From: an uncultured Oceanisphaera sp.
GTDB taxonomy: Bacteria > Pseudomonadota > Gammaproteobacteria > Enterobacterales > Aeromonadaceae
DNA length: 64,000 nucleotides
Direction: 5' to 3'
NCBI RefSeq assembly: GCF_947495715.1
Contig: NZ_CANLZU010000014.1
Location: 57,696 to 121,695, forward strand
The translations under genes were made by a program, and so were the position numbers. Under the pieces are notes generated by a model. It saw only the letters and a program-made list of their open reading frames with translations, searched no databases and was not told where the DNA came from. Positions 1 to 64,000 of the stretch are shown one piece after another. How positions within the stretch are numbered: the first letter of the stretch is position 1; each line of letters starts with the position of its first letter.

Positions 1-1
1 C

Positions 2-211
2 GGTGAACTGGACGAGCAACGCCTCTACCCGGCATTGCACAAGCTGCATGGCGGCACCGCCTATTGCGGCGTGCCACAGTTGCAGGCGCTGGTGGCCCAG
101 CTGGAAAAAGCGCTGCTGGCCAAACAGGGGGTCGACGAGCTGGAGCCCGAGCTGCTGGAGCTGGAAGAACGAATGGGACAGGTACGGGAAGAGGCGAAGG
201 GATATTTGTAA
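2..211 (+). CDS. barA: C-terminal end of a BarA-like hybrid sensor kinase (HPt domain), partial
   Basis: The gene enters from the left edge; only the last 69 codons are here, in the frame starting at base 2 and ending with TAA at 209-211. The text contains HKLHGGTAYCGVP, the phosphotransfer (HPt) histidine motif, followed by a helix ending EPELLELEERM. This matches the C-terminal HPt domain of BarA, the membrane kinase that passes phosphate to UvrY/GacA. BarA is known to control CsrB/C-type small RNAs; that role is from the family, not visible here. It is convergent with pdxJ. Another HPt-containing hybrid kinase is possible, but the motif wording and the position next to pdxJ favour BarA. 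Confidence 0.75.
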   Translation, partial: GELDEQRLYPALHKLHGGTAYCGVPQLQALVAQLEKALLAKQGVDELEPELLELEERMGQVREEAKGYL

Positions 212-288
212 CAATAAGCGGTAAGCTATCAGCTATAAGCCATAAGAAAAACAACCAGGACAAGACCTGAGTTTGTTCGTCATACCGG

Positions 289-351
289 ACTTGTTCCGGT
301 ATCTTGCTGCAGGTAGCACCCAATCCAGATCCTGACGTTCGTCAGGATGAC
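289..351. repeat. Pair of small hairpins bounded by CGTCAT / ATGACG
   Basis: Two short hairpins face each other: one with ACCGGAC/GTTCCGGT arms and, at 329-348, one with ATCCTGACG/CGTCAGGAT arms. The outer ends CGTCAT and ATGACG are inverted. Related copies occur at 20942-21088 and 24695-24745. No coding potential is seen. Confidence 0.55.
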
Positions 352-370
352 GGCTAAATCATCATCAATC

Positions 371-439
371 GTAGGGTCGAATTTATTCGACCAAAAATGG
401 TGGCACGACCTACAAGAGGTCGAATAAATTCGACCCTAC
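371..439. repeat. Perfect 22-bp inverted repeat with 25-bp spacer
   Basis: Bases 371-392 and 418-439 are exact reverse complements. Each arm is also nearly self-complementary (GTCGAAT-TT-ATTCGAC), so it can fold as one long hairpin or as two small ones. It lies between the convergent ends of the BarA-like gene and pdxJ, just before the pdxJ terminator. Confidence 0.8.
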
Positions 440-473
440 AAAAAACCCCGAGCGCGTCATGGCTCGGGGCTTT
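440..473 (-). terminator. Rho-independent terminator of the rpoE-to-pdxJ block
   Basis: A hairpin with 8-bp arms CCCCGAGC / GCTCGGGG. On the minus strand it is followed by a run of six U, so it ends leftward transcription 25 bases beyond the pdxJ stop codon. Confidence 0.85.
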
Positions 474-497
474 GTCTAAAAGCTTATAGCTTACGGC

Positions 498-1235
498 TCA
501 AACGCCCTGGCGGGCTTCGCGCATCAACCGCTTCATGTCGCGAATGGCCTTTTCCAGGCCGTCGAAAGCGGCACGGGCGATGATGGCATGGCCGATGTTC
601 AGCTCCAGCATCTCGGGAATGGCGGCAATCGGCTTGACGTTATGGTAATGCAGACCATGGCCGCCGTTGACCTTGAGGCCCTTATCGTGGGCATAGGAGG
701 CGGACGCCGAGATACGTTTCAGCTCGGCCAATCGTTCGGCTTCATTGGGCGCATCGGCGTAATGACCGGTATGGATCTCGATATAGGGGGCACCGGTGGC
801 GACCACCGCATCGATCTGCGCCCGATCGGCGTCGATAAACAGCGACACCTTGATACCGGCTTCGGTCAGGCGGGCCACGGCGGCTCCCACCTTGTCGAGC
901 TGGCCGGCCACATCCAGGCCGCCTTCGGTGGTCACTTCTTCCCGCTTTTCCGGCACCAGACACACAAAGGCCGGCTTGATGCGACAGGCAATATCCACCA
1001 TTTCATCGGTGACCGCCATTTCCAGATTCATTCGGGTTTGGATGGTCTGGCTCAGAATCTCCACGTCCCGATCGATGATATGACGCCGGTCTTCACGCAG
1101 ATGCACGGTAATACCGTCGGCGCCCGCCTGCTCGGCCAGGGCCGCCGCCTGCACCGGATCCGGATAGCTGGTGCCCCGGGCATTACGCAAGGTGGCAATG
1201 TGATCGATATTAACGCCTAAATACAATTCACTCAC
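498..1235 (-). CDS. pdxJ: Pyridoxine 5'-phosphate synthase PdxJ
   Basis: PdxJ condenses 1-deoxyxylulose 5-phosphate with 3-amino-2-oxopropyl phosphate to form pyridoxine 5'-phosphate, the last ring-forming step of the DXP-dependent vitamin B6 pathway in the cytosol. The 245-residue product has the family start [15 protein letters not shown] (about 7-21), [10 protein letters not shown] with His45, Glu72, and the GGHGLHYHN segment near 193, matching the catalytic His/Glu/His set known for E. coli PdxJ. It overlaps recO by 8 bases and is the last gene of the leftward block. In E. coli the next gene is acpS; here a terminator follows instead. Confidence 0.97.
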
Positions 1236-1935
1236 TGCGACTTCCTCTCTTTCCTTTGATAAACAGGGCGCGACTACGCAAGGCCCGGCCGCCGAGATAA
1301 GGCCCCAGCGCCTGTCGGCTGAAACGCTTGGCAGAGACCAGCACCTCGGGACGGGTTAAATCGAGCTCGGCCAGGGCATGAAGATGACGGCCCGAATAGG
1401 CCCCCGCCTCATCCCTTTCCAGGGCAATGAAACCGGACTCCGGCTGATATCGATACCAGCCCTCGGGCCGAATGGCCTCGCCGCTCAGGGCGTCCAGGGT
1501 AAAATCGACGCCATAACCCAGTATGTTTAACATATAAAACTCGAAATGACGCAGGCAGGGTTCAATACCTTCGCCATTGGCCAGTTTTTTCAGGGTATTG
1601 TGATAGGCGTCAAACACTTCGTCGAAGGGGGTATGCGCTTCCAGCAGGTAGTAAATCAGCTCGTTGAGGTAGAGGCCGCTGTACAGGGCCGTTCCCGTCA
1701 ACCGGATGGCCGGGGCCGTGGCTTCCGCATGGTGCAGGTTCTTCAGCTCGCCCTTGCCGGCAAAGGTGAGCCTTAACGGCACAAAGGGCTGTAACAGCCC
1801 TTTGAGAGGTGAACGCGGCTGGCGGCTGCCCTTGGCCACCAGACTCTGGCGGCCAAGTTCCCGGGTGAATACCTCCACCAGCTGACTGGTTTCCCGGTAG
1901 GGCCGGCTATGAATGACGAAGGCGGCGTGCGCCAT
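1228..1935 (-). CDS. recO: DNA repair protein RecO
   Basis: RecO binds DNA and, with RecR, loads RecA on SSB-coated single strands in the RecFOR gap-repair pathway. The 235-residue protein begins with an OB-fold type segment ([21 protein letters not shown]), followed by [17 protein letters not shown] and the helical C-terminal half typical of the family. It sits between era and pdxJ, as in E. coli. The 2-base gap to era and the overlap with pdxJ suggest translational coupling. No zinc-binding cysteines are evident, as is usual in enterobacterial RecO. Confidence 0.95.
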
Positions 1936-1937
1936 GA

Positions 1938-2843
1938 TCAGTCGTCACCATACCCCAGACTGCGCAAGGCCCGCTCGTCATCGGCCCAGCCGGATTTGAC
2001 CTTGACCCACAACTCCAGAAACACCTTCTGCTCCAGCAAGCGCTCCAGATCCAGTCGCGCTTCGGTACCGATCACCTTGAGCTTCTCGCCCTTGTTGCCG
2101 ATGACCATGCGCTTCTGGCCGCTGCGCTCGACCAGGATCAGGCCGTTGATGTGCACTATGCCCTGCTCGTTAACCTTGTAGTCTTCAATTTCTACCGTCA
2201 CCGAGTAGGGCAGCTCGTCACCCATGAAGCGCATCAGCTTCTCGCGGATAATCTCCGCCGCCATGAAGCGTGAAGAGCGGTCGGTGATGTAATCTTCCGG
2301 AAAGTAATGCAATGACGGCTTCAATCGGGCACGGGCCAGCTTGGCGATGGTGTCGACATTGGTGCCCTTTTCCGCAGAAATCGGCACTATATCGGCGAAG
2401 TTCAACTTGGTAGCCAGCCACTGCATGTGGGGCAGCAATTCTTCCTTGCTCTCGACGTTGTCGATCTTGTTGATCGCCAGTACCACCGGGCAGTCCATGC
2501 GGCGCAGCTTGTTCACCACCATGTCGTCGTCGGCGGTCCATTTGGTGCCTTCCACCATGAACACCACCATCTCCACGTCGCCCAGCGAGCTGCTTGCTGC
2601 CCGGTTCATCAGCCGGTTGATGACGCGCTTTTCCTCGATGTGCAGGCCCGGGGTGTCCACATAAATGGTCTGATAGGCCCCTTCTGTATCGATACCCATG
2701 ATGCGGTGGCGCGTGGTCTGCGGCTTGCGCGAGGTAATGCTGACCTTCTGCCCCAGCAGATGGTTGATCAGGGTCGATTTGCCCACATTGGGTCGGCCGA
2801 CAATGGCGATAAAGCCACAATAGGTTTGTTCTTGATCTGTCAT
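1938..2843 (-). CDS. era: GTPase Era
   Basis: Era is an essential GTPase that binds the 3' end of 16S rRNA and helps mature the 30S subunit. The 301-residue product shows the P-loop GRPNVGKST (16-24), switch II DTPG (63-66) and specificity motif NKID (125-128). A C-terminal KH-type RNA-binding domain lies at about 200-300. Its first four bases overlap the rnc stop, and recO follows after 2 bases, as in the classical rnc-era-recO operon where RNase III autoregulates the message. Confidence 0.98.
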
Positions 2844-3508
2844 AGCAGCACTTCCAGGGCATGTTCGGCGGCAGATTGCTCGGCCTTGCGACGGCTGGTA
2901 CCAATACCCACCACCGGCTCGGGTACACCATCAATCTGACAATGTACGGTAAATTTCTGATTGTGGGCTTCGCCAATCACGTCCACTACGGTGTAGGTCG
3001 GCAACGACTTGCGCTTGCCCTGCAACAACTCCTGCAACCGGGTCTTGGGATCTTTCTGATCGATACCCGGCTGAATGTCGTTGAGTCGCTCTTCATACCA
3101 GGACAGCAGCATGGTGCGCATCTGCTCGATGTCCGTATCCAGATACACGGCGCCAATCAGGGCTTCCACCGCATCGGCCAGAATGGATTCTCGCCGAAAG
3201 CCGCCGCTTTTCAGCTCGCCCGGACCCAGGATCAAATAATCGCCCAGCTCGAATTCACGCGCCAGCTCGGCCAGGGTTTTTTCTCGCACCAGGGTGGCAC
3301 GCATGCGTGACATGTCGCCTTCGTTCACCTTGGGGAAACGATGAAACAGGGCATCGGCAATCACCATGCTCAGCAGGGAATCACCCAGAAATTCCAGTCG
3401 CTCGTTATGGCGAGCGCCGGCGCTTCTGTGAGTGAGCGCCCGTACCAACATGGCTTCATCGTTGAAGGTATGGCCCAGTTTTTTTTGCAGAATATTCAGT
3501 TTTTTCAT
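2840..3508 (-). CDS. rnc: Ribonuclease III
   Basis: RNase III cleaves double-stranded RNA, including 16S/23S rRNA precursors and many mRNAs. The 222-residue product has the signature [12 protein letters not shown] (35-46), the acidic stretch [18 protein letters not shown] and a C-terminal dsRNA-binding domain ending [17 protein letters not shown]. The length matches the family (226 residues in E. coli). Its start codon shares one base with the lepB stop. RNase III substrates are long perfect stems, so the large intergenic hairpins in this window are plausible targets, which is inference. Confidence 0.98.
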
Positions 3509-4422
3509 TAACGAATTGCGCCTATACGGCTGAAACGCACATCGCTCGGCACCCAGGAGGGCAACCAGCTGTCGGCGTTACGTTCAAACTCAAAGCTAAT
3601 CCAGATAGCCACCGCCTTGCCCACCAGGTTCTCTTCGGGCACAAAGCCCCAGAACCGGCTGTCGGTACTGTTGTCCCGGTTGTCGCCCATGGTGAAATAT
3701 TGACCTTCGGGTACGACCCATTCATTCCGTGCCGTGCCCGGCTGGCGGTAATACATGGATACCCGGTCGGGTAACAACGGGTTGCGCAGTATGTCGTGGG
3801 ACTCGCCGGTCAGACGCTCGGCGAAATGCTCGAGCGGAATGCCCATCTGGGTAAACTCTCCACTTTTTTCATATTCAAGGTCCACCGGCGTAAAGTCGGG
3901 GCAGTTGTCACCGTCACAGGCCGGCTGGATAAACAGCTGCTTGTCCTGATAAACGATGCGATCGCCGGGCAGGCCGATCACCCGCTTGATGTAATCGATA
4001 CGGGTATCTTCCGGGTACTTGAACACCACCACATCGCCCCGCTCGGGCTTGCCGGTCGGGATCAGGGTGGTATTGCTGACCGGCTCTTTCAGGCCGTAGG
4101 CAAACTTCTCCACCAGGATGAAATCCCCCACCAGCAGCGTCGGCATCATGGAGCCGGACGGGATCTGGAACGGCTCATAGATAAAAGAGCGCAATATCAG
4201 TACGGTCGCAATCACCGGAAAAATGGAGCGGGCCTGTTCTATCCAGCCGGGCACCTTTGCCGCCCGACTCAGTACCGCCGCATCCACTTTATTGCCATGA
4301 GCCAGCTGGGCCTCGGCAATTTTACGGGCGCGTTTCGGCGCCCATATCCACTTGTCACACGCCCAGACAATACCGGTGACCAGGGTCACCAGCACCAGTA
4401 TCAGGGCAAAGTTACTCGCCAT
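3508..4422 (-). CDS. lepB: Signal peptidase I
   Basis: LepB removes signal peptides from exported proteins on the outer face of the inner membrane. The 304-residue product has an N-terminal membrane segment (about 4-21), a second one near 66-82, the catalytic serine in [10 protein letters not shown] (Ser91) and the general-base lysine in [12 protein letters not shown] (Lys146). The box [14 protein letters not shown] is also present. It follows lepA after 2 bases and touches rnc, so it is part of the same leftward transcription unit. Confidence 0.97.
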
Positions 4423-4424
4423 GG

Positions 4425-6221
<1,797 letters not shown>

Positions 6222-6300
6222 GATGCGATAAGGAGTCCGTTGTCTGAAAGCGAGAGTCAAAGGCGGGATTCTACTGGATTAGCACTACCGTGGCCAATCC

Positions 6301-6750
6301 TTAGTCGATATTGGCAACCGGGATCACCGGCCCGATAATGGCCGGCTCTGCCAGTATCTTGCCGGAGCCTTTGGCCCAGCGGGACGCCAGTACAAAACCG
6401 ACGATACCGCCGACAGCGGCCCCCGCCAGGGTACCGCCGTCACCCAGCCCCAGTCCGGCGCTGGCCACCAGGGCTCCGCCCAGCAACAACAGCAGCGGCA
6501 GCAGATATACCAGCAGGGCGCTGGTGATCAGGCTTTGTTCGGGAATGCCGATACGCACCTGCTGATCCACCACCAGCGGCAACTCGGTCGCAATCACGAA
6601 GCGGTGATCGCGCCCGGGCAGGGCCTTGGAGACCAGGCCGGTACCGCAGTTGCTGTTTTGCTTGCACTGGCCGCAGGCCGATTTGCTGAAACAGACCACT
6701 TCAACGCCGTCTGCATGTACCGCCAGCACGGTGGCAATCTCTTCAATCAT
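6301..6750 (-). CDS. rseC: RseC/MucC family inner-membrane protein
   Basis: RseC is a small inner-membrane protein linked to the sigma-E system and to reduction of the SoxR iron-sulfur cluster together with the Rsx complex. The 149-residue product starts MIEEIATVLAVHADGVEVVC. It has the family cysteine cluster SACGQCKQNSNCG (about 24-36) and two membrane segments near 82-101 and 104-120. It overlaps rseB by 4 bases. The molecular activity is only known indirectly. Confidence 0.92.
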   Translation of the reverse strand: MIEEIATVLAVHADGVEVVCFSKSACGQCKQNSNCGTGLVSKALPGRDHRFVIATELPLVVDQQVRIGIPEQSLITSALLVYLLPLLLLLGGALVASAGLGLGDGGTLAGAAVGGIVGFVLASRWAKGSGKILAEPAIIGPVIPVANID

Positions 6751-7727
6751 GGTGTGATCCTGGGCTCAATGGACTCGGCGATGCGACGGGCGGTATCGGC
6801 GGGAATCGCCCCCACCACGGTAATTTCGACCCGCGCCGGACTGATGAGGCTGACCAGATGGGTGGCGCCCTGGCGTACCAGCTGCTGCTGGGGCTCGGTA
6901 TTGGCGCCGGCCTGGGCCACATACACGGATACGTCTACCAGACCGTTCGACAGCATCAGGTAATTCACCAGCCGCTCGGTGACCGGCAGCTTGTGTTTAT
7001 CCTCCGAGCGTAACTCGAAGCCGGCGGGCAGCCAGCCGGTTTGCCAGGGCTGGGATTGTTGCGGGGTCGGGTACACATCCGCCACCGACATCGCCGGCGG
7101 CAAGGCGGCGGTTTTCAGCTCCCGGATCAGAGGGCTGGGCTGATCGCTGATCCGCAGCGCCACCCCCATGCTTTGTTCCACCACACCGGCGTCCCGATCC
7201 AGGGTATCCAGCTTGAGCAACAAACCGGTTTCCTGATCCAGCCACAGCACATAGCCGTAATAGCCTTCGGCCTTCGGCACCAGCCGAATCACCTGCGCCA
7301 CCCGCCCCAGCACTCGACTGCGCCCGGCGACAACCGCATCATAGTGGCTTGTCACCGGTGCCAGTGGCATCAGCTGCAAACGATGAAACAGCCCCGGCAG
7401 GGTGGCGTCCTTGAGGGTATAACCATCGTGGCTGGCGTCGAAGAAACTGGTTTCATCGTCGCGCTGCACGAATTCACGCGGCCGGCCATTGAGGTGAGTA
7501 AGATGGGTAAATACCTGACCTTCGATATGACCCCGGGTCAGACGTTTGGGTTCGAGCTGCCCCTGACTGGAATCAACCAGCGTCAACTCGAAGTTCAACT
7601 GCTGATAGGCCTGTTGCATACGCTGCAAAAGAGCCTCTGCCGATACATTCTCGGCGGCGGCCACACCAGACCATGCCCATGCCCATGCAATTACCAGGAT
7701 AACGGCACCAAGGCCCTTTATTCTCAA
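6747..7727 (-). CDS. rseB: Periplasmic sigma-E regulator RseB
   Basis: RseB binds the periplasmic part of RseA and protects it from DegS; it is thought to sense lipid or lipopolysaccharide intermediates. The 326-residue product opens with a signal peptide (MRIKGLGAVILVIAWAWAWS, then GVAAAE), followed by the lipoprotein-fold MucB/RseB N domain and a smaller C domain. It is 12 bases downstream of rseA and overlaps rseC. Length and position match the E. coli rpoE-rseABC operon. Confidence 0.95.
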   Translation of the reverse strand: MRIKGLGAVILVIAWAWAWSGVAAAENVSAEALLQRMQQAYQQLNFELTLVDSSQGQLEPKRLTRGHIEGQVFTHLTHLNGRPREFVQRDDETSFFDASHDGYTLKDATLPGLFHRLQLMPLAPVTSHYDAVVAGRSRVLGRVAQVIRLVPKAEGYYGYVLWLDQETGLLLKLDTLDRDAGVVEQSMGVALRISDQPSPLIRELKTAALPPAMSVADVYPTPQQSQPWQTGWLPAGFELRSEDKHKLPVTERLVNYLMLSNGLVDVSVYVAQAGANTEPQQQLVRQGATHLVSLISPARVEITVVGAIPADTARRIAESIEPRITP

Positions 7728-7739
7728 AGCCGATTACCT

Positions 7740-8312
7740 TCAGTTCTGACGCAGACGTTGCTGCAATTCGTGATCCATCAACAGCTCATGAATATGACGC
7801 TGTTGTTCTAGCAGGGCCTGTTCCTGCGACCCCTGGCGTGGCGTTATCTGATAATTCAGGCTGACCGGAGCCGCACCACCGTTCATGGGCACCGTATTCA
7901 GCACCGGCGACGGCAGCTCGTTCTGACCGTATTGCTGAACCCCGAAGATCAACGCCGCCGATACCGACGCCGCCACCGCAAACTGGCCAACATAACGCAG
8001 CATGGGAGTAACACGACCAAACAGCGGCCGCACCACACCGGCCTGCTCTGCCTGTGCGGTATCGGTAGAAGACGCCGCCGGAGCCGCGATCATCGCCGGT
8101 TCGTCGGCCAGCGCCGCCGCTATTCTGTCGCTCATGTCCAGCTGCAGATGACTCGGCAGCTCGCGACGCAAGGCATCGCCGTACAGATGATAACGGCCAA
8201 AGGTATCCGCCAGCTCGAGATCATCTCCCAGCTGTTCCAGCAAAACCCTGTCCTGAATTTCTCCGTCTACCAGTGCCGAAATCTGTTCCTTGTTTGCCAT
8301 AACGTTAGCCAT
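7740..8312 (-). CDS. rseA: Anti-sigma-E factor RseA
   Basis: RseA is a single-pass membrane protein that holds sigma-E inactive until DegS and RseP cleave it. The 190-residue product has the cytoplasmic sigma-binding domain (KEQISALVDGEIQDR through ELPSHLQLDMSDRIAAAL, about 8-68), a membrane helix near 106-127 and a periplasmic tail that ends in a Gln/Arg-rich helix. Two starts are possible, MANVMANKEQ at 8312 or MANKEQ at 8300. It follows rpoE by 16 bases. Confidence 0.94.
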   Translation of the reverse strand: MANVMANKEQISALVDGEIQDRVLLEQLGDDLELADTFGRYHLYGDALRRELPSHLQLDMSDRIAAALADEPAMIAAPAASSTDTAQAEQAGVVRPLFGRVTPMLRYVGQFAVAASVSAALIFGVQQYGQNELPSPVLNTVPMNGGAAPVSLNYQITPRQGSQEQALLEQQRHIHELLMDHELQQRLRQN

Positions 8313-8328
8313 AACAGTTATTCTCCGT

Positions 8329-8907
8329 TCAACCCTGAAGTAACGGCTGGACCCGCTTGTCGATCGCCTCGCGTGCCCGGAAAATCCGGGAACGAACGGT
8401 CCCTACCGGACAGTCCATCACCTTGGCAATATCTTCATAGCTCATCCCTTCCAGCTCGCGTAAGGTAATCGCCGTTTTAAGATCTTCCGGAAGGACCTCA
8501 ATGGTCTCGAATACCGCCCGCCTGATCTCTTCCGACAACATGAGATGTTCCGGTGACGCCTGATCTTTCAACCCTTCGCCGCCGTCGTAAAACTCTGCAT
8601 CCTCGATACCGACATCGCTGCCCGGAGGTCGCCGCCGCTGGGCGACCAGGTAGTTCTTGGCGGTGTTCACCGCAATCCGGTACAGCCAGGTAAAAAACGC
8701 ACTCTCGCCACGAAACCCGGGCAAGGCACGATACGCCTTGATAAACGCCTCTTGCGTCACATCCGGTACGTCTCCTGGATTAGACACAAATCGAGACACC
8801 AGGTTCGCCACTTTGTACTGATATTTTTTTACCAGCAGGTTGTATGCGTTTTTATCGCCACGCTGCACCCGTTCAACCAGTTGCTGGTCCGTTAAATTAT
8901 CGCTCAT
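8329..8907 (-). CDS. rpoE: RNA polymerase sigma factor RpoE (sigma-E)
   Basis: Sigma-E is the extracytoplasmic-function sigma factor for envelope stress. I place the start at MSDNLTDQQLVERVQRGDK (8905-8907), giving 192 residues as in E. coli (191); the frame is open 42 codons further but that part is not conserved. Region 2 (YNLLVKKYQYKVANLVSRFV ... DVTQEAFIKAYRALP) and region 4 (LPEDLKTAITLREL, then VGTVRSRIFRARE) are clear. It heads the rseABC genes and is divergent from nadB as in E. coli. The sigma-E-like promoter upstream indicates autoregulation. Confidence 0.97.
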   Translation of the reverse strand: MSDNLTDQQLVERVQRGDKNAYNLLVKKYQYKVANLVSRFVSNPGDVPDVTQEAFIKAYRALPGFRGESAFFTWLYRIAVNTAKNYLVAQRRRPPGSDVGIEDAEFYDGGEGLKDQASPEHLMLSEEIRRAVFETIEVLPEDLKTAITLRELEGMSYEDIAKVMDCPVGTVRSRIFRAREAIDKRVQPLLQG

Positions 8908-8972
8908 GCGAGCCGCGTAACCTCCGAATAATCCGATGCGTTGCCACACCGGCCCGTAATAAGCGCACCTTG

Positions 8973-8999
8973 ATAGACTGCGGATGCGGACAAAAGTTC
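8973..8999 (-). promoter_or_regulatory. Sigma-E-type promoter upstream of rpoE
   Basis: On the minus strand GAACTT (8994-8999) is followed after 15 bases by GTCTAT (8973-8978). This matches the sigma-E consensus GGAACTT, about 15-16 bases, then GTCTAA/TCTGA. It lies about 65 bases before the rpoE start and would let sigma-E transcribe its own operon. Confidence 0.8.
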
Positions 9000-9090
9000 T
9001 GAACTCATTTGAGAAAGGTGATTCCAGCTGCACCTGTCGGCGGCTTGGGATAACATAGAAAGATTATCCATACTGGGCCAATGATACTTT

Positions 9091-10722
9091 ATGAAGGATC
9101 CCGTTGAATACCTCTGCGACGTACTCATCATTGGCAGCGGTGCCGCCGGACTGTCGCTGGCGCTGAAACTGGCCGATCATGCCAGGGTTCATGTGCTCAG
9201 CAAGGGGCCGCTTGCCGAAGGCTCGACCCTCTATGCCCAGGGCGGCATTGCCGCTGTGTTCGATGAAACGGATAGCATTGAATCCCATGTTGCCGACACC
9301 CTGATTGCCGGCGCCGGACTCTGTGACGAAGCGGTGGTGGAGTTTACCGCCAGCAACGCCCCCGGCGCCATTCAATGGCTGATTGGCCAGGGCGTGCCCT
9401 TCGATACCGAAGAGTCGGCCCAGGGAGAGGCTTCCTATCACCTCACCCGGGAAGGTGGCCACAGCCACAGACGCATTTTTCATGCCGCCGATGCCACCGG
9501 CAGAGCGGTACAGCTTACCCTGAACGAACAGGTGCAGCGACATCCCAACATTCATATTCTGGAACGGGTCAACGCGCTGGATTTAATCACCAGTGCCAAG
9601 CTGGGCCTGCCCGGCAACCGGGTGCTCGGTGCCTACGTCTGGAACCGCAACAAAGAGCGGGTAGAAACGGTACGGGCCCGCTTTATCGCCATGGCCACCG
9701 GCGGTGCCTCCAAGGTGTATCAGTACACCTCCAATCCGGACGTCAGCTCCGGTGACGGTATCGCCATGGCCTGGCGCGCCGGCTGTCGGGTCGCCAACAT
9801 GGAATTCAACCAGTTCCATCCCACCAGCCTGTTTCATCCGGCAGACAACAACTTTCTGCTGAGCGAAGCGCTGCGCGGTGAAGGGGCCCTGCTCAAGCGT
9901 CCCGACGGCAGCCGTTTCATGCCCGATTATGACCAGCGAGGCGAGCTGGCCCCACGCGACATAGTGGCGCGGGCCATCGACCATGAAATGAAGCGTCTCG
10001 GTGCCGAATGCATGTATCTGGACATCAGCCACCAGCCGGCCGACTTCATTCTCAAGCACTTCCCCACCATTTATGAGCGCTGCCTCAAGGTGGGCATCGA
10101 CATTACCCAACAACCGATGCCGGTGGTGCCAGCCGCCCACTATACCTGCGGTGGCGTCATGGTGGATCGCAAGGGTCATACCGATATCGAGGGCCTCTAT
10201 GCCATCGGCGAGGTGTCCTACACCGGCCTGCATGGCGCCAATCGCATGGCCTCCAACTCGCTGCTGGAATGTATCGTCTTTGCCCGCGCCGCCGGTGAAG
10301 ACATGCTGGCCAAGCTGGCAACCACGCCGGAGCCGCCGATATTGCCGCTGTGGGACGAAAGCAAGGTGGCCGACTCGGACGAAGAGGTGGTGATCCACCA
10401 CAACTGGCACGAGCTGCGGCTGTTTATGTGGGATTACGTCGGTATCGTCCGCTCCGACAAGCGACTGGAGCGAGCCAAGCGCCGCATCGATCTGTTGCAA
10501 CAGGAAATTCAGGAGTATTACGCCAATTTCCGGGTCAGCAACAACCTGCTGGAGCTGCGTAACCTGGTACAGGTGGCGGAGCTGATCGTGCGTTCGGCGA
10601 TGGAGCGCAAGGAATCCCGCGGCCTGCACTACACCCTGGATTATCCGGAGCAACTGGCAGACCCCAAGCCAACCATCATGGTACCGGCCAACTATATAGC
10701 GGAAAAGAGCCGTAAGTCGTAA
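9091..10722 (+). CDS. nadB: L-aspartate oxidase NadB
   Basis: NadB is the FAD enzyme that oxidises L-aspartate to iminoaspartate, the first step of de novo NAD synthesis; NadA uses the product. The 543-residue protein has the FAD-binding motif [16 protein letters not shown] (about 10-25), the [17 protein letters not shown] segment and the succinate-dehydrogenase/fumarate-reductase type core ([11 protein letters not shown], then [16 protein letters not shown]). Its place divergent from rpoE is conserved in E. coli. Codon usage resembles the neighbours. Confidence 0.97.
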
Positions 10723-10756
10723 GCCGGTATCCAAGTCACAAATCGGCTTGTCGCAT

Positions 10757-11026
10757 GAAGAGGAAACAAGGTTGCCTCCGCCGACACGCTTCAAGTACGT
10801 CCATGTAACGCTCAGCACATGACATCCCTGTCATGTGACGGTCGGCTGAGGCAATCCCTGTCGCCTCTTCCATGACCCGGAGCTGTCTGTTGGAAGTGCC
10901 ATCAGGCGACTCCGCAGCCCGGAGGAGGACAAAGGGATCTGCTCCGCCGACCTTCTGTTTCAGGGATGAAACAGAGAGCCTACACGGAGGTATTCATGGC
11001 GTGTCGGCGGAGCGGGCCCTTTGTCC
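10757..11026 (+). repeat. Structured intergenic repeat, copy 1 (B module + linker hairpin + A module)
   Basis: Module B (10757-10870) has inverted outer arms starting GAAGAGGAAACA and ending GTCGCCTCTTC, with an inner hairpin CACATGAC-atccct-GTCATGTG. The linker 10871-10926 can pair CGGAG with CTCCG. Module A (10927-11026) has outer arms GGACAAAGGGATCTGCTCCG and CGGAGCGGGCCCTTTGTCC, with the tip hairpin TCTGTTTC-agggat-GAAACAGA. It fills the space between the convergent ends of nadB and ygfX. No ORF is supported. Confidence 0.85.
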
Positions 11027-11053
11027 GCAACGGTAAGTGCTAACGATGACGTA

Positions 11054-11437
11054 TTAACTGGCCAGCAGCACTTTCTGCGACAGCCGCCGGAACACCTGCT
11101 CCGGCACCGCATCCTGAAACAGCCACAGCGGCGGCCAGGGATCGTCTTTCAGCACCAGCAACAAAAAGCCGGGCCCGGCCCGGCTATGTGGCGACAAGAC
11201 GCCGCTGCGCCCGTTCAGGCTGAGCACGCCGCTGTTGTATTCCCCCTCCAGCCGGTAATCGCCACCGCGAATCCACAGCAATATCGACACCAGCAGCCAA
11301 CCGGGGGCAAACCAGGGCAGCCGATCGGCACTCAGCAACAGGCTGGCGGGTAACCACAAGGCGGTGGCCGCCGCCAGCAGATAACAGCGATGCAAACGGG
11401 ACGGCTCAGCGCTGATTGCGAACCTGGTTACGCTCAA
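11054..11437 (-). CDS. ygfX: YgfX/CptA-like membrane protein
   Basis: Partner gene of sdhE. In E. coli, YgfX (CptA) has been described as a toxin affecting MreB/FtsZ or as a succinate-dehydrogenase-related membrane protein. Reading from ISAEPSRLHRCYLL there are two close hydrophobic helices (YLLAAATALWLPASLLL and WFAPGWLLVSILLWI), then a beta-rich tail. No ATG gives a sensible start. TTG codons at 11437 or 11395 are the candidates, so the start is uncertain. It overlaps the sdhE 3' end, as in E. coli. Confidence 0.6.
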   Translation of the reverse strand: MSVTRFAISAEPSRLHRCYLLAAATALWLPASLLLSADRLPWFAPGWLLVSILLWIRGGDYRLEGEYNSGVLSLNGRSGVLSPHSRAGPGFLLLVLKDDPWPPLWLFQDAVPEQVFRRLSQKVLLAS

Positions 11438-11669
11438 GAATATATTCCACCATGGCCTGCAGTTGTGCATCGTCGGTGCGCTGATGACCCATAAACCAGG
11501 CGAACAGGTCCGGATCATCGCATTCCAGCAAACGACGGAATGCCGCCTTGTGCGCTTCGCTCAGCCCGTCGTATTCGTGTTCGACAAAGGGCGCAAGAAT
11601 CACGTCCAGCTCCAGCATGCCACGGCGGCAGGCCCAGACAAGACGCGGTTTATCAGAAAGTTTGACCAT
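11406..11669 (-). CDS. sdhE: FAD assembly factor SdhE
   Basis: SdhE (YgfY/CptB) helps attach FAD covalently to the flavoprotein subunits of succinate dehydrogenase and fumarate reductase. The product has 87 residues from ATG at 11669, which is preceded by GGAAG at good spacing. It contains the family motif RRGMLELD and the stretch LLECDDPDLFAWFMG. An eight-codon upstream extension is open but lacks support. It is divergent from ygfZ and overlaps ygfX, the same arrangement as in E. coli. Confidence 0.93.
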   Translation of the reverse strand: MVKLSDKPRLVWACRRGMLELDVILAPFVEHEYDGLSEAHKAAFRRLLECDDPDLFAWFMGHQRTDDAQLQAMVEYILERNQVRNQR

Positions 11670-11794
11670 GGTGGCTTCCAGAAAATAAAACAAAGCTCAT
11701 GGTATAAGGTCGAATGAGTACTGACAAATGTGTTGGCCATCTTTACCATGAAGGTCACACTTAATTTACCGATAGCCAATCAAGGGAGCGTCCC

Positions 11795-12706
11795 GTGTTG
11801 ACTCTTGCTTCTTCTCCCATGCTTTACCCCCTGACCGACAGGGCCGTGATCGGCCTGACCGGCGCAGACAGAACCAAATACCTGCAGGGTCAGGTTACCT
11901 GTGATGTAAACCAGCTTAATCCCGGTGATGCCACCGCCGGCGGCCATTGCGACAGCAAGGGCAAACTGTGGGCCTCGTTCTGGCTGGCCAACCTGGGCGA
12001 GCAACTGCTGCTGGTGCTCAACCGGTCACTGGTGGCACGTCAGTTGCCGGAACTGAAAAAATTCGCCGTGTTCGCCGATACCGAGGTCGAAGACGTCAGC
12101 TCGCAATGGCAGGTGTTCGGCCTGGCCGGCGAAGGCCTGTCTCACTGGCTCAACCATCAGCTTGGCGACGGCAATCTGTTGCAGGGCGGAATCGTGATTC
12201 CCGTGGCGGCCGAACATGCCTTGCTGCTGTTGCCGCAAGGCGCCGAGCTGCCCGAACTGTCCGAACTGCCCCGCGGCAGCGAGCAGGAATGGCAGGGGCT
12301 GATGATTCATGCCGGCCTGCCGGACATGAGCGCCGAGCATCAGGGAGAATATATTCCGCAGATGCTCAACCTGCAGGCCATCGGTGGCATCAGCTTCACC
12401 AAGGGCTGCTACATGGGTCAGGAAACCGTGGCCCGTGCCAAATATCGGGGCGCCAACAAGAAGGCGATGTTCGTGCTGACCGGCACCGCCTCGGACGGCA
12501 TCGCCGTCAATCAGGATCTGGAGCTGCAACTGGGCGACAACTGGCGTCGGGCCGGTACCGTGCTGAGCGTCTGGCAACAAGGTGAAGAGTGTCTGTTGAC
12601 CGCCGTGCTTAACAAAGATCTGGAGTCCGACGCGGTATTCCGCATCAAGGGCCAGGACGACAGCCGGCTGAGCCTGCAGCCCCTGCCCTACAAACTGGTC
12701 GATTGA
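11795..12706 (+). CDS. ygfZ: Folate-dependent iron-sulfur/tRNA maturation protein YgfZ
   Basis: YgfZ is a folate-binding protein of the GcvT-like fold needed for some Fe-S enzymes such as MiaB. The 303-residue product has the signature KGCYMGQE (203-210), with the conserved cysteine, and the N-terminal LTGADRTKYLQGQVTCDV. I keep the GTG start at 11795 because GGGAG lies six bases upstream. Its 3' end overlaps the convergent LysR gene by 19 bases. The divergent neighbour sdhE is a functional relative in Fe-S/flavin enzyme assembly. Confidence 0.95.
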   Translation: MLTLASSPMLYPLTDRAVIGLTGADRTKYLQGQVTCDVNQLNPGDATAGGHCDSKGKLWASFWLANLGEQLLLVLNRSLVARQLPELKKFAVFADTEVEDVSSQWQVFGLAGEGLSHWLNHQLGDGNLLQGGIVIPVAAEHALLLLPQGAELPELSELPRGSEQEWQGLMIHAGLPDMSAEHQGEYIPQMLNLQAIGGISFTKGCYMGQETVARAKYRGANKKAMFVLTGTASDGIAVNQDLELQLGDNWRRAGTVLSVWQQGEECLLTAVLNKDLESDAVFRIKGQDDSRLSLQPLPYKLVD

Positions 12707-13578
12707 GCCGCGGCAATTGCCGCCTCTTTCAACCAGGCAGCGGCCTTGCCCAGAGGCCGCTGCTTGTGCCAGATCAGTTCCAGAGCCACCGGCCAGTCCT
12801 GATCGTCAAACTCCAGCGCCGGCGAAACCAGATAACCATTAGCCAGAGCGCCGGCCACCACGTGGCCGGGCACAAAGGCCCAGCCCAGATTACGCTGTAC
12901 CAGCTCGACGATGACCCAGTGGCTTTCTACCCACCAGACATCGGCGGCCAGCCTTAGCCGGACTTTTTCTTCACTGTCGTTGCGGGTTGCCACCATCAGT
13001 TGCCGGTAACGCTTGAGCTCTTCCCACCCTACCCGCTGGCGGGCCAGTTGATGCTCCGGCGCACAGACAATTTTCAGCGGCACCCAGCCAAGCGCATGAA
13101 AGTTCAGGGCCGAAGGCAGAATTTCCTGACGCCACATAATGCCCAGATCGACCCGCTCTTCCAGCACCATGCGGCTGACATCCTCCATCAGCGGAAACAG
13201 CAGCTCCAGCTCGACGCTGGGAAAACGGCGGGCAAATTCATCCATCAGGCCACCCAGTAGATCCAGCGGGTAAAGTTCATCAACCGCCAGCACCAGCCGG
13301 CTTTCCACTCCTTCACCCAGGCTTTTGGCGACCCCGCGAAAATGCTCGCAGCGCTCGAGTATCACCCGCGCTTCCGCCAGTAGCCGCTCCCCGGCCGGCG
13401 TCAGGCGGGGATAGCGGCCACTGCGCAAAAACAGGCTGTTGCCCAGATCGATTTCCAGATTGGACACCGCGGTACTGATCACCGACTGGGCCTTGCCCAG
13501 TCGCCGGGCGGCGGCAGAGAAAGAGCCGGTATCCACGGTCGCCACAAAAGCCTGCAACTGCTCCAATGAAAAACTCAT
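12688..13578 (-). CDS. LysR-family transcriptional regulator
   Basis: The 296-residue protein has an N-terminal winged helix-turn-helix (LEQLQAFVATVDTGSFSAAARRLGKAQSVISTAVSNLE, about 4-42) and a LysR substrate-binding domain. Its effector is not recognisable. It is divergent from the PACE transporter gene with 91 bases between starts. LysR regulators often control such a divergent neighbour, and many PACE genes are paired with a LysR gene, so regulation of the pump is the likely role (inference). Confidence 0.9.
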   Translation of the reverse strand: MSFSLEQLQAFVATVDTGSFSAAARRLGKAQSVISTAVSNLEIDLGNSLFLRSGRYPRLTPAGERLLAEARVILERCEHFRGVAKSLGEGVESRLVLAVDELYPLDLLGGLMDEFARRFPSVELELLFPLMEDVSRMVLEERVDLGIMWRQEILPSALNFHALGWVPLKIVCAPEHQLARQRVGWEELKRYRQLMVATRNDSEEKVRLRLAADVWWVESHWVIVELVQRNLGWAFVPGHVVAGALANGYLVSPALEFDDQDWPVALELIWHKQRPLGKAAAWLKEAAIAAAQSTSL

Positions 13579-13669
13579 CTATCTATTAATCCGATACATT
13601 CCAACTTTGATATAGGATATTAGCAGATAGAATCAGTCTCTAAGACGATAACATCAGCAAGGAGTTTTC

Positions 13670-14104
13670 ATGCGTACCACCAAAGATCGTATTCGCCATA
13701 CCCTGGGATTCGAGATAATAGGTCTGATTATCTTTGCCCCGCTGGCCAGCTGGATCTTCGGCTTCGAACTCCACCTGATGGGCACCATGGCGGTGGTTGG
13801 CTCCATTATCGCCACCCTGTGGAATTATGTTTACAACCTGCTGTTTGATCACGCCATGCTGAAACTGCGCGGTGATGTGCGCAAGACAGTCCCGATTCGG
13901 GTGTCTCACGCCCTGCTGTTTGAAGGGGGTTTGCTGCTGCTGTTTATGCCGATGATCGCCTGGTATCTGGGTATTAGCCTGTGGGAGGCCTTCATGATGG
14001 ACATTGCCATGGCCACTTTTTATCTGGTGTATGCCTTCCTCTATAACCTGGCCTACGACAAGGTTTTTCCCATCCCGCATCCAACCCGCCGGGTACCCGG
14101 CTAG
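13670..14104 (+). CDS. PACE-family efflux transporter
   Basis: Proteobacterial Antimicrobial Compound Efflux proteins (AceI type) are small proton-coupled inner-membrane pumps exporting biocides such as chlorhexidine or, physiologically, short diamines. The 144-residue product has four membrane helices in two tandem BTP repeats. Conserved residues visible are RIRHTLGFEIIG with Glu15, WNYVYNLLFD, RVSHALLFEGG and FYLVYAFLYNLAYD. An AAGGAG ribosome site precedes the ATG. Substrate cannot be told from sequence. Confidence 0.92.
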   Translation: MRTTKDRIRHTLGFEIIGLIIFAPLASWIFGFELHLMGTMAVVGSIIATLWNYVYNLLFDHAMLKLRGDVRKTVPIRVSHALLFEGGLLLLFMPMIAWYLGISLWEAFMMDIAMATFYLVYAFLYNLAYDKVFPIPHPTRRVPG

Positions 14105-14120
14105 GATAGCCTGAACAAAA

Positions 14121-14145
14121 AAACCGCCTTTCGGCGGTTTTTTTT
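14121..14145. terminator. Bidirectional terminator between PACE gene and symporter
   Basis: Hairpin AAACCGCC-tttc-GGCGGTTT flanked by A and T runs. It can stop both converging genes. Confidence 0.9.
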
Positions 14146-14157
14146 CAATTCACTTTG

Positions 14158-15435
14158 TTATGACTTCTGGGTGGTTGGCGCCAGTTCGGCACCGTCTTCC
14201 AGCGCTTGTGGGTTGCCTTCCATCTTCGCCACTATGGTGTTGACGGCGGTATCGCCCACCACGTTGGACGCGGTACAGAACATGTCGTTGATGCGGTCCA
14301 CCGCCATGATAATGGCCATGGCTTCAATCGGCAGGCCCATCTGGTGCAGCAGTACACCAGCCATGACCACGGCACCGCCGGGTACACCGCCCACGCCCAC
14401 CGACATCAGCAACACGGTCACCCCCACGGTCAGCAGGTCACCGGCCGGAATCGGCGTGCCGGAAATGTTGGCGGCAAACATGGCAGCCAGGGTGATGTAG
14501 ATGGCCGAGCCGGACATGTTGATGGTCGCACCCAGCGGCACACCAAAACCGGCGATGGCACGGGACACGCCCAGCTTCTCGGTCAGGGTACGCATGGTCA
14601 CCGGAATGGTGGCGTTGGAGCTGGCGGTAGACAGCGAAAACAACAGCTGTTCACGAGTGGCCTTGCGGAACTCGCTCGGCTTGACGCCGGTAGTCAGCCA
14701 TACGGCCAGCGGATACACCACCAGAATCCAGAACGCCAGCACCAGTACCACCATGCCCACGTAGCCGGCAACCGACATCAGGGTGTTGGCTTCCAGGGTG
14801 GCACCCAGGCTTATCATCAGTGCAAACACGCCGTAAGGAGCCAGGGTCATCACCAGACCCACCAGCTTCATCATCACCTGGTTGGCCACGCGGAAGGTGC
14901 GCATCGCGGGGGCGGCGGCGCTGCCCATGGCCTGAATGGCCAGGCCGGTAATAATGGCCATGAAGATAATCTGCAGCATGTCACCGGAGGCAAAGGCCTG
15001 CACCGGGTTGCTGGGCACTATGCCGATCAGCATGGCGCCGATATCGGGTGTTTCGGTGGTGGCCAGCTCAACGGTAGTCGAGGCACCGTGCGGCAGAGTG
15101 GCGCCCATGCCCGGCTGAAAAATAACCCCGACCAGAATGGCGGCGGCAATCGACAGCATGGTGTTGATGACGTAAAGCCCGAAGGTTTTGCTGCCGAGGC
15201 GACCGAAGCTGGCAATATCACGCAGCTCGCAGATACCGGTCACGATGGAGATATAGACCAGCGGCACCACCATCAGCTTGATCAGTGACACAAACATACC
15301 GCCCAACCCTTCGGCCAGGCCCACCACGTTGTCGTTTAAAAACGAGACTCCAGTAAAAAGATACTGGATCATGCTGCCGATAATCAGACCGGCAAAAAGG
15401 CCGGCGAAAATGCGGGTAGAGAGAGAACCTTTCAT
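14158..15435 (-). CDS. Dicarboxylate/amino acid:cation symporter (SDF/DAACS family)
   Basis: A 425-residue inner-membrane transporter of the glutamate/aspartate transporter fold that couples acidic amino acid or dicarboxylate uptake to Na+ or H+. Hydrophobic helices run throughout. Family motifs include the serine-rich re-entrant loop LSTASSNATIPVTM, GATINMSGSAIY (the usual NMDGT is here NMSGS) and VDRINDMFCTASNVVGD near the C terminus. The gene faces away from the ectoine cluster. A link with aspartate, the end product of ectoine breakdown, is possible but unproven. Confidence 0.88.
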   Translation of the reverse strand: MKGSLSTRIFAGLFAGLIIGSMIQYLFTGVSFLNDNVVGLAEGLGGMFVSLIKLMVVPLVYISIVTGICELRDIASFGRLGSKTFGLYVINTMLSIAAAILVGVIFQPGMGATLPHGASTTVELATTETPDIGAMLIGIVPSNPVQAFASGDMLQIIFMAIITGLAIQAMGSAAAPAMRTFRVANQVMMKLVGLVMTLAPYGVFALMISLGATLEANTLMSVAGYVGMVVLVLAFWILVVYPLAVWLTTGVKPSEFRKATREQLLFSLSTASSNATIPVTMRTLTEKLGVSRAIAGFGVPLGATINMSGSAIYITLAAMFAANISGTPIPAGDLLTVGVTVLLMSVGVGGVPGGAVVMAGVLLHQMGLPIEAMAIIMAVDRINDMFCTASNVVGDTAVNTIVAKMEGNPQALEDGAELAPTTQKS

Positions 15436-16037
15436 TGTGTATTCCTCAGCAAAACCTGAACGATTGATCTGCTATTGATTGTTTTTATAGATAAGTAAAC
15501 TGGCTCAGTTGGCAAGTCGCAGAATTTTACATTTAAAAAACAGATCGGCAACCCCGCAAGCGGCACAACTGGTTACATCGTGAACAGAATCACAATTTTT
15601 TATCATTTATAAAATAAATTTAATATTCGAATGAGGCTGGCTTAACCTCGTTCTGCCCCATCGGCAGCCTGAACTGCGCCTCCTCTACCGATGCGATCGC
15701 CGGGAGCGGTATTCAAGCATTCAACCGCCTTGATGCAGGCGCCGGGTTCGTTGCTATGCTGAAAAAAAGGATGAGTACCACTTGAGCACCATGGGCCGCG
15801 GGCCCCTTGAGGTCATTCGCATGAAGAAAGATCGCCAGACAATCACCTTGCTTCCTGTCATCTGCGTGCGAGCCGGCATTCGCCGGTGCTACCGGTCGTT
15901 GCCGTCAACGTCGAGCATGCCTTCGGTTGATCGCTGAGCGGGGTTGTGACGCCCCCGGCACAACCGTCCACAGATTCAATCACAACCGCCTGTCGAGGCA
16001 GGCCAAGGTCCGATCATCGGCTATCGCGAGGCGCTAC
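15436..16037. other. 602-base intergenic region between symporter and doeA
   Basis: It should hold the divergent promoters of the symporter and doeA. About 15480-15650 is clearly AT-rich; the rest has normal GC content. I see no convincing tRNA, repeat or conserved ORF. A 48-codon frame starts at an ATG near 15791 but resembles nothing I know. Confidence 0.5.
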
Positions 16038-17225
16038 ATGCACAATCCACTGCCCAGCTTTTCCATCGAGGAATATCAGCAACGCCTGACCAAGGTCAGA
16101 GACGCCATGACAAGGCAGGATATCCAGACGCTGATCCTGCACGATCCCTCCAATATCGCCTGGCTGACGGGTTACGACGGCTGGTCTTTTTATACCCCTC
16201 AGGTGGTGGTGGTCGGCCCGGCCGGTGAACCCATCTGGTATGGCCGACAGATGGATTCCAACGGTGCCAGACGTACCGTCTATCTGCAGGAAGAGAATAT
16301 TACCTGGTATCCGGACTATTACGTGATGAATCCACCGATGCATGCCATGGAGTACCTGGCCAACCAGTTGCTCAGGCCTCGCGACTGGGCCTACGGCAAC
16401 ATCGGCGTCGAAATGGATAACTACTATTTCAGCCCCACCGCCTACCTGGCCTTGCGCGACAACCTGCCCGACGCCGACCTGGTGGACGCCACCGCCCTGG
16501 TCAACTGGTGCCGGGCGATAAAATCGGAAACCGAGCTGCGTTACATGCGCATCGCCGCCCGCATCGTCGAGAACATGCACAGAGCTGCGCTGGAGATGAT
16601 AGAGCCCGGCCTGCCCAAGAACCGGCTGGTGGCCGAAATCTATCGGGTGGCAATGGAAGGTCATGACGGTCATTACGGCGATTATCCGGCCGTGGTGCCC
16701 ATGCTGCCCTCGGGCAAGGATGCCTCGGCGCCCCACCTGACCTGGGACGAGCGCCCCTTCAATAACAACGAAGGCACCTTTTTCGAACTCGCCGGCTGTC
16801 ATCGGCGCTATCACTGTATTCTGTCGCGCACCATCTATCTGGGTCAGCCGACCAACGACTTTCTGCGCGCCGAAGCCGCCCTTAATGCCGGGCTGGAAGC
16901 CGGCCTGGCCGCCGCCAAACCCGGTAACCGCTGCGCCGATATTGCCAATGCCCTCAACGCCACCCTGGCGGAATACGGTTTCGACCGGGAAGGCGCCCGC
17001 TGTGGTTACCCCATCGGCCTCAGTTATCCGCCGGACTGGGGCGAGCGCACCATGAGCCTGCGCAACACCGACCAGACCATACTGGAGACGGGCATGGCCT
17101 TTCACTTCATGCCCGGCCTGTGGCTGGACGACTGGGGCATGGAAACCACAGAGAGCATCGTCATCACCCACACCGGGGTAGAAACCCTGAGCAACTACCC
17201 ACGGCAACTGTTTGTGAAGAGGTAA
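16038..17225 (+). CDS. doeA: Ectoine hydrolase DoeA (M24 creatinase-like)
   Basis: DoeA opens the ring of the compatible solute ectoine to N-acetyl-diaminobutyrate, the first step of ectoine use as carbon and nitrogen source. From ATG 16038 it has 395 residues; the frame is open 37 codons upstream without conserved content. Hallmarks are DPSNIAWLTGYDGWSFY near the N terminus, VEMDNYYFS, SAPHLTWDERP and the C-terminal GYPIGLSYPPDWGERTMSLR. The fold is creatinase-like and the usual M24 metal ligands are not evident. It is followed after 5 bases by doeX. Confidence 0.9.
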   Translation: MHNPLPSFSIEEYQQRLTKVRDAMTRQDIQTLILHDPSNIAWLTGYDGWSFYTPQVVVVGPAGEPIWYGRQMDSNGARRTVYLQEENITWYPDYYVMNPPMHAMEYLANQLLRPRDWAYGNIGVEMDNYYFSPTAYLALRDNLPDADLVDATALVNWCRAIKSETELRYMRIAARIVENMHRAALEMIEPGLPKNRLVAEIYRVAMEGHDGHYGDYPAVVPMLPSGKDASAPHLTWDERPFNNNEGTFFELAGCHRRYHCILSRTIYLGQPTNDFLRAEAALNAGLEAGLAAAKPGNRCADIANALNATLAEYGFDREGARCGYPIGLSYPPDWGERTMSLRNTDQTILETGMAFHFMPGLWLDDWGMETTESIVITHTGVETLSNYPRQLFVKR

Positions 17226-17230
17226 CAGAC

Positions 17231-17710
17231 ATGCGACTGGATCGTTACGACATCAAGATTCTGCAGATACTGCACCGGCAGGGCCGCATCACCAAGTCGG
17301 GCCTGGCCGATGCCATCAGCCTGTCGGTCAGCCCCTGCTGGGAGCGGGTAAAGCGGCTGGAAGAAGCCGGCATCATCGAAGGCTATGGCGTACGCATCAA
17401 CAGCGAAGCCCTGTTTCGGTATACACCGGTGCTGGTGGAAGTGAGCCTCAAACAGCACAGCGCCGAGGCGTTTCAGCGCTTCGAACAGGCCATGATCGAC
17501 TGCGAACCGGTGGTGGACTGCTACGCCACCGGCGGCGGCGTGGATTACATACTGCGGGTGATGTGCGAGGGCATCGATCAATACCAACGACTGATAGACG
17601 GCTGGCTGGAGTCCAATATCGGCATCGAGCGTTACTTCACCTACATCGTCACCAAAACCATCAAGCAACAGCCGCCCGGGCTGGTATTCGACGCAGACGC
17701 ACTGGCCTGA
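17231..17710 (+). CDS. doeX: Lrp/AsnC-family regulator DoeX
   Basis: The 159-residue protein has an AsnC-type helix-turn-helix (LDRYDIKILQILHRQGRITKSGLADAISLSVSPCWERVKRLEEAG) and an effector-binding RAM-like domain. It directly follows doeA, as DoeX does in Halomonas, where it responds to ectoine breakdown intermediates. The start at 17231 is chosen because the conserved text starts there; the frame is open further upstream inside doeA. It probably controls the doe genes, including doeC and doeD downstream. Confidence 0.88.
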   Translation: MRLDRYDIKILQILHRQGRITKSGLADAISLSVSPCWERVKRLEEAGIIEGYGVRINSEALFRYTPVLVEVSLKQHSAEAFQRFEQAMIDCEPVVDCYATGGGVDYILRVMCEGIDQYQRLIDGWLESNIGIERYFTYIVTKTIKQQPPGLVFDADALA

Positions 17711-17859
17711 TATTACCGTTTGCGGCCCGCCAGAAGAAAACCGTTTTTTCGGCGGGCGGATCAGAAAAATCATCACCTTAGTGCCACCGCAACAAAAAGT
17801 ATCTCGCCACCTTCCCTCCTAGAATGACCTCATGGCAACAATGCTGTGGCCAGACGCCA

Positions 17860-17900
17860 CATTCAATAACCCATGTTCAATAGCCTATGTTCAATAGCCC
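17860..17900. repeat. Three tandem ~14-base repeats upstream of doeC
   Basis: The unit ATGTTCAATAGCCT occurs at 17873-17886 and, with one change at its last base, at 17887-17900. A less exact unit (CATTCAATAACCC) precedes them. The last unit ends next to the doeC ribosome site. They could be duplicated regulator sites or a simple slippage product. Confidence 0.6.
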
Positions 17901-17914
17901 GGGAGGTGCCGCCG

Positions 17915-19426
17915 ATGAGCCTGTCCTTCAACACCACAACACACAGCAAGGTGACCGACGCCATCATGCCTTATCTAAAGGATGCCCGGCTGGTGCGCGA
18001 GCTGGCCTACATCAACGGCAAATGGGTGTATGGCAACGACGATATCGCCGTGTTCAATCCTGCCACCAATGATGTGATTGGTCACTGCACCCAGTTGCAG
18101 CCGCCGCAGCTTGATGACGCCATTGCCGCCGCCGCCAACGCCTTTCCCGCCTGGCGCGATTTACTGGCCGATGAGCGCGCCACCCGGCTGTTACGCTGGC
18201 ACGACCTGATTCTTGAGCACAAGGACGATCTGGCCACCCTGATGGTGCTGGAACAGGGCAAGTCGCTGGCCGACGCCCTGGGCGAAATCGACTACGGCGC
18301 CTCCTTCGTGCGCTGGTTCGCGGAAGAAGGCCGCCGCGCCTACGGCGACACCATTCCCAGCCATATTGCCAACGCCCAATTGGCGACCCTGCGCGAGCCC
18401 ATCGGCGTGGCGGCGCTGATCACGCCGTGGAACTTTCCCCATGCGATGATTACCCGCAAGGCCGCCGCCGCCCTGGCCATCGGCTGCACCGTGCTGATCA
18501 AACCGGCCAGCGAAACCCCCTTTTCGGCGCTGGCATTGGCCGAACTGGCCGAACGCGCCGGTTTTCCGGCCGGGGTGATCAACGTGGTGACCGGCCGGGG
18601 CGCCGACATCTGCGCCGCCCTGTGTCGTGCCGATCCGGTGCGGGCGCTGTCGTTCACCGGCTCGACCCGGGTCGGCAAGCTGCTGTTGGAACAGGCCGCC
18701 GGCACCGTGAAAAAGTGCTCGATGGAGCTGGGCGGCAACGCGCCCTTTATCGTGCTGCCGGATATGGATATTGCCGAAGCGGCCAGGGCGGCGGTGGCGG
18801 CCAAGTTTCAGACCGCCGGACAGGACTGCCTGGCCGCCAACCGCATTTTCGTGCCCCGCAGCGGCTACGAGGCCTTTCTTGAGGCCTTCGCCGGCGAAAT
18901 GGCGCAGATCAAGGTCGGCAACGGCTTCGAGCAGGGGGTGACCATGGGGCCGCTGATTTCACACCGGGCGGTGGCCAAGGCGCAGGAAATTGTGGATGAC
19001 GCCCAGACCAAAGGCGCACGCCTGATAGCGGGCAGCCAGCAGGCCGCACCGGGCCCCAACTTCTTCATGCCGACCCTGCTGGCCGACGTGACCCCGCAGA
19101 TGAAGGTGTTTCGCGAAGAGAACTTCTGCCCGGTGACCGGGGTGCTGGCCTACGACCATTTTGATGAGCTTATTCCCCTGGCCAACGACACCGAATATGG
19201 CCTGGCCGCCTATGTGTATGGCCACGATATTCGCCATATCTGGCAACTGCTGCGCGGGCTGGAATTCGGCATGGTGTCGGTCAACTCGGTGAAGATGACC
19301 GGTCACGGCATTCCCTTCGGCGGCATCAAGCAGTCGGGCCTGGGCCGGGAAGGCAGCCGCCACGGCTTCGACGAATACAGCCAGATCAAATATTACTGCC
19401 TGGGCAACCTGCCCGGCGCACGCTAA
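17915..19426 (+). CDS. doeC: Aldehyde dehydrogenase, likely DoeC (aspartate-semialdehyde dehydrogenase of ectoine breakdown)
   Basis: A 503-residue NAD(P)-dependent aldehyde dehydrogenase. The proton-abstracting glutamate lies in KKCSMELGGNAPF and the nucleophilic cysteine in AGQDCLAANRIF; the cofactor-binding text LITPWNFPHAMITRK and FTGSTRVGKLL is intact. By sequence alone it resembles GabD-type succinate-semialdehyde dehydrogenases. The setting between doeX and a diaminobutyrate-type aminotransferase suggests DoeC, which oxidises aspartate semialdehyde to aspartate. The ATG at 17915 has GGGAGG upstream. The 3' neighbour doeD follows after 26 bases. Confidence 0.85.
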   Translation: MSLSFNTTTHSKVTDAIMPYLKDARLVRELAYINGKWVYGNDDIAVFNPATNDVIGHCTQLQPPQLDDAIAAAANAFPAWRDLLADERATRLLRWHDLILEHKDDLATLMVLEQGKSLADALGEIDYGASFVRWFAEEGRRAYGDTIPSHIANAQLATLREPIGVAALITPWNFPHAMITRKAAAALAIGCTVLIKPASETPFSALALAELAERAGFPAGVINVVTGRGADICAALCRADPVRALSFTGSTRVGKLLLEQAAGTVKKCSMELGGNAPFIVLPDMDIAEAARAAVAAKFQTAGQDCLAANRIFVPRSGYEAFLEAFAGEMAQIKVGNGFEQGVTMGPLISHRAVAKAQEIVDDAQTKGARLIAGSQQAAPGPNFFMPTLLADVTPQMKVFREENFCPVTGVLAYDHFDELIPLANDTEYGLAAYVYGHDIRHIWQLLRGLEFGMVSVNSVKMTGHGIPFGGIKQSGLGREGSRHGFDEYSQIKYYCLGNLPGAR

Positions 19427-19452
19427 ACCAGACCGTTCAAGGAGTGACGACC

Positions 19453-20853
19453 ATGACCCCAGATACCAAAAAGCTGCTCGAAATCGATCGCAACACCGTG
19501 TTTCATGCCTCGACCCACCTCAAGCAATACGCCCATGGTGAAATGGGCGGCCGCATCATCACCGGCGCCCAGGGCATTCGCATTCAGGACTCGGAAGGCA
19601 TAGAGCTGCTGGACGCCTTTGCCGGCCTTTATTGCGTCAACATCGGCTACGGCCGCACCGAAATGGCCGAGGCCATCTACGAGCAGGCCAAGAAGCTGGC
19701 CTACTATCACACCTATGTGGGCCACACCAACGAGGCGCTGATCGAGCTGTCGGACCGCATCATCAGAATGGCACCCGCCGGCATGAGCAAGGTGTATTAC
19801 GGCATGTCCGGCAGTGACGCCAACGAAACCCAGCTCAAGCTGGTGTGGTACTACAACAACGCCCTGGGTCGCCCCGAGAAGAAGAAGATCATCTCGCGGG
19901 ATCGCGGCTATCACGGCTCCAGCATCGCCTCCGGCTCCATGACCGGGCTGCCGCTGTTTCATGCCCACTTCGATCTGCCGCTGGATCGCATCAAGCACAC
20001 CCTGGCGCCGGTGTATTACCGCCGCCCCGACGACAAGATGAGCGAGGCGGAATTCTCCCGCTATTGCGCCGCCAAGCTGGAAGAAATGATCTTGGCCGAA
20101 GGGCCGGACACCGTGGCCGCGATGATCGGCGAGCCGGTGCTGGGCACCGGTGGCATAGTGCCGCCACCCCAAGGCTACTGGGCCGAGATCCGCAAGGTGC
20201 TCGACAAGTACGACATTCTGCTGATTGCCGACGAAGTAGTCTGTGGCTTCGGTCGCTTAGGGTCAGACTTCGGCTCCATTCACTACGACATGAAGCCGGA
20301 CTTGATGACCGTCGCCAAGGGCCTGACCTCGGCCTATCAGCCATTATCGGGGGTGATCGTCGGCGATAAGGTATGGAGTGTGCTGGAGCAAGGCACCGAT
20401 GAATGGGGCGCCATCGGCCACGGTTACACCTACTCCGGCCACCCGATGGGCGCCGCCGCCGCGCTGTGCAACCTGGACATCATCGCCCGCGAAAACCTGA
20501 CCGCCAACGCCCGCGATACCGGCGCCTACCTGCAGCAGCGCATGCAGGAAACCTTTGCCGACCACCCGCTGGTGGGCGAAAGCCGGGGCGTGGGCTTGTT
20601 GCACGCGCTGGAATTTTCCAGCAACAAGGCCAAACGCACGCATTTCGAACCCAACCTCAAGGTGGGCCCGCAAATTGCCGCCGCCTGTCTGGAGCAGGGG
20701 CTGATCGCCCGCGCCATGCCCCACGGCGACATTCTGGGCTTTGCCCCACCCTTGGTGGTGACCCGCAACGATATCGACGACATAGTGGAACGCACCGCCC
20801 GCGCGGTAAACAAGGTCACCGACAAGCTGTTCAGCAGTGGAGATTTTAAATAA
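19453..20853 (+). CDS. doeD: Class-III aminotransferase, likely DoeD (diaminobutyrate transaminase)
   Basis: A 466-residue PLP-dependent aminotransferase of the ornithine/omega-amino-acid group. The Asp that holds the pyridine nitrogen is in LIADEVVCGFGR and the Schiff-base lysine in MTVAKGLTSAYQPL; GMSGSDANETQLKL and YHGSSIASGSMTG bind cofactor and substrate. In the ectoine pathway DoeD converts diaminobutyrate to aspartate semialdehyde for DoeC. ATG at 19453 is preceded by AAGGAG; an in-frame GTG lies at 19444. A terminator follows. Confidence 0.85.
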   Translation: MTPDTKKLLEIDRNTVFHASTHLKQYAHGEMGGRIITGAQGIRIQDSEGIELLDAFAGLYCVNIGYGRTEMAEAIYEQAKKLAYYHTYVGHTNEALIELSDRIIRMAPAGMSKVYYGMSGSDANETQLKLVWYYNNALGRPEKKKIISRDRGYHGSSIASGSMTGLPLFHAHFDLPLDRIKHTLAPVYYRRPDDKMSEAEFSRYCAAKLEEMILAEGPDTVAAMIGEPVLGTGGIVPPPQGYWAEIRKVLDKYDILLIADEVVCGFGRLGSDFGSIHYDMKPDLMTVAKGLTSAYQPLSGVIVGDKVWSVLEQGTDEWGAIGHGYTYSGHPMGAAAALCNLDIIARENLTANARDTGAYLQQRMQETFADHPLVGESRGVGLLHALEFSSNKAKRTHFEPNLKVGPQIAAACLEQGLIARAMPHGDILGFAPPLVVTRNDIDDIVERTARAVNKVTDKLFSSGDFK

Positions 20854-20860
20854 CGTAAGA

Positions 20861-20888
20861 GGTGAAGCGTGAGGAGTGAGGGGTAAAA
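20861..20888. repeat. Half copy of the GTGAGG-type repeat
   Basis: The text GAAGCGTGAGGAGTGAGGGG matches one arm of the long hairpins at 45687-45757 and 51397-51464, but no opposite arm is present. Confidence 0.5.
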
Positions 20889-20910
20889 CCATCGCTAATC
20901 TGAAGATAAG

Positions 20911-20939
20911 CACCGAACCTGCCGGTTCGGTGTTTTTTT
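20911..20939 (+). terminator. Rho-independent terminator after doeD
   Basis: Hairpin CACCGAACC-tgcc-GGTTCGGTG followed by seven T. Confidence 0.92.
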
Positions 20940-20941
20940 AC

Positions 20942-21088
20942 CGTCATCCTGACGCACGTCAGGATCTCTCGTTGGCTGCTTAACTTTTGCAGCGCAAGCA
21001 ACCAAATAGGCCGGTTACTTCGTCCGTTTGGTATAAGAAAACAAAGCGCCGAGCCAAAAGCAAGATACTGACTTTCGTCAGGATGACG
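20942..21088. repeat. Inverted pair of CGTCAT-bounded hairpins
   Basis: The left end carries the hairpin ATCCTGACG-ca-CGTCAGGAT (20946-20965). The right end carries a similar but imperfect hairpin in the other orientation (21065-21084). The outer ends are CGTCAT and ATGACG. The roughly 100 bases between them show no ORF. The right end, with the following TCCCGCC/GGCGGGA hairpin, resembles 24695-24745. Confidence 0.55.
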
Positions 21089-21142
21089 GCAAAAATCCCG
21101 CCGAGGCGGGACTGGCTGCTGCCATGATCAAAAGACAGCCTT

Positions 21143-23167
21143 TTAACTGCCGGAGGGCGCCGCCTGAAGATCCACCGGGGGCAGGCGAGTGGCTCCCCAG
21201 CTGCGCGTGGTATAGCCGGTTACGCGATCCAGCTCTTCCCGACTGATGCTCGCCAGATCACCCCGTTCCAGGGGGTCGTAGTGAAAGATATAGAGTCGCG
21301 AGGCGAGCTGCTCGAACGGCAGTGACGCTTCACCGAAGCGTTCCCCGTTGCCGGCAGTACTGACCACGACGCCGTCGCCCCAATTTTGCCCGCTGTCGTT
21401 GTTGGGGTTGTAGAAATACACCCGCATCTCATCCTGCGGATCCAGGTTAACCCTGAGCAGGGTGATGGCATGCCAGCCGATGAATCTCGCCGCACTGTCG
21501 GTGACCGCAATACCGGCAGGCTGGGGATGAACCACAGGTTGGTTACCGTTGTAATAGGGATGGTAGCTGGCATAGAAATGGCGTTGAAAATCCTCCAGCT
21601 CGGCCAGCTTGCCGGTTAACACATCCACATTGATACGAAAGCCACGCCCCGTCCACCAGCCGTGAAACTCGGGATTGATCCAGCGATGAGGATCGCCCTC
21701 CCGCTCGGCACAGCGGCGTCCCATCTCCGCATAAATACGGTCCAGGTGCGGTACCACCAGCAGCGAAACCGGGTCCAGATCCACCGGCAGCTCACGGGCC
21801 ACCCCGCCAACACTGTCTCGCGATGAGATGGCCTGACCTTCAAAGTGCATGATCACTTCATCGTCACGCACGGCCCACACCACTATCTGCAGCAGGTAGT
21901 CCGGATCATTATATGACCACATGGACAAGGCCCGGGCAGACTGGCAGGTGGGATTGTTGCCCTGCCCTACCCCCAGCGGCAAGCCCAGCATGGACAGCAC
22001 GCCCGCCAGCAAGCTGGCACGAGGCGATACCGCCGTACCGAATGCCAATTCCAGACGCTGCTGCGAATAGGACGAAAGGGGCAAGGCCAACTGACGCCAG
22101 AGCGCCGGCGCCAGGGGTGGCTGATACAGAATGCCCCGTTCCAGCGTCAGCGCCAGCCCAAGCAGCGCCTGAGCGGTTTGCGGATGAATGGCTTCGCGGA
22201 TCAGGCTGTGTACCAGTTCACGGTAGCAGAGCATGCAGTCCCGCCCCGTGGTAGACAGGCCCAGCGCCTCGCCCAGCAGATGATCGTCCTGCTCAAGCAG
22301 AAAGCGCACCAGCACCGTATGGTAGGGCGACACCAGCCCGGTATCGTGCATGGCACGGGCAAAACCGGACGCTTCATACTGAAGCTGGCCCCTGTCCATG
22401 GTTTCCAGACGCTGCTGATACACCTCGATGCCTGGGTCTTCCCGGCAGCCCTGAGTGGTACCGTAAAGACTACTGATCAGGCGGTCGGCCCCGGCACCGC
22501 TTGCGCCCAGGTCGATCTCCGGGTTGTTTCGATAAATGGCAATCTGGGTAATCATCTGCTTGACCTGCTCCACCTGAATGGGTCGCTGTTGCAGAATACG
22601 CCAGATCTCGTCGACCAGCTGATCGAGCACTTTCTCGTAGCCGATGACGTCACTCAGGTGACGAAACAGCTCCCGGGTCATCAACGCCAGTTTGCCCTGC
22701 TGCTCCCGCTCCGCTTCCGTCGGCGGCGTAAACAGCAACGACAGGTTGATGGCCATCACCTGAGACAGATAATGATGTGCCTGCTCCGATGAAATCAACG
22801 AATGGGTAAACTGGCCCCGGGCAACGGCCAGCAGCCGCAGCTCGCTGAGCGCCTCCATCACCACCGTATCGGGCTCGGCACTGCCCAGCGCATGCGGGGT
22901 CAGCGACGGGATCAGAATGTGCGGGTAAGCCCAGTCGGTTCCCAGAAAAATACCGGCCTCTTCCAGCGACTGGGCCCGGGTTTCCATGGCGGCGCAACCA
23001 CCGGACAGCAGCAACACTCGCCGTGCCGCATCCAGCACCCGGCGTAACTTGAGATGTTTGGCATAATCGCGGGTATCGGCCATGGCCTGCACCGCGTCAT
23101 CCAGGCTCGCCAGGCGTTTGGTCAGGGTAGCATGGTCGCTACTTGGAACGTCTTGCGCGGAACTCAC
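21143..23167 (-). CDS. Uncharacterised 674-residue protein with a papain-like Q/C/H/N set
   Basis: I do not recognise a named family. The first ~390 residues are mostly helical, without a signal peptide or membrane segment. The C-terminal part has QGNNPTCQSARALSMW, where Gln402 lies exactly six residues before Cys408, as papain's oxyanion glutamine lies before its catalytic cysteine. It is followed by GWHAITLL (His566) and FYNPNNDSGQNWGDG (Asn587). This order Q-C-H-N suggests a papain-like cysteine peptidase, amidase or transferase. The start is GTG at 23167 with GAGG seven bases upstream. It lies 79 bases downstream of an ATP-grasp ligase gene on the same strand, so the two are probably co-transcribed. 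Function is unknown. Confidence 0.7.
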   Translation of the reverse strand: MSSAQDVPSSDHATLTKRLASLDDAVQAMADTRDYAKHLKLRRVLDAARRVLLLSGGCAAMETRAQSLEEAGIFLGTDWAYPHILIPSLTPHALGSAEPDTVVMEALSELRLLAVARGQFTHSLISSEQAHHYLSQVMAINLSLLFTPPTEAEREQQGKLALMTRELFRHLSDVIGYEKVLDQLVDEIWRILQQRPIQVEQVKQMITQIAIYRNNPEIDLGASGAGADRLISSLYGTTQGCREDPGIEVYQQRLETMDRGQLQYEASGFARAMHDTGLVSPYHTVLVRFLLEQDDHLLGEALGLSTTGRDCMLCYRELVHSLIREAIHPQTAQALLGLALTLERGILYQPPLAPALWRQLALPLSSYSQQRLELAFGTAVSPRASLLAGVLSMLGLPLGVGQGNNPTCQSARALSMWSYNDPDYLLQIVVWAVRDDEVIMHFEGQAISSRDSVGGVARELPVDLDPVSLLVVPHLDRIYAEMGRRCAEREGDPHRWINPEFHGWWTGRGFRINVDVLTGKLAELEDFQRHFYASYHPYYNGNQPVVHPQPAGIAVTDSAARFIGWHAITLLRVNLDPQDEMRVYFYNPNNDSGQNWGDGVVVSTAGNGERFGEASLPFEQLASRLYIFHYDPLERGDLASISREELDRVTGYTTRSWGATRLPPVDLQAAPSGS

Positions 23168-23185
23168 TCGGATACCTCACTGTTG

Positions 23186-23217
23186 ATTGAGCGGCCTCTG
23201 TCCGAGGCCGACTCAAT
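23186..23217 (-). other. Hairpin in the gap between the ATP-grasp and papain-like genes
   Basis: Arms ATTGAG-CGGCCTC and GAGGCCG-a-CTCAAT pair with one bulged base. There is no U run on the minus strand, so it is more likely a processing, stability or attenuation element than a strong terminator. Confidence 0.55.
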
Positions 23218-23246
23218 TGACTCATTAATAGATGTGTTAATCGATC

Positions 23247-24488
23247 CTAGACGTAGAAATCCAGGTCTTCCTGATGCTTGAGCAGATCACGCATCACGTA
23301 GGGATCGTCGCCAAAGAAGTACACCAGTCCCCAGTGCGTACCAAAGGCGGTTCGCTTGGTGACGGTCTCTTCCAGCGGCGCGGTCAGTTCATGGGATTCA
23401 AAATAGTCATGCTCTTCCGTTTCTTCCGGAATCGCCAAATGACTCACCACCCGACGTCGCGGATACACACCAAAGCAACCGGCATAGCCCTTGGCGTCGA
23501 CCACCTCTTTGGGGAAAAAGGCGGCAATCTCTTCATCGGTGGTTTTGGGATCGAAAGCCAGCACCAGGCCCTGATAGGCGTTGAATCCATAAGCCCGCTC
23601 AAGCAGCTCGAACACCTTGAAACCGGGCGGCCGGTAGGCCACTTCGCCGAAATACATTTCACCGTCGCTGGTCACAAAATATTCCGGGTGCACAAAACCG
23701 AACTCGATATCGAAGGTCTTGATCAGCTTCTCGATCTGGGCGGTGATCTGGGGGCGATATTTCTCCAGCTCCGGCGTTGCCGGCACAAAGACCGAATAGC
23801 CCAGGGTGACATATTCCGAGATGTTCAGGAACATGATCTTGCCCTTGTGTATCCAGGCTTCGACGGCAAACTCCCAGCCGTCCAGATGAGACTCCATCAG
23901 CACCGGAAATTCTTCGTCGGGGATGGAATCCACCTCGTCGGGGGTACGGATCACCCGGTGACCCAGACAGCCGGCCTTGTCGAACGCCTTGAGGTGAATC
24001 GGATCGTTGGGGTCACCGTCCAGCTTCAGCAGGGTCTGATTGACTCGTTTGAGGAAGCGAATCACGTCGTCTTTATCGTGGGCCTCCTCGAAGATACCGA
24101 CCCGAATTCCCCCCAGCTGCGCCCGGCGTTTCATCAACGCCTTGTCGCGCAGCAACATGGCCTGTCCGAACAGGCGGGGATTACCCAGCAGTACCGAGTT
24201 GATGGCCCCGGCCCACTCAACGGTTTCTTCATACAGGGGAATCGCCACATTTACGCCCATTTCCTGCAATTTATGGGCAATTTCCAGGGAGCGATCATTG
24301 AGGCGTTCAAAGTTCCAGGGAACGTAGGGAATGTCATGCTGCTGGCAGTATTCTTCGGCCCAGTCGGGCGCGACCACCACATAACGTCGATCAAAGCGGT
24401 CCACCGCCTCAATCGCATTCAGGCTCCAGCCCAGCAAGGCCACATAGCCCTTGTCGGGATTACGGGGAGTCGGTGTTGCATCTGTCAT
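23247..24488 (-). CDS. ATP-grasp carboxylate-amine ligase of unknown substrate
   Basis: A 413-residue protein of the ATP-grasp superfamily, whose members join a carboxylate to an amine or thiol through an acyl phosphate. The start is ATG 24488 with AAAAGGGA upstream. The N-terminal part (GYVALLGWSLNAIEAVDRF ... YVVVAPDW) is a pre-ATP-grasp Rossmann-like region. Lysines at about 116 and 168, PVLMESHLDGWEFAVEAW (Glu199, Glu207) and HPEYFVTSDGEMYFGEVAYRPPG (Glu269, Glu282) match the ATP- and Mg-binding positions. It precedes the papain-like protein on the same strand. No biosynthetic neighbours reveal the substrate. Confidence 0.82.
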   Translation of the reverse strand: MTDATPTPRNPDKGYVALLGWSLNAIEAVDRFDRRYVVVAPDWAEEYCQQHDIPYVPWNFERLNDRSLEIAHKLQEMGVNVAIPLYEETVEWAGAINSVLLGNPRLFGQAMLLRDKALMKRRAQLGGIRVGIFEEAHDKDDVIRFLKRVNQTLLKLDGDPNDPIHLKAFDKAGCLGHRVIRTPDEVDSIPDEEFPVLMESHLDGWEFAVEAWIHKGKIMFLNISEYVTLGYSVFVPATPELEKYRPQITAQIEKLIKTFDIEFGFVHPEYFVTSDGEMYFGEVAYRPPGFKVFELLERAYGFNAYQGLVLAFDPKTTDEEIAAFFPKEVVDAKGYAGCFGVYPRRRVVSHLAIPEETEEHDYFESHELTAPLEETVTKRTAFGTHWGLVYFFGDDPYVMRDLLKHQEDLDFYV

Positions 24489-24824
24489 TAAAATATCCCT
24501 TTTCTGCCAAATGTTTATACAACGTACATCGTCTGTACGCCAATTCCAACCCTTCGGGGTTCTCTGGAATTCTCCGGGCAAGTCACCGGCAAGAACCTGC
24601 AGCACGGCGCGCACACCCCAAGAACGCCCCCTGCAGACCCGCCAGCTAACGCCGGCAGCGACATTTCATAACACCGATTGCCAAGCCAAAAACAAGATCC
24701 TGACGCACGTCTGGATGACGGCAAAAACATCCCGCTGAAACGGGACGGGCAGCTAAAGCGCCAGCCTACAGGAATACGGTGTCTGTTTCTGGTTTGGCCA
24801 CAGGCCACTCCACTATTTAAAGCA
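24489..24824. other. Intergenic region upstream of the ATP-grasp gene
   Basis: It holds the presumed promoter of the ATP-grasp/papain-like pair close to 24489-24540 and the small hairpin repeat at 24695-24745. The rest shows no conserved ORF or RNA gene that I can recognise. Confidence 0.5.
24695..24745. repeat. CGTCAT-type double hairpin repeat
   Basis: An imperfect hairpin related to ATCCTGACG/CGTCAGGAT, the conserved text GATGACGGCAAAAA, then a second hairpin TCCCG-ctgaaa-CGGGA. It is very similar to 21065-21110. Confidence 0.5.
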
Positions 24825-24927
24825 GGATGAAGGGATCTGCTCCGCCGACCATCACATGACAGGGATGTCATGTGCTGAGCGTCACAGGGAGGTGCTCGAG
24901 CGGGTCGGCGGAGCGGGCCCTTTGTCC
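24825..24927 (+). repeat. Structured intergenic repeat, copy 2 (A module only)
   Basis: Outer arms GATCTGCTCCGCCGACC and GGTCGGCGGAGCGGG..., ending CCCTTTGTCC. The tip hairpin is CACATGAC-agggat-GTCATGTG. No B module is next to it. It lies between the lysS terminator and the ATP-grasp gene, oriented against those minus-strand genes. Confidence 0.8.
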
Positions 24928-24970
24928 GACTTTTACTGAGCAACGCAACAGCACGCCAGATCCCAGAAAC

Positions 24971-25000
24971 AACAAAGCCGACCCTGGGGTCGGCTTTGTT
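24971..25000. terminator. Terminator after lysS
   Basis: A 13-bp stem AACAAAGCCGACC with its complement, and T-rich flanks on both strands. It lies 35 bases beyond the lysS stop. Confidence 0.85.
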
Positions 25001-25035
25001 TATGGCACTGCTTTTCCCTTGCGGGAAAAACCAAC

Positions 25036-26520
25036 TTAGCGCTGTGGGCGCAGGGTCGGGAACAGAATGACGTCACGAATGGTGTGCGAGTCGGTCAGCA
25101 GCATCACCAGACGGTCGATGCCGATGCCCTGGCCGGCGGTCGGCGGCAGGCCGTGTTCCAGCGAGGTCACGTAGTCTTCGTCGTAGAACATGGCTTCGTC
25201 GTCGCCGGCGTCTTTCTGGTTCACCTGGTCGCGGAAACGCTGGGCCTGATCTTCGGCGTCGTTGAGCTCCGAGAAACCGTTGGCAATTTCGCGGCCACCG
25301 ATGAAGAACTCGAACCGGTCGGTAATGGTCGGATCGGTGTCGTTGCGGCGCGCCAGCGGCGACACTTCTTCCGGATACTCGGTGATGAAGGTAGGCTGGA
25401 TCAGGCGGTGCTCGGCGGTCTCTTCAAAGATCTCGGTGATCACCCGGCCCAGGCCCCAGCTCTTCTCGATCTTGATCTTCAGATCCTTGGCGACTTCACA
25501 GGCACTTTCAAAGGTAGCCAGCTGGTCCAGGGTCACTTCCGGGTTGTACTTGAGGATGGCATTTTTCATGCTCAGACGTTCGAACGGCTTGCCGAAATCG
25601 AAGGTCTCTTCGCCGTACTGCACTTCCGGGCTGCCCAATACCTGAGTGGTCACGGTGCGCAGCATCTCTTCGGTGAAGTCCATCAGATCCCGGTAGTCCG
25701 CATAGGCCCAGTAGAATTCCATCATGGTGAATTCGGGGTTATGACGCGGCGACAGACCTTCGTTACGGAAGTTGCGGTTGATTTCGAATACCTTCTCGAA
25801 ACCACCCACTACCAGCCGCTTCAGGTACAGCTCGGGCGCGATACGCAGGTACATGTCCATGTCGAGCGCATTGTGATGGGTAATGAAGGGACGGGCCGAA
25901 GCGCCACCCGGAATCACCTGCATCATCGGCGTTTCCACTTCCATGAAGCCGTGGCCGTTCATGAACTGGCGAATCGCGGCCATTACCTGCGAACGCACCT
26001 GGAAAGTACGGCGCGAGTCGTCGTTAGTAATCAAGTCCAGATACCGCTGGCGATAGCGGGTTTCCTGATCCGACAGGCCGTGAAACTTCTCGGGCAGCGG
26101 GCGCAGCGCCTTGGTCAGCAGCTGGAATTGATCCATATTGACGTAGAGATCGCCCTTGCCGGACTTGTGCAGCACCCCGGTGACACCGACGATGTCGCCG
26201 ATATCCAGACCCGCGTACTGATCCTTGATGATCTGCTGGGCTTCCTTGGTGGCATAAGCCTGAATGCGACCGCTCATGTCCTGCAGCGCCAGAAAGGGGC
26301 CACGCTTGGCCATGATGCGACCGGCAACAGACACGGTTTTACCCAAGGCGACCAGGGCGTCCTTGTCATGCTCGCCGAATTCGGCTTGCAGATCGGCGGC
26401 CAGGTGCTCGCGCTGAAAATCGTTGGGGTGGCCGTTGGCCGGGCAATCTTTACGGATCTGGTCGAGCTTGGCACGGCGCTCGGCGATCAATTTGTTCTCG
26501 TCTTGTAGCTGCTCTGTCAT
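25036..26520 (-). CDS. lysS: Lysyl-tRNA synthetase, class II
   Basis: LysS charges tRNA-Lys. From [24 protein letters not shown] at 26520 it has 494 residues; the frame is open 49 codons upstream into a repeat region without conserved content. The N-terminal anticodon-binding OB fold ([26 protein letters not shown]) and class II motifs are present: motif 2 [26 protein letters not shown] and motif 3 [21 protein letters not shown]. It follows prfB, as in E. coli, but with 182 bases between them that hold a decayed structured repeat. Confidence 0.97.
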
Positions 26521-26579
26521 GATTAAGCCTTGTTTGAATCTTTTCGATAAAATAACTTGAGTCCGAGTCACGCCACGGC

Positions 26580-26672
26580 GATCAGCACTGCACGCAGACA
26601 CGCCGTAAACCCTTCCATGGGGGCTCCACCGCGCCTTCCCTGGCGCGGAGGGTCTGCTTGGCAGCATCTGAC
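26580..26672 (-). repeat. Decayed copy of the structured intergenic repeat
   Basis: Outer arms (26580-26599 and 26652-26672) still pair imperfectly. The inner hairpin CCGCGCC-ttccct-GGCGCGG (26629-26648) is nearly the same as the tip hairpin of copy 6. It sits between the prfB stop and lysS start. Confidence 0.6.
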
Positions 26673-26702
26673 CGTCGTGTCGACGGTGTCACCAGCTACT
26701 TA

Positions 26703-27801
26703 TTACAGCCCGGACTTGAGGCTGGCCTCGATAAACTTGTCCAAACCACCATCGAGTACCGCCTGGGTATTACTGGTTTCTACCCCGGTTCGTAAATCTT
26801 TAATGCGCGAGTCGTCCAGCACGTAAGAGCGGATCTGACTGCCCCAGCCGATGTCTGACTTGCTGTCTTCCATCGCCTGTTTTTCTGCATTCTGCTTTTG
26901 CAGCTCAAACTCGTACAGCTTGGCTTTCAGCTGTTTCATCGCCTGATCGCGGTTTTTATGCTGGGATCTGTCGTTCTGACACTGCACCACTATGCCTGTG
27001 GGTTCGTGGGTCAAACGCACCGCCGAATCGGTACGGTTAACGTGCTGACCACCGGCACCCGAGGCGCGGTAGGTATCTACCCGCAAATCGGACGGATTGA
27101 TATCGATCTGGATATTGTCGTCAATTTCCGGATACACGAAAGCAGAGCAGAACGAGGTGTGGCGGCGGCCACCGGAATCGAACGGCGACTTACGTACCAG
27201 GCGATGTACGCCGGATTCGGTGCGCAACCAGCCAAACGCGTATTCACCGCTGAATTTAATGGTCGCCGATTTAACACCGGCTACGTCGCCGTCGGATAAT
27301 TCGATAATCTCGGTTTTAAAGCCGTTCGCTTCACCCCAGCGCAGATACATGCGCAGTACCATGCTGCACCAATCCTGCGCTTCGGTACCGCCGGAGCCGG
27401 ACTGCAGATCCAGATAACAGTCGGAGGCATCATTCTCGCCAGAAAACATGCGACGGAACTCCAGCTCGGCCAGCTTTTTATCCAGCACGGCCACATCGGC
27501 CTTGGCTTCTTCGAAGGTATCTTCGTCGTCTTCTTCCACCGCCAGCTCAACCAGCTCGCCAATATCGACAATGCCCTGGTCCAGCTCGTCCAGAGTGCCA
27601 ACAACGCCTTCCAGGGTGGATCTTTCTTTACCCAGAGCCTGGGCACGCTCGGGCTGGTTCCACACATCCGGCTGTTCCAGCTCGGCGTTTACCTCTTCCA
27701 GACGCTCTTTCTTGGCATCATAGTCAAAGGTACCCCCTAAGAAGCTGTGCCCGTTCAGACAGCTCCTTGAGTTTATTATTCACAGGGTTTACTTCAAACA
27801 T
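26703..27801 (-). CDS. prfB: Peptide chain release factor 2 with programmed +1 frameshift
   Basis: RF2 ends translation at UGA and UAA. The gene is in two frames. A 25-codon start [25 protein letters not shown] (27801-27727) runs into an in-frame TGA at 27724-27726. Skipping one base after CTT at 27727-27729 joins it to the main frame (27725-26703), for 365 residues in total, the E. coli length. The shift site CTT AGG GGG TAC CTT TGA C has the internal Shine-Dalgarno AGGGGG known to stimulate the shift, so RF2 autoregulates. Functional motifs are SGAGGQHVN (peptide release) and KSPFDSGG (stop-codon recognition). Confidence 0.97.
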
Positions 27802-27944
27802 GGGTCGACAGACTCTCTGTTGTACTGAGTGAATGGGTGAGGCTGGCCTGAGCCAGCATCAAGGTCTTGATTCTACCGAAAGCCAAGGCCAAACGCAGCA
27901 AGGAGCTGGCACATTTCGGCAAAGCGGCCCTACTAAATTCCAGT

Positions 27945-27971
27945 TAAACTTTTAATGGCAGCGGTCGATAT
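27945..27971 (+). promoter_or_regulatory. FliA (sigma-28)-type promoter upstream of the chemoreceptor gene
   Basis: TAAACTTT, exactly 11 bases, then GTCGATAT. This closely matches the flagellar sigma factor consensus TAAAGTTT-N11-GCCGATAA (7/8 and 6/8). It lies 32 bases before the ATG at 28003. Confidence 0.78.
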
Positions 27972-28002
27972 TGAGATACTCCACCAATGCAACATATAAA
28001 AA

Positions 28003-29883
28003 ATGAATAATTTAAAATTAAAGCACAAGATTCTATTGAGTTTCATCGCCGCCATCACGATCACCGTTGCCGCACTCAGCGCCATCAGCTTTTACAACAT
28101 GAAAACCCAGCTGTATCAGGGCAGCACCGAGCTGGTTTCCGGTCAAAGTCTGAAAGAAGCCGACAAGATTGCCGACTGGGTTGGCAGCCGTCAGAACATA
28201 CTGGCGGCCGCGGCCCAACAGCTCGACCAGGCGTTATTGCCGGCACTGCAGCAGGCTCAGGATGCCGGTAATTTTCAGCTCAGTTATTTCGGTTCTCGCG
28301 ATGGCGTGATGTTTGATGCCGACCCCGGTATCGATCGTACCGGTTACGATCCCCGCAGCCGCCCCTGGTATCGGCAGGCAACGCAAGAAAACAAGGCCAT
28401 CGTCACCCCGCCCTATGAAGATGCCAGCGGACTTGGCACCGTGATCACCCTGGCCGCGCCGGTACAGGTTAATGGGCAACTGACCGGTGTGATTGGGGCC
28501 GATGTGGGCATTACCCGTCTGGTCGACGATATCAACGCCATTCGGCTGCCGGCCGAGGGCTACGCCATGATGTTGAGCAAAGACGGCACCCTGATCGCCT
28601 ATCGGGATACCGCGATGAATCTGCAGCCCGCCACCCGTCTGGACGCCAATCTGACGGCCCGCAACCTGCAACAATGGCGCCAGAACCAGCAATTGTATCC
28701 GGTGCAATTGAACGGTGAAGCCAAGCTGGTGTATGCCCGGGACGTGCCCGACACCAACTGGCAGCTGCTGCTGGTACTCGACCAGAAAGCACTGGAAGCG
28801 CCGCTTGGCCCCATGTTGTTACAACAGCTGGGCATGGCGGCGCTGGCAATTGCCGTGGCCGGGGTCTTGATCAACCTGCTGATCAATCTGCTGCTGGCCC
28901 CCTTGCTGCGCGTGTCGTTGGCACTGGAGCAGATTGCCGGTGGCCGGGGCGATCTGACCCGCCGCATCACCATTCAAAGTCGCGACGAAGTGGGCCAGCT
29001 TGCCGGCAACTTCAACCGCTTCGTTGCCAGTCAGGCCGAGCTGATCAGCCAGATCCGCAGCCAGGCCGAATATCTGGGCAGCAACGCCGAACAGGCCTCG
29101 GTACGCGCCAACCAGACCGTGACCGAACTGGGTCGTCAACAGCAGGAAGTCAGCATGGTGGCCACCGCCGTCACCGAAATGGCCTCGGCCACCCATGAAA
29201 TTGCCAACAACGCCGAGCAGACCGCCACCGCCGCCCAACAGTCCAGCAGCAGCACCGAGCTCGGCAAGCAGCAGGTCAACAAGACCCGGGATTCCATTCA
29301 GCTACTGTCGCGGGAGATGATTCAGGCGGCAGCGGTCATTCAGCGTCTGGATCTGCACGCCAAAGAGATTTCCAGCGTCTTGTCCACCATTCAGGGAGTG
29401 GCCGAGCAGACCAACCTGCTGGCATTGAATGCCGCCATCGAGGCGGCCCGGGCCGGTGAGCAGGGCCGCGGTTTTGCGGTGGTGGCCGACGAGGTACGGA
29501 TATTGTCTCAGCGTACCCATGCTTCTACCGAAGAAATTCAGGTCACCATCAACACCCTGCAACAGGCCACCGCCGAGGCGGTGAAGCTGATGGACACCAG
29601 CCGCAACCTGGCCGAGCTGAGTGTGGAAGATGCCGAAGCCGCCGCCGGTGCCCTGACCGAGATCACCACCGCCGTAGGCCTGATTTCGGACATGGCCAGC
29701 CAGATCGCCACCGCCGCCGAAGAGCAGAGCCAGGTAACCGGTGAGATCACCCAGAACACCACCGCCATCAAGGACGTGGCCGACGAGCTGGCCAACGATG
29801 CCGAGCAGTCGCTGGCGCAATCGAAAGACCTGCACAAGCAGGCCGGTGAACTCAACGGCCTGGTGAGTGCTTTTATTCTGTAA
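28003..29883 (+). CDS. Methyl-accepting chemotaxis protein with dCache amino-acid sensor
   Basis: A 626-residue chemoreceptor: N-terminal membrane helix (about 9-29), periplasmic dCache_1 domain, second membrane segment near 272-300, HAMP domain ([22 protein letters not shown]) and a signalling domain with the tip [32 protein letters not shown]. In the sensor, Tyr115, Arg120, Trp122, Tyr123 and Asp167 match the spacing of the dCache_1AA amino-acid-binding motif, so an amino acid ligand is likely. No C-terminal CheR-tether pentapeptide is seen. It is preceded by a FliA-type promoter and lies between prfB and recJ, where E. coli has no such gene. Confidence 0.93.
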
Positions 29884-29909
29884 ATACCGACCAGTAAAAA
29901 ACGCGGAAC

Positions 29910-29946
29910 GGGGCCGGGATCGAGATAAACTCTTGCTCCCGGCCCC
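29910..29946. terminator. Likely terminator between the chemoreceptor and DUF2892 genes
   Basis: A strong stem GGGGCCGGGA / TCCCGGCCCC with a 17-base loop lies between the convergent genes. The T run is weak. Confidence 0.6.
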
Positions 29947-29960
29947 TCCCTCTGACCCTG

Positions 29961-30149
29961 TTATTTACGTTTGCAGGTTCTGATGCCGAAAATGGAATAC
30001 GCCGGGCATACTCCCACCAATGCCGTCAACAACGGCACCACACCAATCCAGCCCCAGGGCGTCTGAGGCCCGACAAATACCAACGCAATCAAGGCCACGC
30101 CCACAACAACACGCAGTATTCGGTCGATAGAACCTATGTTCATGGTCAT
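29961..30149 (-). CDS. DUF2892 (YgaP C-terminal-like) small membrane protein
   Basis: A 62-residue protein beginning MTMNIGSIDRILRVVVGVALI, with two membrane helices and the short family motif LVGVCPAYSIFGIRTCK, whose two cysteines are conserved in many members. GAGG lies eight bases before the ATG at 30149. DUF2892 proteins are often next to rhodanese or redox-regulated genes; their activity is not settled. It is divergent from the Crp/Fnr regulator gene, which may control it. Confidence 0.85.
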   Translation of the reverse strand: MTMNIGSIDRILRVVVGVALIALVFVGPQTPWGWIGVVPLLTALVGVCPAYSIFGIRTCKRK

Positions 30150-30261
30150 ATGGTTTTCCTCTGTAATGGCTCGGGTTTCTTGTTCACTCTATGCCTTGGC
30201 TTTTGTTTACTCAGTGATAAAGTCACATAACCCCATGTTTCTTTGAGTGACAGGCCCGATC

Positions 30262-30876
30262 ATGAACCATGCAATTTTTGATTCTCTCTCACCGGCACAG
30301 CTAACGCTGGCACAAAGCCAGTGCCAGCTGCTGGAACTGGCACCAGGGCAGCGAGTATTTGGTGCCGGCGATCATTGTCAGGGTTTGCCGGTGGTACTGG
30401 CGGGATCGATCAAGGTGCAAATGATCGGCGCCTCCGGTAACGGCATTGTGTTGTACCGCATGGGGCAGAATGACATGTGCACCCTGTCTATCGGTTGTCT
30501 GATGACGGGGCTGGGCTACCGGGCGGAAGCGATTGTAGAAGAAGCGTCCCGGGCGCTGCTGGTGCCACGGCCGCTGTTCGAACGCATGATGGCCGAGTCT
30601 ATCGACTTCCGCTACCAGGTGCTGGCTTCTTACGGCAAACGGCTGGACGACTTGATGCTATTGGTAGAGGAAGTCGCTTTTCAGCGTATGGATCAACGGC
30701 TTGAAGAATGGTTACAACATCACGGTGCTAATGGCTGCATTCTGATCACTCATCAACAACTGGCGGTAGAGCTGGGCACCGCCAGAGAGGTGGTGAGCCG
30801 ATTGCTGAAAGAGCTGGAGCGTCAGGGCCGATTAAAGCTGGGCCGAGGTAGAATCGAACTGCTGACAACACCTTGA
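30262..30876 (+). CDS. Crp/Fnr-family transcriptional regulator
   Basis: A 204-residue regulator with an N-terminal cyclic-nucleotide-binding-like domain and a C-terminal winged helix-turn-helix (ITHQQLAVELGTAREVVSRLLKELERQG). Cysteines at about 21, 33, 74 and 80 (for example DMCTLSIGCLM) hint at a redox or metal sensor rather than cAMP binding, but this is uncertain. The start is probably ATG 30262; an in-frame GTG exists at 30247. An inverted repeat GTGA-N5-TCAC at 30214-30226 in the intergenic space could be an operator. It is divergent from the DUF2892 gene. Confidence 0.85.
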   Translation: MNHAIFDSLSPAQLTLAQSQCQLLELAPGQRVFGAGDHCQGLPVVLAGSIKVQMIGASGNGIVLYRMGQNDMCTLSIGCLMTGLGYRAEAIVEEASRALLVPRPLFERMMAESIDFRYQVLASYGKRLDDLMLLVEEVAFQRMDQRLEEWLQHHGANGCILITHQQLAVELGTAREVVSRLLKELERQGRLKLGRGRIELLTTP

Positions 30877-30947
30877 AACGGTCGCCACCGAGCAGTAGGC
30901 CCGACGTCTCTGTTGTTTCTTTTCCCGCCACTCCCAGATGTGTGCGA

Positions 30948-32708
30948 TTACAGCGGTGCCAGTTGCTCCACCATCAGTTGCAATTGGCGCTTGCCCCGCC
31001 ACTCGTTTACATCCAGCTTGTAGGCCAGCTGCACCTGCCGAATGGCGGCGTTGGGCCAGACGCTCAAGTCCACGTTGAAGGCGATGGCGTCGATCACGGT
31101 GCGGCCCTCGTCCGGGCTCAGCACCAGCTTGAGGTGCTTTTCGCCCACCAGCCGCTGCTGCACGATACGAAACTCACCGTCGAACAGCGGCTCGGGAAAG
31201 GCCTGACCCCAGGGGCCGGCGAAGCGCAACTGCTCGGCCAGCTCCAGGCTCAGTTCATTCACCGCCAGCTCGCCGTCACTCAGAATCTCGCCGGCCAGCA
31301 ACTCGGGGCTGACCCATTCGTCCACCACCTGTTCGAACGCCGCCTTGAATGGCGCCAACGCCGCCTTGGTCAGCGACAGCCCCGCCGCCATGGCATGACC
31401 ACCGAACTTGGTGATCAGCCCCGGATGCCGGCTGTTGATGGTTTCCAGCAAATCCCGCAGATGCACGCCGGGAATGGAGCGGCCCGAGCCCTTCAGCTCG
31501 TCGTCGCCCGCCTCGGCAAAGGCAATCACCGGCCGAAAGTAGCGTTCCTTGATGCGCGACGCCACCAGCCCCACCACGCCCTGATGCCAGTCATCCTGAT
31601 GCAGCACCAGACCCGACGGCAGCTCGCCGTCGCTGATGCGTACCTGGGTCAGGCTGGCCAGCGCTTCGTGCTGCATGCTGGCCTCGATGGCCTTACGCTC
31701 GCGATTGAGCTCGTCCATCATAGACGCCAGCTTGCGCGCCTCGTCCAGATTGTTGCTGAGCAGACAGGCCACCCCCATCGACATGTCGTCGAGCCGGCCC
31801 ACCGCATTGAGCCGGGGGCCGAGGGCAAAGCCGAGATCCGTGGCCACCAGCCGCTGCTGGTTGCGCCCCGAGATGTCGATCAGCGCCTGAATGCCGGGCC
31901 GCAGCCGACCCGCCCGCATTCGCTGCAGGCCCTGATGCACCAGCACCCGGTTGTTTTCGTCCAGCGCCACCACATCCGCCACCGTACCCAGCGCCACCAG
32001 ATCCAGATATTCACCCATGTTGGGCGCCGTGATGCCCAGTTTTCCGAACCAGCCGTGTTCGGTCAGCGCCGCCCGCAGCGCCAGCAGCAGATAAAAGGCC
32101 ACCCCCACGCCCGCCAGGTTCTTGGAAGGGAAGTCACAGCCATGCTGGTTGGGGTTGACGATGGCATCGGCGTCGGGAATTTCTTCGCCCGGCAGATGGT
32201 GATCGGTCACGATCACCTGCATGCCCGCCGCCCTGGCCGCCGCCACCCCGGCGATGCTGGAAATACCGTTGTCGACGGTGATCAGCAGCTCGGCACCCAG
32301 TTCGACCGCCTCCTCCACCACCAGCGGGCTGAGGCCATAACCGTAATCGAACCGGTTGGGCACCAGATAGTTAACCCGTTGGGCACCCATGGCGCGCAGG
32401 CCATGCACCATCAGCGCCGAGCTGGTGGCACCGTCACAGTCGAAGTCACCCACGATGAGAATGTTGCGTTGCTCGGCCAGCGCCTGCTCCAGCAACACCA
32501 CCGCCTCGGCCATGCCCTTGAAGCCGGGCTTGAGCAGGGCACCGGCCTGCAGATTGAGCTGCTCGGGCCGTACCACGCCTCGACTGGCATAGAGCCGCTG
32601 CAGTATGGGCGACAGCTCGCCGGGCAGTTGATGAGGAACGGCTTCACGGCGACGGATGGGCAGTCGGGAACGGGCGGGTTCGCTGGTGGGATTTTTGGTG
32701 ACAGGCAT
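30948..32708 (-). CDS. recJ: Single-strand-specific 5'-3' exonuclease RecJ
   Basis: RecJ degrades single-stranded DNA 5' to 3' in recombination and mismatch repair. From ATG 32708 the product has 586 residues; the upstream open frame runs into repeat copy 3. DHH phosphoesterase motifs are clear: DFDCDGATSSALMV, TVDNGISS, VTDHHLPG and GFALGPRLNAVGRLDD, with a C-terminal DHHA1 domain containing TKFGGHAMAAG. In E. coli, dsbC lies between xerD and recJ; here only repeat copy 3 lies there. Confidence 0.97.
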   Translation of the reverse strand: MPVTKNPTSEPARSRLPIRRREAVPHQLPGELSPILQRLYASRGVVRPEQLNLQAGALLKPGFKGMAEAVVLLEQALAEQRNILIVGDFDCDGATSSALMVHGLRAMGAQRVNYLVPNRFDYGYGLSPLVVEEAVELGAELLITVDNGISSIAGVAAARAAGMQVIVTDHHLPGEEIPDADAIVNPNQHGCDFPSKNLAGVGVAFYLLLALRAALTEHGWFGKLGITAPNMGEYLDLVALGTVADVVALDENNRVLVHQGLQRMRAGRLRPGIQALIDISGRNQQRLVATDLGFALGPRLNAVGRLDDMSMGVACLLSNNLDEARKLASMMDELNRERKAIEASMQHEALASLTQVRISDGELPSGLVLHQDDWHQGVVGLVASRIKERYFRPVIAFAEAGDDELKGSGRSIPGVHLRDLLETINSRHPGLITKFGGHAMAAGLSLTKAALAPFKAAFEQVVDEWVSPELLAGEILSDGELAVNELSLELAEQLRFAGPWGQAFPEPLFDGEFRIVQQRLVGEKHLKLVLSPDEGRTVIDAIAFNVDLSVWPNAAIRQVQLAYKLDVNEWRGKRQLQLMVEQLAPL

Positions 32709-32802
32709 GGGGATGACTTGTTTTTTAAACAGGTCGCAAACACTAACCGCGCCGGGGTGGATTTGCAATCGCCGGCGGGTTTGGCTCAGAAGCCAGTCTA
32801 TC

Positions 32803-33069
32803 GGACAAAGGGCCCGCTCCGCCGACTCGCTTTCACATCCCTGTCCGCTCAGGACATGCCATCCCTGGCATGTCATGGTCGGCGGAGCAGATCCCTTTGT
32901 CCTCTTTCGGCTCCGGCGTCGCCTGTGTGTGACGCCTACGGTCTACTCCGATGCAAATGAAGAGGCAACAGAGACGACCTCCCGCGACCGTGAAATGCCA
33001 AGGATGGCATTTCCGAGCCCCCAGGGACGGGTTTATGGCGTGTCGAGGGAGGCGGCTCTGTTGCCTCTT
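32803..33069 (-). repeat. Structured intergenic repeat, copy 3 (A and B modules, reverse orientation)
   Basis: Read on the minus strand, B (33069-32960) comes first after the xerD stop, then a linker, then A (32902-32803) before recJ. B has outer arms AAGAGGCAACAGAG and CTCTGTTGCCTCTT with the tip GAAATGCC-aaggat-GGCATTTC. A has arms GGACAAAGGGCCCGCTCCG and its partner, with the tip GACATGCC-atccct-GGCATGTC. Confidence 0.85.
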
Positions 33070-33093
33070 TCTCCACGACAGCAACAGGTGGTT

Positions 33094-33981
33094 TTACCCC
33101 CGGGGGTGATGCTCTTCGTGCAGGGCGTTGAGTCGGTGGGTGGCAACATGGGTGTAGATCTGGGTGGTGGACAGGTCCGAGTGGCCCAGCAGCAATTGTA
33201 CCACCCGCAGGTCGGCGCCGTGGTTGAGCAAGTGGGTGGCAAAGGCGTGGCGCAGGGTGTGGGGCGACAGCTCGATGCCGATGCCGGCGCGCTGGGCATA
33301 AAGCTTGATGCGATGCCAGAAGGTCTGGCGGGTCATCTGCCGGCTGCGACGGGAAGGAAACACCACATCCGACGACTGTTCGCCCAGCAGCACGGCTCTG
33401 CCCTCTTTCAGATAACGGGTCAGCCAGTACAGCGCCTCTTCCCCCATCGGCACCAGTCGTTCCTTGTTGCCCTTGCCGGTGACCCGCACCAAGCCCTGGC
33501 GCAAACTGACGCTTTCCATCGACAGGCTGACCAGCTCGGTCACCCGCAGCCCGGTGGCATACAACAGTTCCAGCATCGCCTTGTCACGCAGCTCCAATGG
33601 GTCTTCCACCTGCGGCGCCTGCAACAGGCTGGACACCTGCTGTTCGCTCAGATCCTTGGGCAGCCGCTTCGGCAGCTTGGGACCGGCAATCAGGATGCTG
33701 GGATCGTCTTCCCGCAGTTGCTCCCGATGCAGATACTGAAAAAAACGACGCAGCACGCTTAACATGCGGGCGGTGCTGCTGGCCTTGAAGCCCAGATCCA
33801 GCCGATGGCCCAGATACTGCTGCAGCGTCAGGCCATCTACCGCCAGCAGGCTGCTGCCTTCGTCGTCCAGCCAGGCGGCAAAGTGCGACAAATCGCTGCG
33901 GTAAGAGGCCAGGGTGTTATCCGCTAGGCCTTTTTCCAGCCAGAGCGCATCCACAAATTGTTCCACCAGGGGGTAACTCAT
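33094..33981 (-). CDS. xerD: Site-specific tyrosine recombinase XerD
   Basis: XerD, with XerC, resolves chromosome dimers at dif under FtsK control. The 295-residue product has the SAM-like N domain and the catalytic residues Arg146 (TGLRVTEL), Lys170 (GKGNKERLVP), His241 and Arg244 (HTLRHAFATH), His267 and Tyr276 (HSDLSTTQIYTHV). It ends HHPRG, like E. coli XerD. It is divergent from fldB, as in E. coli. No mobile-element context is nearby, so it is the chromosomal enzyme rather than a phage integrase. Confidence 0.96.
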   Translation of the reverse strand: MSYPLVEQFVDALWLEKGLADNTLASYRSDLSHFAAWLDDEGSSLLAVDGLTLQQYLGHRLDLGFKASSTARMLSVLRRFFQYLHREQLREDDPSILIAGPKLPKRLPKDLSEQQVSSLLQAPQVEDPLELRDKAMLELLYATGLRVTELVSLSMESVSLRQGLVRVTGKGNKERLVPMGEEALYWLTRYLKEGRAVLLGEQSSDVVFPSRRSRQMTRQTFWHRIKLYAQRAGIGIELSPHTLRHAFATHLLNHGADLRVVQLLLGHSDLSTTQIYTHVATHRLNALHEEHHPRG

Positions 33982-34055
33982 CAGTACTCCGGCTCTGCCC
34001 TGTTCGCGGGCTTCTGTTATGATAGGGCCATTGTCTGAAGCGATAACGGAACCCC

Positions 34056-34571
34056 ATGAATATCGGTTTATTTTACGGCTCTACCACCTGCTATACCGAG
34101 ATGGCGGCCGAAAAAATCGGAGCCCAGCTCGGCGCCGATCTGGTCGACCTGCATAATATCAAGGATGTGCCGCTCAAGCGCGCCGAAGACTACCCCATCC
34201 TGATTTTGGGTATTTCCACCTGGGATTTCGGCGAACTGCAGGAAGACTGGGAATCCCACTGGGATGACATCGACGACCTGAACCTGGAAGGTCACGTCGT
34301 GGCCCTGTTCGGCATGGGCGATCAGCTCGGTTATGGCGAATGGTTTCAGGATGCACTGGGCATGCTGCACGACAAGGTGGCCGCCCGTGGCGCCACCCTG
34401 GTGGGCTACTGGCCCAACAAGGGCTACGAGTTTGAAGCCTCGAAGGCGCTTACCGAAGGCGGCGATTACTTCGTGGGCCTGTCACTGGATGAAGCCAACC
34501 AGTACGACGACACCGACGACCGCATTCAGACCTGGGTGGCGCAGATACTGGAAGAAATTTCCGCGCTGTAA
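34056..34571 (+). CDS. fldB: Flavodoxin FldB
   Basis: A 171-residue FMN-binding electron-transfer protein. The phosphate-binding loop [14 protein letters not shown] is near residues 8-21, with [21 protein letters not shown] and [15 protein letters not shown] forming the flavin pocket. The sequence and the position divergent from xerD identify FldB rather than FldA. It is followed by a MITE-like element. Confidence 0.93.
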
Positions 34572-34578
34572 TCATAAT

Positions 34579-35074
34579 ATCAATCCCAGTAATGAGCTGG
34601 TCATATTGAGGCCCCAGACCAGAGGCAACACAGCCGTCTCCCTCGACACGCTCAGATAAATGACACTCACAGTTGCAGCCTACTGCGAACATCCACTGGA
34701 TGTTCGGTCAGGCTGCAACCGTTCGTCACGGCGAGGCAAGCTCGCCCCCTAGGGGCTCGGAAATGCCGTCTGACCGCCAGGGATGGCGGGAATGCCGGAA
34801 CGGCAGGAGCATTTTTCGGCCATGGCATTTCACGGTCGTGGGAGCCGTTCTCTGTTGCCTCTTTTTGAACACCGAGTTGCCCGAAGGCAGTGCTAACAGG
34901 TGACGTCGGAGCATCAAGGAGGGCAAGGGGATCTGCTCCACCGACCATCACATGACAGGGACGTCATGTGCTGAGCGTCACAAGGAGGTGCTTGAGCGGG
35001 TCGGTGGGGCGGGCCCTTTGTCCGAGATTGGTATGACAGTCAAAAAAATCGAATGTTTAATGCGATGGGTATAA
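34579..35074 (+). mobile_element. MITE-like element with structured repeat copy 4
   Basis: About 500 bases without an ORF. Imperfect terminal inverted repeats lie at 34579-34602 and about 35051-35074; the latter resembles the right end of the element at 39187-39631. Inside are an enlarged B module (34621-34863), a linker hairpin and an A module (34922-35023). B has an extra nested arm at 34672-34719 (GTTGCAGCC/GGCTGCAAC around GAACATCC/GGATGTTC) and a hairpin CCGCC-agggat-GGCGG inserted within the loop of the GAAATGCC/GGCATTTC stem. Confidence 0.7.
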
Positions 35075-35082
35075 CAGCAGGC

Positions 35083-35124
35083 ACAAAAAAACCGAGGTAG
35101 CCTGTGGCCACCCCGGTTTTTTTA
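35083..35124. terminator. Bidirectional terminator before brnQ stop
   Basis: A hairpin with arms ACCGAGGTAGCC and GGCCACCCCGGT (G-U pairs allowed), flanked by A and T runs, between the fldB-side element and the brnQ stop. Confidence 0.85.
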
Positions 35125-35142
35125 TTGCTGCTGTCTGTCAGC

Positions 35143-36459
35143 TCAGGCTACCGCTTGTTCACGCGACTTGCCCGCCGCCAGTCCAATCACGGCCGCGGCA
35201 AAGGTCGGCAATACCCAGGCCATGCCGATATCGAACATCGGCAAAAAGGTGAAGGCGCTCATGTTCAGACCCGCCGCCTGCATGCCGTCGATCAGGCCGA
35301 AGGCAAAGGCCACCGTCATGATCAGCCGGAAGGCAAACACCGGCGAGCGCATCAGCGGGCGCAAATAGGTTGCCAGCACCAGCGCCACCGCCACCGGATA
35401 ACAGGCCACCAGTACCGGAATGGATACCGAGATCAGGGTATTCAGGCCCACGTTGGCCACCAGCATGCAGGCCACGGCATTGATGGCAACCCAACGGCGA
35501 TAGCTGCCCTTGCCGGTGAGGCGATGGAAGTAATCGGCACAGGACGACACCAGCCCCACGGCGGTGGTGATACAGGCCAGCGACACGATGGCCGCCAGAA
35601 TCCACAGACCCGGCGCACCAAACAGCGACAGCACATAGGCGCTGATGATTTCGCCGCCGTTGCTGGCCGACTCCACCACACCCAGGCTGGTACCGCCCAG
35701 AATAAACAGCGACACATAGACGAAACCCAGACCGGCGGCGGCAATCAGCGCCGCTATCATCAGATAACGGGACTGGGCGCGCTTGTCGGTTACGCCCTTC
35801 TGACGCAATACATCAAGAATAAGCATACCGAACATCAGGGCGGCGAAGGTATCCATGGTGTTATAGCCTTCGATGAAACCTTTCACGAACGGCTGCGCCA
35901 TATAGGCCTCGGCCACCTGGGGCTGAGTACCCTGAGGGCTGACAAATACCGCCACCGCCAGTGCTACCAGCAGCAGCAACAGGATGGGCGTCAGCACCTT
36001 GCCCACCGCATCCAGCAACCGGCCCTGATTGAGCGACAGCAGCAGCACCAGACCGAAGAAACCGATGGTATACAGCGTCAGCGTGGTCTGGCCCGGATCA
36101 TTGAGAAAGGGTTTCAGTGCCATCTCGTAGGCCACCAGGCCGGTACGGGGGGCGGCAAACGCCGGACCTATGATGATGAAAATGGCGGTGGCCATCACGC
36201 TCACCACGGCTGCGGGCAGATAACGACCCATGGTCGGCAGACCACCACCGGCGAGGGCGGCGGCAATCAGGGTCACCAGCGGCAGGCCGACCGCGGTGAG
36301 CAGAAAACCGAACATGGCGCTGTTCAGGTTTTCACCGGCCAAAAAGCCGGCCAGGGGCGGAAAGATGATATTTCCGGCCCCCAGAAAAAAGGCGAAGGTC
36401 ATAAAACCCAGGCCCATCACGTCAAAGGTGGATAAGGATCTGTTCACTGCAAACCTCAT
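35143..36459 (-). CDS. brnQ: Branched-chain amino acid:Na+ symporter BrnQ (LIVCS family)
   Basis: An inner-membrane carrier for leucine, isoleucine and valine. The 438-residue product has about 12 hydrophobic segments and the family start STFDVMGLGFMTFAFFLGAGNIIFPP. I choose ATG 36459, with GGAAG six bases upstream, over an ATG five codons earlier. The gene faces fldB across the MITE-like element and terminator. Nothing nearby points to a special substrate. Confidence 0.93.
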   Translation of the reverse strand: MRFAVNRSLSTFDVMGLGFMTFAFFLGAGNIIFPPLAGFLAGENLNSAMFGFLLTAVGLPLVTLIAAALAGGGLPTMGRYLPAAVVSVMATAIFIIIGPAFAAPRTGLVAYEMALKPFLNDPGQTTLTLYTIGFFGLVLLLSLNQGRLLDAVGKVLTPILLLLLVALAVAVFVSPQGTQPQVAEAYMAQPFVKGFIEGYNTMDTFAALMFGMLILDVLRQKGVTDKRAQSRYLMIAALIAAAGLGFVYVSLFILGGTSLGVVESASNGGEIISAYVLSLFGAPGLWILAAIVSLACITTAVGLVSSCADYFHRLTGKGSYRRWVAINAVACMLVANVGLNTLISVSIPVLVACYPVAVALVLATYLRPLMRSPVFAFRLIMTVAFAFGLIDGMQAAGLNMSAFTFLPMFDIGMAWVLPTFAAAVIGLAAGKSREQAVA

Positions 36460-36611
36460 TGCGGCTTCCCGCATAATGAAAGTTTCGTTTGGAAACTAAC
36501 AACATTAACAATACGGCCTGCCACCAGAAAGTTGCGGTAAAATACTGAAATCCGGCGGCCGCCGAGCATCGCAGTAGCATAATGATGTGAAAAACAGATT
36601 CAAGGCGAAAT

Positions 36612-37319
36612 TTACATCTTCAAGTAGAAGGGCGCCACCAGTCTTATATATGTATCGCCATGTACATTATTTATAGTATTAATGACAATATCGCTCGCCT
36701 TTTCACAGTGTTTAACTCTGGAAAACAACATTAAAAAACGAGCCGGATTCTTACCCTCTTTAGTGATAACGTCTGCTCTTTCACACAAAACAAAGCCATT
36801 TGAGTCAGCCTGCTCCATCGCCTCAGTCAGCGCCTGCACCGGTAACACCAGCGCCAGATTGCCATCGTCAGCCAGCAGCCGTCGGCCATGACTAAACAGC
36901 TCTGCCAGCGTCAGGCTGACCGTATGCCGTGCACCGGCCCGGGCGGCGCTGCTGAAGTGCTGACCATGCACGAAGTAAGGCGGATTGGACACGATCAAAT
37001 CGAACAGCGGGGCCGAGTAGTGCTGCAGGGCACCCCGCGCTATGCTGACCTTTTCCGGCCAGGGGGATGCCAGCGCATTTTCCTCGGCCTGGCTGGCGGC
37101 GGCTTCGTCCAGCTCCAGGCCGACGATGTTTATCGCGGCCTCACTGCGCTGGGCCAGCATCAAGGCCACCAGGCCCGAGCCGGTGCCCACGTCCAGAATA
37201 CGGCGGGCGGCACCCAATGGCGCCCAGGCGCCGAGCAGAATACCGTCGGTGCCGACCTTCATGGCACAACGGTCGTGATTGATGTGAAACTGCTTGAAAG
37301 TAAAACCGCGGCTGCTCAT
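36612..37319 (-). CDS. trmN: tRNA1(Val) (adenine-37-N6)-methyltransferase TrmN6 (YfiC)
   Basis: A 235-residue SAM-dependent methyltransferase that modifies A37 of tRNA1-Val. The SAM-binding motif is ILDVGTGSGLVALMLAQR and the N6-adenine signature is DLIVSNPPYFVHG. It begins MSSRGFTFKQFHINHDRCAMKVGTDGILLGAW at 37319. The frame is open far upstream, but that part is antisense to srmB. The last ~30 codons are noticeably AT-richer than the rest. It is divergent from srmB, as in E. coli. Confidence 0.95.
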   Translation of the reverse strand: MSSRGFTFKQFHINHDRCAMKVGTDGILLGAWAPLGAARRILDVGTGSGLVALMLAQRSEAAINIVGLELDEAAASQAEENALASPWPEKVSIARGALQHYSAPLFDLIVSNPPYFVHGQHFSSAARAGARHTVSLTLAELFSHGRRLLADDGNLALVLPVQALTEAMEQADSNGFVLCERADVITKEGKNPARFLMLFSRVKHCEKASDIVINTINNVHGDTYIRLVAPFYLKM

Positions 37320-37391
37320 GCTGATCCTGTCAGGTTTTTTTGTGCGAGTTCCCCTATAATACCCGCCTTTTACAGGCTGACGAGACCGATC

Positions 37392-38756
37392 ATGAGCAGT
37401 ATGACCTTCGAGCAACTGGAACTGGATCCCATCCTGGTCCGCGCACTGACTGGCATGGGCTATGCCAAACCAACCACCATTCAGAGCCAGGTCATCCCCG
37501 AAGCCATGAGCGGACGGGATATTATGGCTTCCGCCCCCACCGGCACCGGCAAAACGGCGGCGTTTTTGCTGCCCATTTGTCAGCACCTGCTGGACTTTCC
37601 TCGTCGCCAGCCGGGCCCGGCCCGCATCCTGATCCTGACGCCGACCCGCGAACTGGCCATACAGATTGCGGGCGATGCCAGAAAAATGCTGAAAGACACG
37701 CCCCTGCGCGTGGAAGTGATCACCGGCGGCGTGCATGAAAGCCAGCACCTGCCCGCGCTGACCAAAACCACCGACATAGTGGTGGCCACTCCGGGGCGCC
37801 TGCTGCAATACATGGACGAAGAGTCGTTCGACAGCCGTGATATCGAAATGCTGGTGCTGGATGAAGCGGATCGCATGCTGGACATGGGCTTTATCAAGGA
37901 TGTGGATCGCATTGCCGCCGAAGCCCGCTGGCGCCGACAGACCATGCTGTTTTCCGCCACCCTGGAAGGCCGTGGCCTGATGAAGTTTGCCGCCGATCTG
38001 CTGAAAGATCCGGTAGAGGTCAGCGCCGCGCCGCCCCGCAGCGAACGCAAGAAAATCAACCAGTGGGTGCACCTGGCGGATAACCCGGAGCACAAGTTTG
38101 CCCTGCTGGTTCATCTGTTGCGCCAGCCAGACGTGACTCGCAGCATCATTTTCGTCAAAACCCGGGATCGTCTGATGGAGCTGGCCAGCCGCCTGCAACA
38201 GGAAGGGCTGCACAATGCCTGGCTGCGCGGTGAAATGGAGCAGGAAAAACGCGTCGAGGCACTCGGTCGTTTCCGTATCGGCAGAGTCAATATTCTGGTG
38301 GCCACCGATGTGGCATCCCGTGGTATCGACTTGCCCGAAGTCAGTCATGTGATCAACTACGACATGCCGCGCACCGCCGATGTGTATGTGCACCGCATCG
38401 GTCGTACCGGCCGCGCCGGTCAGAAGGGTACCGCCATCAGCCTGGTCGAAGCCCACGACATGCCGCTGCTGGTGCGAGTAGAAAAATACACCGAAGAAGT
38501 GCTCAAGCGTCGGGTTATCGACGAACTGCGCCCCAAACACAAAGAAGCCAAGGTCGCCTCACGCAAGAAGAAAGACGGTGACAGCAAAGGCAAGAAAGCT
38601 CTGCTACCCAAGAAGAAAGAGAAAGTACGTCTGCGGGACACCAAGGCCAAGGGCAAGCCCAAGTGGGCGGGCGCCAAGCCGGATACCACCAAGAAGCCGG
38701 CAAGCGCCAAAAAGGCCGCCGGCAAGAAGGTGGAAGGCAATCAGGACGCCGAATAA
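37392..38756 (+). CDS. srmB: DEAD-box RNA helicase SrmB
   Basis: SrmB acts early in 50S ribosomal subunit assembly. The 454-residue product has the Q motif (MTFEQLELDPILVRALTGMGYAKPTTIQ), APTGTGKT, PTRELA, DEAD, SAT, and HRIGRTGRAG. A highly basic Lys-rich tail follows from about residue 380, typical of RNA-binding extensions in this family. ATG at 37392 is divergent from trmN with 72 bases between starts, so both promoters lie in that gap. Confidence 0.94.
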   Translation: MSSMTFEQLELDPILVRALTGMGYAKPTTIQSQVIPEAMSGRDIMASAPTGTGKTAAFLLPICQHLLDFPRRQPGPARILILTPTRELAIQIAGDARKMLKDTPLRVEVITGGVHESQHLPALTKTTDIVVATPGRLLQYMDEESFDSRDIEMLVLDEADRMLDMGFIKDVDRIAAEARWRRQTMLFSATLEGRGLMKFAADLLKDPVEVSAAPPRSERKKINQWVHLADNPEHKFALLVHLLRQPDVTRSIIFVKTRDRLMELASRLQQEGLHNAWLRGEMEQEKRVEALGRFRIGRVNILVATDVASRGIDLPEVSHVINYDMPRTADVYVHRIGRTGRAGQKGTAISLVEAHDMPLLVRVEKYTEEVLKRRVIDELRPKHKEAKVASRKKKDGDSKGKKALLPKKKEKVRLRDTKAKGKPKWAGAKPDTTKKPASAKKAAGKKVEGNQDAE

Positions 38757-38852
38757 AAGCCTCTATTCCCGACAGGCGGCACCTGACGCGGCGGCCGAAT
38801 CATGCTCGACTATGCTTTAGAAAAACAGGCATGGAAGAATGGAGGCATGGTC

Positions 38853-39011
38853 ATGTTGAAGCATTATTCAGGCACGGAACGACGACAGCAATGCCGGCGG
38901 CAGATCCTGGACAGACGGGATCTGATCCGCTGGGAACCGGATCACCACGAGCGTCGCCAGCTGCGCGGTCGCCGCACCGTCGATAACGCTCGGACCCTGT
39001 GGGATCAGTAA
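38853..39011 (+). CDS. Small Arg-rich protein with ERR/DRR/GRR repeats, unknown function
   Basis: A 52-residue protein starting MLKHYSGTERRQQCRRQILDR, with further repeats DRRDLIRWEPDHHERRQLRGRRTVDN. The start is chosen because GGAGG lies seven bases upstream; in-frame ATGs at 38847 and 38802 are alternatives. Very basic, with regularly spaced Arg pairs and no membrane helix, it looks like a nucleic-acid- or ribosome-associated small protein, but that is only inference. It lies 96 bases after srmB and may share its transcript. Confidence 0.6.
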   Translation: MLKHYSGTERRQQCRRQILDRRDLIRWEPDHHERRQLRGRRTVDNARTLWDQ

Positions 39012-39034
39012 AAGGCTGTAAGTAAAAGCCGCGA

Positions 39035-39148
39035 ATAAAAAACCGGCCCATCGGGACCGGTCAAAAAATGAAGAAGAGAGAGAATTCAAATTCAGTAAGC
39101 ACATCTATTCAGAGAGCGGCCGGACCGAAAGGTTCCGGCTTTTTTTGT
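39035..39148. repeat. Terminator cassette, copy 1
   Basis: A hairpin built on ACCGG/CCGGT with a T run on the minus strand, then a conserved 50-base A/G-rich stretch, then GCCGGACC-gaaa-GGTTCCGGC with seven T on the plus strand. About 80 bases are almost identical to 39642-39722. It can terminate from both sides and ends the srmB/small-protein transcript. Confidence 0.8.
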
Positions 39149-39186
39149 TTTTGTTGTTATTCCCGCCTGAGCTACTCGCATTAAAC

Positions 39187-39631
39187 ACCAATTACATTAA
39201 GTACCTGATCATATTGAGGCCTCTGACCAGAGGCAACACAGCCGTCCCCCTCGACACGCCACTGGGCTAGCCATCTTTGCCGGGTAACGGCTGCGAATAT
39301 TCACTGGATATTCGGTCCATTACCCAACAAAGATATACGGCAGCAAGCTGCCCCATGGGGGCTCGGAAATGCCGTCCCTGGCATTTCACGGTCGTGGGAG
39401 CCGTTCTCTGTTGCCTCTTCTCGAGCACCGAGTTGTCTGTAGACTGCGCTAACAGGCAACTCCCTGGCATCAGGGAGGACAAAAGGATCTGCTCCACCGA
39501 CCATCACATGCCATGGATGGCATGTGTGAGCCTTACATGGATGTACTTGTAGCGGGTCGGTGGAGCTGGCCCTTTGTCCGACCTTTACACTGCAAATGGA
39601 ACAGATCATTTGTTTAGTGGGATTGGTATGA
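39187..39631 (+). mobile_element. MITE-like element with structured repeat copy 5
   Basis: No ORF. The left end 39187-39210 and the reverse complement of the right end (about 39604-39628) match at 17 of 24 bases. Inside are B (39229-39419), a linker with GAGTTGTCTGT/ACAGGCAACTC, and A (39477-39579). B has a nested extra arm at 39273-39333, like copy 4 but with different, still complementary, stem bases. It is bordered on both sides by near-identical terminator cassettes. Confidence 0.7.
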
Positions 39632-39641
39632 AGCGTGGCAC

Positions 39642-39750
39642 ATAAAAAAACCGGCCCATCAGGACCGGTCAAAAAATGAAGAAGAGAGAGAATTCAAATT
39701 CAGTAAGCACTTCTATTCAGAGGGCACCCGAACCGAAAGGTTCAAGGTTT
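39642..39750. repeat. Terminator cassette, copy 2
   Basis: It repeats 39035-39114 with only about three differences over ~80 bases, then diverges; its plus-strand hairpin (GAACC-gaaa-GGTTC then TTTTT) is weaker. On the minus strand it lies 125 bases after the yaaA stop and can terminate yaaA. Confidence 0.8.
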
Positions 39751-39796
39751 TTGCTATTTATTTGCCGAGGGCTCTTTTTTATTGCCGAAGGCGCTT

Positions 39797-40570
39797 TTAT
39801 TGCTCTTCCCGCTTGAATACCAGCTCGGTGGCCGTCGATTCCGCTTCCACAAAGTAATAACCGGCGGTATCGAAGGCGGTCAGCTGGCTCACCTCGGTCA
39901 GTCGGTTTTCGATGATGTAGCGCGCCATCATGCCCCTCGCCTTCTTGGCGTAAAAGCTGATGATCTTGTACTGCCCCTTCTTGCAGTCCTTGAACACCGG
40001 CGTGATGATTTGTCCGTCCAGCTGTCTCGGTTTCACCGCCTTGAAGTATTCGTTGGAGGCCAGGTTGATCAGCACGTTGTCGCCCTGCTCCGTCAGTGCC
40101 TGGTTGAGCTGGTCGGTGATGATGTTGCCCCAGAACTGATACAGATCCTTGCCGCGCTCGTTGTCCAGTTTGGTGCCCATCTCCAGCCGGTAAGGCTGCA
40201 TCAGATCCAGCGGGCGCAATAAACCATACAACCCCGACAGCATGCGCAGGTGAGATTGGGCGAAGGCAAAATCGTCCGGGGTCAGGCTCTCGGCATCCAG
40301 TCCGGTATACACATCACCCTTGAACGCCAGCAACGCCTGCTTGGCATTACTCGGGGTAAAGTCCGGCTGCCAGTCGGCAAAGCGGGCGGCGTTGAGCCCG
40401 GACAATTTATCGCTGATGCTCATCAGCTTGCCGATCTCGGCCGGGGTCAGCCGGCGGGCACGCTCGATAAGCTCGGCCGAGTGTTCCAGCAGTTCGGGCC
40501 GGGTAAAATCGGCGATCACCGGTGGCGTGTCAAAATCGAGGGTCTTGGCGGGGGAAACCACTATTAGCAT
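39797..40570 (-). CDS. yaaA: Peroxide stress protein YaaA (DUF328)
   Basis: YaaA lowers free intracellular iron and limits oxidative DNA damage; in E. coli it is induced by OxyR. The 257-residue product starts [13 protein letters not shown] at 40570 and has the family core [27 protein letters not shown] and [27 protein letters not shown]. The later [18 protein letters not shown] and [11 protein letters not shown] segments also fit. The frame opens eight codons earlier without support. No OxyR box was identified by eye. Confidence 0.94.
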
Positions 40571-40644
40571 GAAGGGCCTCTGAATAGCTGTCACAAACAG
40601 CCCCGTTCCGGCGTGGGCCGGAATGGGGCTGTGCAGAATACGGG

Positions 40645-41757
40645 TTAGTCGGTGTCTATGGTCACGTTGTCGAGCAGGCCGGCGTCCATGCCACCGCCGC
40701 CCTGCAACTTGATCATCAGGCGCAAGTCGTTGGGCGAGTCGGCGTAGGCCAGTGCTTCGGTGTAGCCTATATGGTTCTGGCTGTAGAGATCAAACAGCGC
40801 CTGATCGAAGGTCTGCATGCCCAGCTCGCGAGACTTGCTCATCACCTCTTTCAACTTATGCATATCGCCCTTGCGGATCAGATCCGAGATCAGCGGCGTA
40901 TTGAGCAGGATCTCGAAGGCGCCACGACGTTGCCGACCATCCTGGGTCGGGATCAGCTGCTGTCCCACTATCGCCTTGAGGTTGAACGACAGATCGAACT
41001 GCAACTGGCGATGCTTGCTTTCCGGCACCAGGTGCATGATGCGATCCAGCGCCTGGTTGGCGTTGTTGGCGTGCAGCGTCGCCATGCACAGATGCCCGGT
41101 TTCGGCAAAAGCCAGCGCATAGCCCATGGTTTCTTCCGAGCGAATCTCGCCGATAAGAATCACGTTCGGCGCCTGACGCAGCGAGCTTTTCAGCGCCGCA
41201 TCGAACGATTCGGTATCGGTACCCACTTCCCGCTGGGTGACGATGGATCTGTCGTGCTGATGAATAAATTCCACCGGATCCTCGATGGTGAGGATATGGC
41301 CGTCCGAATGGCGGTTACGGTGGCCAATCATCGCCGCCAGCGAAGTGGACTTGCCCGAGCCGGTGCCGCCGACAAACAGCACCAGACCGCGCTTGGCCAT
41401 GGCGACTTCCCGCAGCACTTCGGGCAGATACAGCTCCTCGAAGGTCGGGATCCGGCTTTCGATGCGCCGAATTACCATGCCGGCCTGATCCTGCTGCCAG
41501 AAGGCACTGACCCGAAAGCGGCCCAGCTGCTCGTCGCTGATGGCAAAGTTGGCTTCCTTATGGCGATGAAAGCGCTCGCGCCAGTCATCGTTCATGCAGG
41601 ACTCTACCAGCGCCAGCGCCTGTTCCGACGTCAACGCCGTTTCGGTCACCCGCACCAGTCGGCCCTGGCTTTTGACCGTCGGCGGTACGCCGACGGAGAT
41701 ATACATGTCCGAGGCCTGGTGATCCAGCATGGCCTGCAGTAACGGCGTTAACTCCAT
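40645..41757 (-). CDS. pilU: Type IV pilus retraction ATPase PilU
   Basis: PilU is the accessory hexameric ATPase that helps PilT retract type IV pili. The 370-residue product has the Walker [10 protein letters not shown], the Asp box [10 protein letters not shown], Walker [13 protein letters not shown] and the His box [15 protein letters not shown], typical of the PilT/VirB11 class. It lies 13 bases downstream of pilT on the same strand, so the two are an operon. No pilin gene is in the window. Confidence 0.94.
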
Positions 41758-41770
41758 CGTTATCTCCGGT

Positions 41771-42808
41771 TTATTGAATACTTTGCGGATCTGTCGCCTT
41801 GGCGCGGGCTTCCACCGGGGCGACCATGCCGCTGCTGACCAGCAGCTTCAGACACTGATCCATGGTTTGCATGCCGTGGGCCATGCCGGTCTGGATCACC
41901 GAGTACATCTGCGCCACCTTGTCTTCCCGAATCAGGTTGCGGATCGCCGTGGTACCCAGCATGATTTCGTGGGCGGCGATACGGCCGCCACTCTCCTTTT
42001 TCAGCAGGGTCTGGGAGATCACCGCCCGCAGCGATTCGGACAACATGGATCGTACCATGTCTTTCTCGGCACCCGGAAAGACATCGACGATACGGTCTAT
42101 GGTCTTGGCCGCCGACGAGGTATGCAGGGTGCCAAACACCAGATGACCGGTTTCCGCCGCGGTCAGCGCCAGCCGAATGGTTTCCAGATCACGAAGCTCG
42201 CCCACCAGAATGATGTCCGGATCTTCCCGCAGGGCCGAACGCAGCGCATTGCTGAACGAATGGGTGTCTCTGTGCACTTCGCGCTGGTTGACCAGGCATT
42301 TCTTGTTGCTGTGCACGAATTCGATGGGATCTTCGATGGTGAGAATATGCTTGTTATAGTTCTCGTTGATATGGTCAACCATGGCCGCCAGGGTGGTTGA
42401 CTTACCCGAGCCGGTCGGCCCGGTCACCAGCACCAGACCCCGCGGATATTCGGCGATACGACGAAAGATATCCGGCCCCCCCAGTTGTTCCAGACTCCAG
42501 ACTTCACTGGGGATCACCCGAAACACCGCCGCCGCGCCCCGGGCCTGGTTATAAGCATTGACCCGAAAACGGGCCAGCCCCGGCAGCTCGAACGAAAAGT
42601 CGGCTTCGAGGTTCTCTTCCAGCTCCTTGCGCTGACGATCGTTCATGATGTCATACACCAGCCGTTGCACTTCCCGATGATCCATCTCCGGCAGGTTTAT
42701 CTTGCGCACTTCGCCATCCACCCGAATCTGCGGCGAAACGCCGGCGGACAGGTGCAGATCCGATGCATTATGCTTTACACTAAACGCCAATAATTCCGTA
42801 ATATCCAT
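41771..42808 (-). CDS. pilT: Type IV pilus retraction ATPase PilT
   Basis: PilT powers pilus disassembly for twitching motility and DNA uptake. The 345-residue product starts MDITELLAFSVKHNASDLHLSAG and has GPTGSGKST, ILTIEDPIEFVH, ILVGELRDLETI, FGTLHTSSAAKTIDRI and the AIRNLIREDK motif close to the C terminus that is needed for retraction. It is divergent from yggS with 34 bases between start codons. This pilT-yggS arrangement is conserved in Vibrio and Aeromonas. Confidence 0.96.
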   Translation of the reverse strand: MDITELLAFSVKHNASDLHLSAGVSPQIRVDGEVRKINLPEMDHREVQRLVYDIMNDRQRKELEENLEADFSFELPGLARFRVNAYNQARGAAAVFRVIPSEVWSLEQLGGPDIFRRIAEYPRGLVLVTGPTGSGKSTTLAAMVDHINENYNKHILTIEDPIEFVHSNKKCLVNQREVHRDTHSFSNALRSALREDPDIILVGELRDLETIRLALTAAETGHLVFGTLHTSSAAKTIDRIVDVFPGAEKDMVRSMLSESLRAVISQTLLKKESGGRIAAHEIMLGTTAIRNLIREDKVAQMYSVIQTGMAHGMQTMDQCLKLLVSSGMVAPVEARAKATDPQSIQ

Positions 42809-42842
42809 ATCCTATCCCCGTCGCTTCTGGTTTATTACTCAT

Positions 42843-43535
42843 ATGAATACTATCGTACAGCACCTGCACACAGTCCACGACAGAATCGCCACCGCTGCCA
42901 GGGCGTGCGATCGCCATCCCGATGATGTTCGGCTACTGGCGGTCAGCAAGACCAAGCCCGCTGCCGATGTGCGCTCCGCCTACGCCGCCGGGCAACGCCG
43001 GTTCGGTGAGAACTACGTGCAGGAAGCCGTCGATAAAATCGCCGCCCTCAAGACCGACTGCCCCGATATTCGCTGGCACCTCATCGGCCCGCTGCAGTCC
43101 AATAAAAGCCGGCTGGTGGCCGAGGCCTTCGACTGGGTACAAAGCGTGGACCGGCTCAGAATAGCACAGCGACTCAGCGCACAGCGGCCGGGCAACATGC
43201 GCCCGCTCAATATCTGCCTGCAGGTCAATGTCAGCGCAGAAGACAACAAATCCGGTTTACCACTCGATCAGGTCGAAGCACTGGCACTGGAAGTCAGTCA
43301 GTTGCCCGGATTATGCCTGCGCGGCCTGATGACAATACCGGAGGCAACCGACAATTCCGACAAGCTGCGGACGCAATTACTAGAGTTGAAGCAACTCTTT
43401 GATAGAATGGCGGAAAAATATCCTCAAATGGACACACTGTCGATGGGGATGAGTAATGATCTCGAACTCGCAGTAGCTTGTGGCAGCACCCTGGTACGGG
43501 TGGGCACGGCTATATTTGGCTCTCGCAACCCTTGA
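42843..43535 (+). CDS. yggS: PLP homeostasis protein YggS (PLPBP)
   Basis: A PLP-binding protein with a fold-III barrel that controls vitamin B6 and amino acid balance and has no known catalytic turnover. The 230-residue product has the PLP lysine in LLAVSKTKPAADV, GENYVQEAVDK, WHLIGPLQSNKSR and the C-terminal SMGMSNDLELAVACGSTLVRVGTAIFG. ATG 42843 matches the conserved start; the frame is open upstream into the pilT antisense. It is followed by proC with 10 bases between. Confidence 0.95.
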   Translation: MNTIVQHLHTVHDRIATAARACDRHPDDVRLLAVSKTKPAADVRSAYAAGQRRFGENYVQEAVDKIAALKTDCPDIRWHLIGPLQSNKSRLVAEAFDWVQSVDRLRIAQRLSAQRPGNMRPLNICLQVNVSAEDNKSGLPLDQVEALALEVSQLPGLCLRGLMTIPEATDNSDKLRTQLLELKQLFDRMAEKYPQMDTLSMGMSNDLELAVACGSTLVRVGTAIFGSRNP

Positions 43536-43545
43536 GTGATCGTTG

Positions 43546-44367
43546 ATGGAACACAGAAAACTCGCCTTTATTGGCGCGGGCAACATGTCACGCAGCCTGA
43601 TTTCCGGGCTTATCCAGTCCGGCTACCCGGCCGACGCCATCATGGCCGCCAACCCGTCGCGTCCCAAGCTGGACGCGCTGGCGACCGATTTCGGCATTCA
43701 CACCAGCCAGGATAACGCCGAAGCCGCCAACTGGGCCGAGGCCCTGGTACTGGCGGTCAAGCCGCAGATGATGGCAACCATGCTGGAAGCATTACTGCAG
43801 TCAAGCGGCGGCCTCGACGGCAAGTTGCTGATCTCCATCGCCGCCGGCATCAGCGTCACTCGCCTGGAGCAGATGGCGGGCCAGAACCGCATCGTGCGTA
43901 CCATGCCCAATACCCCGTCGCTACTGGGGCTGGGCATGACCGGTCTCTATGCCAGAGACCACATTGAACAGGCAGACCGGGATTACTGCGACCAGATGAT
44001 GCAGGCGGTGGGCAAGACCCTGTGGGTAACGCGAGAAGACGGCATCAATCAGATTATCGCCGCCGCCGGCAGTGCCCCCGCCTATTTCTTCCTGTTCATG
44101 GAGGCCATGGCCGCCCAGGCGCAAGAGTCCGGTTTCAGTGAAGAAGAAGCCCGTTTGCTGGTGCAGCAAACCGCGCTGGGTGCCGCCAATATGGTGGTCG
44201 CCAACCCCGATACCAGCCTGGGCGAGCTTCGTGCCCGGGTGACATCAAAGGGCGGCACCACCGCCGAAGCCATTCGCCGCTTTCAGGAGCAGGGACTGGA
44301 GCAACTGGTGGCCGACGCCATGGCCGCCGCCGTGGCGCGGGCTCGGGAACTGGAAACGCAGCTCTAA
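43546..44367 (+). CDS. proC: Pyrroline-5-carboxylate reductase
   Basis: ProC catalyses the last step of proline synthesis using NAD(P)H. The 273-residue product has the Rossmann motif FIGAGNMSRSLISGL, the IVRTMPNTPSLLGLGMTGL segment, GSAPAYFFLFMEAM and the C-terminal signature ELRARVTSKGGTTAEAIRRFQEQGL. ATG 43546 is used; a TTG directly precedes it. Gene order yggS-proC-yggT-yggU is conserved. Proline is also an osmoprotectant, which fits a saline habitat. Confidence 0.96.
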   Translation: MEHRKLAFIGAGNMSRSLISGLIQSGYPADAIMAANPSRPKLDALATDFGIHTSQDNAEAANWAEALVLAVKPQMMATMLEALLQSSGGLDGKLLISIAAGISVTRLEQMAGQNRIVRTMPNTPSLLGLGMTGLYARDHIEQADRDYCDQMMQAVGKTLWVTREDGINQIIAAAGSAPAYFFLFMEAMAAQAQESGFSEEEARLLVQQTALGAANMVVANPDTSLGELRARVTSKGGTTAEAIRRFQEQGLEQLVADAMAAAVARARELETQL

Positions 44368-44376
44368 GGAATAATA

Positions 44377-44928
44377 ATGAACACTGCTTACTACCTGATT
44401 AATACCGTTTTCGATCTTTACCTGATGGTGGTGCTGCTGCGTATCTGGCTGCAACTGGCCAGGGCGGACTTTTACAACCCCTTCAGCCAGTTTGTGGTCA
44501 AGGCCACCAATCCGGTGCTGAAGCCGCTGCGCCGCTTTATTCCCGGCTTTTTCGGCATCGACTTTGCCGCCGTGGTACTGGCGGTACTGGTGGCCACCGT
44601 CAAGCTGATGCTGTTCAAGGCGATGAACGTACTCTACGCCGACTGGAGCACGGTACTGCTGGTTGGGCTGATTACCGTGCTGAAAAAAGCCGGGGCCATG
44701 CTGTTCTGGATCCTGATCATTCGCGCCTTGCTCAGCTGGGTTAGCCAGGGCCGCAGCCAGATTGAATATGTGATGTTTCAGCTGACCGAACCGCTGCTGG
44801 CACCGTTGCGCCGTATCGTTCCGCCCATGGGCGGCCTGGATTTGTCCATGCTGGTGGCCTTTATCGCCCTGCAGGCCCTCAATTGGCTGATGGGAGATCT
44901 GTTCGGCCAGCTGTGGTGGCAACTGTAA
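44377..44928 (+). CDS. yggT: YggT family membrane protein
   Basis: A 183-residue inner-membrane protein with two YGGT repeats, each a pair of helices with a conserved SxFxxPxxRxxRR-like turn (NPFSQFVVKATNPVLKPLRRFIPG; QLTEPLLAPLRRIVPPMGGLDLS). Its role is not established; related proteins affect osmotic or division-site functions. AAGGA precedes the ATG. Its end overlaps the next gene, suggesting coupling. Confidence 0.93.
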   Translation: MNTAYYLINTVFDLYLMVVLLRIWLQLARADFYNPFSQFVVKATNPVLKPLRRFIPGFFGIDFAAVVLAVLVATVKLMLFKAMNVLYADWSTVLLVGLITVLKKAGAMLFWILIIRALLSWVSQGRSQIEYVMFQLTEPLLAPLRRIVPPMGGLDLSMLVAFIALQALNWLMGDLFGQLWWQL

Positions 44929-45227
44929 ATTCGCCGGTCCGGCTGGAGCAGGACCGGCTTTATCTCAGTATTTATCTGCAGCCCAAGGCCAGTCGGGATC
45001 AGTTTCTCGGCCTGCACGGCGAGGAGCTCAAGCTGGCCATTACCGCTCCACCGGTGGACGGCAAGGCCAATGCCCACCTGTTGAAGTGGCTGGCCAAGCA
45101 GTGCCGGGTTGCCAAGTCTCAGGTGATCTTGCTCAGCGGTGAAAGCAGTCGTCACAAAAGGCTGGTGATCGAATCCCCTCGGGAAATCCCCACCGCATTG
45201 GCGGAACTCCTCGCCAACTCGGCCTAA
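44916..45227 (+). CDS. yggU: YggU family protein (DUF167)
   Basis: A protein of about 103 residues with the conserved core LQPKASRDQFLGLHGEELKLAITAPPVDGKANAHLLKWLAK, VILLSGESSRHKRLVI. Function unknown. There is no ATG start. GTG at 44916 gives a length like the E. coli protein, while GTG 44913 and TTG 44883 are alternatives. It overlaps yggT by 13 bases. Confidence 0.9.
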   Translation: MATVNSPVRLEQDRLYLSIYLQPKASRDQFLGLHGEELKLAITAPPVDGKANAHLLKWLAKQCRVAKSQVILLSGESSRHKRLVIESPREIPTALAELLANSA

Positions 45228-45262
45228 ACTAACCATAACGCTCTCAACAACAAGGAACGGTT

Positions 45263-45676
45263 ATGTTCAAATTTATTCTCTCGGCGCTGGTATTGCTGTT
45301 TGCATCCCTCGGCCAGGCCACGGAAACCAGGGTAGGTGACTGGACAGTGCATTACAGCGCCCTGCCCTCCACCTTTCTCACGCCCGAGGTCGCGCGCAGC
45401 TACCAGATAGAGCGCAGTCGCTACAACGGTATCCTGAATATTGCCGTGCTCGATAAAGACGGCAAATCCCAGCAGGTGAATCTCAGCGGCGAGGGCAAGA
45501 CCCTGATCGGCACCATACGCCAGCTGGAATTCCAGACGGTACGGGAAGGCGACGCCATCTACTACATTGCCGAGTACCCTTATCGTAACGAAGACAACGT
45601 ACTGTTCACCATCGACATTCAAGGCCCCAGCCAGGGTGGCGAGTTTTCCTTCCGCCATACCTTCTATACCGACTGA
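45263..45676 (+). CDS. DUF4426 exported protein
   Basis: A 137-residue protein with a clear signal peptide (MFKFILSALVLLFASLGQA, cleaved before TETRVGDWTVHYSALPS). The rest is beta-rich with YQIERSRYNGILNIAVLDK and a C-terminal FSFRHTFYTD, as in DUF4426 proteins found at this place in Vibrio and Aeromonas. It is presumably periplasmic. No activity is known. AAGGAACGG precedes the ATG. Confidence 0.88.
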   Translation: MFKFILSALVLLFASLGQATETRVGDWTVHYSALPSTFLTPEVARSYQIERSRYNGILNIAVLDKDGKSQQVNLSGEGKTLIGTIRQLEFQTVREGDAIYYIAEYPYRNEDNVLFTIDIQGPSQGGEFSFRHTFYTD

Positions 45677-45686
45677 GTTCTTACTT

Positions 45687-45757
45687 GTGAGGGGTGAGGG
45701 GTGAAGGGTGAGGGGGAGCTCCCCCTCACGCCTTACCCCTCACGTTTCACTCCTCAC
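45687..45757. repeat. Long GTGAGG-type hairpin between DUF4426 gene and rdgB
   Basis: Tandem GTGAGGGGT-like units on the left face complementary CCCCTCAC-like units on the right. The centre, 45708-45729, is a perfect 22-base palindrome. It lies inside the presumed operon. Confidence 0.75.
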
Positions 45758-45812
45758 ATCTGGCTGCCACGGTGTTATCATGCGCGCTCAGACGCCTGAC
45801 AGGAGCTCAAAG

Positions 45813-46412
45813 GTGAGCAAGCAGATAGTACTGGCCTCCGGCAATGCCAAAAAAGTTGCCGAACTGCAAAGTCTGCTCGGTGAGCTGGGCATGACAGTGA
45901 TCCCCCAGACCGAGCTGGCCGTGAATGACGCCGATGAAACCGGCACCACCTTCGTCGAAAACGCCATCATCAAGGCGCGTCATGCGGCGGCCGTGACCGG
46001 ACTGCCGGCCATCGCCGACGACTCGGGGCTGGCAGTCAGTGCACTCGACGGCCGCCCCGGCGTGTATTCCGCCCGCTTTGCCGGCGAAGGAGCCAGCGAC
46101 CGGCAGAACCTGGAGCTGCTGCTGTCCGAACTGAACGGCGTACCGGCCGAGCAACGCCAGGCCACCTTCTGGTGTGTGCTGGTCTATATGCGCCACGCCG
46201 AAGATCCTACCCCGCTGATTTGCAGCGGCTCCTGGCAGGGCAGCATTACCGAACTGCCGCAAGGCGAACAGGGCTTCGGTTATGATCCCGTCTTCTTCGT
46301 GCCCGAGGCCGGTAAAACTGCCGCCGAACTCGGTGCCGCCGAGAAAAACCGCCTCAGTCACCGCGGCCAGGCCCTGCGCCAGCTGCTGACCCTGCTGCAA
46401 GAGCAAGTCTGA
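45813..46412 (+). CDS. rdgB: XTP/dITP diphosphatase RdgB
   Basis: RdgB hydrolyses non-canonical purine triphosphates (dITP, XTP) and so protects DNA. I take GTG 45813, with AGGAG seven bases upstream, giving 199 residues that begin at the conserved [15 protein letters not shown]. Other motifs: [44 protein letters not shown] and GFGYDPVFF. The stop TGA shares one base with the hemW ATG. Confidence 0.94.
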
Positions 46413-47557
46413 TGCTGCAATTACCGCCGCTCAGCCTCTATATTCATGTTCCCTGGTGTGTGCAGAAGTGTCCCTACTGCGACTTCAATTCCCACGCCAT
46501 GAAAGAAACGATTCCCGAGCAGGCCTATATCACGGCACTGCTGGATGATCTGCGCCAGGATCTGCACCTGGTACAGGGGCGGCAGCTTCACAGCATCTTT
46601 ATCGGCGGCGGCACCCCCAGCCTGCTGACACCCGACGCCATCGGCCGGCTACTGAGTGGCGTACAACAGCTGATTCCCTTTGACGACCAGATGGAAGTCA
46701 CCCTGGAAGCCAACCCGGGCACGGTGGAGGCTGGCCGCTTCGCCGGTTTCAAGACCGCCGGCGTCAATCGTATTTCCATCGGCATTCAGAGTTTTCAGTC
46801 CGAACAACTGCGCCGCCTGGGCCGTATTCACGATCCGGAGCAGGCCCGCTTTGCCGCCCGCGAAGCCGCGAGCGTCGGTCTGAATACCTTCAATGTGGAT
46901 CTGATGCACGGCCTGCCCGAGCAGAGCCTGAGCGATGCCCTGTCGGATCTGGAACAGGCCATCGCCCTGGCACCGCCGCATCTGTCCTGGTATCAGCTCA
47001 CCATAGAGCCCAATACGCCCTTCGCCTCACGTCCGCCGGCCTTGCCGGAAGACGAGGTGCTGGCCGATATCTACGAGCAGGGCCACGAGCTGCTGCTGGC
47101 GAACGGCTACCACCAGTACGAGGTATCCGCCTACGCCAAACCGGGCCATGAAGCGAAACACAACCTCAACTACTGGCGTTTCGGCGACTACCTGGGCATC
47201 GGTTGTGGCGCCCACGGCAAAATCACCCTGCCGCTCGAAGGCAAGCTGGTGCGCACCGTCAAGGTCAAGCACCCCAAGGGCTATCTGGAGCCGGGTCGCC
47301 CCTATCTGGATCAATACTGGCCCATAGCGACGCAGGAACTGTCGCTGGAATACTTCATGAACCGGTTGCGACTGTTCGAACCCATCCCCCGGCAGGAGCT
47401 GACCAGCCTCACCGGGCTGTCTGCCACACAGCTGCAAGCCCCGCTGGCGGAGGCACTGCGCCTGGGCCTGCTGGAAGACGATGGAACCCACTGGCAAGTG
47501 ACGCCCCTGGGCCGACGCTTTCTTAACCGACTGCTCGATTTGTTTATGACCGACTGA
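46412..47557 (+). CDS. hemW: Radical SAM heme chaperone HemW
   Basis: HemW binds heme and a 4Fe-4S cluster and is thought to insert heme into proteins; it was formerly called an oxygen-independent coproporphyrinogen oxidase. The 381-residue product has YIHVPWCVQKCPYCDF with Cys16, Cys20 and Cys23, GGGTPSLL, and the C-terminal HemW domain. The fourth cysteine of true HemN (CPYCDFNS, where HemN has C-x3-C-x2-C-x-C) is replaced by Phe, as in HemW. It is translationally coupled with rdgB. Confidence 0.94.
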   Translation: MLQLPPLSLYIHVPWCVQKCPYCDFNSHAMKETIPEQAYITALLDDLRQDLHLVQGRQLHSIFIGGGTPSLLTPDAIGRLLSGVQQLIPFDDQMEVTLEANPGTVEAGRFAGFKTAGVNRISIGIQSFQSEQLRRLGRIHDPEQARFAAREAASVGLNTFNVDLMHGLPEQSLSDALSDLEQAIALAPPHLSWYQLTIEPNTPFASRPPALPEDEVLADIYEQGHELLLANGYHQYEVSAYAKPGHEAKHNLNYWRFGDYLGIGCGAHGKITLPLEGKLVRTVKVKHPKGYLEPGRPYLDQYWPIATQELSLEYFMNRLRLFEPIPRQELTSLTGLSATQLQAPLAEALRLGLLEDDGTHWQVTPLGRRFLNRLLDLFMTD

Positions 47558-47608
47558 TACGGGTAAACTTGCCGTTATTACAGCCTTCACTCTGCGGGCC
47601 GGAGCCTT

Positions 47609-48343
47609 ATGTCATCACTGGTTTACGAATACCCTCTCAATGAAAAGTGTCGCAACTATTTGCGCCTCAACGAGCTGCTGCAGCAAATTCACCAGTGCCG
47701 CAGCCTGACCGCCAGCGGCCAGACCATAGCGCTGTTCAAGGCGCTGCTGGATATCATGGAGCTACTGGAGCGCTGCGATGTGCGCACCGATCTGGCCAAG
47801 GATCTGGATATCCAGAAAAACAAGCTGGCCGCCTGGGCCCAGGTTCCCGGTATCGATGCCGCCGCCCTGTCCCAGCTGGAACAGCAACTGGCCAGCCTGA
47901 ATCAACAGCTGCCCCGCGCCGCCCGTCTGGGCCAGCTGCTGCGCGAAGACAAGCTGCTGTCGAGCGTGCGCAGCCGTTTCGCCATTCCCGGTGGTCTCTG
48001 CGCCTTCGACGTGCCCCAGCTGCATTACTGGTTGCATCAGCCCACCGCCAACCAGCAACAGGACATCGACGGCTGGCTGGCACAACTGCAGTTGCTGCAA
48101 CAAGGACTGGAATTGCTGCTGACCCTGTGGCGGGAAGTCGGTCAGTTCAAAAATCAGCAAGCCAGCAATGGCTTCTTTCAGGACAATGCCGAGCAGACCG
48201 AGATGATCCGCCTGCGTCTGCCGACCGAGCTGGCCGCCTACCCGGTGGTCAGCGGCAACAAATACCGCTATACCATTCGCTTCATGCCGGTCGGTAACAC
48301 CGAAATCGGCAACATCGACTTTGAATTGGCCAATATCAAATGA
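47609..48343 (+). CDS. zapD: Cell division protein ZapD
   Basis: ZapD crosslinks FtsZ filaments at the division ring. The 244-residue product starts [22 protein letters not shown], has a long helical middle part and the beta-rich ending [15 protein letters not shown]. It overlaps yacG by four bases (ATGA), and zapD-yacG-mutT is the same order as in E. coli (coaE-zapD-yacG). Confidence 0.95.
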
Positions 48344-48531
48344 ACAAGATCACCACAGTACCCTGCCCTACCTGTAAAAAAACGGTGGAATGGGGCGAGC
48401 AGAGCCCGTTTCGTCCCTTCTGCAGCAAACGTTGTCAGCTGATCGATCTGGGTGAATGGGCCGACGAAGAGAAGCGCATTCCCGGCGACCCGGCCTGGCT
48501 GCCGGATCAGGATGATGAAAATGAGGTCTGA
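48340..48531 (+). CDS. yacG: DNA gyrase inhibitor YacG, zinc protein
   Basis: A 63-residue protein with a four-cysteine zinc site: CPTC (Cys9, Cys12) and CSKRC (Cys28, Cys32), then [15 protein letters not shown]. In E. coli it binds GyrB and blocks DNA binding. It overlaps zapD and mutT, so the three genes are probably one transcript. Confidence 0.94.
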
Positions 48532-48937
48532 TACCGTCAAAAAGTCGGTGCTGGTGGCGGTGGGCGTGATTGAAAATACCGAGGGCGAGATATTCATCTG
48601 CCGCCGTGGCGCCAGCCAGCATCAGGCCAACAAGTGGGAGTTTCCCGGTGGCAAGGTCGAAGCCGGCGAAACCGTGGCCCAGGCCCTGGCCCGCGAGCTG
48701 GCAGAAGAAATCGGCATTCGAGTAACCGACTGTCATTCCTTCATGCTCATCGAACACGACTACGGCGACAAGCAGGTGACGCTCGATATCCGCAAAGTCA
48801 CCGCCTTCACCGGCGAGCCGCACGGCCTCGAAGGCCAGCCCAGCCGCTGGGTACCGGTCACCGAGCTGCACAGCTACGACTTTCCCGCCGCCAACAGCCC
48901 GATTGTCAACAAGCTGCAGACCGAAGCCGGACACTGA
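48521..48937 (+). CDS. mutT: 8-oxo-dGTP diphosphatase MutT
   Basis: MutT removes 8-oxo-dGTP from the nucleotide pool. The start ATG 48521 overlaps yacG by 11 bases; 138 residues. The Nudix box is [23 protein letters not shown], and NKWEFPGG precedes it as in true MutT. It is last in the zapD-yacG-mutT run. Confidence 0.94.
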
Positions 48938-49269
48938 AGCCACTCCATATCAACAAGAGGTGTTCGGCGACCGTTTTTATTCCGCCGGATATCACAGCAA
49001 ATAATAACGAGTCAACACAGCGCCAGATGTCCTCTGGCGCAACGCGAATGCAGGCTCAACTCGTTGCTGAAATCACCGCCCCCATCTACATCCCAAACAA
49101 ACTGCCCCGGTACACATCTTTCACAGACAGAACAACAGAAACATCACGCAAACAATGTTAAACAAAACAGATAAAAACTAAACAAAATATTAACAAGCAT
49201 TCTTGACACTCTTCGCCTGGCCTGCCTAAGCTAGCTCATTCTCAACTCGTCTCGTGAACCATCTCCCCC
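48938..49269. other. 332-base AT-rich intergenic region before the second chemoreceptor
   Basis: From about 49100 to 49200 it is strongly A-rich, unlike its surroundings. A sigma-70-like promoter TTGACA (49203-49208), 18 bases, TAAGCT (49227-49232) precedes the chemoreceptor start. I see no ORF, RNA gene or FliA-type promoter here. Confidence 0.55.
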
Positions 49270-51228
49270 ATGCGTATTCAACATAAACTGATCCTGGCCT
49301 TGCTGCTGACCACGCTGCTGCCGATAGGACTGCTGTCCGCCTTCACCATCCACCAGGCCCGCCAGTTGGCAGGGGAGCGTTTCCTGGAGCAGGGCCAGAG
49401 TGAAATTCACAAGCTGGATCAGGCGTTCAGTGCCCATTTCGAGCAAATAGGCCAGGACGTAGCGTTTCTCGCCACCTCTCCCTTGCTGGCTCGGGCCGAC
49501 AACAGTATCAGCTCTTATCATCAGGGCCCGGATCGGAAGATGACACCGGATCGTAACGGCGGCATCGAGACCGAGATATACCGGGAATTCGAACGCTTCG
49601 CCGACAGCCATCCGGGCCTGGCCTACGTCTACATGGGTACCCGGGACGGCGGCTATGTGCAATGGCCGCTGGGCGAGGTCACCGCCGGCTATGACCCCCG
49701 CCCGCGCCCATGGTATCAGAAAGCCCAGGAAGCCCCCGGCCAGGTAATGCGCACCGGCGCCTTCTACTGGCCGGTAGACGACAACACCATGATCGGGATA
49801 GTGCGCAGCTTCAAGAACCAGGATGGCCAGGATTATGGCGTCATGGCGATGGACGTGTCCCTGAAAGAGCTGACCAACATGACTCAACAGACCCAGCTCG
49901 GAGAGAAGGGCTACCTGATGCTGATCGAAGACGGTGGCACCGTGCTGGTGGATGCCGCCCGACCGGAACACAATTTCCGTCTCCTGTCCGAGCTGGAAGG
50001 CGAAGGTTACCGCCGTCTGTCCGACACCAACGCAGGCCAGCTTGAGCTGGAGCTCGGCGGTGAGGACTTCCGGGCTCTGGTATATCCTTCCCCCTCCCTC
50101 GGCTGGAAGTTCATTGCCCTGATGCCGGAACACGAGATCCTGGCTCCGGCCCAGCAGATGCTATGGACCACGCTGGGCAGTACCGCCCTGGTGGTGGTTC
50201 TGGTATTACTGCTGGCCTGGTGGCTGTCAGGACTGCTGGTCAACCCCATACTGGCGGTGAGCCGCGGGCTCAAGGACATCGCTCAGGGCGAAGGAGATCT
50301 GACCCGCCGCCTCACCATCGGCAGCCGGGACGAAACCGGCGAGCTGGCTCGCTGGTTCAATCAGTTCCTGGAGTCCATCCAGCAGCTGGTAATCCGCATC
50401 AAGGATACCGCCCATCAGGTCGATGCCGTGTCTACCCTCGGTCGTGAGAATGCGACGGCGGTAGACACCGCCAGCGGTCATCAGCTGAAGGAAGTAGAAC
50501 GCATGGCCACCGCCCTGACCGAGATGTCGGCCTCCGCCAACGAGGTAGCCAACAACTGCAACAGGTCGGCCCAGGCGGCGGCCCAGGGCCAGCGTGCCGG
50601 CGACCAGGGCAAGGCCGTGATGCTGGACACAGAGGCAAGCGTGCGGGCCCTGAGCGAGCAGCTGGGTCAGTCGGCGCTGCATATCCGCCAGCTGGAGGCG
50701 GAAAGCGGTCGAATCAACTCCATTCTGGATGTTATCCGCGGCATCGCCGAACAGACCAACCTGCTGGCCCTCAACGCCGCCATCGAGGCAGCACGGGCCG
50801 GGGAGCATGGCCGGGGCTTCGCGGTGGTGGCAGACGAGGTGCGTACCCTGGCACAACGCACCCAGGTGTCCACCGCCGAGATCGACAGCCTGCTGGCCGG
50901 CCTCAACCAGCAAACTCGTCAGGCAGTGGAAAACATGGAGGCCAGCCAGCAGCAGTCGGAGCAGGTGGTGCTACGCTCGGGCCAGGCACGAGATGCATTC
51001 GAAGCTATCAAGGTATCGGTAGACGAAATCACCGACATGACCACCCAGATCTCCAGCGCCGCCGAGCAGCAGCATCAGGTGGCGGAGAGCATCAACGCCA
51101 ATATTGGCGCCATCCATAGCGCTGCCAGCGAGGTCAATCAGGTCTCGACCCAGGTGGCCGATACCGCCGGGCGCCAGGCCGACCTGGCCGGTGAGCTGGG
51201 CAAGCTGGTCAATCAGTTCCGGATCTGA
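49270..51228 (+). CDS. Methyl-accepting chemotaxis protein with dCache sensor
   Basis: A 652-residue chemoreceptor: membrane helix (about 7-27), periplasmic dCache_1 domain, second membrane segment near 300-322, HAMP ([22 protein letters not shown]) and a signalling tip [32 protein letters not shown]. The sensor has Tyr141, Arg146, Trp148 and Tyr149 in the spacing of the amino-acid-binding motif; the matching Asp is probably Asp195, two residues later than usual. It is a paralogue of the receptor at 28003 with a clearly different sensor. There is no C-terminal pentapeptide tether. Confidence 0.93.
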
Positions 51229-51231
51229 GCA

Positions 51232-51313
<82 letters not shown>

Positions 51314-51396
51314 GTGACTGCAAACGAGCGGTTTTCGGCAAGATTCGGATGTAACGGGGAAACCCCACCACCGATAATGGAACCTCCAAAATAAAT

Positions 51397-51464
51397 GTGA
51401 GGGGTAAAGGGTGAGACGTAAGGGGTATCAAATTTCCCCTCACGCCTTTCCCTTCACCCCTCAC
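51397..51464. repeat. Long GTGAGG-type hairpin beside the parC stop
   Basis: Arms begin GTGAGGGGTAAAGGGTGAG and end CCTTCACCCCTCAC; they pair imperfectly over about 29 bases. A T run follows on the plus strand. The same family as 45687-45757. Confidence 0.75.
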
Positions 51465-51469
51465 GTTTT

Positions 51470-53716
51470 TTATTCGATTTCCAGGCTGTCTACCCGTTGC
51501 AGGCCGCGGGGCAGCAGGGCGCCACGGCGACCGCGTTCGCCCTGATAATGGGCCAGATCGGCGGGTTTGAGGGTCAGCTTGCGCTTGCCCGCATGCAGGG
51601 TGACGTTAGCCCCAACCGGCACCACCACCAGCTGCTTGATGAAGTCTTCCCGCGCCTGCACCTTGGCACCGGGAATGCCGATGATCTTGTTGCCCTTGCC
51701 CTTGCCCAGCAACGGCAGATCCTTGAGCGGAAACAGCAACATGCGGCCTTCATTGGTCACCGCCAGACACTGGCTGCTGTCCAGCTGATCGACCGCCACG
51801 GGTTTCAGCACCACACCGCCGGTGGGCACCGTCAGCAGCGCCTTGCCGTTCTTGTTGCGGCTGACCATGTCACCGAAGCGGCAGACGAAACCGTAACCGG
51901 CGTCGGACGCCATCAGGAACAGCCGCTCGTCGTCGCCCATCAGCACAAAGTTGGCCTGCTCGCCCGGACTCAGGCTGCAGCGGCCGGTCAGTGGCTCGCC
52001 CTGACCTCGGGCCGAGGGCAGACTGTGGGCATCCTGACCGTAGGCGCGACCGATATTGGACAGAAATACCGCCATCTGGTTACTGCGCCCGGAGGCCGCA
52101 TCCAGAAAGTGGTCGCCCGCCTTGTAGTTCAGGGTGGTGCCGTCCACATCCAGACCCTTGGCCGAGCGGATCCAGCCCTTGTCAGACAGCACCACGGTCA
52201 CCGGTTCGCTCGGGATCAGCTCTTTCTCGCTCAGGGCTTTGGCTTCTTCCCGCTCGACCAGCGGCGACAGCCGGTCGTCACCGTATTTTTCGGCGTCGGC
52301 CAGTATCTCTTTCTTGATCAGGGTATTAAGCCGGCGCTCGGAGCCCAGCAACAGGGCCAGCTTGTCACGCTCGGCGGCCAGCTCGTCCTGCTCACCGCGG
52401 ATCTTCACTTCTTCCAGCTTGGCCAGGTGGCGCAGTTTCAGCTCCAGAATGGCTTCGGCCTGGATCTCGGTCAGCTCGAAGCGGCTCATCAGCACCGGCT
52501 TGGGCTCGTCCTCACTGCGGATGATCTCGATCACCTCGTCGATATTGAGGAAGGCGATCAGCAGACCGGCCAGAATATGCAGCCGGGCCTCGACCTTGTC
52601 CAGCCGGTATTGCAGCCGGTTGCGCACCGTTTGCCGACGGAACTGCAGCCATTCGCCGAGGATCATATTCAACGTCTTCACCTGAGGCCGGCTGTCCAGC
52701 CCCAGCATGTTGAGGTTGACCCGGTAGCTCTTCTCCAGATCGGTGCTGGCAAACAGGTGCTGCATCAGCTGATCCACGTCTACCCGGTTGGATCGGGGAA
52801 TGATCACCAGCCGGGTCGGGTTTTCGTGATCCGCTTCATCGCGCAGATCCGCCACCATCGGCAGCTTCTTCGCCTGCATCTGGCCGGCGATCTGCTCCAG
52901 GATCTTGCCGCCGCTGGCCTGATGCGGCAGCGCGGTGATCACGATATCGCCCTGCTCCATCTGGTAGACGGCCCGCATCTTGATACTGCCCCGGCCGGTT
53001 TCGTAAATTTTGCGAATATCGGCCCTGGGGGTAATGATTTCGGCCCGGGTCGGGTAGTCGGGGCCGTCCACGAAGGCCATCAGCTCTGCTACCGTCGCCT
53101 TGGGATTGTCCAGCATGTGCACACAGGCATTGGCGATTTCACGCACGTTGTGCGGCGGAACATCGGTGGCCATGCCCACGGCGATGCCGGTAATGCCGTT
53201 CAGCAGTATGTGCGGCAGCCGGGCCGGCAGCATGCGCGGCTCTTTCATGGTGCCGTCGAAGTTGGGAATCCACTCCACCGTGCCCTGGCCCAGCTCGGAC
53301 AACAGCAGCTCGGAGAAACGGGACAATCGCGCCTCGGTATAACGCATGGCGGCGAACGACTTGGGATCGTCCGGCGCGCCCCAGTTACCCTGACCATCCA
53401 CCAGCGGATAACGGTAAGAGAACGGCTGAGCCATCAGCACCATGGCCTCGTAACAGGCGGAGTCGCCGTGGGGATGATACTTACCCAGCACGTCGCCCAC
53501 GGTACGGGCGGACTTCTTGTGCTTGGACAGGGCCGACAGGCCCAGTTCGCTCATGGCGTAGATGATGCGGCGCTGCACCGGCTTGAGGCCATCGCCGATA
53601 TGGGGCAAGGCTCTGTCCATGATCACGTACATGGAATAGTTGAGATAGGCCTGCTCGGTAAAGGTGTGCAATGGCAGGCGCTCTACGCCTTCCATGGTAA
53701 AATCGTTGTTGTTCAT
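51470..53716 (-). CDS. parC: DNA topoisomerase IV subunit A
   Basis: ParC is the DNA-cleaving subunit that, with ParE, decatenates chromosomes. The 748-residue product has the catalytic Tyr126 in [14 protein letters not shown] and the quinolone region [13 protein letters not shown]. Ser86 and Glu90 (equivalent to Ser80/Glu84 in E. coli) are wild type, so no target-site quinolone resistance is visible. The C-terminal pinwheel domain is complete. parE lies 13 bases upstream on the same strand, unlike in E. coli, where the genes are apart. Confidence 0.97.
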
Positions 53717-53729
53717 TCTGTCTCTTTCC

Positions 53730-55625
53730 TCAGGCCAGGGGGTCGACCAGGTTGCCCTTGGTTTCCAGCCATTCGCGGCGATCGCTTGAACGCTTCTTGG
53801 CCAGCAGCATGTCCATCAGTTTCTCGGTGGCTTCCATGTCGTCCACCGTCAGCTGCACCAGCCGGCGGGTGTTGGGATCCAGGGTGGTTTCGCGCAATTG
53901 CTTGGGGTTCATCTCACCCAGGCCCTTGAAGCGGGTCACCTGCACCTTGCCTTTTTTCTTCTCGGCCTTGATCCGTTCCAGTACACCGTCGCGCTCGCCT
54001 TCGTCGAGGGCATAGAACACTTCCTTGCCCACATCGATGCGATACAGCGGCGGCATGGCCACATAGACATGCCCCTGCTCCACCAGATGATGGAAATGGC
54101 GCACAAACAGCGCGCACAGCAGGGTGGCGATATGCAGACCATCGGAGTCCGCATCGGCGAGAATACAAATCTTGCCGTAGCGCAGATCGGACAAGTCGGT
54201 CGAGTCCGGATCCAGGCCGATGGCCACCGAAATATCGTGCACTTCCTGCGAGGCCAGCACCTGGCCGGACTCGACTTCCCAGGTGTTCAGTATCTTGCCG
54301 CGCAGCGGCATGATGGCCTGAAACTCCCGATCCCGTGCCTGCTTGGCGCTGCCGCCGGCCGAGTCACCCTCAACCAGAAACAACTCGCCCCGCATGGGGT
54401 CGGAGCAGGCGCAGTCGGTCAGCTTGCCGGGCAGCGCCGGCCCCTGAGTCACCTTCTTGCGCACCACCTTCTTGGCCTGGCGCAGGCGGCGCTGGGCGCT
54501 GCTGATACACAGCTCGGCAATCTGCTCGGCCAGCTCGGTATGCTGGTTCAGCCACAGGCTGAAGGCATCTTTCACGATGCCGGAAACGAAAGCAGAACAC
54601 TGACGTGACGACAGCCGCTCCTTGGTCTGACCGGCGAACTGGGGATCCTGCATCTTGACCGAGAGGATATAGGCGCAGCGTTCCCAGATATCGTCCGGCG
54701 TCAGCTTGACGCCACGCGGCAGCAGGTTGCGGAATTCGCAGAAGTCGCGCATGGCATCGAGCAGGCCCTGTCGCAGGCCGTTGACATGGGTACCGCCCTG
54801 GGCGGTGGGGATCAGGTTGACGTAGCTTTCGCCCAGCCCCTCGCCGCCGTCGGGCAGCCAGGTCAGCGCCCATTCCACCGCCGACTGCTCGGTGGCAAAG
54901 TTGCCGGTAAACGGCTGCTCGGGCAGGCAGGTGAAGTCCTTGACCGACTCCACCAGGTAGTCTTTCAGGCCGTCCTGATAACACCATTCCAGGGTTTCGT
55001 CGTTGACCTTGTCCTGAAAGCGAATAGTCAGGCCCGGGCAGAGTACCGCCTTGGCCTTGAGCAGGTGCTTGAGCCGGGAAACGGAGAATCGGGGAGAGTC
55101 GAAGTAGCCGGCATCGGGCCAGAACCGTACCCGGGTGCCGCTGTTGCGCTGGCCACAGGTGCCGGTGACGGTGAGTTCACTCACCTTGTTGCCGTTTTCG
55201 AAGGCCATCTCGAACACCTGGCCACCACGACGCACGGTCACGTCCACCCGAGTACTCAGGCCGTTGACCACCGAGATACCCACGCCGTGCAGACCGCCGG
55301 AAAACTGGTAGTTCTTGTTGGAAAACTTGCCGCCGGCGTGCAGCTTGCAGAAGATCAGCTCGACCCCGGAGATGCCTTCTTCCGGGTGAATGTCCACCGG
55401 CATGCCGCGGCCGTCATCAACAACTTCCAGCGACTGATCGGCATGCAGTATCACTTCGACCTTGCTGGCGTGGCCGGCCAGGGCCTCATCCACGCTGTTA
55501 TCGATAACTTCCTGACCCAGGTGGTTGGGTCGGCTAGTGTCCGTATACATGCCGGGGCGACGACGCACCGGCTCCAGACCATTGAGGACTTCAATGGCGT
55601 CGGCAGTATATTGACTCGATGTCAT
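53730..55625 (-). CDS. parE: DNA topoisomerase IV subunit B
   Basis: ParE is the ATPase subunit of topoisomerase IV. The 631-residue product has the GHKL ATP site ([45 protein letters not shown]) and the TOPRIM metal site ([27 protein letters not shown]). The quinolone-region text [14 protein letters not shown] is normal. It is followed by parC after 13 bases. Repeat copy 6 separates it from yqiA upstream. Confidence 0.97.
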
Positions 55626-55727
55626 ATTGACCTTCGGTAATCAGAATTCGTTGCCCGCATCTTACTACCTGCAGGCGCAAGCGCAAAGCGGCCCAAAACC
55701 CAGTGGCTGATACTTGAGTCCACAATC

Positions 55728-55995
55728 GGACAAAGGGCCCGCTCTGCCGACTCGCCGTGAATCCCTCCCTGGAGGCTCAGCCGCGCCATCCATGGCGCGG
55801 ATGGTCGGCTGAGCAGATCCCTTTGTCCTCCCTCAAGCAGCGGAGCCGCCTGATGACTCATCCAACAGACAGCTCCGGGTCATGGGAGAGGCTACAGGGA
55901 TTGCCTCCCACGACCGTGAAATGCCAGGGATGGCATTTCCGAGCCCCCATGGATGGGTTCATGGCGTGTCGAGGGAGGCAACTCTGTTGCCTCTT
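55728..55995 (-). repeat. Structured intergenic repeat, copy 6 (A and B modules, reverse orientation)
   Basis: On the minus strand, B (55995-55887) starts 32 bases after the yqiA stop, followed by a linker (CGGAGC/GCTCCG arms) and A (55828-55728) before parE. The B tip is GAAATGCC-agggat-GGCATTTC and the A tip is CCGCGCC-atccat-GGCGCGG. The linker matches that of copy 1 in inverse orientation. Confidence 0.85.
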
Positions 55996-56027
55996 TAATA
56001 CGGTCAAGTGGCGACCAGGAAACAGCC

Positions 56028-56597
56028 TTATAACTGCAGAAAACGAATGAGCGGGGCGCAGTAGTGGCCGAAGCCGACGAAGGAGTGGTCGCCGCCCTTC
56101 TGAATGCAGACCCGGGCAAAACGGTAGTATTCCAGCGCTTCCCGGTAATCGAGCACCTCGTCGCCCTGCTGCTGCAACAGCCAGATGCGATCCATGCAAC
56201 TGGGCGCCTCGACCCGCAGTTCGGCCAGCTCTTGCATGTGGGTGGGCGTCAGCAGGTAACGCTCCTCGGTATAGGGATTGATTTGCTCGCCCAGGTAATC
56301 CTGCAGCAGCACATGGGGATGCACCGCCGGATTGATCACCACGGCCCGTACCCCGAACTGCTCGGCAACACGGGTGGCCCAGAAACCGCCGAGTGAACTG
56401 CCGGCCACGCCGAAAGGCCCCTTAATCTCGTCACAGATAGCCGCTATCTGCGCCCAGGCCGCCGCCGGCGTCGCCGCCAGTTGCGGGCAGATAAAGTGAA
56501 TATCGGGCCGTTTTTGCTGCAGATATTCCTGCATCAGTCGGGCCTTGATGGATTGGGGTGATGAATTGAAACCATGCAGGTACAACAGCGTTGGCAT
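56028..56597 (-). CDS. yqiA: Esterase YqiA
   Basis: A 189-residue alpha/beta-hydrolase esterase. It starts MPTLLYLHGFNSSPQSIKARLM at 56597, with the nucleophile in GSSLGGFWATRVAE and the catalytic His in GGDHSFVGF; the acid is probably in the LLQQQGDEVLDY stretch. The natural substrate is unknown; E. coli YqiA acts on short acyl esters. It follows cpdA by 2 bases in the conserved nudF-yqiB-cpdA-yqiA-parE run. Confidence 0.93.
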   Translation of the reverse strand: MPTLLYLHGFNSSPQSIKARLMQEYLQQKRPDIHFICPQLAATPAAAWAQIAAICDEIKGPFGVAGSSLGGFWATRVAEQFGVRAVVINPAVHPHVLLQDYLGEQINPYTEERYLLTPTHMQELAELRVEAPSCMDRIWLLQQQGDEVLDYREALEYYRFARVCIQKGGDHSFVGFGHYCAPLIRFLQL

Positions 56598-56599
56598 TA

Positions 56600-57460
56600 T
56601 CAATATCCCTTGGCACTGAAGTCGGGTACGAAGGCATCGGGCGGCAGGCGCCACACCTGGGTGCTGAGACGCCCATCGGGATAAAGCGACAAGGCGCGCC
56701 AGCCCGGTGCCGTGCTGTCGAGGGCAAAATCGTCGGACAGCGGCTTGAACTGAATACAGGTAGACGGGCTGGCCAGGTAGCGCACCCCATCATGGTGCAG
56801 ATCGAAGCCCTGATGCACATGACCGGACAGCACCACGCGAGCAGCACCATGACGGGCCAGCAGGCCTCTCATCTCATCCGCATTGCGCAGATTGTGCTGA
56901 TCCAGCCAGGCACAGCCCACCGGCAGCGCCTGATGATGCACCGCCACCAGCAGGTGATGATCCGGATAACGCTCAATGGCCAGCTCAAGCAATGCCAGCT
57001 GGGAGTCCGACAGCCTGCCATGGGTTTCACCGGGAAGCTGGGTGTCGAGCAGCAGTATCTGCCATTGACCACATAGCAGGTGCTTGGCATTGCTGATACC
57101 GGCACGGTCCAGCTCGGCCTGCATCAGGGGGGCATCGTCGTGATTGCCCGGCAGCCAGAACACCGGCGGCGCCAGTTCACTCATCAAGTCGGTAAAGTGG
57201 CGATAGGAAGCCCCGCTGTGATCCTGTGACAGATCACCGGTCGCCAGGATCAGATCACGCCGACTGGCCGCGTCCTCATCCTGATCTTCGAGCATGGCGT
57301 TCACCACCGCCCGGCAGCTGTGCCAGGGGGCTATGCCCAGCAAGTCTGCGTCTTTATCGGCAAAGAGGTGGGTATCGGTGATTTGCAGCAACTCCACCAC
57401 CCCGTCGGCGCGGTGGGTGCTGATCTCTGTGGTATCTAATGGGGTGCGGGCCTGGTTCAA
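56600..57460 (-). CDS. cpdA: 3',5'-cyclic-AMP phosphodiesterase CpdA
   Basis: CpdA hydrolyses cAMP and so tunes CRP signalling. The 286-residue product has the calcineurin-like metallophosphatase motifs ITDTHLF, ATGDLSQD, LPGNHDD, AVHHQAL and SGHVHQGF for a two-metal centre. It overlaps yqiB by four bases. Confidence 0.95.
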   Translation of the reverse strand: MNQARTPLDTTEISTHRADGVVELLQITDTHLFADKDADLLGIAPWHSCRAVVNAMLEDQDEDAASRRDLILATGDLSQDHSGASYRHFTDLMSELAPPVFWLPGNHDDAPLMQAELDRAGISNAKHLLCGQWQILLLDTQLPGETHGRLSDSQLALLELAIERYPDHHLLVAVHHQALPVGCAWLDQHNLRNADEMRGLLARHGAARVVLSGHVHQGFDLHHDGVRYLASPSTCIQFKPLSDDFALDSTAPGWRALSLYPDGRLSTQVWRLPPDAFVPDFSAKGY

Positions 57461-57900
57461 AGCTGTTTAACCGTACTGAATCCGTGGTATAGGCAACATT
57501 TCAGCCACTCGGCCAGAAAGAGGTTAACCTGCTCTTTTTCATTGGGATGATGCATTTTTTCATTGGGGTAATGGTAACTCGACTGCAGGGTAAAAATCTG
57601 CTGACTGGCACACACTTCGGCCATGCGCACATCGTGATACAGCCGAACCTTGATCTTCATCCGCATAAAAGAGGGCAGGCCCGGCGTGCATTGTTCGATG
57701 GAAACATGCCAGGTATAAGGCGCCGTTTCCAGCACCCGCAGCACGAACAGCACCTGCTCACTGATGCCGACCGACACGCTCTCGCCCACCGCCGCCCCAC
57801 TGGGCAACAGTTTCATCAGGGCCAGATAATTAACGTCACAGGTGCGCTGCAACGCCTTCAAATCCGGTACGTGTTTGCGGGTAGCCCCCCTGGGAATCAC
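57457..57900 (-). CDS. yqiB: YqiB family protein (DUF1249)
   Basis: The product has the DUF1249 core NYLALMKLLPSGAAVGE, VRLYHDVRMAEVCASQQIF, HPNEKEQVNLFLAEWLKCCL. I choose the GTG at 57900 because AAGGAG lies eight bases upstream and the 147-residue length is near E. coli's 140; the frame is open for 27 more codons with an ATG at 57981. Function unknown. It overlaps cpdA and follows nudF. Confidence 0.88.
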   Translation of the reverse strand: MIPRGATRKHVPDLKALQRTCDVNYLALMKLLPSGAAVGESVSVGISEQVLFVLRVLETAPYTWHVSIEQCTPGLPSFMRMKIKVRLYHDVRMAEVCASQQIFTLQSSYHYPNEKMHHPNEKEQVNLFLAEWLKCCLYHGFSTVKQL

Positions 57901-58036
57901 ACTCAACTCTCCTTGCCGCCGGCGCGCTGACACGGCATTCATCTGCTGGCGGCCATGGTGATCAGGGCCGTTCATCTGCATCCATTACAACAGTTTTTGC
58001 CGAGTCTGGTCAAAGACAGCACTTGTTCCTGCCCCT

Positions 58037-58651
58037 TCACAGCTCGCCCTTGAGCCGCTGCAGCTCCAGCCACTGCAGGGCGATGATGCTGGTGGCATTG
58101 TCTATTTTGCCTTCGGCCAGCCACTGCATCGCCTGCTCCCGGGGCAGGCGATGCACCCGAATATCCTCACTTTCGCTATCCAGCCCCGCATGGCTGGCCG
58201 CCTGACTGGCATCCACCTCGCCGACAAACACGGTGATGCGCTCGCTGCAGCCACCGGGCGTGGAAAAGTAACTCATCACCCGGGTCAGCTTGTTCAGGGT
58301 CAGGCCCGCTTCCTCCTGAGCTTCACGGCGCACCACCTCTTCTTCCGACTCGCCTTTCTCCACAATGCCCGCCACCACTTCCAGCAACCAGGGGCTGCCC
58401 GCGGCATGGACGGCACCGACCCTGAATTGTTCTACCAGCACCACCTCGTCGCGCACCGGATCATAGGGCAACACCGCCGCCGCATGCCCCCGGTCGAACA
58501 GCTCGCGGGTGATCTCCTCACTCCAGCCACCGGCAAACAACTTGTGCCGCAGGCGCAGGCGCAGCAGACGGAAAAAGCCCTGGTAGCCCACCTCTTCGGC
58601 CACTAGCTGCAGGTCTTCCCGGCCAAAACCGGGGTGATTTTTTGTACCCAT
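58037..58651 (-). CDS. nudF: ADP-ribose pyrophosphatase NudF (AdpP)
   Basis: This enzyme splits ADP-ribose to AMP and ribose 5-phosphate. The 204-residue product has the Nudix box GIVEKGESEEEVVRREAQEEAGL and the ADPRase-type text LLEVVAGIVE and FSTPGGCSERITVFVGEVD downstream. It heads the leftward run nudF-yqiB-cpdA-yqiA-parE-parC. It is divergent from tolC, as in E. coli. Confidence 0.95.
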   Translation of the reverse strand: MGTKNHPGFGREDLQLVAEEVGYQGFFRLLRLRLRHKLFAGGWSEEITRELFDRGHAAAVLPYDPVRDEVVLVEQFRVGAVHAAGSPWLLEVVAGIVEKGESEEEVVRREAQEEAGLTLNKLTRVMSYFSTPGGCSERITVFVGEVDASQAASHAGLDSESEDIRVHRLPREQAMQWLAEGKIDNATSIIALQWLELQRLKGEL

Positions 58652-58702
58652 GACGACTCCTTTCTTGACATTTAACCGGCAGATTTTAGACTAGCCCCAA
58701 AA

Positions 58703-58720
58703 TGAATGAACGTTCATTCA
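58703..58720. promoter_or_regulatory. Perfect 18-bp palindrome between nudF and tolC, TetR-type operator candidate
   Basis: TGAATGAACGTTCATTCA is an exact palindrome. Its form is typical of TetR/AcrR-family operators. It lies 52 bases before the nudF start and 145 bases before the tolC start. No TetR gene is in the window. Confidence 0.6.
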
Positions 58721-58865
58721 CACATCGCTCGACGCCGCGATGGCATCCATCAGCATGGTACCGAACGAATCATAGCGATATTATCGTTATACTGAACGGA
58801 TAAAAAACAACTGCCTGCACTTAGCACGGCTGATAATTGCTCACCCCGAACTGTAAGGCCACACA

Positions 58866-60179
58866 ATGAAAAAAACGCTGTTATCGACCCTGATATTGCT
58901 CTGTGCGGCAGGCCCGGCCCAGGCCGAAGATTTGCTGGATATCTATCAGCAGGCGACACAAAACGATCCCCAGGTACGCCAGGCCAAAGCCGAGCGTGAT
59001 GCCGCCTTCGAGAAAATCAACGAATCCCGCGCCCCGCTGCTGCCCCAGGTCAACCTGGCGGCCAGCGCCAATTACACCCAGAGCAATCAGAACGATCGCA
59101 CCACCCGCAGCAGTACCGGTGTGGGCGCCACCCTGGATCAGTCGCTGTATCGCAAGGCCAACTGGATTAACCTGGACATCACCGAGAAAGCCGCCACCCA
59201 GACCGAAGTAAGCTACAAGCAGGTACAGCAGGCCCTGATTCTGCGTGCCACCCAGGCCTACTTTGCGGTATTGAGCGCCGAAGACACCCTGAGTTTTGTT
59301 CAGGCCAACAAGGAAGCGGTCAGCCGCCAACTCGATCAGACCAAACAACGTTTCGAAGTCGGCCTGAGCGCCATGACCGATGTGCATGAGGCCCAGGCCC
59401 AGTTCGATCAGGCCCTGGCCGAAGAAATCAGCGCCGAAAACGCGGTCAACAATGCCAAGGAAGCCCTGCGAGAGCTGACCAACATGAGCTATGCCCGGTT
59501 GAACAAGCTCGACACCGAAACCTTCAGCCCGCAGCCTTCGGTAGTCGCCGCCGACGCCTGGCTGGACATCGCCCTGGAGCAGAACCTGGAGCTGCACCTG
59601 CAGCGCATCGGCAAGGACATCGCCAACGAGCAAATCGGTCTGGCCCAGTCCGGTCATCTGCCGACTCTGGATCTGAACGCCGGGCTGAACAGCAACTATA
59701 CCGATAGCAAGAACAGCGGCTCAGGTTTCGGCTCCAGTGACGGCACCCTGAGCGAAGGCACCATCGGCCTGACCTTCAATCTTCCCGTCTATACCGGCGG
59801 CGCCACCAGCTCGCAGGTCAAGCAGGCCCAGTACAACTACGTGGCCGCCAGCGAGCAGCTGGAGCGCAGCTTTCGCTCGGTGCAGAGCCAGGTCTATTCC
59901 TCGTTCAACGACGTCAGTGCCGCCACCGGCTCGGTGCGCGCCTTCGAGCAGTTCGTGATCTCGGCCCAGAGCGCGCTCGACGCCACCGAAGCAGGCTATG
60001 AAGTCGGCACCCGTACCATCGTCGATGTGCTTAACGCCACCCGTCAGTTGTATGACGCCAAGCAAAACCTGTCTGCCGCCCGCTACAACTATATTCTGAG
60101 CCAGCTGCAGCTGAAGCAGGCCGCCGGTAACCTGACCGAGCAGGATCTGATAGATATCAACAACGGACTGAAGCGCTGA
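58866..60179 (+). CDS. tolC: Outer-membrane channel TolC
   Basis: TolC is the outer-membrane exit duct for RND and ABC efflux pumps and type I secretion. The 437-residue product has a signal peptide (MKKTLLSTLILLCAAGPAQA cleaved before EDLLDIYQQA) and two internally similar OEP repeats, each with long coiled-coil helices. AERDAAFEKINESRAPLLPQVN and GLAQSGHLPTLDLNAGLNSN mark the two repeats. A TATACT -10 box is at 58788-58793. A strong terminator follows. Confidence 0.95.
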   Translation: MKKTLLSTLILLCAAGPAQAEDLLDIYQQATQNDPQVRQAKAERDAAFEKINESRAPLLPQVNLAASANYTQSNQNDRTTRSSTGVGATLDQSLYRKANWINLDITEKAATQTEVSYKQVQQALILRATQAYFAVLSAEDTLSFVQANKEAVSRQLDQTKQRFEVGLSAMTDVHEAQAQFDQALAEEISAENAVNNAKEALRELTNMSYARLNKLDTETFSPQPSVVAADAWLDIALEQNLELHLQRIGKDIANEQIGLAQSGHLPTLDLNAGLNSNYTDSKNSGSGFGSSDGTLSEGTIGLTFNLPVYTGGATSSQVKQAQYNYVAASEQLERSFRSVQSQVYSSFNDVSAATGSVRAFEQFVISAQSALDATEAGYEVGTRTIVDVLNATRQLYDAKQNLSAARYNYILSQLQLKQAAGNLTEQDLIDINNGLKR

Positions 60180-60201
60180 CGGCCGTTACTCACGATCAAA
60201 A

Positions 60202-60228
60202 ACGGGGCCTCGAAGGCCCCGTTTTTTT
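60202..60228. terminator. Bidirectional terminator between tolC and hldE
   Basis: Hairpin ACGGGGCC-tcgaa-GGCCCCGT followed by seven T, with A-rich sequence on the left side as well. Confidence 0.93.
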
Positions 60229-60241
60229 ATCTGGTTAACTC

Positions 60242-61666
60242 TTAGCGGGTGCGAATGGCCTGAATGATGGCGGTGGTGGAGCAACCGTCTTCGAAGTTGA
60301 GCACCTTGACCTCGCCGCCGTTGGCGGTCACTTCCTCGAAGCCGGCAATCTCTTCCGGCTTGTAGTCGCCGCCCTTGACCAGCACATCCGGCAGGGTCTC
60401 GGCGATCAGCCGTTGCGGGGTCTCTTCACTGAAGGGCACCACCCAGTCGACCGCGCCCAGACCGGCCAGCACCGCCATGCGTCTGTCTACCGTGTTCACC
60501 GGGCGGCCGTCGCCCTTGAGCGCCCGCACCGAAGCATCGGTATTCACCGCCACGATCAGCCGGTCGCCCAGCTGACGAGCATGATTGAGATAAGACACAT
60601 GGCCGGCGTGCAGTATGTCGAAACAGCCGTTGGTCATCACGATTTTTTCGCCGCGGCGACGGGCCGCGTCCACCACGTATTTCAGCTGTTGCTCGCTCAC
60701 CACGCCCATGCCGGACTCGGGCGCACCGTACAGCACATTGGCCAGTTCGATGGCGGAGACGGTAGAAGTACCCAGCTTGCCGACCACTATGCTGGCGGCC
60801 ACGTTGGCCAGGGCGCAGGCTTCATCCAGCGGCAGGCCGGCGGCCAGGCTGGTGGCAAGGGTGGCAATCACGGTATCGCCGGCACCGGTGACATCGAACA
60901 CCTCATGGGCCTGAGCCGGCAGATGCAGCTCGTCTTCATCGGCGCGGATCAGGGTCATGCCGTGCTCGGAGCGGGTCACCAGCAGCGCCTTGAAGTCGAA
61001 TTTTTGCACCAGTTCCCGCCCGCGGGCCACCAGTTCCTGCTCGTCTTTCACCTTGCCCACCACGGCTTCGAATTCGCTCATGTTGGGAGTCAGCAGGGTG
61101 GCACCGCGATATTTCTCGAAATCGGAACCCTTGGGATCCACCAGTACCGGCACGCCCGCCTGATTGGCGGCCCGGATCAGCGTTTGCACCTGCGCCAGCG
61201 CACCCTTGGCGTAATCCGACAGCACCACCACACCGGCCCGGCTCAGGGCGGCACGGGTCTTGTCGGTCAGCGGGGCCGCGTCTTCCGGGGCAAAGCCTTC
61301 TTCGAAGTCCAGTCGCAGCAGCTGCTGGTTGCGGCTCATTACCCGCAACTTGGTGATGGTGGGGTGGCTGGGCAGACGCACGAAGTCGCACTCCACCCCC
61401 ACCCCCTGCATCTTGTCCTGCAGCGAGGTCGCCGCCTCATCGGTGCCGGTCAGACCCAGCAGACGAGCCCTGGCCCCCAATGCCGCCACGTTGAGCGCCA
61501 CGTTGGCCGCACCGCCGGGACGTTCTTCGTTGTGCTCAACCTTGACCACAGGCACCGGAGCTTCGGGCGAGATACGTCCGGTGGGGCCGGACCAGTACCG
61601 GTCCAGCATCACATCTCCTATCACCAGCACCCTGGCACTATCGAATTCCGGCAACTTGATCTTCAT
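60242..61666 (-). CDS. hldE: Bifunctional heptose kinase/adenylyltransferase HldE
   Basis: HldE makes the ADP-heptose precursor of the lipopolysaccharide inner core: the N domain phosphorylates heptose 7-phosphate, and the C domain adds AMP. The 474-residue product has the PfkB-type kinase ([47 protein letters not shown]) and a nucleotidyltransferase ([24 protein letters not shown], from about 345). The start is ATG 61666. It is divergent from lpxL, another lipopolysaccharide gene. Confidence 0.96.
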
Positions 61667-61803
61667 GGTTCCGACTCTTTTGAACATGGGAAAGGGGAAA
61701 TATTATCACAGCCACCCATAATCGCACCCGTCGACCGGCCTTTGGTGGCCATTCGCGGCCGAGTTAATTAGAATTCCGTCACTTGTTGATAATGGCGACC
61801 GCA

Positions 61804-62727
61804 ATGCACGACTCTCGACTTCCTCCCTTTACCAAAGCGCTGCTACACCCGCGCTACCTGTTCAACTGGCTGGGCCTGGGCCTGCTGTGGCTGCTGGTTA
61901 CCCTGCTGCCCTGGCGCGCACAAATGGCGCTGGGTCGAGGCCTGGGCCGCTTGTCGATGAAGATACTGACCTCCCGGGTCAGAGTCGCCCGCCGCAACCT
62001 GGAACTGGCGCTGCCGGAGCTGGATGAGTCGGAGCGGGAACGCACCCTCAAGGCCAACTTCGAAAGCGTAGGCTGCGCCATCTTCGAAACCGGCATGGCC
62101 TGGTTCTGGCCGCACTGGCGCATGCGCGCCATCACCCGCATGGAAGGCACCGAGCATGTGGATGCCGCCGTGGCCAAAGGCCAGGGCATGTTGTTGCTGT
62201 CGGCCCACTTTCTGACGCTGGAGCTGAATGCTCGCCAGTTCGGCCTCTATCGCCCCGGCGTGGGGGTCTATCGCCCCAACACCAATCCGGTGCTGGAATA
62301 CGCTCAGGTGCAGGGCCGCTGCCGTTCCAACAAGTACCTGGTGGACCGACTCGATATCAAGGGCATGCTCAAGGCCCTGCGCCAGGGCGACGCACTCTGG
62401 TATGCGCCGGATCACGACTACGGCCGCCACGCCAGCGTATTCGTGCCCTTCTTTGCGGTGGATACCGCCGCCACCATCACCGGCACCGCCACCCTGGCGC
62501 GGGTGAAGAAAACCGTTACCCTGCCCTGTTTTACCCTGCGCGAGAAAGACGGCTACCGGTTGTTGATCCAGGCACCCATTGCCGATTTTCCGGTCGGTGA
62601 CGATGTGCAGGACGCCATTACCAGCAACCGCGTCATCGAAGCCGCCATCCGCCTGGCGCCCGAACAGTACATGTGGCTGCACCGCCGCTTCAAGACCACC
62701 CCGGAAGGGGTGCCTTATCGGTATTAA
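61804..62727 (+). CDS. lpxL: Lipid A late acyltransferase LpxL (lauroyl transferase type)
   Basis: An inner-membrane enzyme that adds the secondary acyl chain to Kdo2-lipid IVA. The 307-residue product has the start LPPFTKALLHPRYLFNWLGLGLLWLLV, a membrane anchor, and the catalytic HX4E motif in LLSAHFLTLELNARQFG. Further matches are VYRPNTNPVLEY, LWYAPDHDYGR and the end EQYMWLHRRFKTTPEG. ATG 61804 fits the family best; ATG 61792 is possible. It closely resembles E. coli LpxL rather than LpxM. Confidence 0.92.
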   Translation: MHDSRLPPFTKALLHPRYLFNWLGLGLLWLLVTLLPWRAQMALGRGLGRLSMKILTSRVRVARRNLELALPELDESERERTLKANFESVGCAIFETGMAWFWPHWRMRAITRMEGTEHVDAAVAKGQGMLLLSAHFLTLELNARQFGLYRPGVGVYRPNTNPVLEYAQVQGRCRSNKYLVDRLDIKGMLKALRQGDALWYAPDHDYGRHASVFVPFFAVDTAATITGTATLARVKKTVTLPCFTLREKDGYRLLIQAPIADFPVGDDVQDAITSNRVIEAAIRLAPEQYMWLHRRFKTTPEGVPYRY

Positions 62728-62755
62728 AGCCGGAAGCGGTAAATTTTTGTGGACG

Positions 62756-62900
62756 TTACTCGTTGTGCTTGATCTCCACCTCGGAATCCTGTTCTCGAAT
62801 AGCGACCAGATATTGACCCAGGTGTTGTCGGGTCAATCTTCTTGATGTCATACTTTCCCTCAAGACCATTACCGATGGCATTGATAGTCAGCGTAAAAAA
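62756..62900 (-). pseudogene. Frameshifted 3' fragment of an unrecognised gene
   Basis: On the minus strand, two frames join into one sensible text: TLTINAIGNGLEGKYDIKKI and PTTPG in one frame, then QYLVAIREQDSEVEIKHNE and a stop in the next. Removing one base at the CCC at 62817-62819 restores a single frame. Upstream (higher coordinates) the frame meets a stop before any start. It looks like the tail of a gene decayed near the IS630 insertion. I do not recognise the family. Confidence 0.5.
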
Positions 62901-62997
62901 TTAAGAAAAGCTACTGACCTAATTGCCATATAAGTGATGCGGCATAACCTACGTGGATCTATACTGTCATCATAGATGCCATTTTGTGGGGCCCTGT

Positions 62998-64000
62998 ATG
63001 AAACGAAGCCTATTAGGACAACCGCTGACAGCCGAAGAGGTCATCACTCTGGAGGAGATGTCAAAACATCATCCTTTCCCAGACTTCAGGCGAAGAGCAC
63101 TAGCGCTGCTCGCACTGAATGATGGCGTTACCGTTGTGCAGATTACCCAGATGTTTCGGATGAGCGATCAGCCGGTTTATAACTGGGCAAAAGGCTGGCG
63201 AACCAATGGATTGGCTGGCATTTTGACTGGCCATAAAGGCGGCCGACCTCCCAAGCTGACTGCTGACATGTTGGATGCTGCCGCAGAAATCGCTCGCGCT
63301 GAGCCATTAACGCTAGCCAAGATTGCTGCTCGTGTCCGCGACCTTTATCCCGATGCCCCATCATTTAGTTTGGATCGCCTTTCTGCTGGACTGAGAGCCA
63401 GAAAGCTCTCTTTCAAACGAACCCGGCTCAGTCTCGAAAAAAAGAGACGACGTCGCTTTCCGAGAAGCAAAAGGCCGCTTGGCGGGATATCGAGAGGCGG
63501 CCAAAGCGGGCAAAATAGAGCTTCTCTACTGCGATGAAAGTGGCTTCTCTTGTATACCGAATGTACAGCGAGCCTGGTCACCGCTCGGTGTGACGCATCT
63601 CGCTGATGCCAGCGTTGGGCGCAAACGCGTGAATGTGATTGGCGCGCTGGATTATGCCACTGGGGCGTTAGACTTTGAGCTTTTTGAGCATTCGGTGAAA
63701 CGGCAGCATGTCGTTCCATTTTTGGATAAATTAGCACAATCATCCTGCCAGGATAAAGTCACTATCGTGGTGATGGATAATGCATCTATTCATCACTTTA
63801 TTGACCCAGAGATGCGCGATAAGTGGCTGTATGAACACCTGTTTGTGCTTCTTTATCTACCGCCATACAGCCCGGAATTGAATCTGATCGAAATCTTGTG
63901 GAAACATGCTAAATATCACTGGTGCAGTTTCACTTCTTGGAGCAAAGACCTGTTAGTGAATGAAGTCTCAACACTATTCAAGGGAGTTGGGAGTGATTTC
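62998..64000 (+). pseudogene. IS630-family transposase, frame interrupted, cut by window edge
   Basis: ATG 62998 begins an IS630-type helix-turn-helix (FRRRALALLALNDGVTVVQITQMFRMSDQPVYNW, then HKGGRPPKL). After SLEKK the frame runs off to a stop at 63535-63537. The catalytic part continues in the +1 frame from 63446: LLYCDESGF (first Asp), VVMDNASIHH (second Asp), LPPYSPELNLIEILWKHAK (Glu) to the last base of the window without a stop. The break is at a run of seven A (63437-63443); with six A the two parts are in one frame. Either a mutation, a slippage site, or a homopolymer sequencing error. Confidence 0.85.
62998..64000 (+). mobile_element. IS630-family insertion sequence, right end outside the window
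   Basis: Identified by the transposase only. The left terminal repeat should lie within 62901-62997, but it cannot be fixed without the right end. The region around it is AT-richer than the backbone. Confidence 0.8.

Follow-up and report, generated by a model that had tools for sequence, protein, structure and literature searches.

Dispersed two-hairpin repeats of Gammaproteobacteria carry loops that match the Csr/Rsm binding motif

Genomes of Oceanisphaera and of other Gammaproteobacteria carry a family of repeats whose modules consist of an outer stem bearing two hairpins (hp1 and hp2) at its top. Both loops are fixed as C-A-N-GGA-X-G, in which N and X belong to the most variable sites. CsrA/RsmA is a global post-transcriptional regulator, and we give about even chances to the reading that the repeats are mobile structured modules that would bind this protein as RNA when the GGA strand is transcribed. 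Judged from sequence, it is likely that mobile elements scattered these predicted CsrA-binding modules between genes.

The window, the whole 64-kb stretch of Oceanisphaera DNA analysed here, holds 12 modules (Table 1); sequence reading and a profile scan placed the repeat wherever the initial annotation had, the solo and decayed copies included. The six copies then reported are part of a class-wide family. A search of related genomes, which the annotation had suggested, gave matches in all 22 other genomes of the genus. Of 369 Gammaproteobacteria genomes sampled, 67 carry the family; its modules occur over 61 genera, with at least 149 of them in one closed genome. The internal, RNA-like fold is common to unrelated genera, whereas the outer sequence differs.

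Table 1. Modules and whole elements of the window; the strand of a module is the one on which its loops read ANGGA.
Feature	Positions	Strand	Description
Copy 1, module 1	10758..10869	-	outer arm type B; hp1 stem CACATGAC/GTCATGTG, loop AGGGAT; hp2 loop ATGGAC
Copy 1, module 2	10928..11025	+	outer arm type A; hp1 loop AGGGAT, hp2 loop ACGGAG
Copy 2, solo module	24824..24927	+	outer arm type A; GGA strand antisense to both flanking genes
Decayed solo module	26595..26664	-	weak profile score, 31 bits
Copy 3, module 1	32803..32906	-	type A; its positional counterpart in O. arctica (G016) has a different tip stem
Copy 3, module 2	32960..33069	+	type B; 94% identity with its positional counterpart in G016
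Copy 4, module 1	34621..34863	-	type B, larger through inner inserts
Copy 4, module 2	34919..35023	+	type A
Copy 4, whole element	34578..35071		ends TATCAATC (34578-34585) and GATGGGTA (35064-35071); TAA at both flanks
Copy 5, module 1	39229..39419	-	type B, enlarged
Copy 5, module 2	39478..39578	+	type A
Copy 5, whole element	39186..39628		ends CACCAATT and GATTGGTA
Copy 6, module 1	55729..55827	-	type A; hp1 stem CCGCGCC/GGCGCGG
Copy 6, module 2	55887..55995	+	type B; hp1 stem GAAATGCC/GGCATTTC

The description of the repeat as large, modular and structured is well founded: the RNA folds of four window modules have z-scores of -7.1 to -7.9 (none of 200 dinucleotide shuffles folds as well), and 93.6% of cells are paired in an alignment of 34 diverse modules. 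In these 34 modules both sides have changed in 12 of 19 pairs, and the covariation score is 0.467, compared with 0.170 +/- 0.013 after shuffling (0/500) and with at most 0.086 in a control where the partner was slid by 1-3 columns. Stems are replaced while complementarity is kept, as had been claimed, and in part this replacement consists of entire modules or tips having been swapped at orthologous positions (copies 1, 3 and 6). The stronger statement that structure and not sequence is maintained holds for the stems, with 57 distinct forms of the 8-bp hp1 stem among 193 modules and 28 of the 4-nt hp2 stem among 192, but not for the loops, which are nearly invariant at A1, G3, G4, A5 and the closing C-G pair. 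Likewise, the arrangement B, linker, A does occur, but as one case of a wider layout: in 84 of 139 classified Oceanisphaera elements two modules, of either outer-arm type, are joined tail to tail and their GGA strands point away from each other, and the reverse arrangement, with GGA strands inward, occurs in none of the 139.

In hp1, the successive core letters of the loop are A in 193, G in 192, G in 189 and A in 190 of 193 modules, with a closing C-G pair in 186; the corresponding counts for hp2 are 191, 189, 187 and 188 of 192, with the closing pair in 188. All four bases occur at N and at X. The core letters recur in 87-88 of 88 distant modules in both loops, and with the loop columns masked in the profile, ANGGA still stood in the loop of 330 of the 370 modules with a detectable hp1, 11 of the remaining 40 having the five-base loop AGGAC or AGGAT. 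Near-identical copies show the same division: differences between 49 such pairs fall at N in 33/98 and at X in 14/97 comparisons, at GGA in 3/294, at A1 in 0/98 and at other positions in 153/3390. When perfect hairpins of the window were counted (stem of at least 6, loop of 5-7), A(N)GGA stood in the loop, on either strand, of 1 of 101 outside modules vs 11 of 20 inside.

According to Duss et al. (PMC4005645), RsmE binds with high affinity to an ANGGAX hexaloop that sits immediately on a stem and loops out its N and X; five-base AGGGA or AAGGA loops bind strongly and loops without N more weakly. The A, G, G and A are contacted base-specifically, according to Morris et al. (PMC3791407). The module loops match this motif, also in the division between letters that are read and letters that are looped out. 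The rule of A(N)GGA in a loop seated on a stem, best of all as an ANGGAX hexaloop closed by C-G or U-A, fits both the 193 modules and the 88 distant ones. The likeness is to the Csr loop rule, because the full SELEX 12-mer RUACARGGAUGU is found in only 4/193 modules and 11/88 distant modules. The two loops of a module start at a distance of 22-26 nt in 191 Oceanisphaera-group modules and of 23 nt in 75 of 85 distant ones, a spacing that one dimer may bridge. The opposite module on each strand shows complementary AUCCNU loops, so that only half of a paired element could bind. Among 173 classed hp1 loops (distant modules and those of G308), 28 have seven bases and six are five-base A-pyrimidine-GGA loops, forms absent from the high-affinity loops described in the portion of PMC4005645 consulted.

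The Oceanisphaera genome itself has one canonical CsrA and CsrB-type loci, and all matches of the CsrB covariance model in it lie elsewhere than the modules, which neither this model nor an Rfam scan of the window assigns to the CsrB/RsmZ family. The CsrB-type RNAs already in the genome count against the CsrA reading of the modules. CsrA went undetected in five of 66 carrier genomes, four of them 67-88% complete and the fifth, G255, 98% complete; that the remaining 61 have it is hardly informative, given how common CsrA is in the class.

Many copies of the repeat are near-identical, and relatives show empty or refilled sites. Many of the Oceanisphaera elements are bounded by TACCAATC ends and duplications of 3 bp, TNA. 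Of 29 end pairs, 23 are flanked by the same three bases on both sides, always TNA, compared with 9.1 expected when right flanks are dealt anew. Duplications were read at the elements' own ends, as junctions with relatives diverged by about 10% are too blurred. This Oceanisphaera subset has the terminal inverted repeats and target-site duplication of a MITE; with such ends, the hairpins need not be transposition ends there. The elements are probably moved by a DDE-type transposase, perhaps that of an IS5/IS1031-like insertion sequence, with the hairpins looking like their cargo. In the window, the ends of copy 4, read from the sequence by the general end rule and lying outside the 29 counted pairs, are imperfect versions of TACCAATC/GATTGGTA, and the copy 5 element has unequal flanks, AAA vs TGA, with no visible duplication. 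Neither of two end motifs sought was present at 132 of 168 element ends examined, and the portion of sequence searched contained no two TACCAATC ends at a distance of 800-2200 bases whose flanks agree, as could mark an autonomous element with the same ends. Mobilisation by a Y1/RAYT transposase was rejected for lack of linkage: no module lies inside any of 32 Y1 transposase loci, a Y1 gene was undetected in two of 16 carrier genomes (G298 and G406), and the repeat-flanked Y1 gene that marks a REP/RAYT system was not found. One partial Y1 gene (L032) of the Oceanisphaera genome is presumably RAYT-like.

A purely selfish element, whose fold and loops a mobilising enzyme (Y1/HUH or another that reads hairpins) recognises in single-stranded DNA and whose likeness to Csr sites is coincidental, is an alternative with a real though minority chance. 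The near-identical copies, the empty or refilled sites and the many ends without either motif all suit it, whereas the distance from Y1 genes, the two genomes in which no such gene was detected and the TNA-flanked ends of the Oceanisphaera subset, which point to DDE transposition at ends and not at hairpins, do not, and it leaves unexplained why N and X but no other loop letters are free. Wobble pairs were counted in outer stems by a rule symmetric for both kinds. On the GGA strand, 82 distant modules have 65 G-T and 17 A-C (p=9e-8), and 45 distinct modules of G308 have 36 and 8, which indicates that folding is preserved on the GGA strand; in DNA too, however, G-T wobble is milder than A-C. 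Inner hairpins of Oceanisphaera show no such asymmetry (G-T 16, A-C 15 over hp1 pairs 1-7 and hp2 pairs 1-3; 22 to 16 with the looser eighth hp1 pair included). Orientation also accords with a selfish element, in that the GGA strand has no sense bias: it is sense in 12 and antisense in 20 Oceanisphaera solo modules, and sense in 20 and antisense in 25 modules of G308. Relative to tandem neighbours in distant genomes it is sense in 14 and antisense in 34 (p=0.0055), which speaks against a simple role in mRNA tails, and the idea of sense-strand mRNA sites is unsupported. An enzyme reading hairpins is not favoured by the absence of replication-strand bias in G308, where the best split of 111 of its 149 modules, those listed, was 21 vs a null mean of 22.3. 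Five modules in G149:C3, by contrast, are all on one strand.

Hairpins of REP/BIME type at transcript ends, blocking exonucleases or stopping transcription and keeping the loop sequence of a founder, would account for the very stable folds and for the placement of 134 of 139 classified Oceanisphaera elements downstream of at least one gene (61 convergent, 73 tandem, 5 divergent). We nevertheless consider this explanation unlikely, as a founder effect leaves it unexplained why, through 61 genera, two dissimilar hairpins keep A, GGA and C-G fixed and leave N and X free, and as divergent places in G308 are no rarer than others (25 of the 86 that were classified outside genes). Highly improbable is a pairing of ANGGAX with its complement as kissing loops that make the two modules of an element one unit: loops of oppositely oriented modules are complementary in principle, but matches within elements are at chance (hp1 15/47 vs 13.0 shuffled, hp2 4/47 vs 6.6), for which reason it was rejected, and solo modules of other genera retain the same loops.

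In the reading as CsrA-binding modules, one dimer would occupy both loops of each module, and transcribed copies would serve as decoys or landing sites, in which role copy number may set part of the cell's titration capacity for CsrA. The transposase that spreads the Oceanisphaera elements, probably of DDE type, would act in trans. A broader and decidedly tentative proposal, which we hold to be possible but doubtful, is that across the class mobile elements turned the Csr binding hairpin into a dispersed repeat, providing up to hundreds of two-site decoys per genome, so that the set-point of the regulator would evolve through transposition and copy number, beyond mutation of CsrA and CsrB alone. 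Were this so, intergenic DNA of many Gammaproteobacteria would in part be a mobile store of CsrA/RsmA sites, unannotated repeats would gain a function, transposition would be linked to the rewiring of a global RNA regulator, and a conserved structured family missing from Rfam 15 would be added. Should CsrA turn out not to read the loops, a fold of two hairpins that recurs through the class, some of its loop letters fixed and others changing freely, would still lead one to expect a specific binding partner.

The repeat has partial counterparts among known systems. REP/BIME palindromes are intergenic high-copy hairpins, often in inverted pairs and with RAYT (Y1) transposases; the present repeat shares the copy number, location and inverted pairs, but is larger, with a two-hairpin fold and no adjoining Y1 gene. 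MITEs such as ERIC or Correia are short, non-coding, intergenic and multi-copy, as is the repeat, which has terminal inverted repeats and 3-bp duplications in many Oceanisphaera copies; unlike in MITEs, most of its ends examined have no recognised terminal repeats, and its conserved part is the internal fold. The BOX elements of pneumococcus are likewise modular, structured, intergenic and multi-copy, but belong to another lineage, their sequence being compared here by the Rfam scan alone. CsrB/CsrC and RsmX/Y/Z resemble the modules in having several A(N)GGA-loop hairpins at short spacing on one strand, and the loop rule of RsmZ, in the available text of PMC4005645, is the same. These RNAs come from one to few dedicated genes per genome, whereas the modules are hundreds of dispersed copies with two loops each, a long variable outer stem, inverted pairs and no terminator of their own seen.

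The annotation had offered no family name, and no Rfam 15 family reaches its gathering score in the window. The scan gave 11 matches at E<=1, all far below gathering scores; one of them, Ysr224, lies at 26552-26655 over the decayed copy, scores 28.7 bits vs a gathering score of 70 (E 0.019) and was rejected. The family was not found in the accessible parts of the open-licence literature on Oceanisphaera or Marinobacter repeats or on Csr-linked or structured repeats, and across the open-licence papers six core strings had their sole match in an unrelated paper on human cells. The phage search gave no match, and the plasmid search returned one 60-nt match, in Halomonas sp. PA16-9.

The repeat is a real, widespread and structured family, and none of the sources searched gives it a name. 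Every copy listed by the initial annotation was found in place on direct reading of the sequence, a profile scan recovers 12 modules in the window, and a BLAST search with one copy returns 57 matches from its own genome, opposite-strand and partial matches counted; the window and 160 kb of contig C1 together hold 20 elements in 224 kb, a density that would give roughly 300 over a whole genome. The module is Y-shaped, with an outer stem followed by a long hairpin of about 8 bp (hp1) and a short one of 3 bp (hp2). Across 34 diverse modules paired cells amount to 93.6%, and the covariation originally proposed is borne out by a score of 0.467 against 0.170 +/- 0.013 for shuffled data; six modules folded as RNA gave z-scores of -7.1 to -12.3.

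The window's genome clusters with Oceanisphaera (Aeromonadales, Gammaproteobacteria). Outer arms in Oceanisphaera fall into two main types, and one outer-arm string has exact matches in O. arctica, O. psychrotolerans, O. litoralis, one Zobellella and one MAG. Matches occur in 22/22 other genomes of the genus and in 31/61 relatives in all. A covariance model (R1), suggested by the initial annotation and now built and run on related genomes, gave matches in 67 of 369 Gammaproteobacteria genomes, the window's own included, and in 61 of 272 sampled genera at a threshold of E<=1e-5, in a survey whose E-values are rough and which scored no more than 13 candidates in each genome; in the closed, module-rich genome G308, 149 of 150 scored candidates matched. 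Outer stems of modules from other genera (distant modules, n=85) continue for a median of 23 bp past the modelled core, and for at least 15 bp in 82, while 81 of 84 inner ends are distinct; because these extra pairs lie outside the model, they support the distant matches independently of its rough E-values.

Loci with individual observations
Feature	Sequence	Coordinates	Observation
Copy 3	window	32803-33069	Same layout as orthologous L132 of G016, first-module tip stems different, as if the tip were swapped via conversion or re-insertion
Copy 4	window	34578-35071	TAA flanks on both sides
Copy 4, first module	window	34621-34863(-)	
Copy 4, insert in first module	window	34768-34823	56 bases in place of the hp1 loop, containing a further CGCC-AGGGAT-GGCG hairpin, borne by the strand complementary to the module's GGA strand; same kind of insert in L012, L014, L022
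Copy 5	window	39186-39628	Target duplication not seen at its flanks
Y1 transposase gene, partial	L032, own genome	1501-1713	108-residue open frame, presumably RAYT-like
Match to inner insert region of copy 4	Halomonas sp. PA16-9 replicon NZ_CP040452.1	1716105-1716165	60-base match, 85%
L266	G149, C3	19000-36000	15 kb with five modules, all on one strand; called neighbour genes run both ways

The hp1 loop core reads A in 193, G in 192, G in 189 and A in 190 of 193 modules, beside a variable N (G 115, T 41, A 23, C 14) and X (T 149, C 36, G 6, A 2), and is closed by a C-G pair in 186; in hp2 the core (A 191, G 189, G 187, A 188; n=192) likewise stands beside variable N and X, with C-G closing 188. 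C-ANGGAX-G is thus common to two hairpins with different stems. When loop columns were masked in the profile search, ANGGA still appeared in 330 of the 370 modules in which hp1 could be detected (27 further modules, without one, fall outside this number); 11 of the 40 other loops are five-base AGGAC or AGGAT, and many of the remainder are outer-arm hairpins picked by the script instead. Distant modules keep each core letter in 87-88 of 88 in both loops, and their loop starts are 23 nt apart in 75 of 85, the range being 22-26 nt in 191 measured Oceanisphaera-group modules. Among distant and G308 hp1 loops, of which 173 were classed from 180 tried, 113 are ANGGAX, 28 ANGGAXX, 10 A-purine-GGA, 6 A-pyrimidine-GGA, 2 AGGAX and 11 others with GGA, leaving 3 without it.

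At the sequence level these loops show the published Csr/Rsm pattern of ANGGAX on a stem. Passages of an NMR study of RsmE describe the high-affinity motif as an ANGGAX hexaloop seated directly on the stem, N and X being looped out, an affinity that drops when N is omitted or bases are inserted, and strong binding of the five-base loops AGGGA and AAGGA (PMC4005645); a passage on the RsmN structure has A, G, G and A contacted base-specifically (PMC3791407), and one on SELEX gives the consensus RUACARGGAUGU, its motif lying within a hairpin loop (PMC4347634). Few modules carry the complete 12-mer (4/193 Oceanisphaera-group and 11/88 distant modules; with at most one mismatch, 35 and 31). Judged by sequence, the repeat loops conform to the rules for a Csr/Rsm site, and whether the repeat works as a mobile, predicted Csr-binding module we regard as evenly balanced. 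By the covariance model of the CsrB small-RNA family, the repeat does not belong to that family. In the own genome there are one CsrA gene, its product canonical in both length and sequence, and three CsrB-type loci (L128, L129, L130), two above the Rfam cut-off and one below. CsrA was detected in 61/66 carrier genomes and in 54/55 of those at least 90% complete, the exception being G255; the other four carriers that lack it are 67-88% complete. G356 and G400 have eight and seven CsrA-family matches, most other genomes one to two.

In 49 nearest-neighbour pairs (identity >=90%), differences occur at N in 33/98 comparisons and at X in 14/97, against 3/294 for GGA and 0/98 for the first A, with closing pairs at 3/196, stems at 21/880 and other positions at 153/3390. 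G308 (21 pairs) gave N 5/41 and X 6/41 against GGA 0/125 and other positions 52/1610; in 12 pairs pooled from other genomes N (3/24) and X (2/24) change no faster than the rest of the module (125/834), with GGA at 0/72. The most variable core columns of G308 family f1 (28 copies) are hp1-X and hp2-N, all four N/X columns lying within the top six; in family f2 (40 copies) hp1-N ranks first, hp2-X eighth and hp2-N tenth, and hp1-X falls outside the first 14. At orthologous sites, where 10 of 23 pairs were kept and some are exchanged modules, the changes amount to 14/35 for N and X together, 2/71 for the core, 3/36 for closing pairs and 110/908 for other positions. Change at N and X may reflect freedom or raised mutation.

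Single mismatches between Watson-Crick pairs, counted by a symmetric rule on the GGA strand (the one whose loops read ANGGAX), favour G-T over A-C in outer stems of 82 distant modules (65 vs 17, p=9e-8), of 45 distinct G308 modules (36 vs 8) and of Oceanisphaera types A (27:6) and B (21:9), related copies being counted repeatedly in the last two. This excess identifies the GGA strand as the one whose foldability is maintained; the asymmetry is absent from Oceanisphaera inner hairpins (G-T 16, A-C 15). Since single-stranded DNA would give the same sign, the strand is fixed and the molecule, RNA or DNA, is not. With genes called by a simple codon-usage script, and 26 elements at locus ends left out, Oceanisphaera elements lie between tandem (73), convergent (61) or divergent (5) genes, with 0 inside a called gene. 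In tandem places antisense exceeds sense among Oceanisphaera solo modules (20, 12) and distant modules (34, 14), the latter elsewhere being convergent (17), inside a called gene (10), at an edge (7) or divergent (5); G308 has antisense 25, sense 20, divergent 25, convergent 16, edge 5 and inside gene 1. The antisense excess speaks against a plain mRNA-tail role, and could arise if sense copies were costly and hence purged.

Among 139 classified Oceanisphaera elements, 84 are tail-to-tail pairs, 51 solo and 4 other, with no reverse module pair. The 168 ends of tail-to-tail pairs carry a ATACCAAT motif in 28, a TTGGTCAC motif in 8 and neither in 132; in the own genome a longer ATACCAAT end pattern turns up 66 times, its backward reading 0 times. 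Module motifs are enclosed by 29 end pairs, and in 23 of these the 3-bp flanks on the two sides are the same, always TNA, compared with 9.1 expected when right flanks are dealt anew; three of the six others are second pairings of elements matched via another end. The ATACCAAT ends and TNA duplications fit movement of Oceanisphaera elements by a DDE-type transposase acting in trans, which we take to be IS5/IS1031-like; an autonomous partner with ATACCAAT ends was not seen in the sequence examined. At orthologous sites modules are kept, absent or swapped for other types. A second kind of end, TTGGTCACA(A/C)ATC, lies about 20-60 bases outside modules in L001, L004, L006, L007, L026 and L128. In G127 (L341-L350) modules sit within a larger repeated composite, often near contig ends, whose own ends are of the CAGGCTGTTGAAAAA type and which also contains a GCGGTGC-ATCCCT-GCACCGC hairpin.
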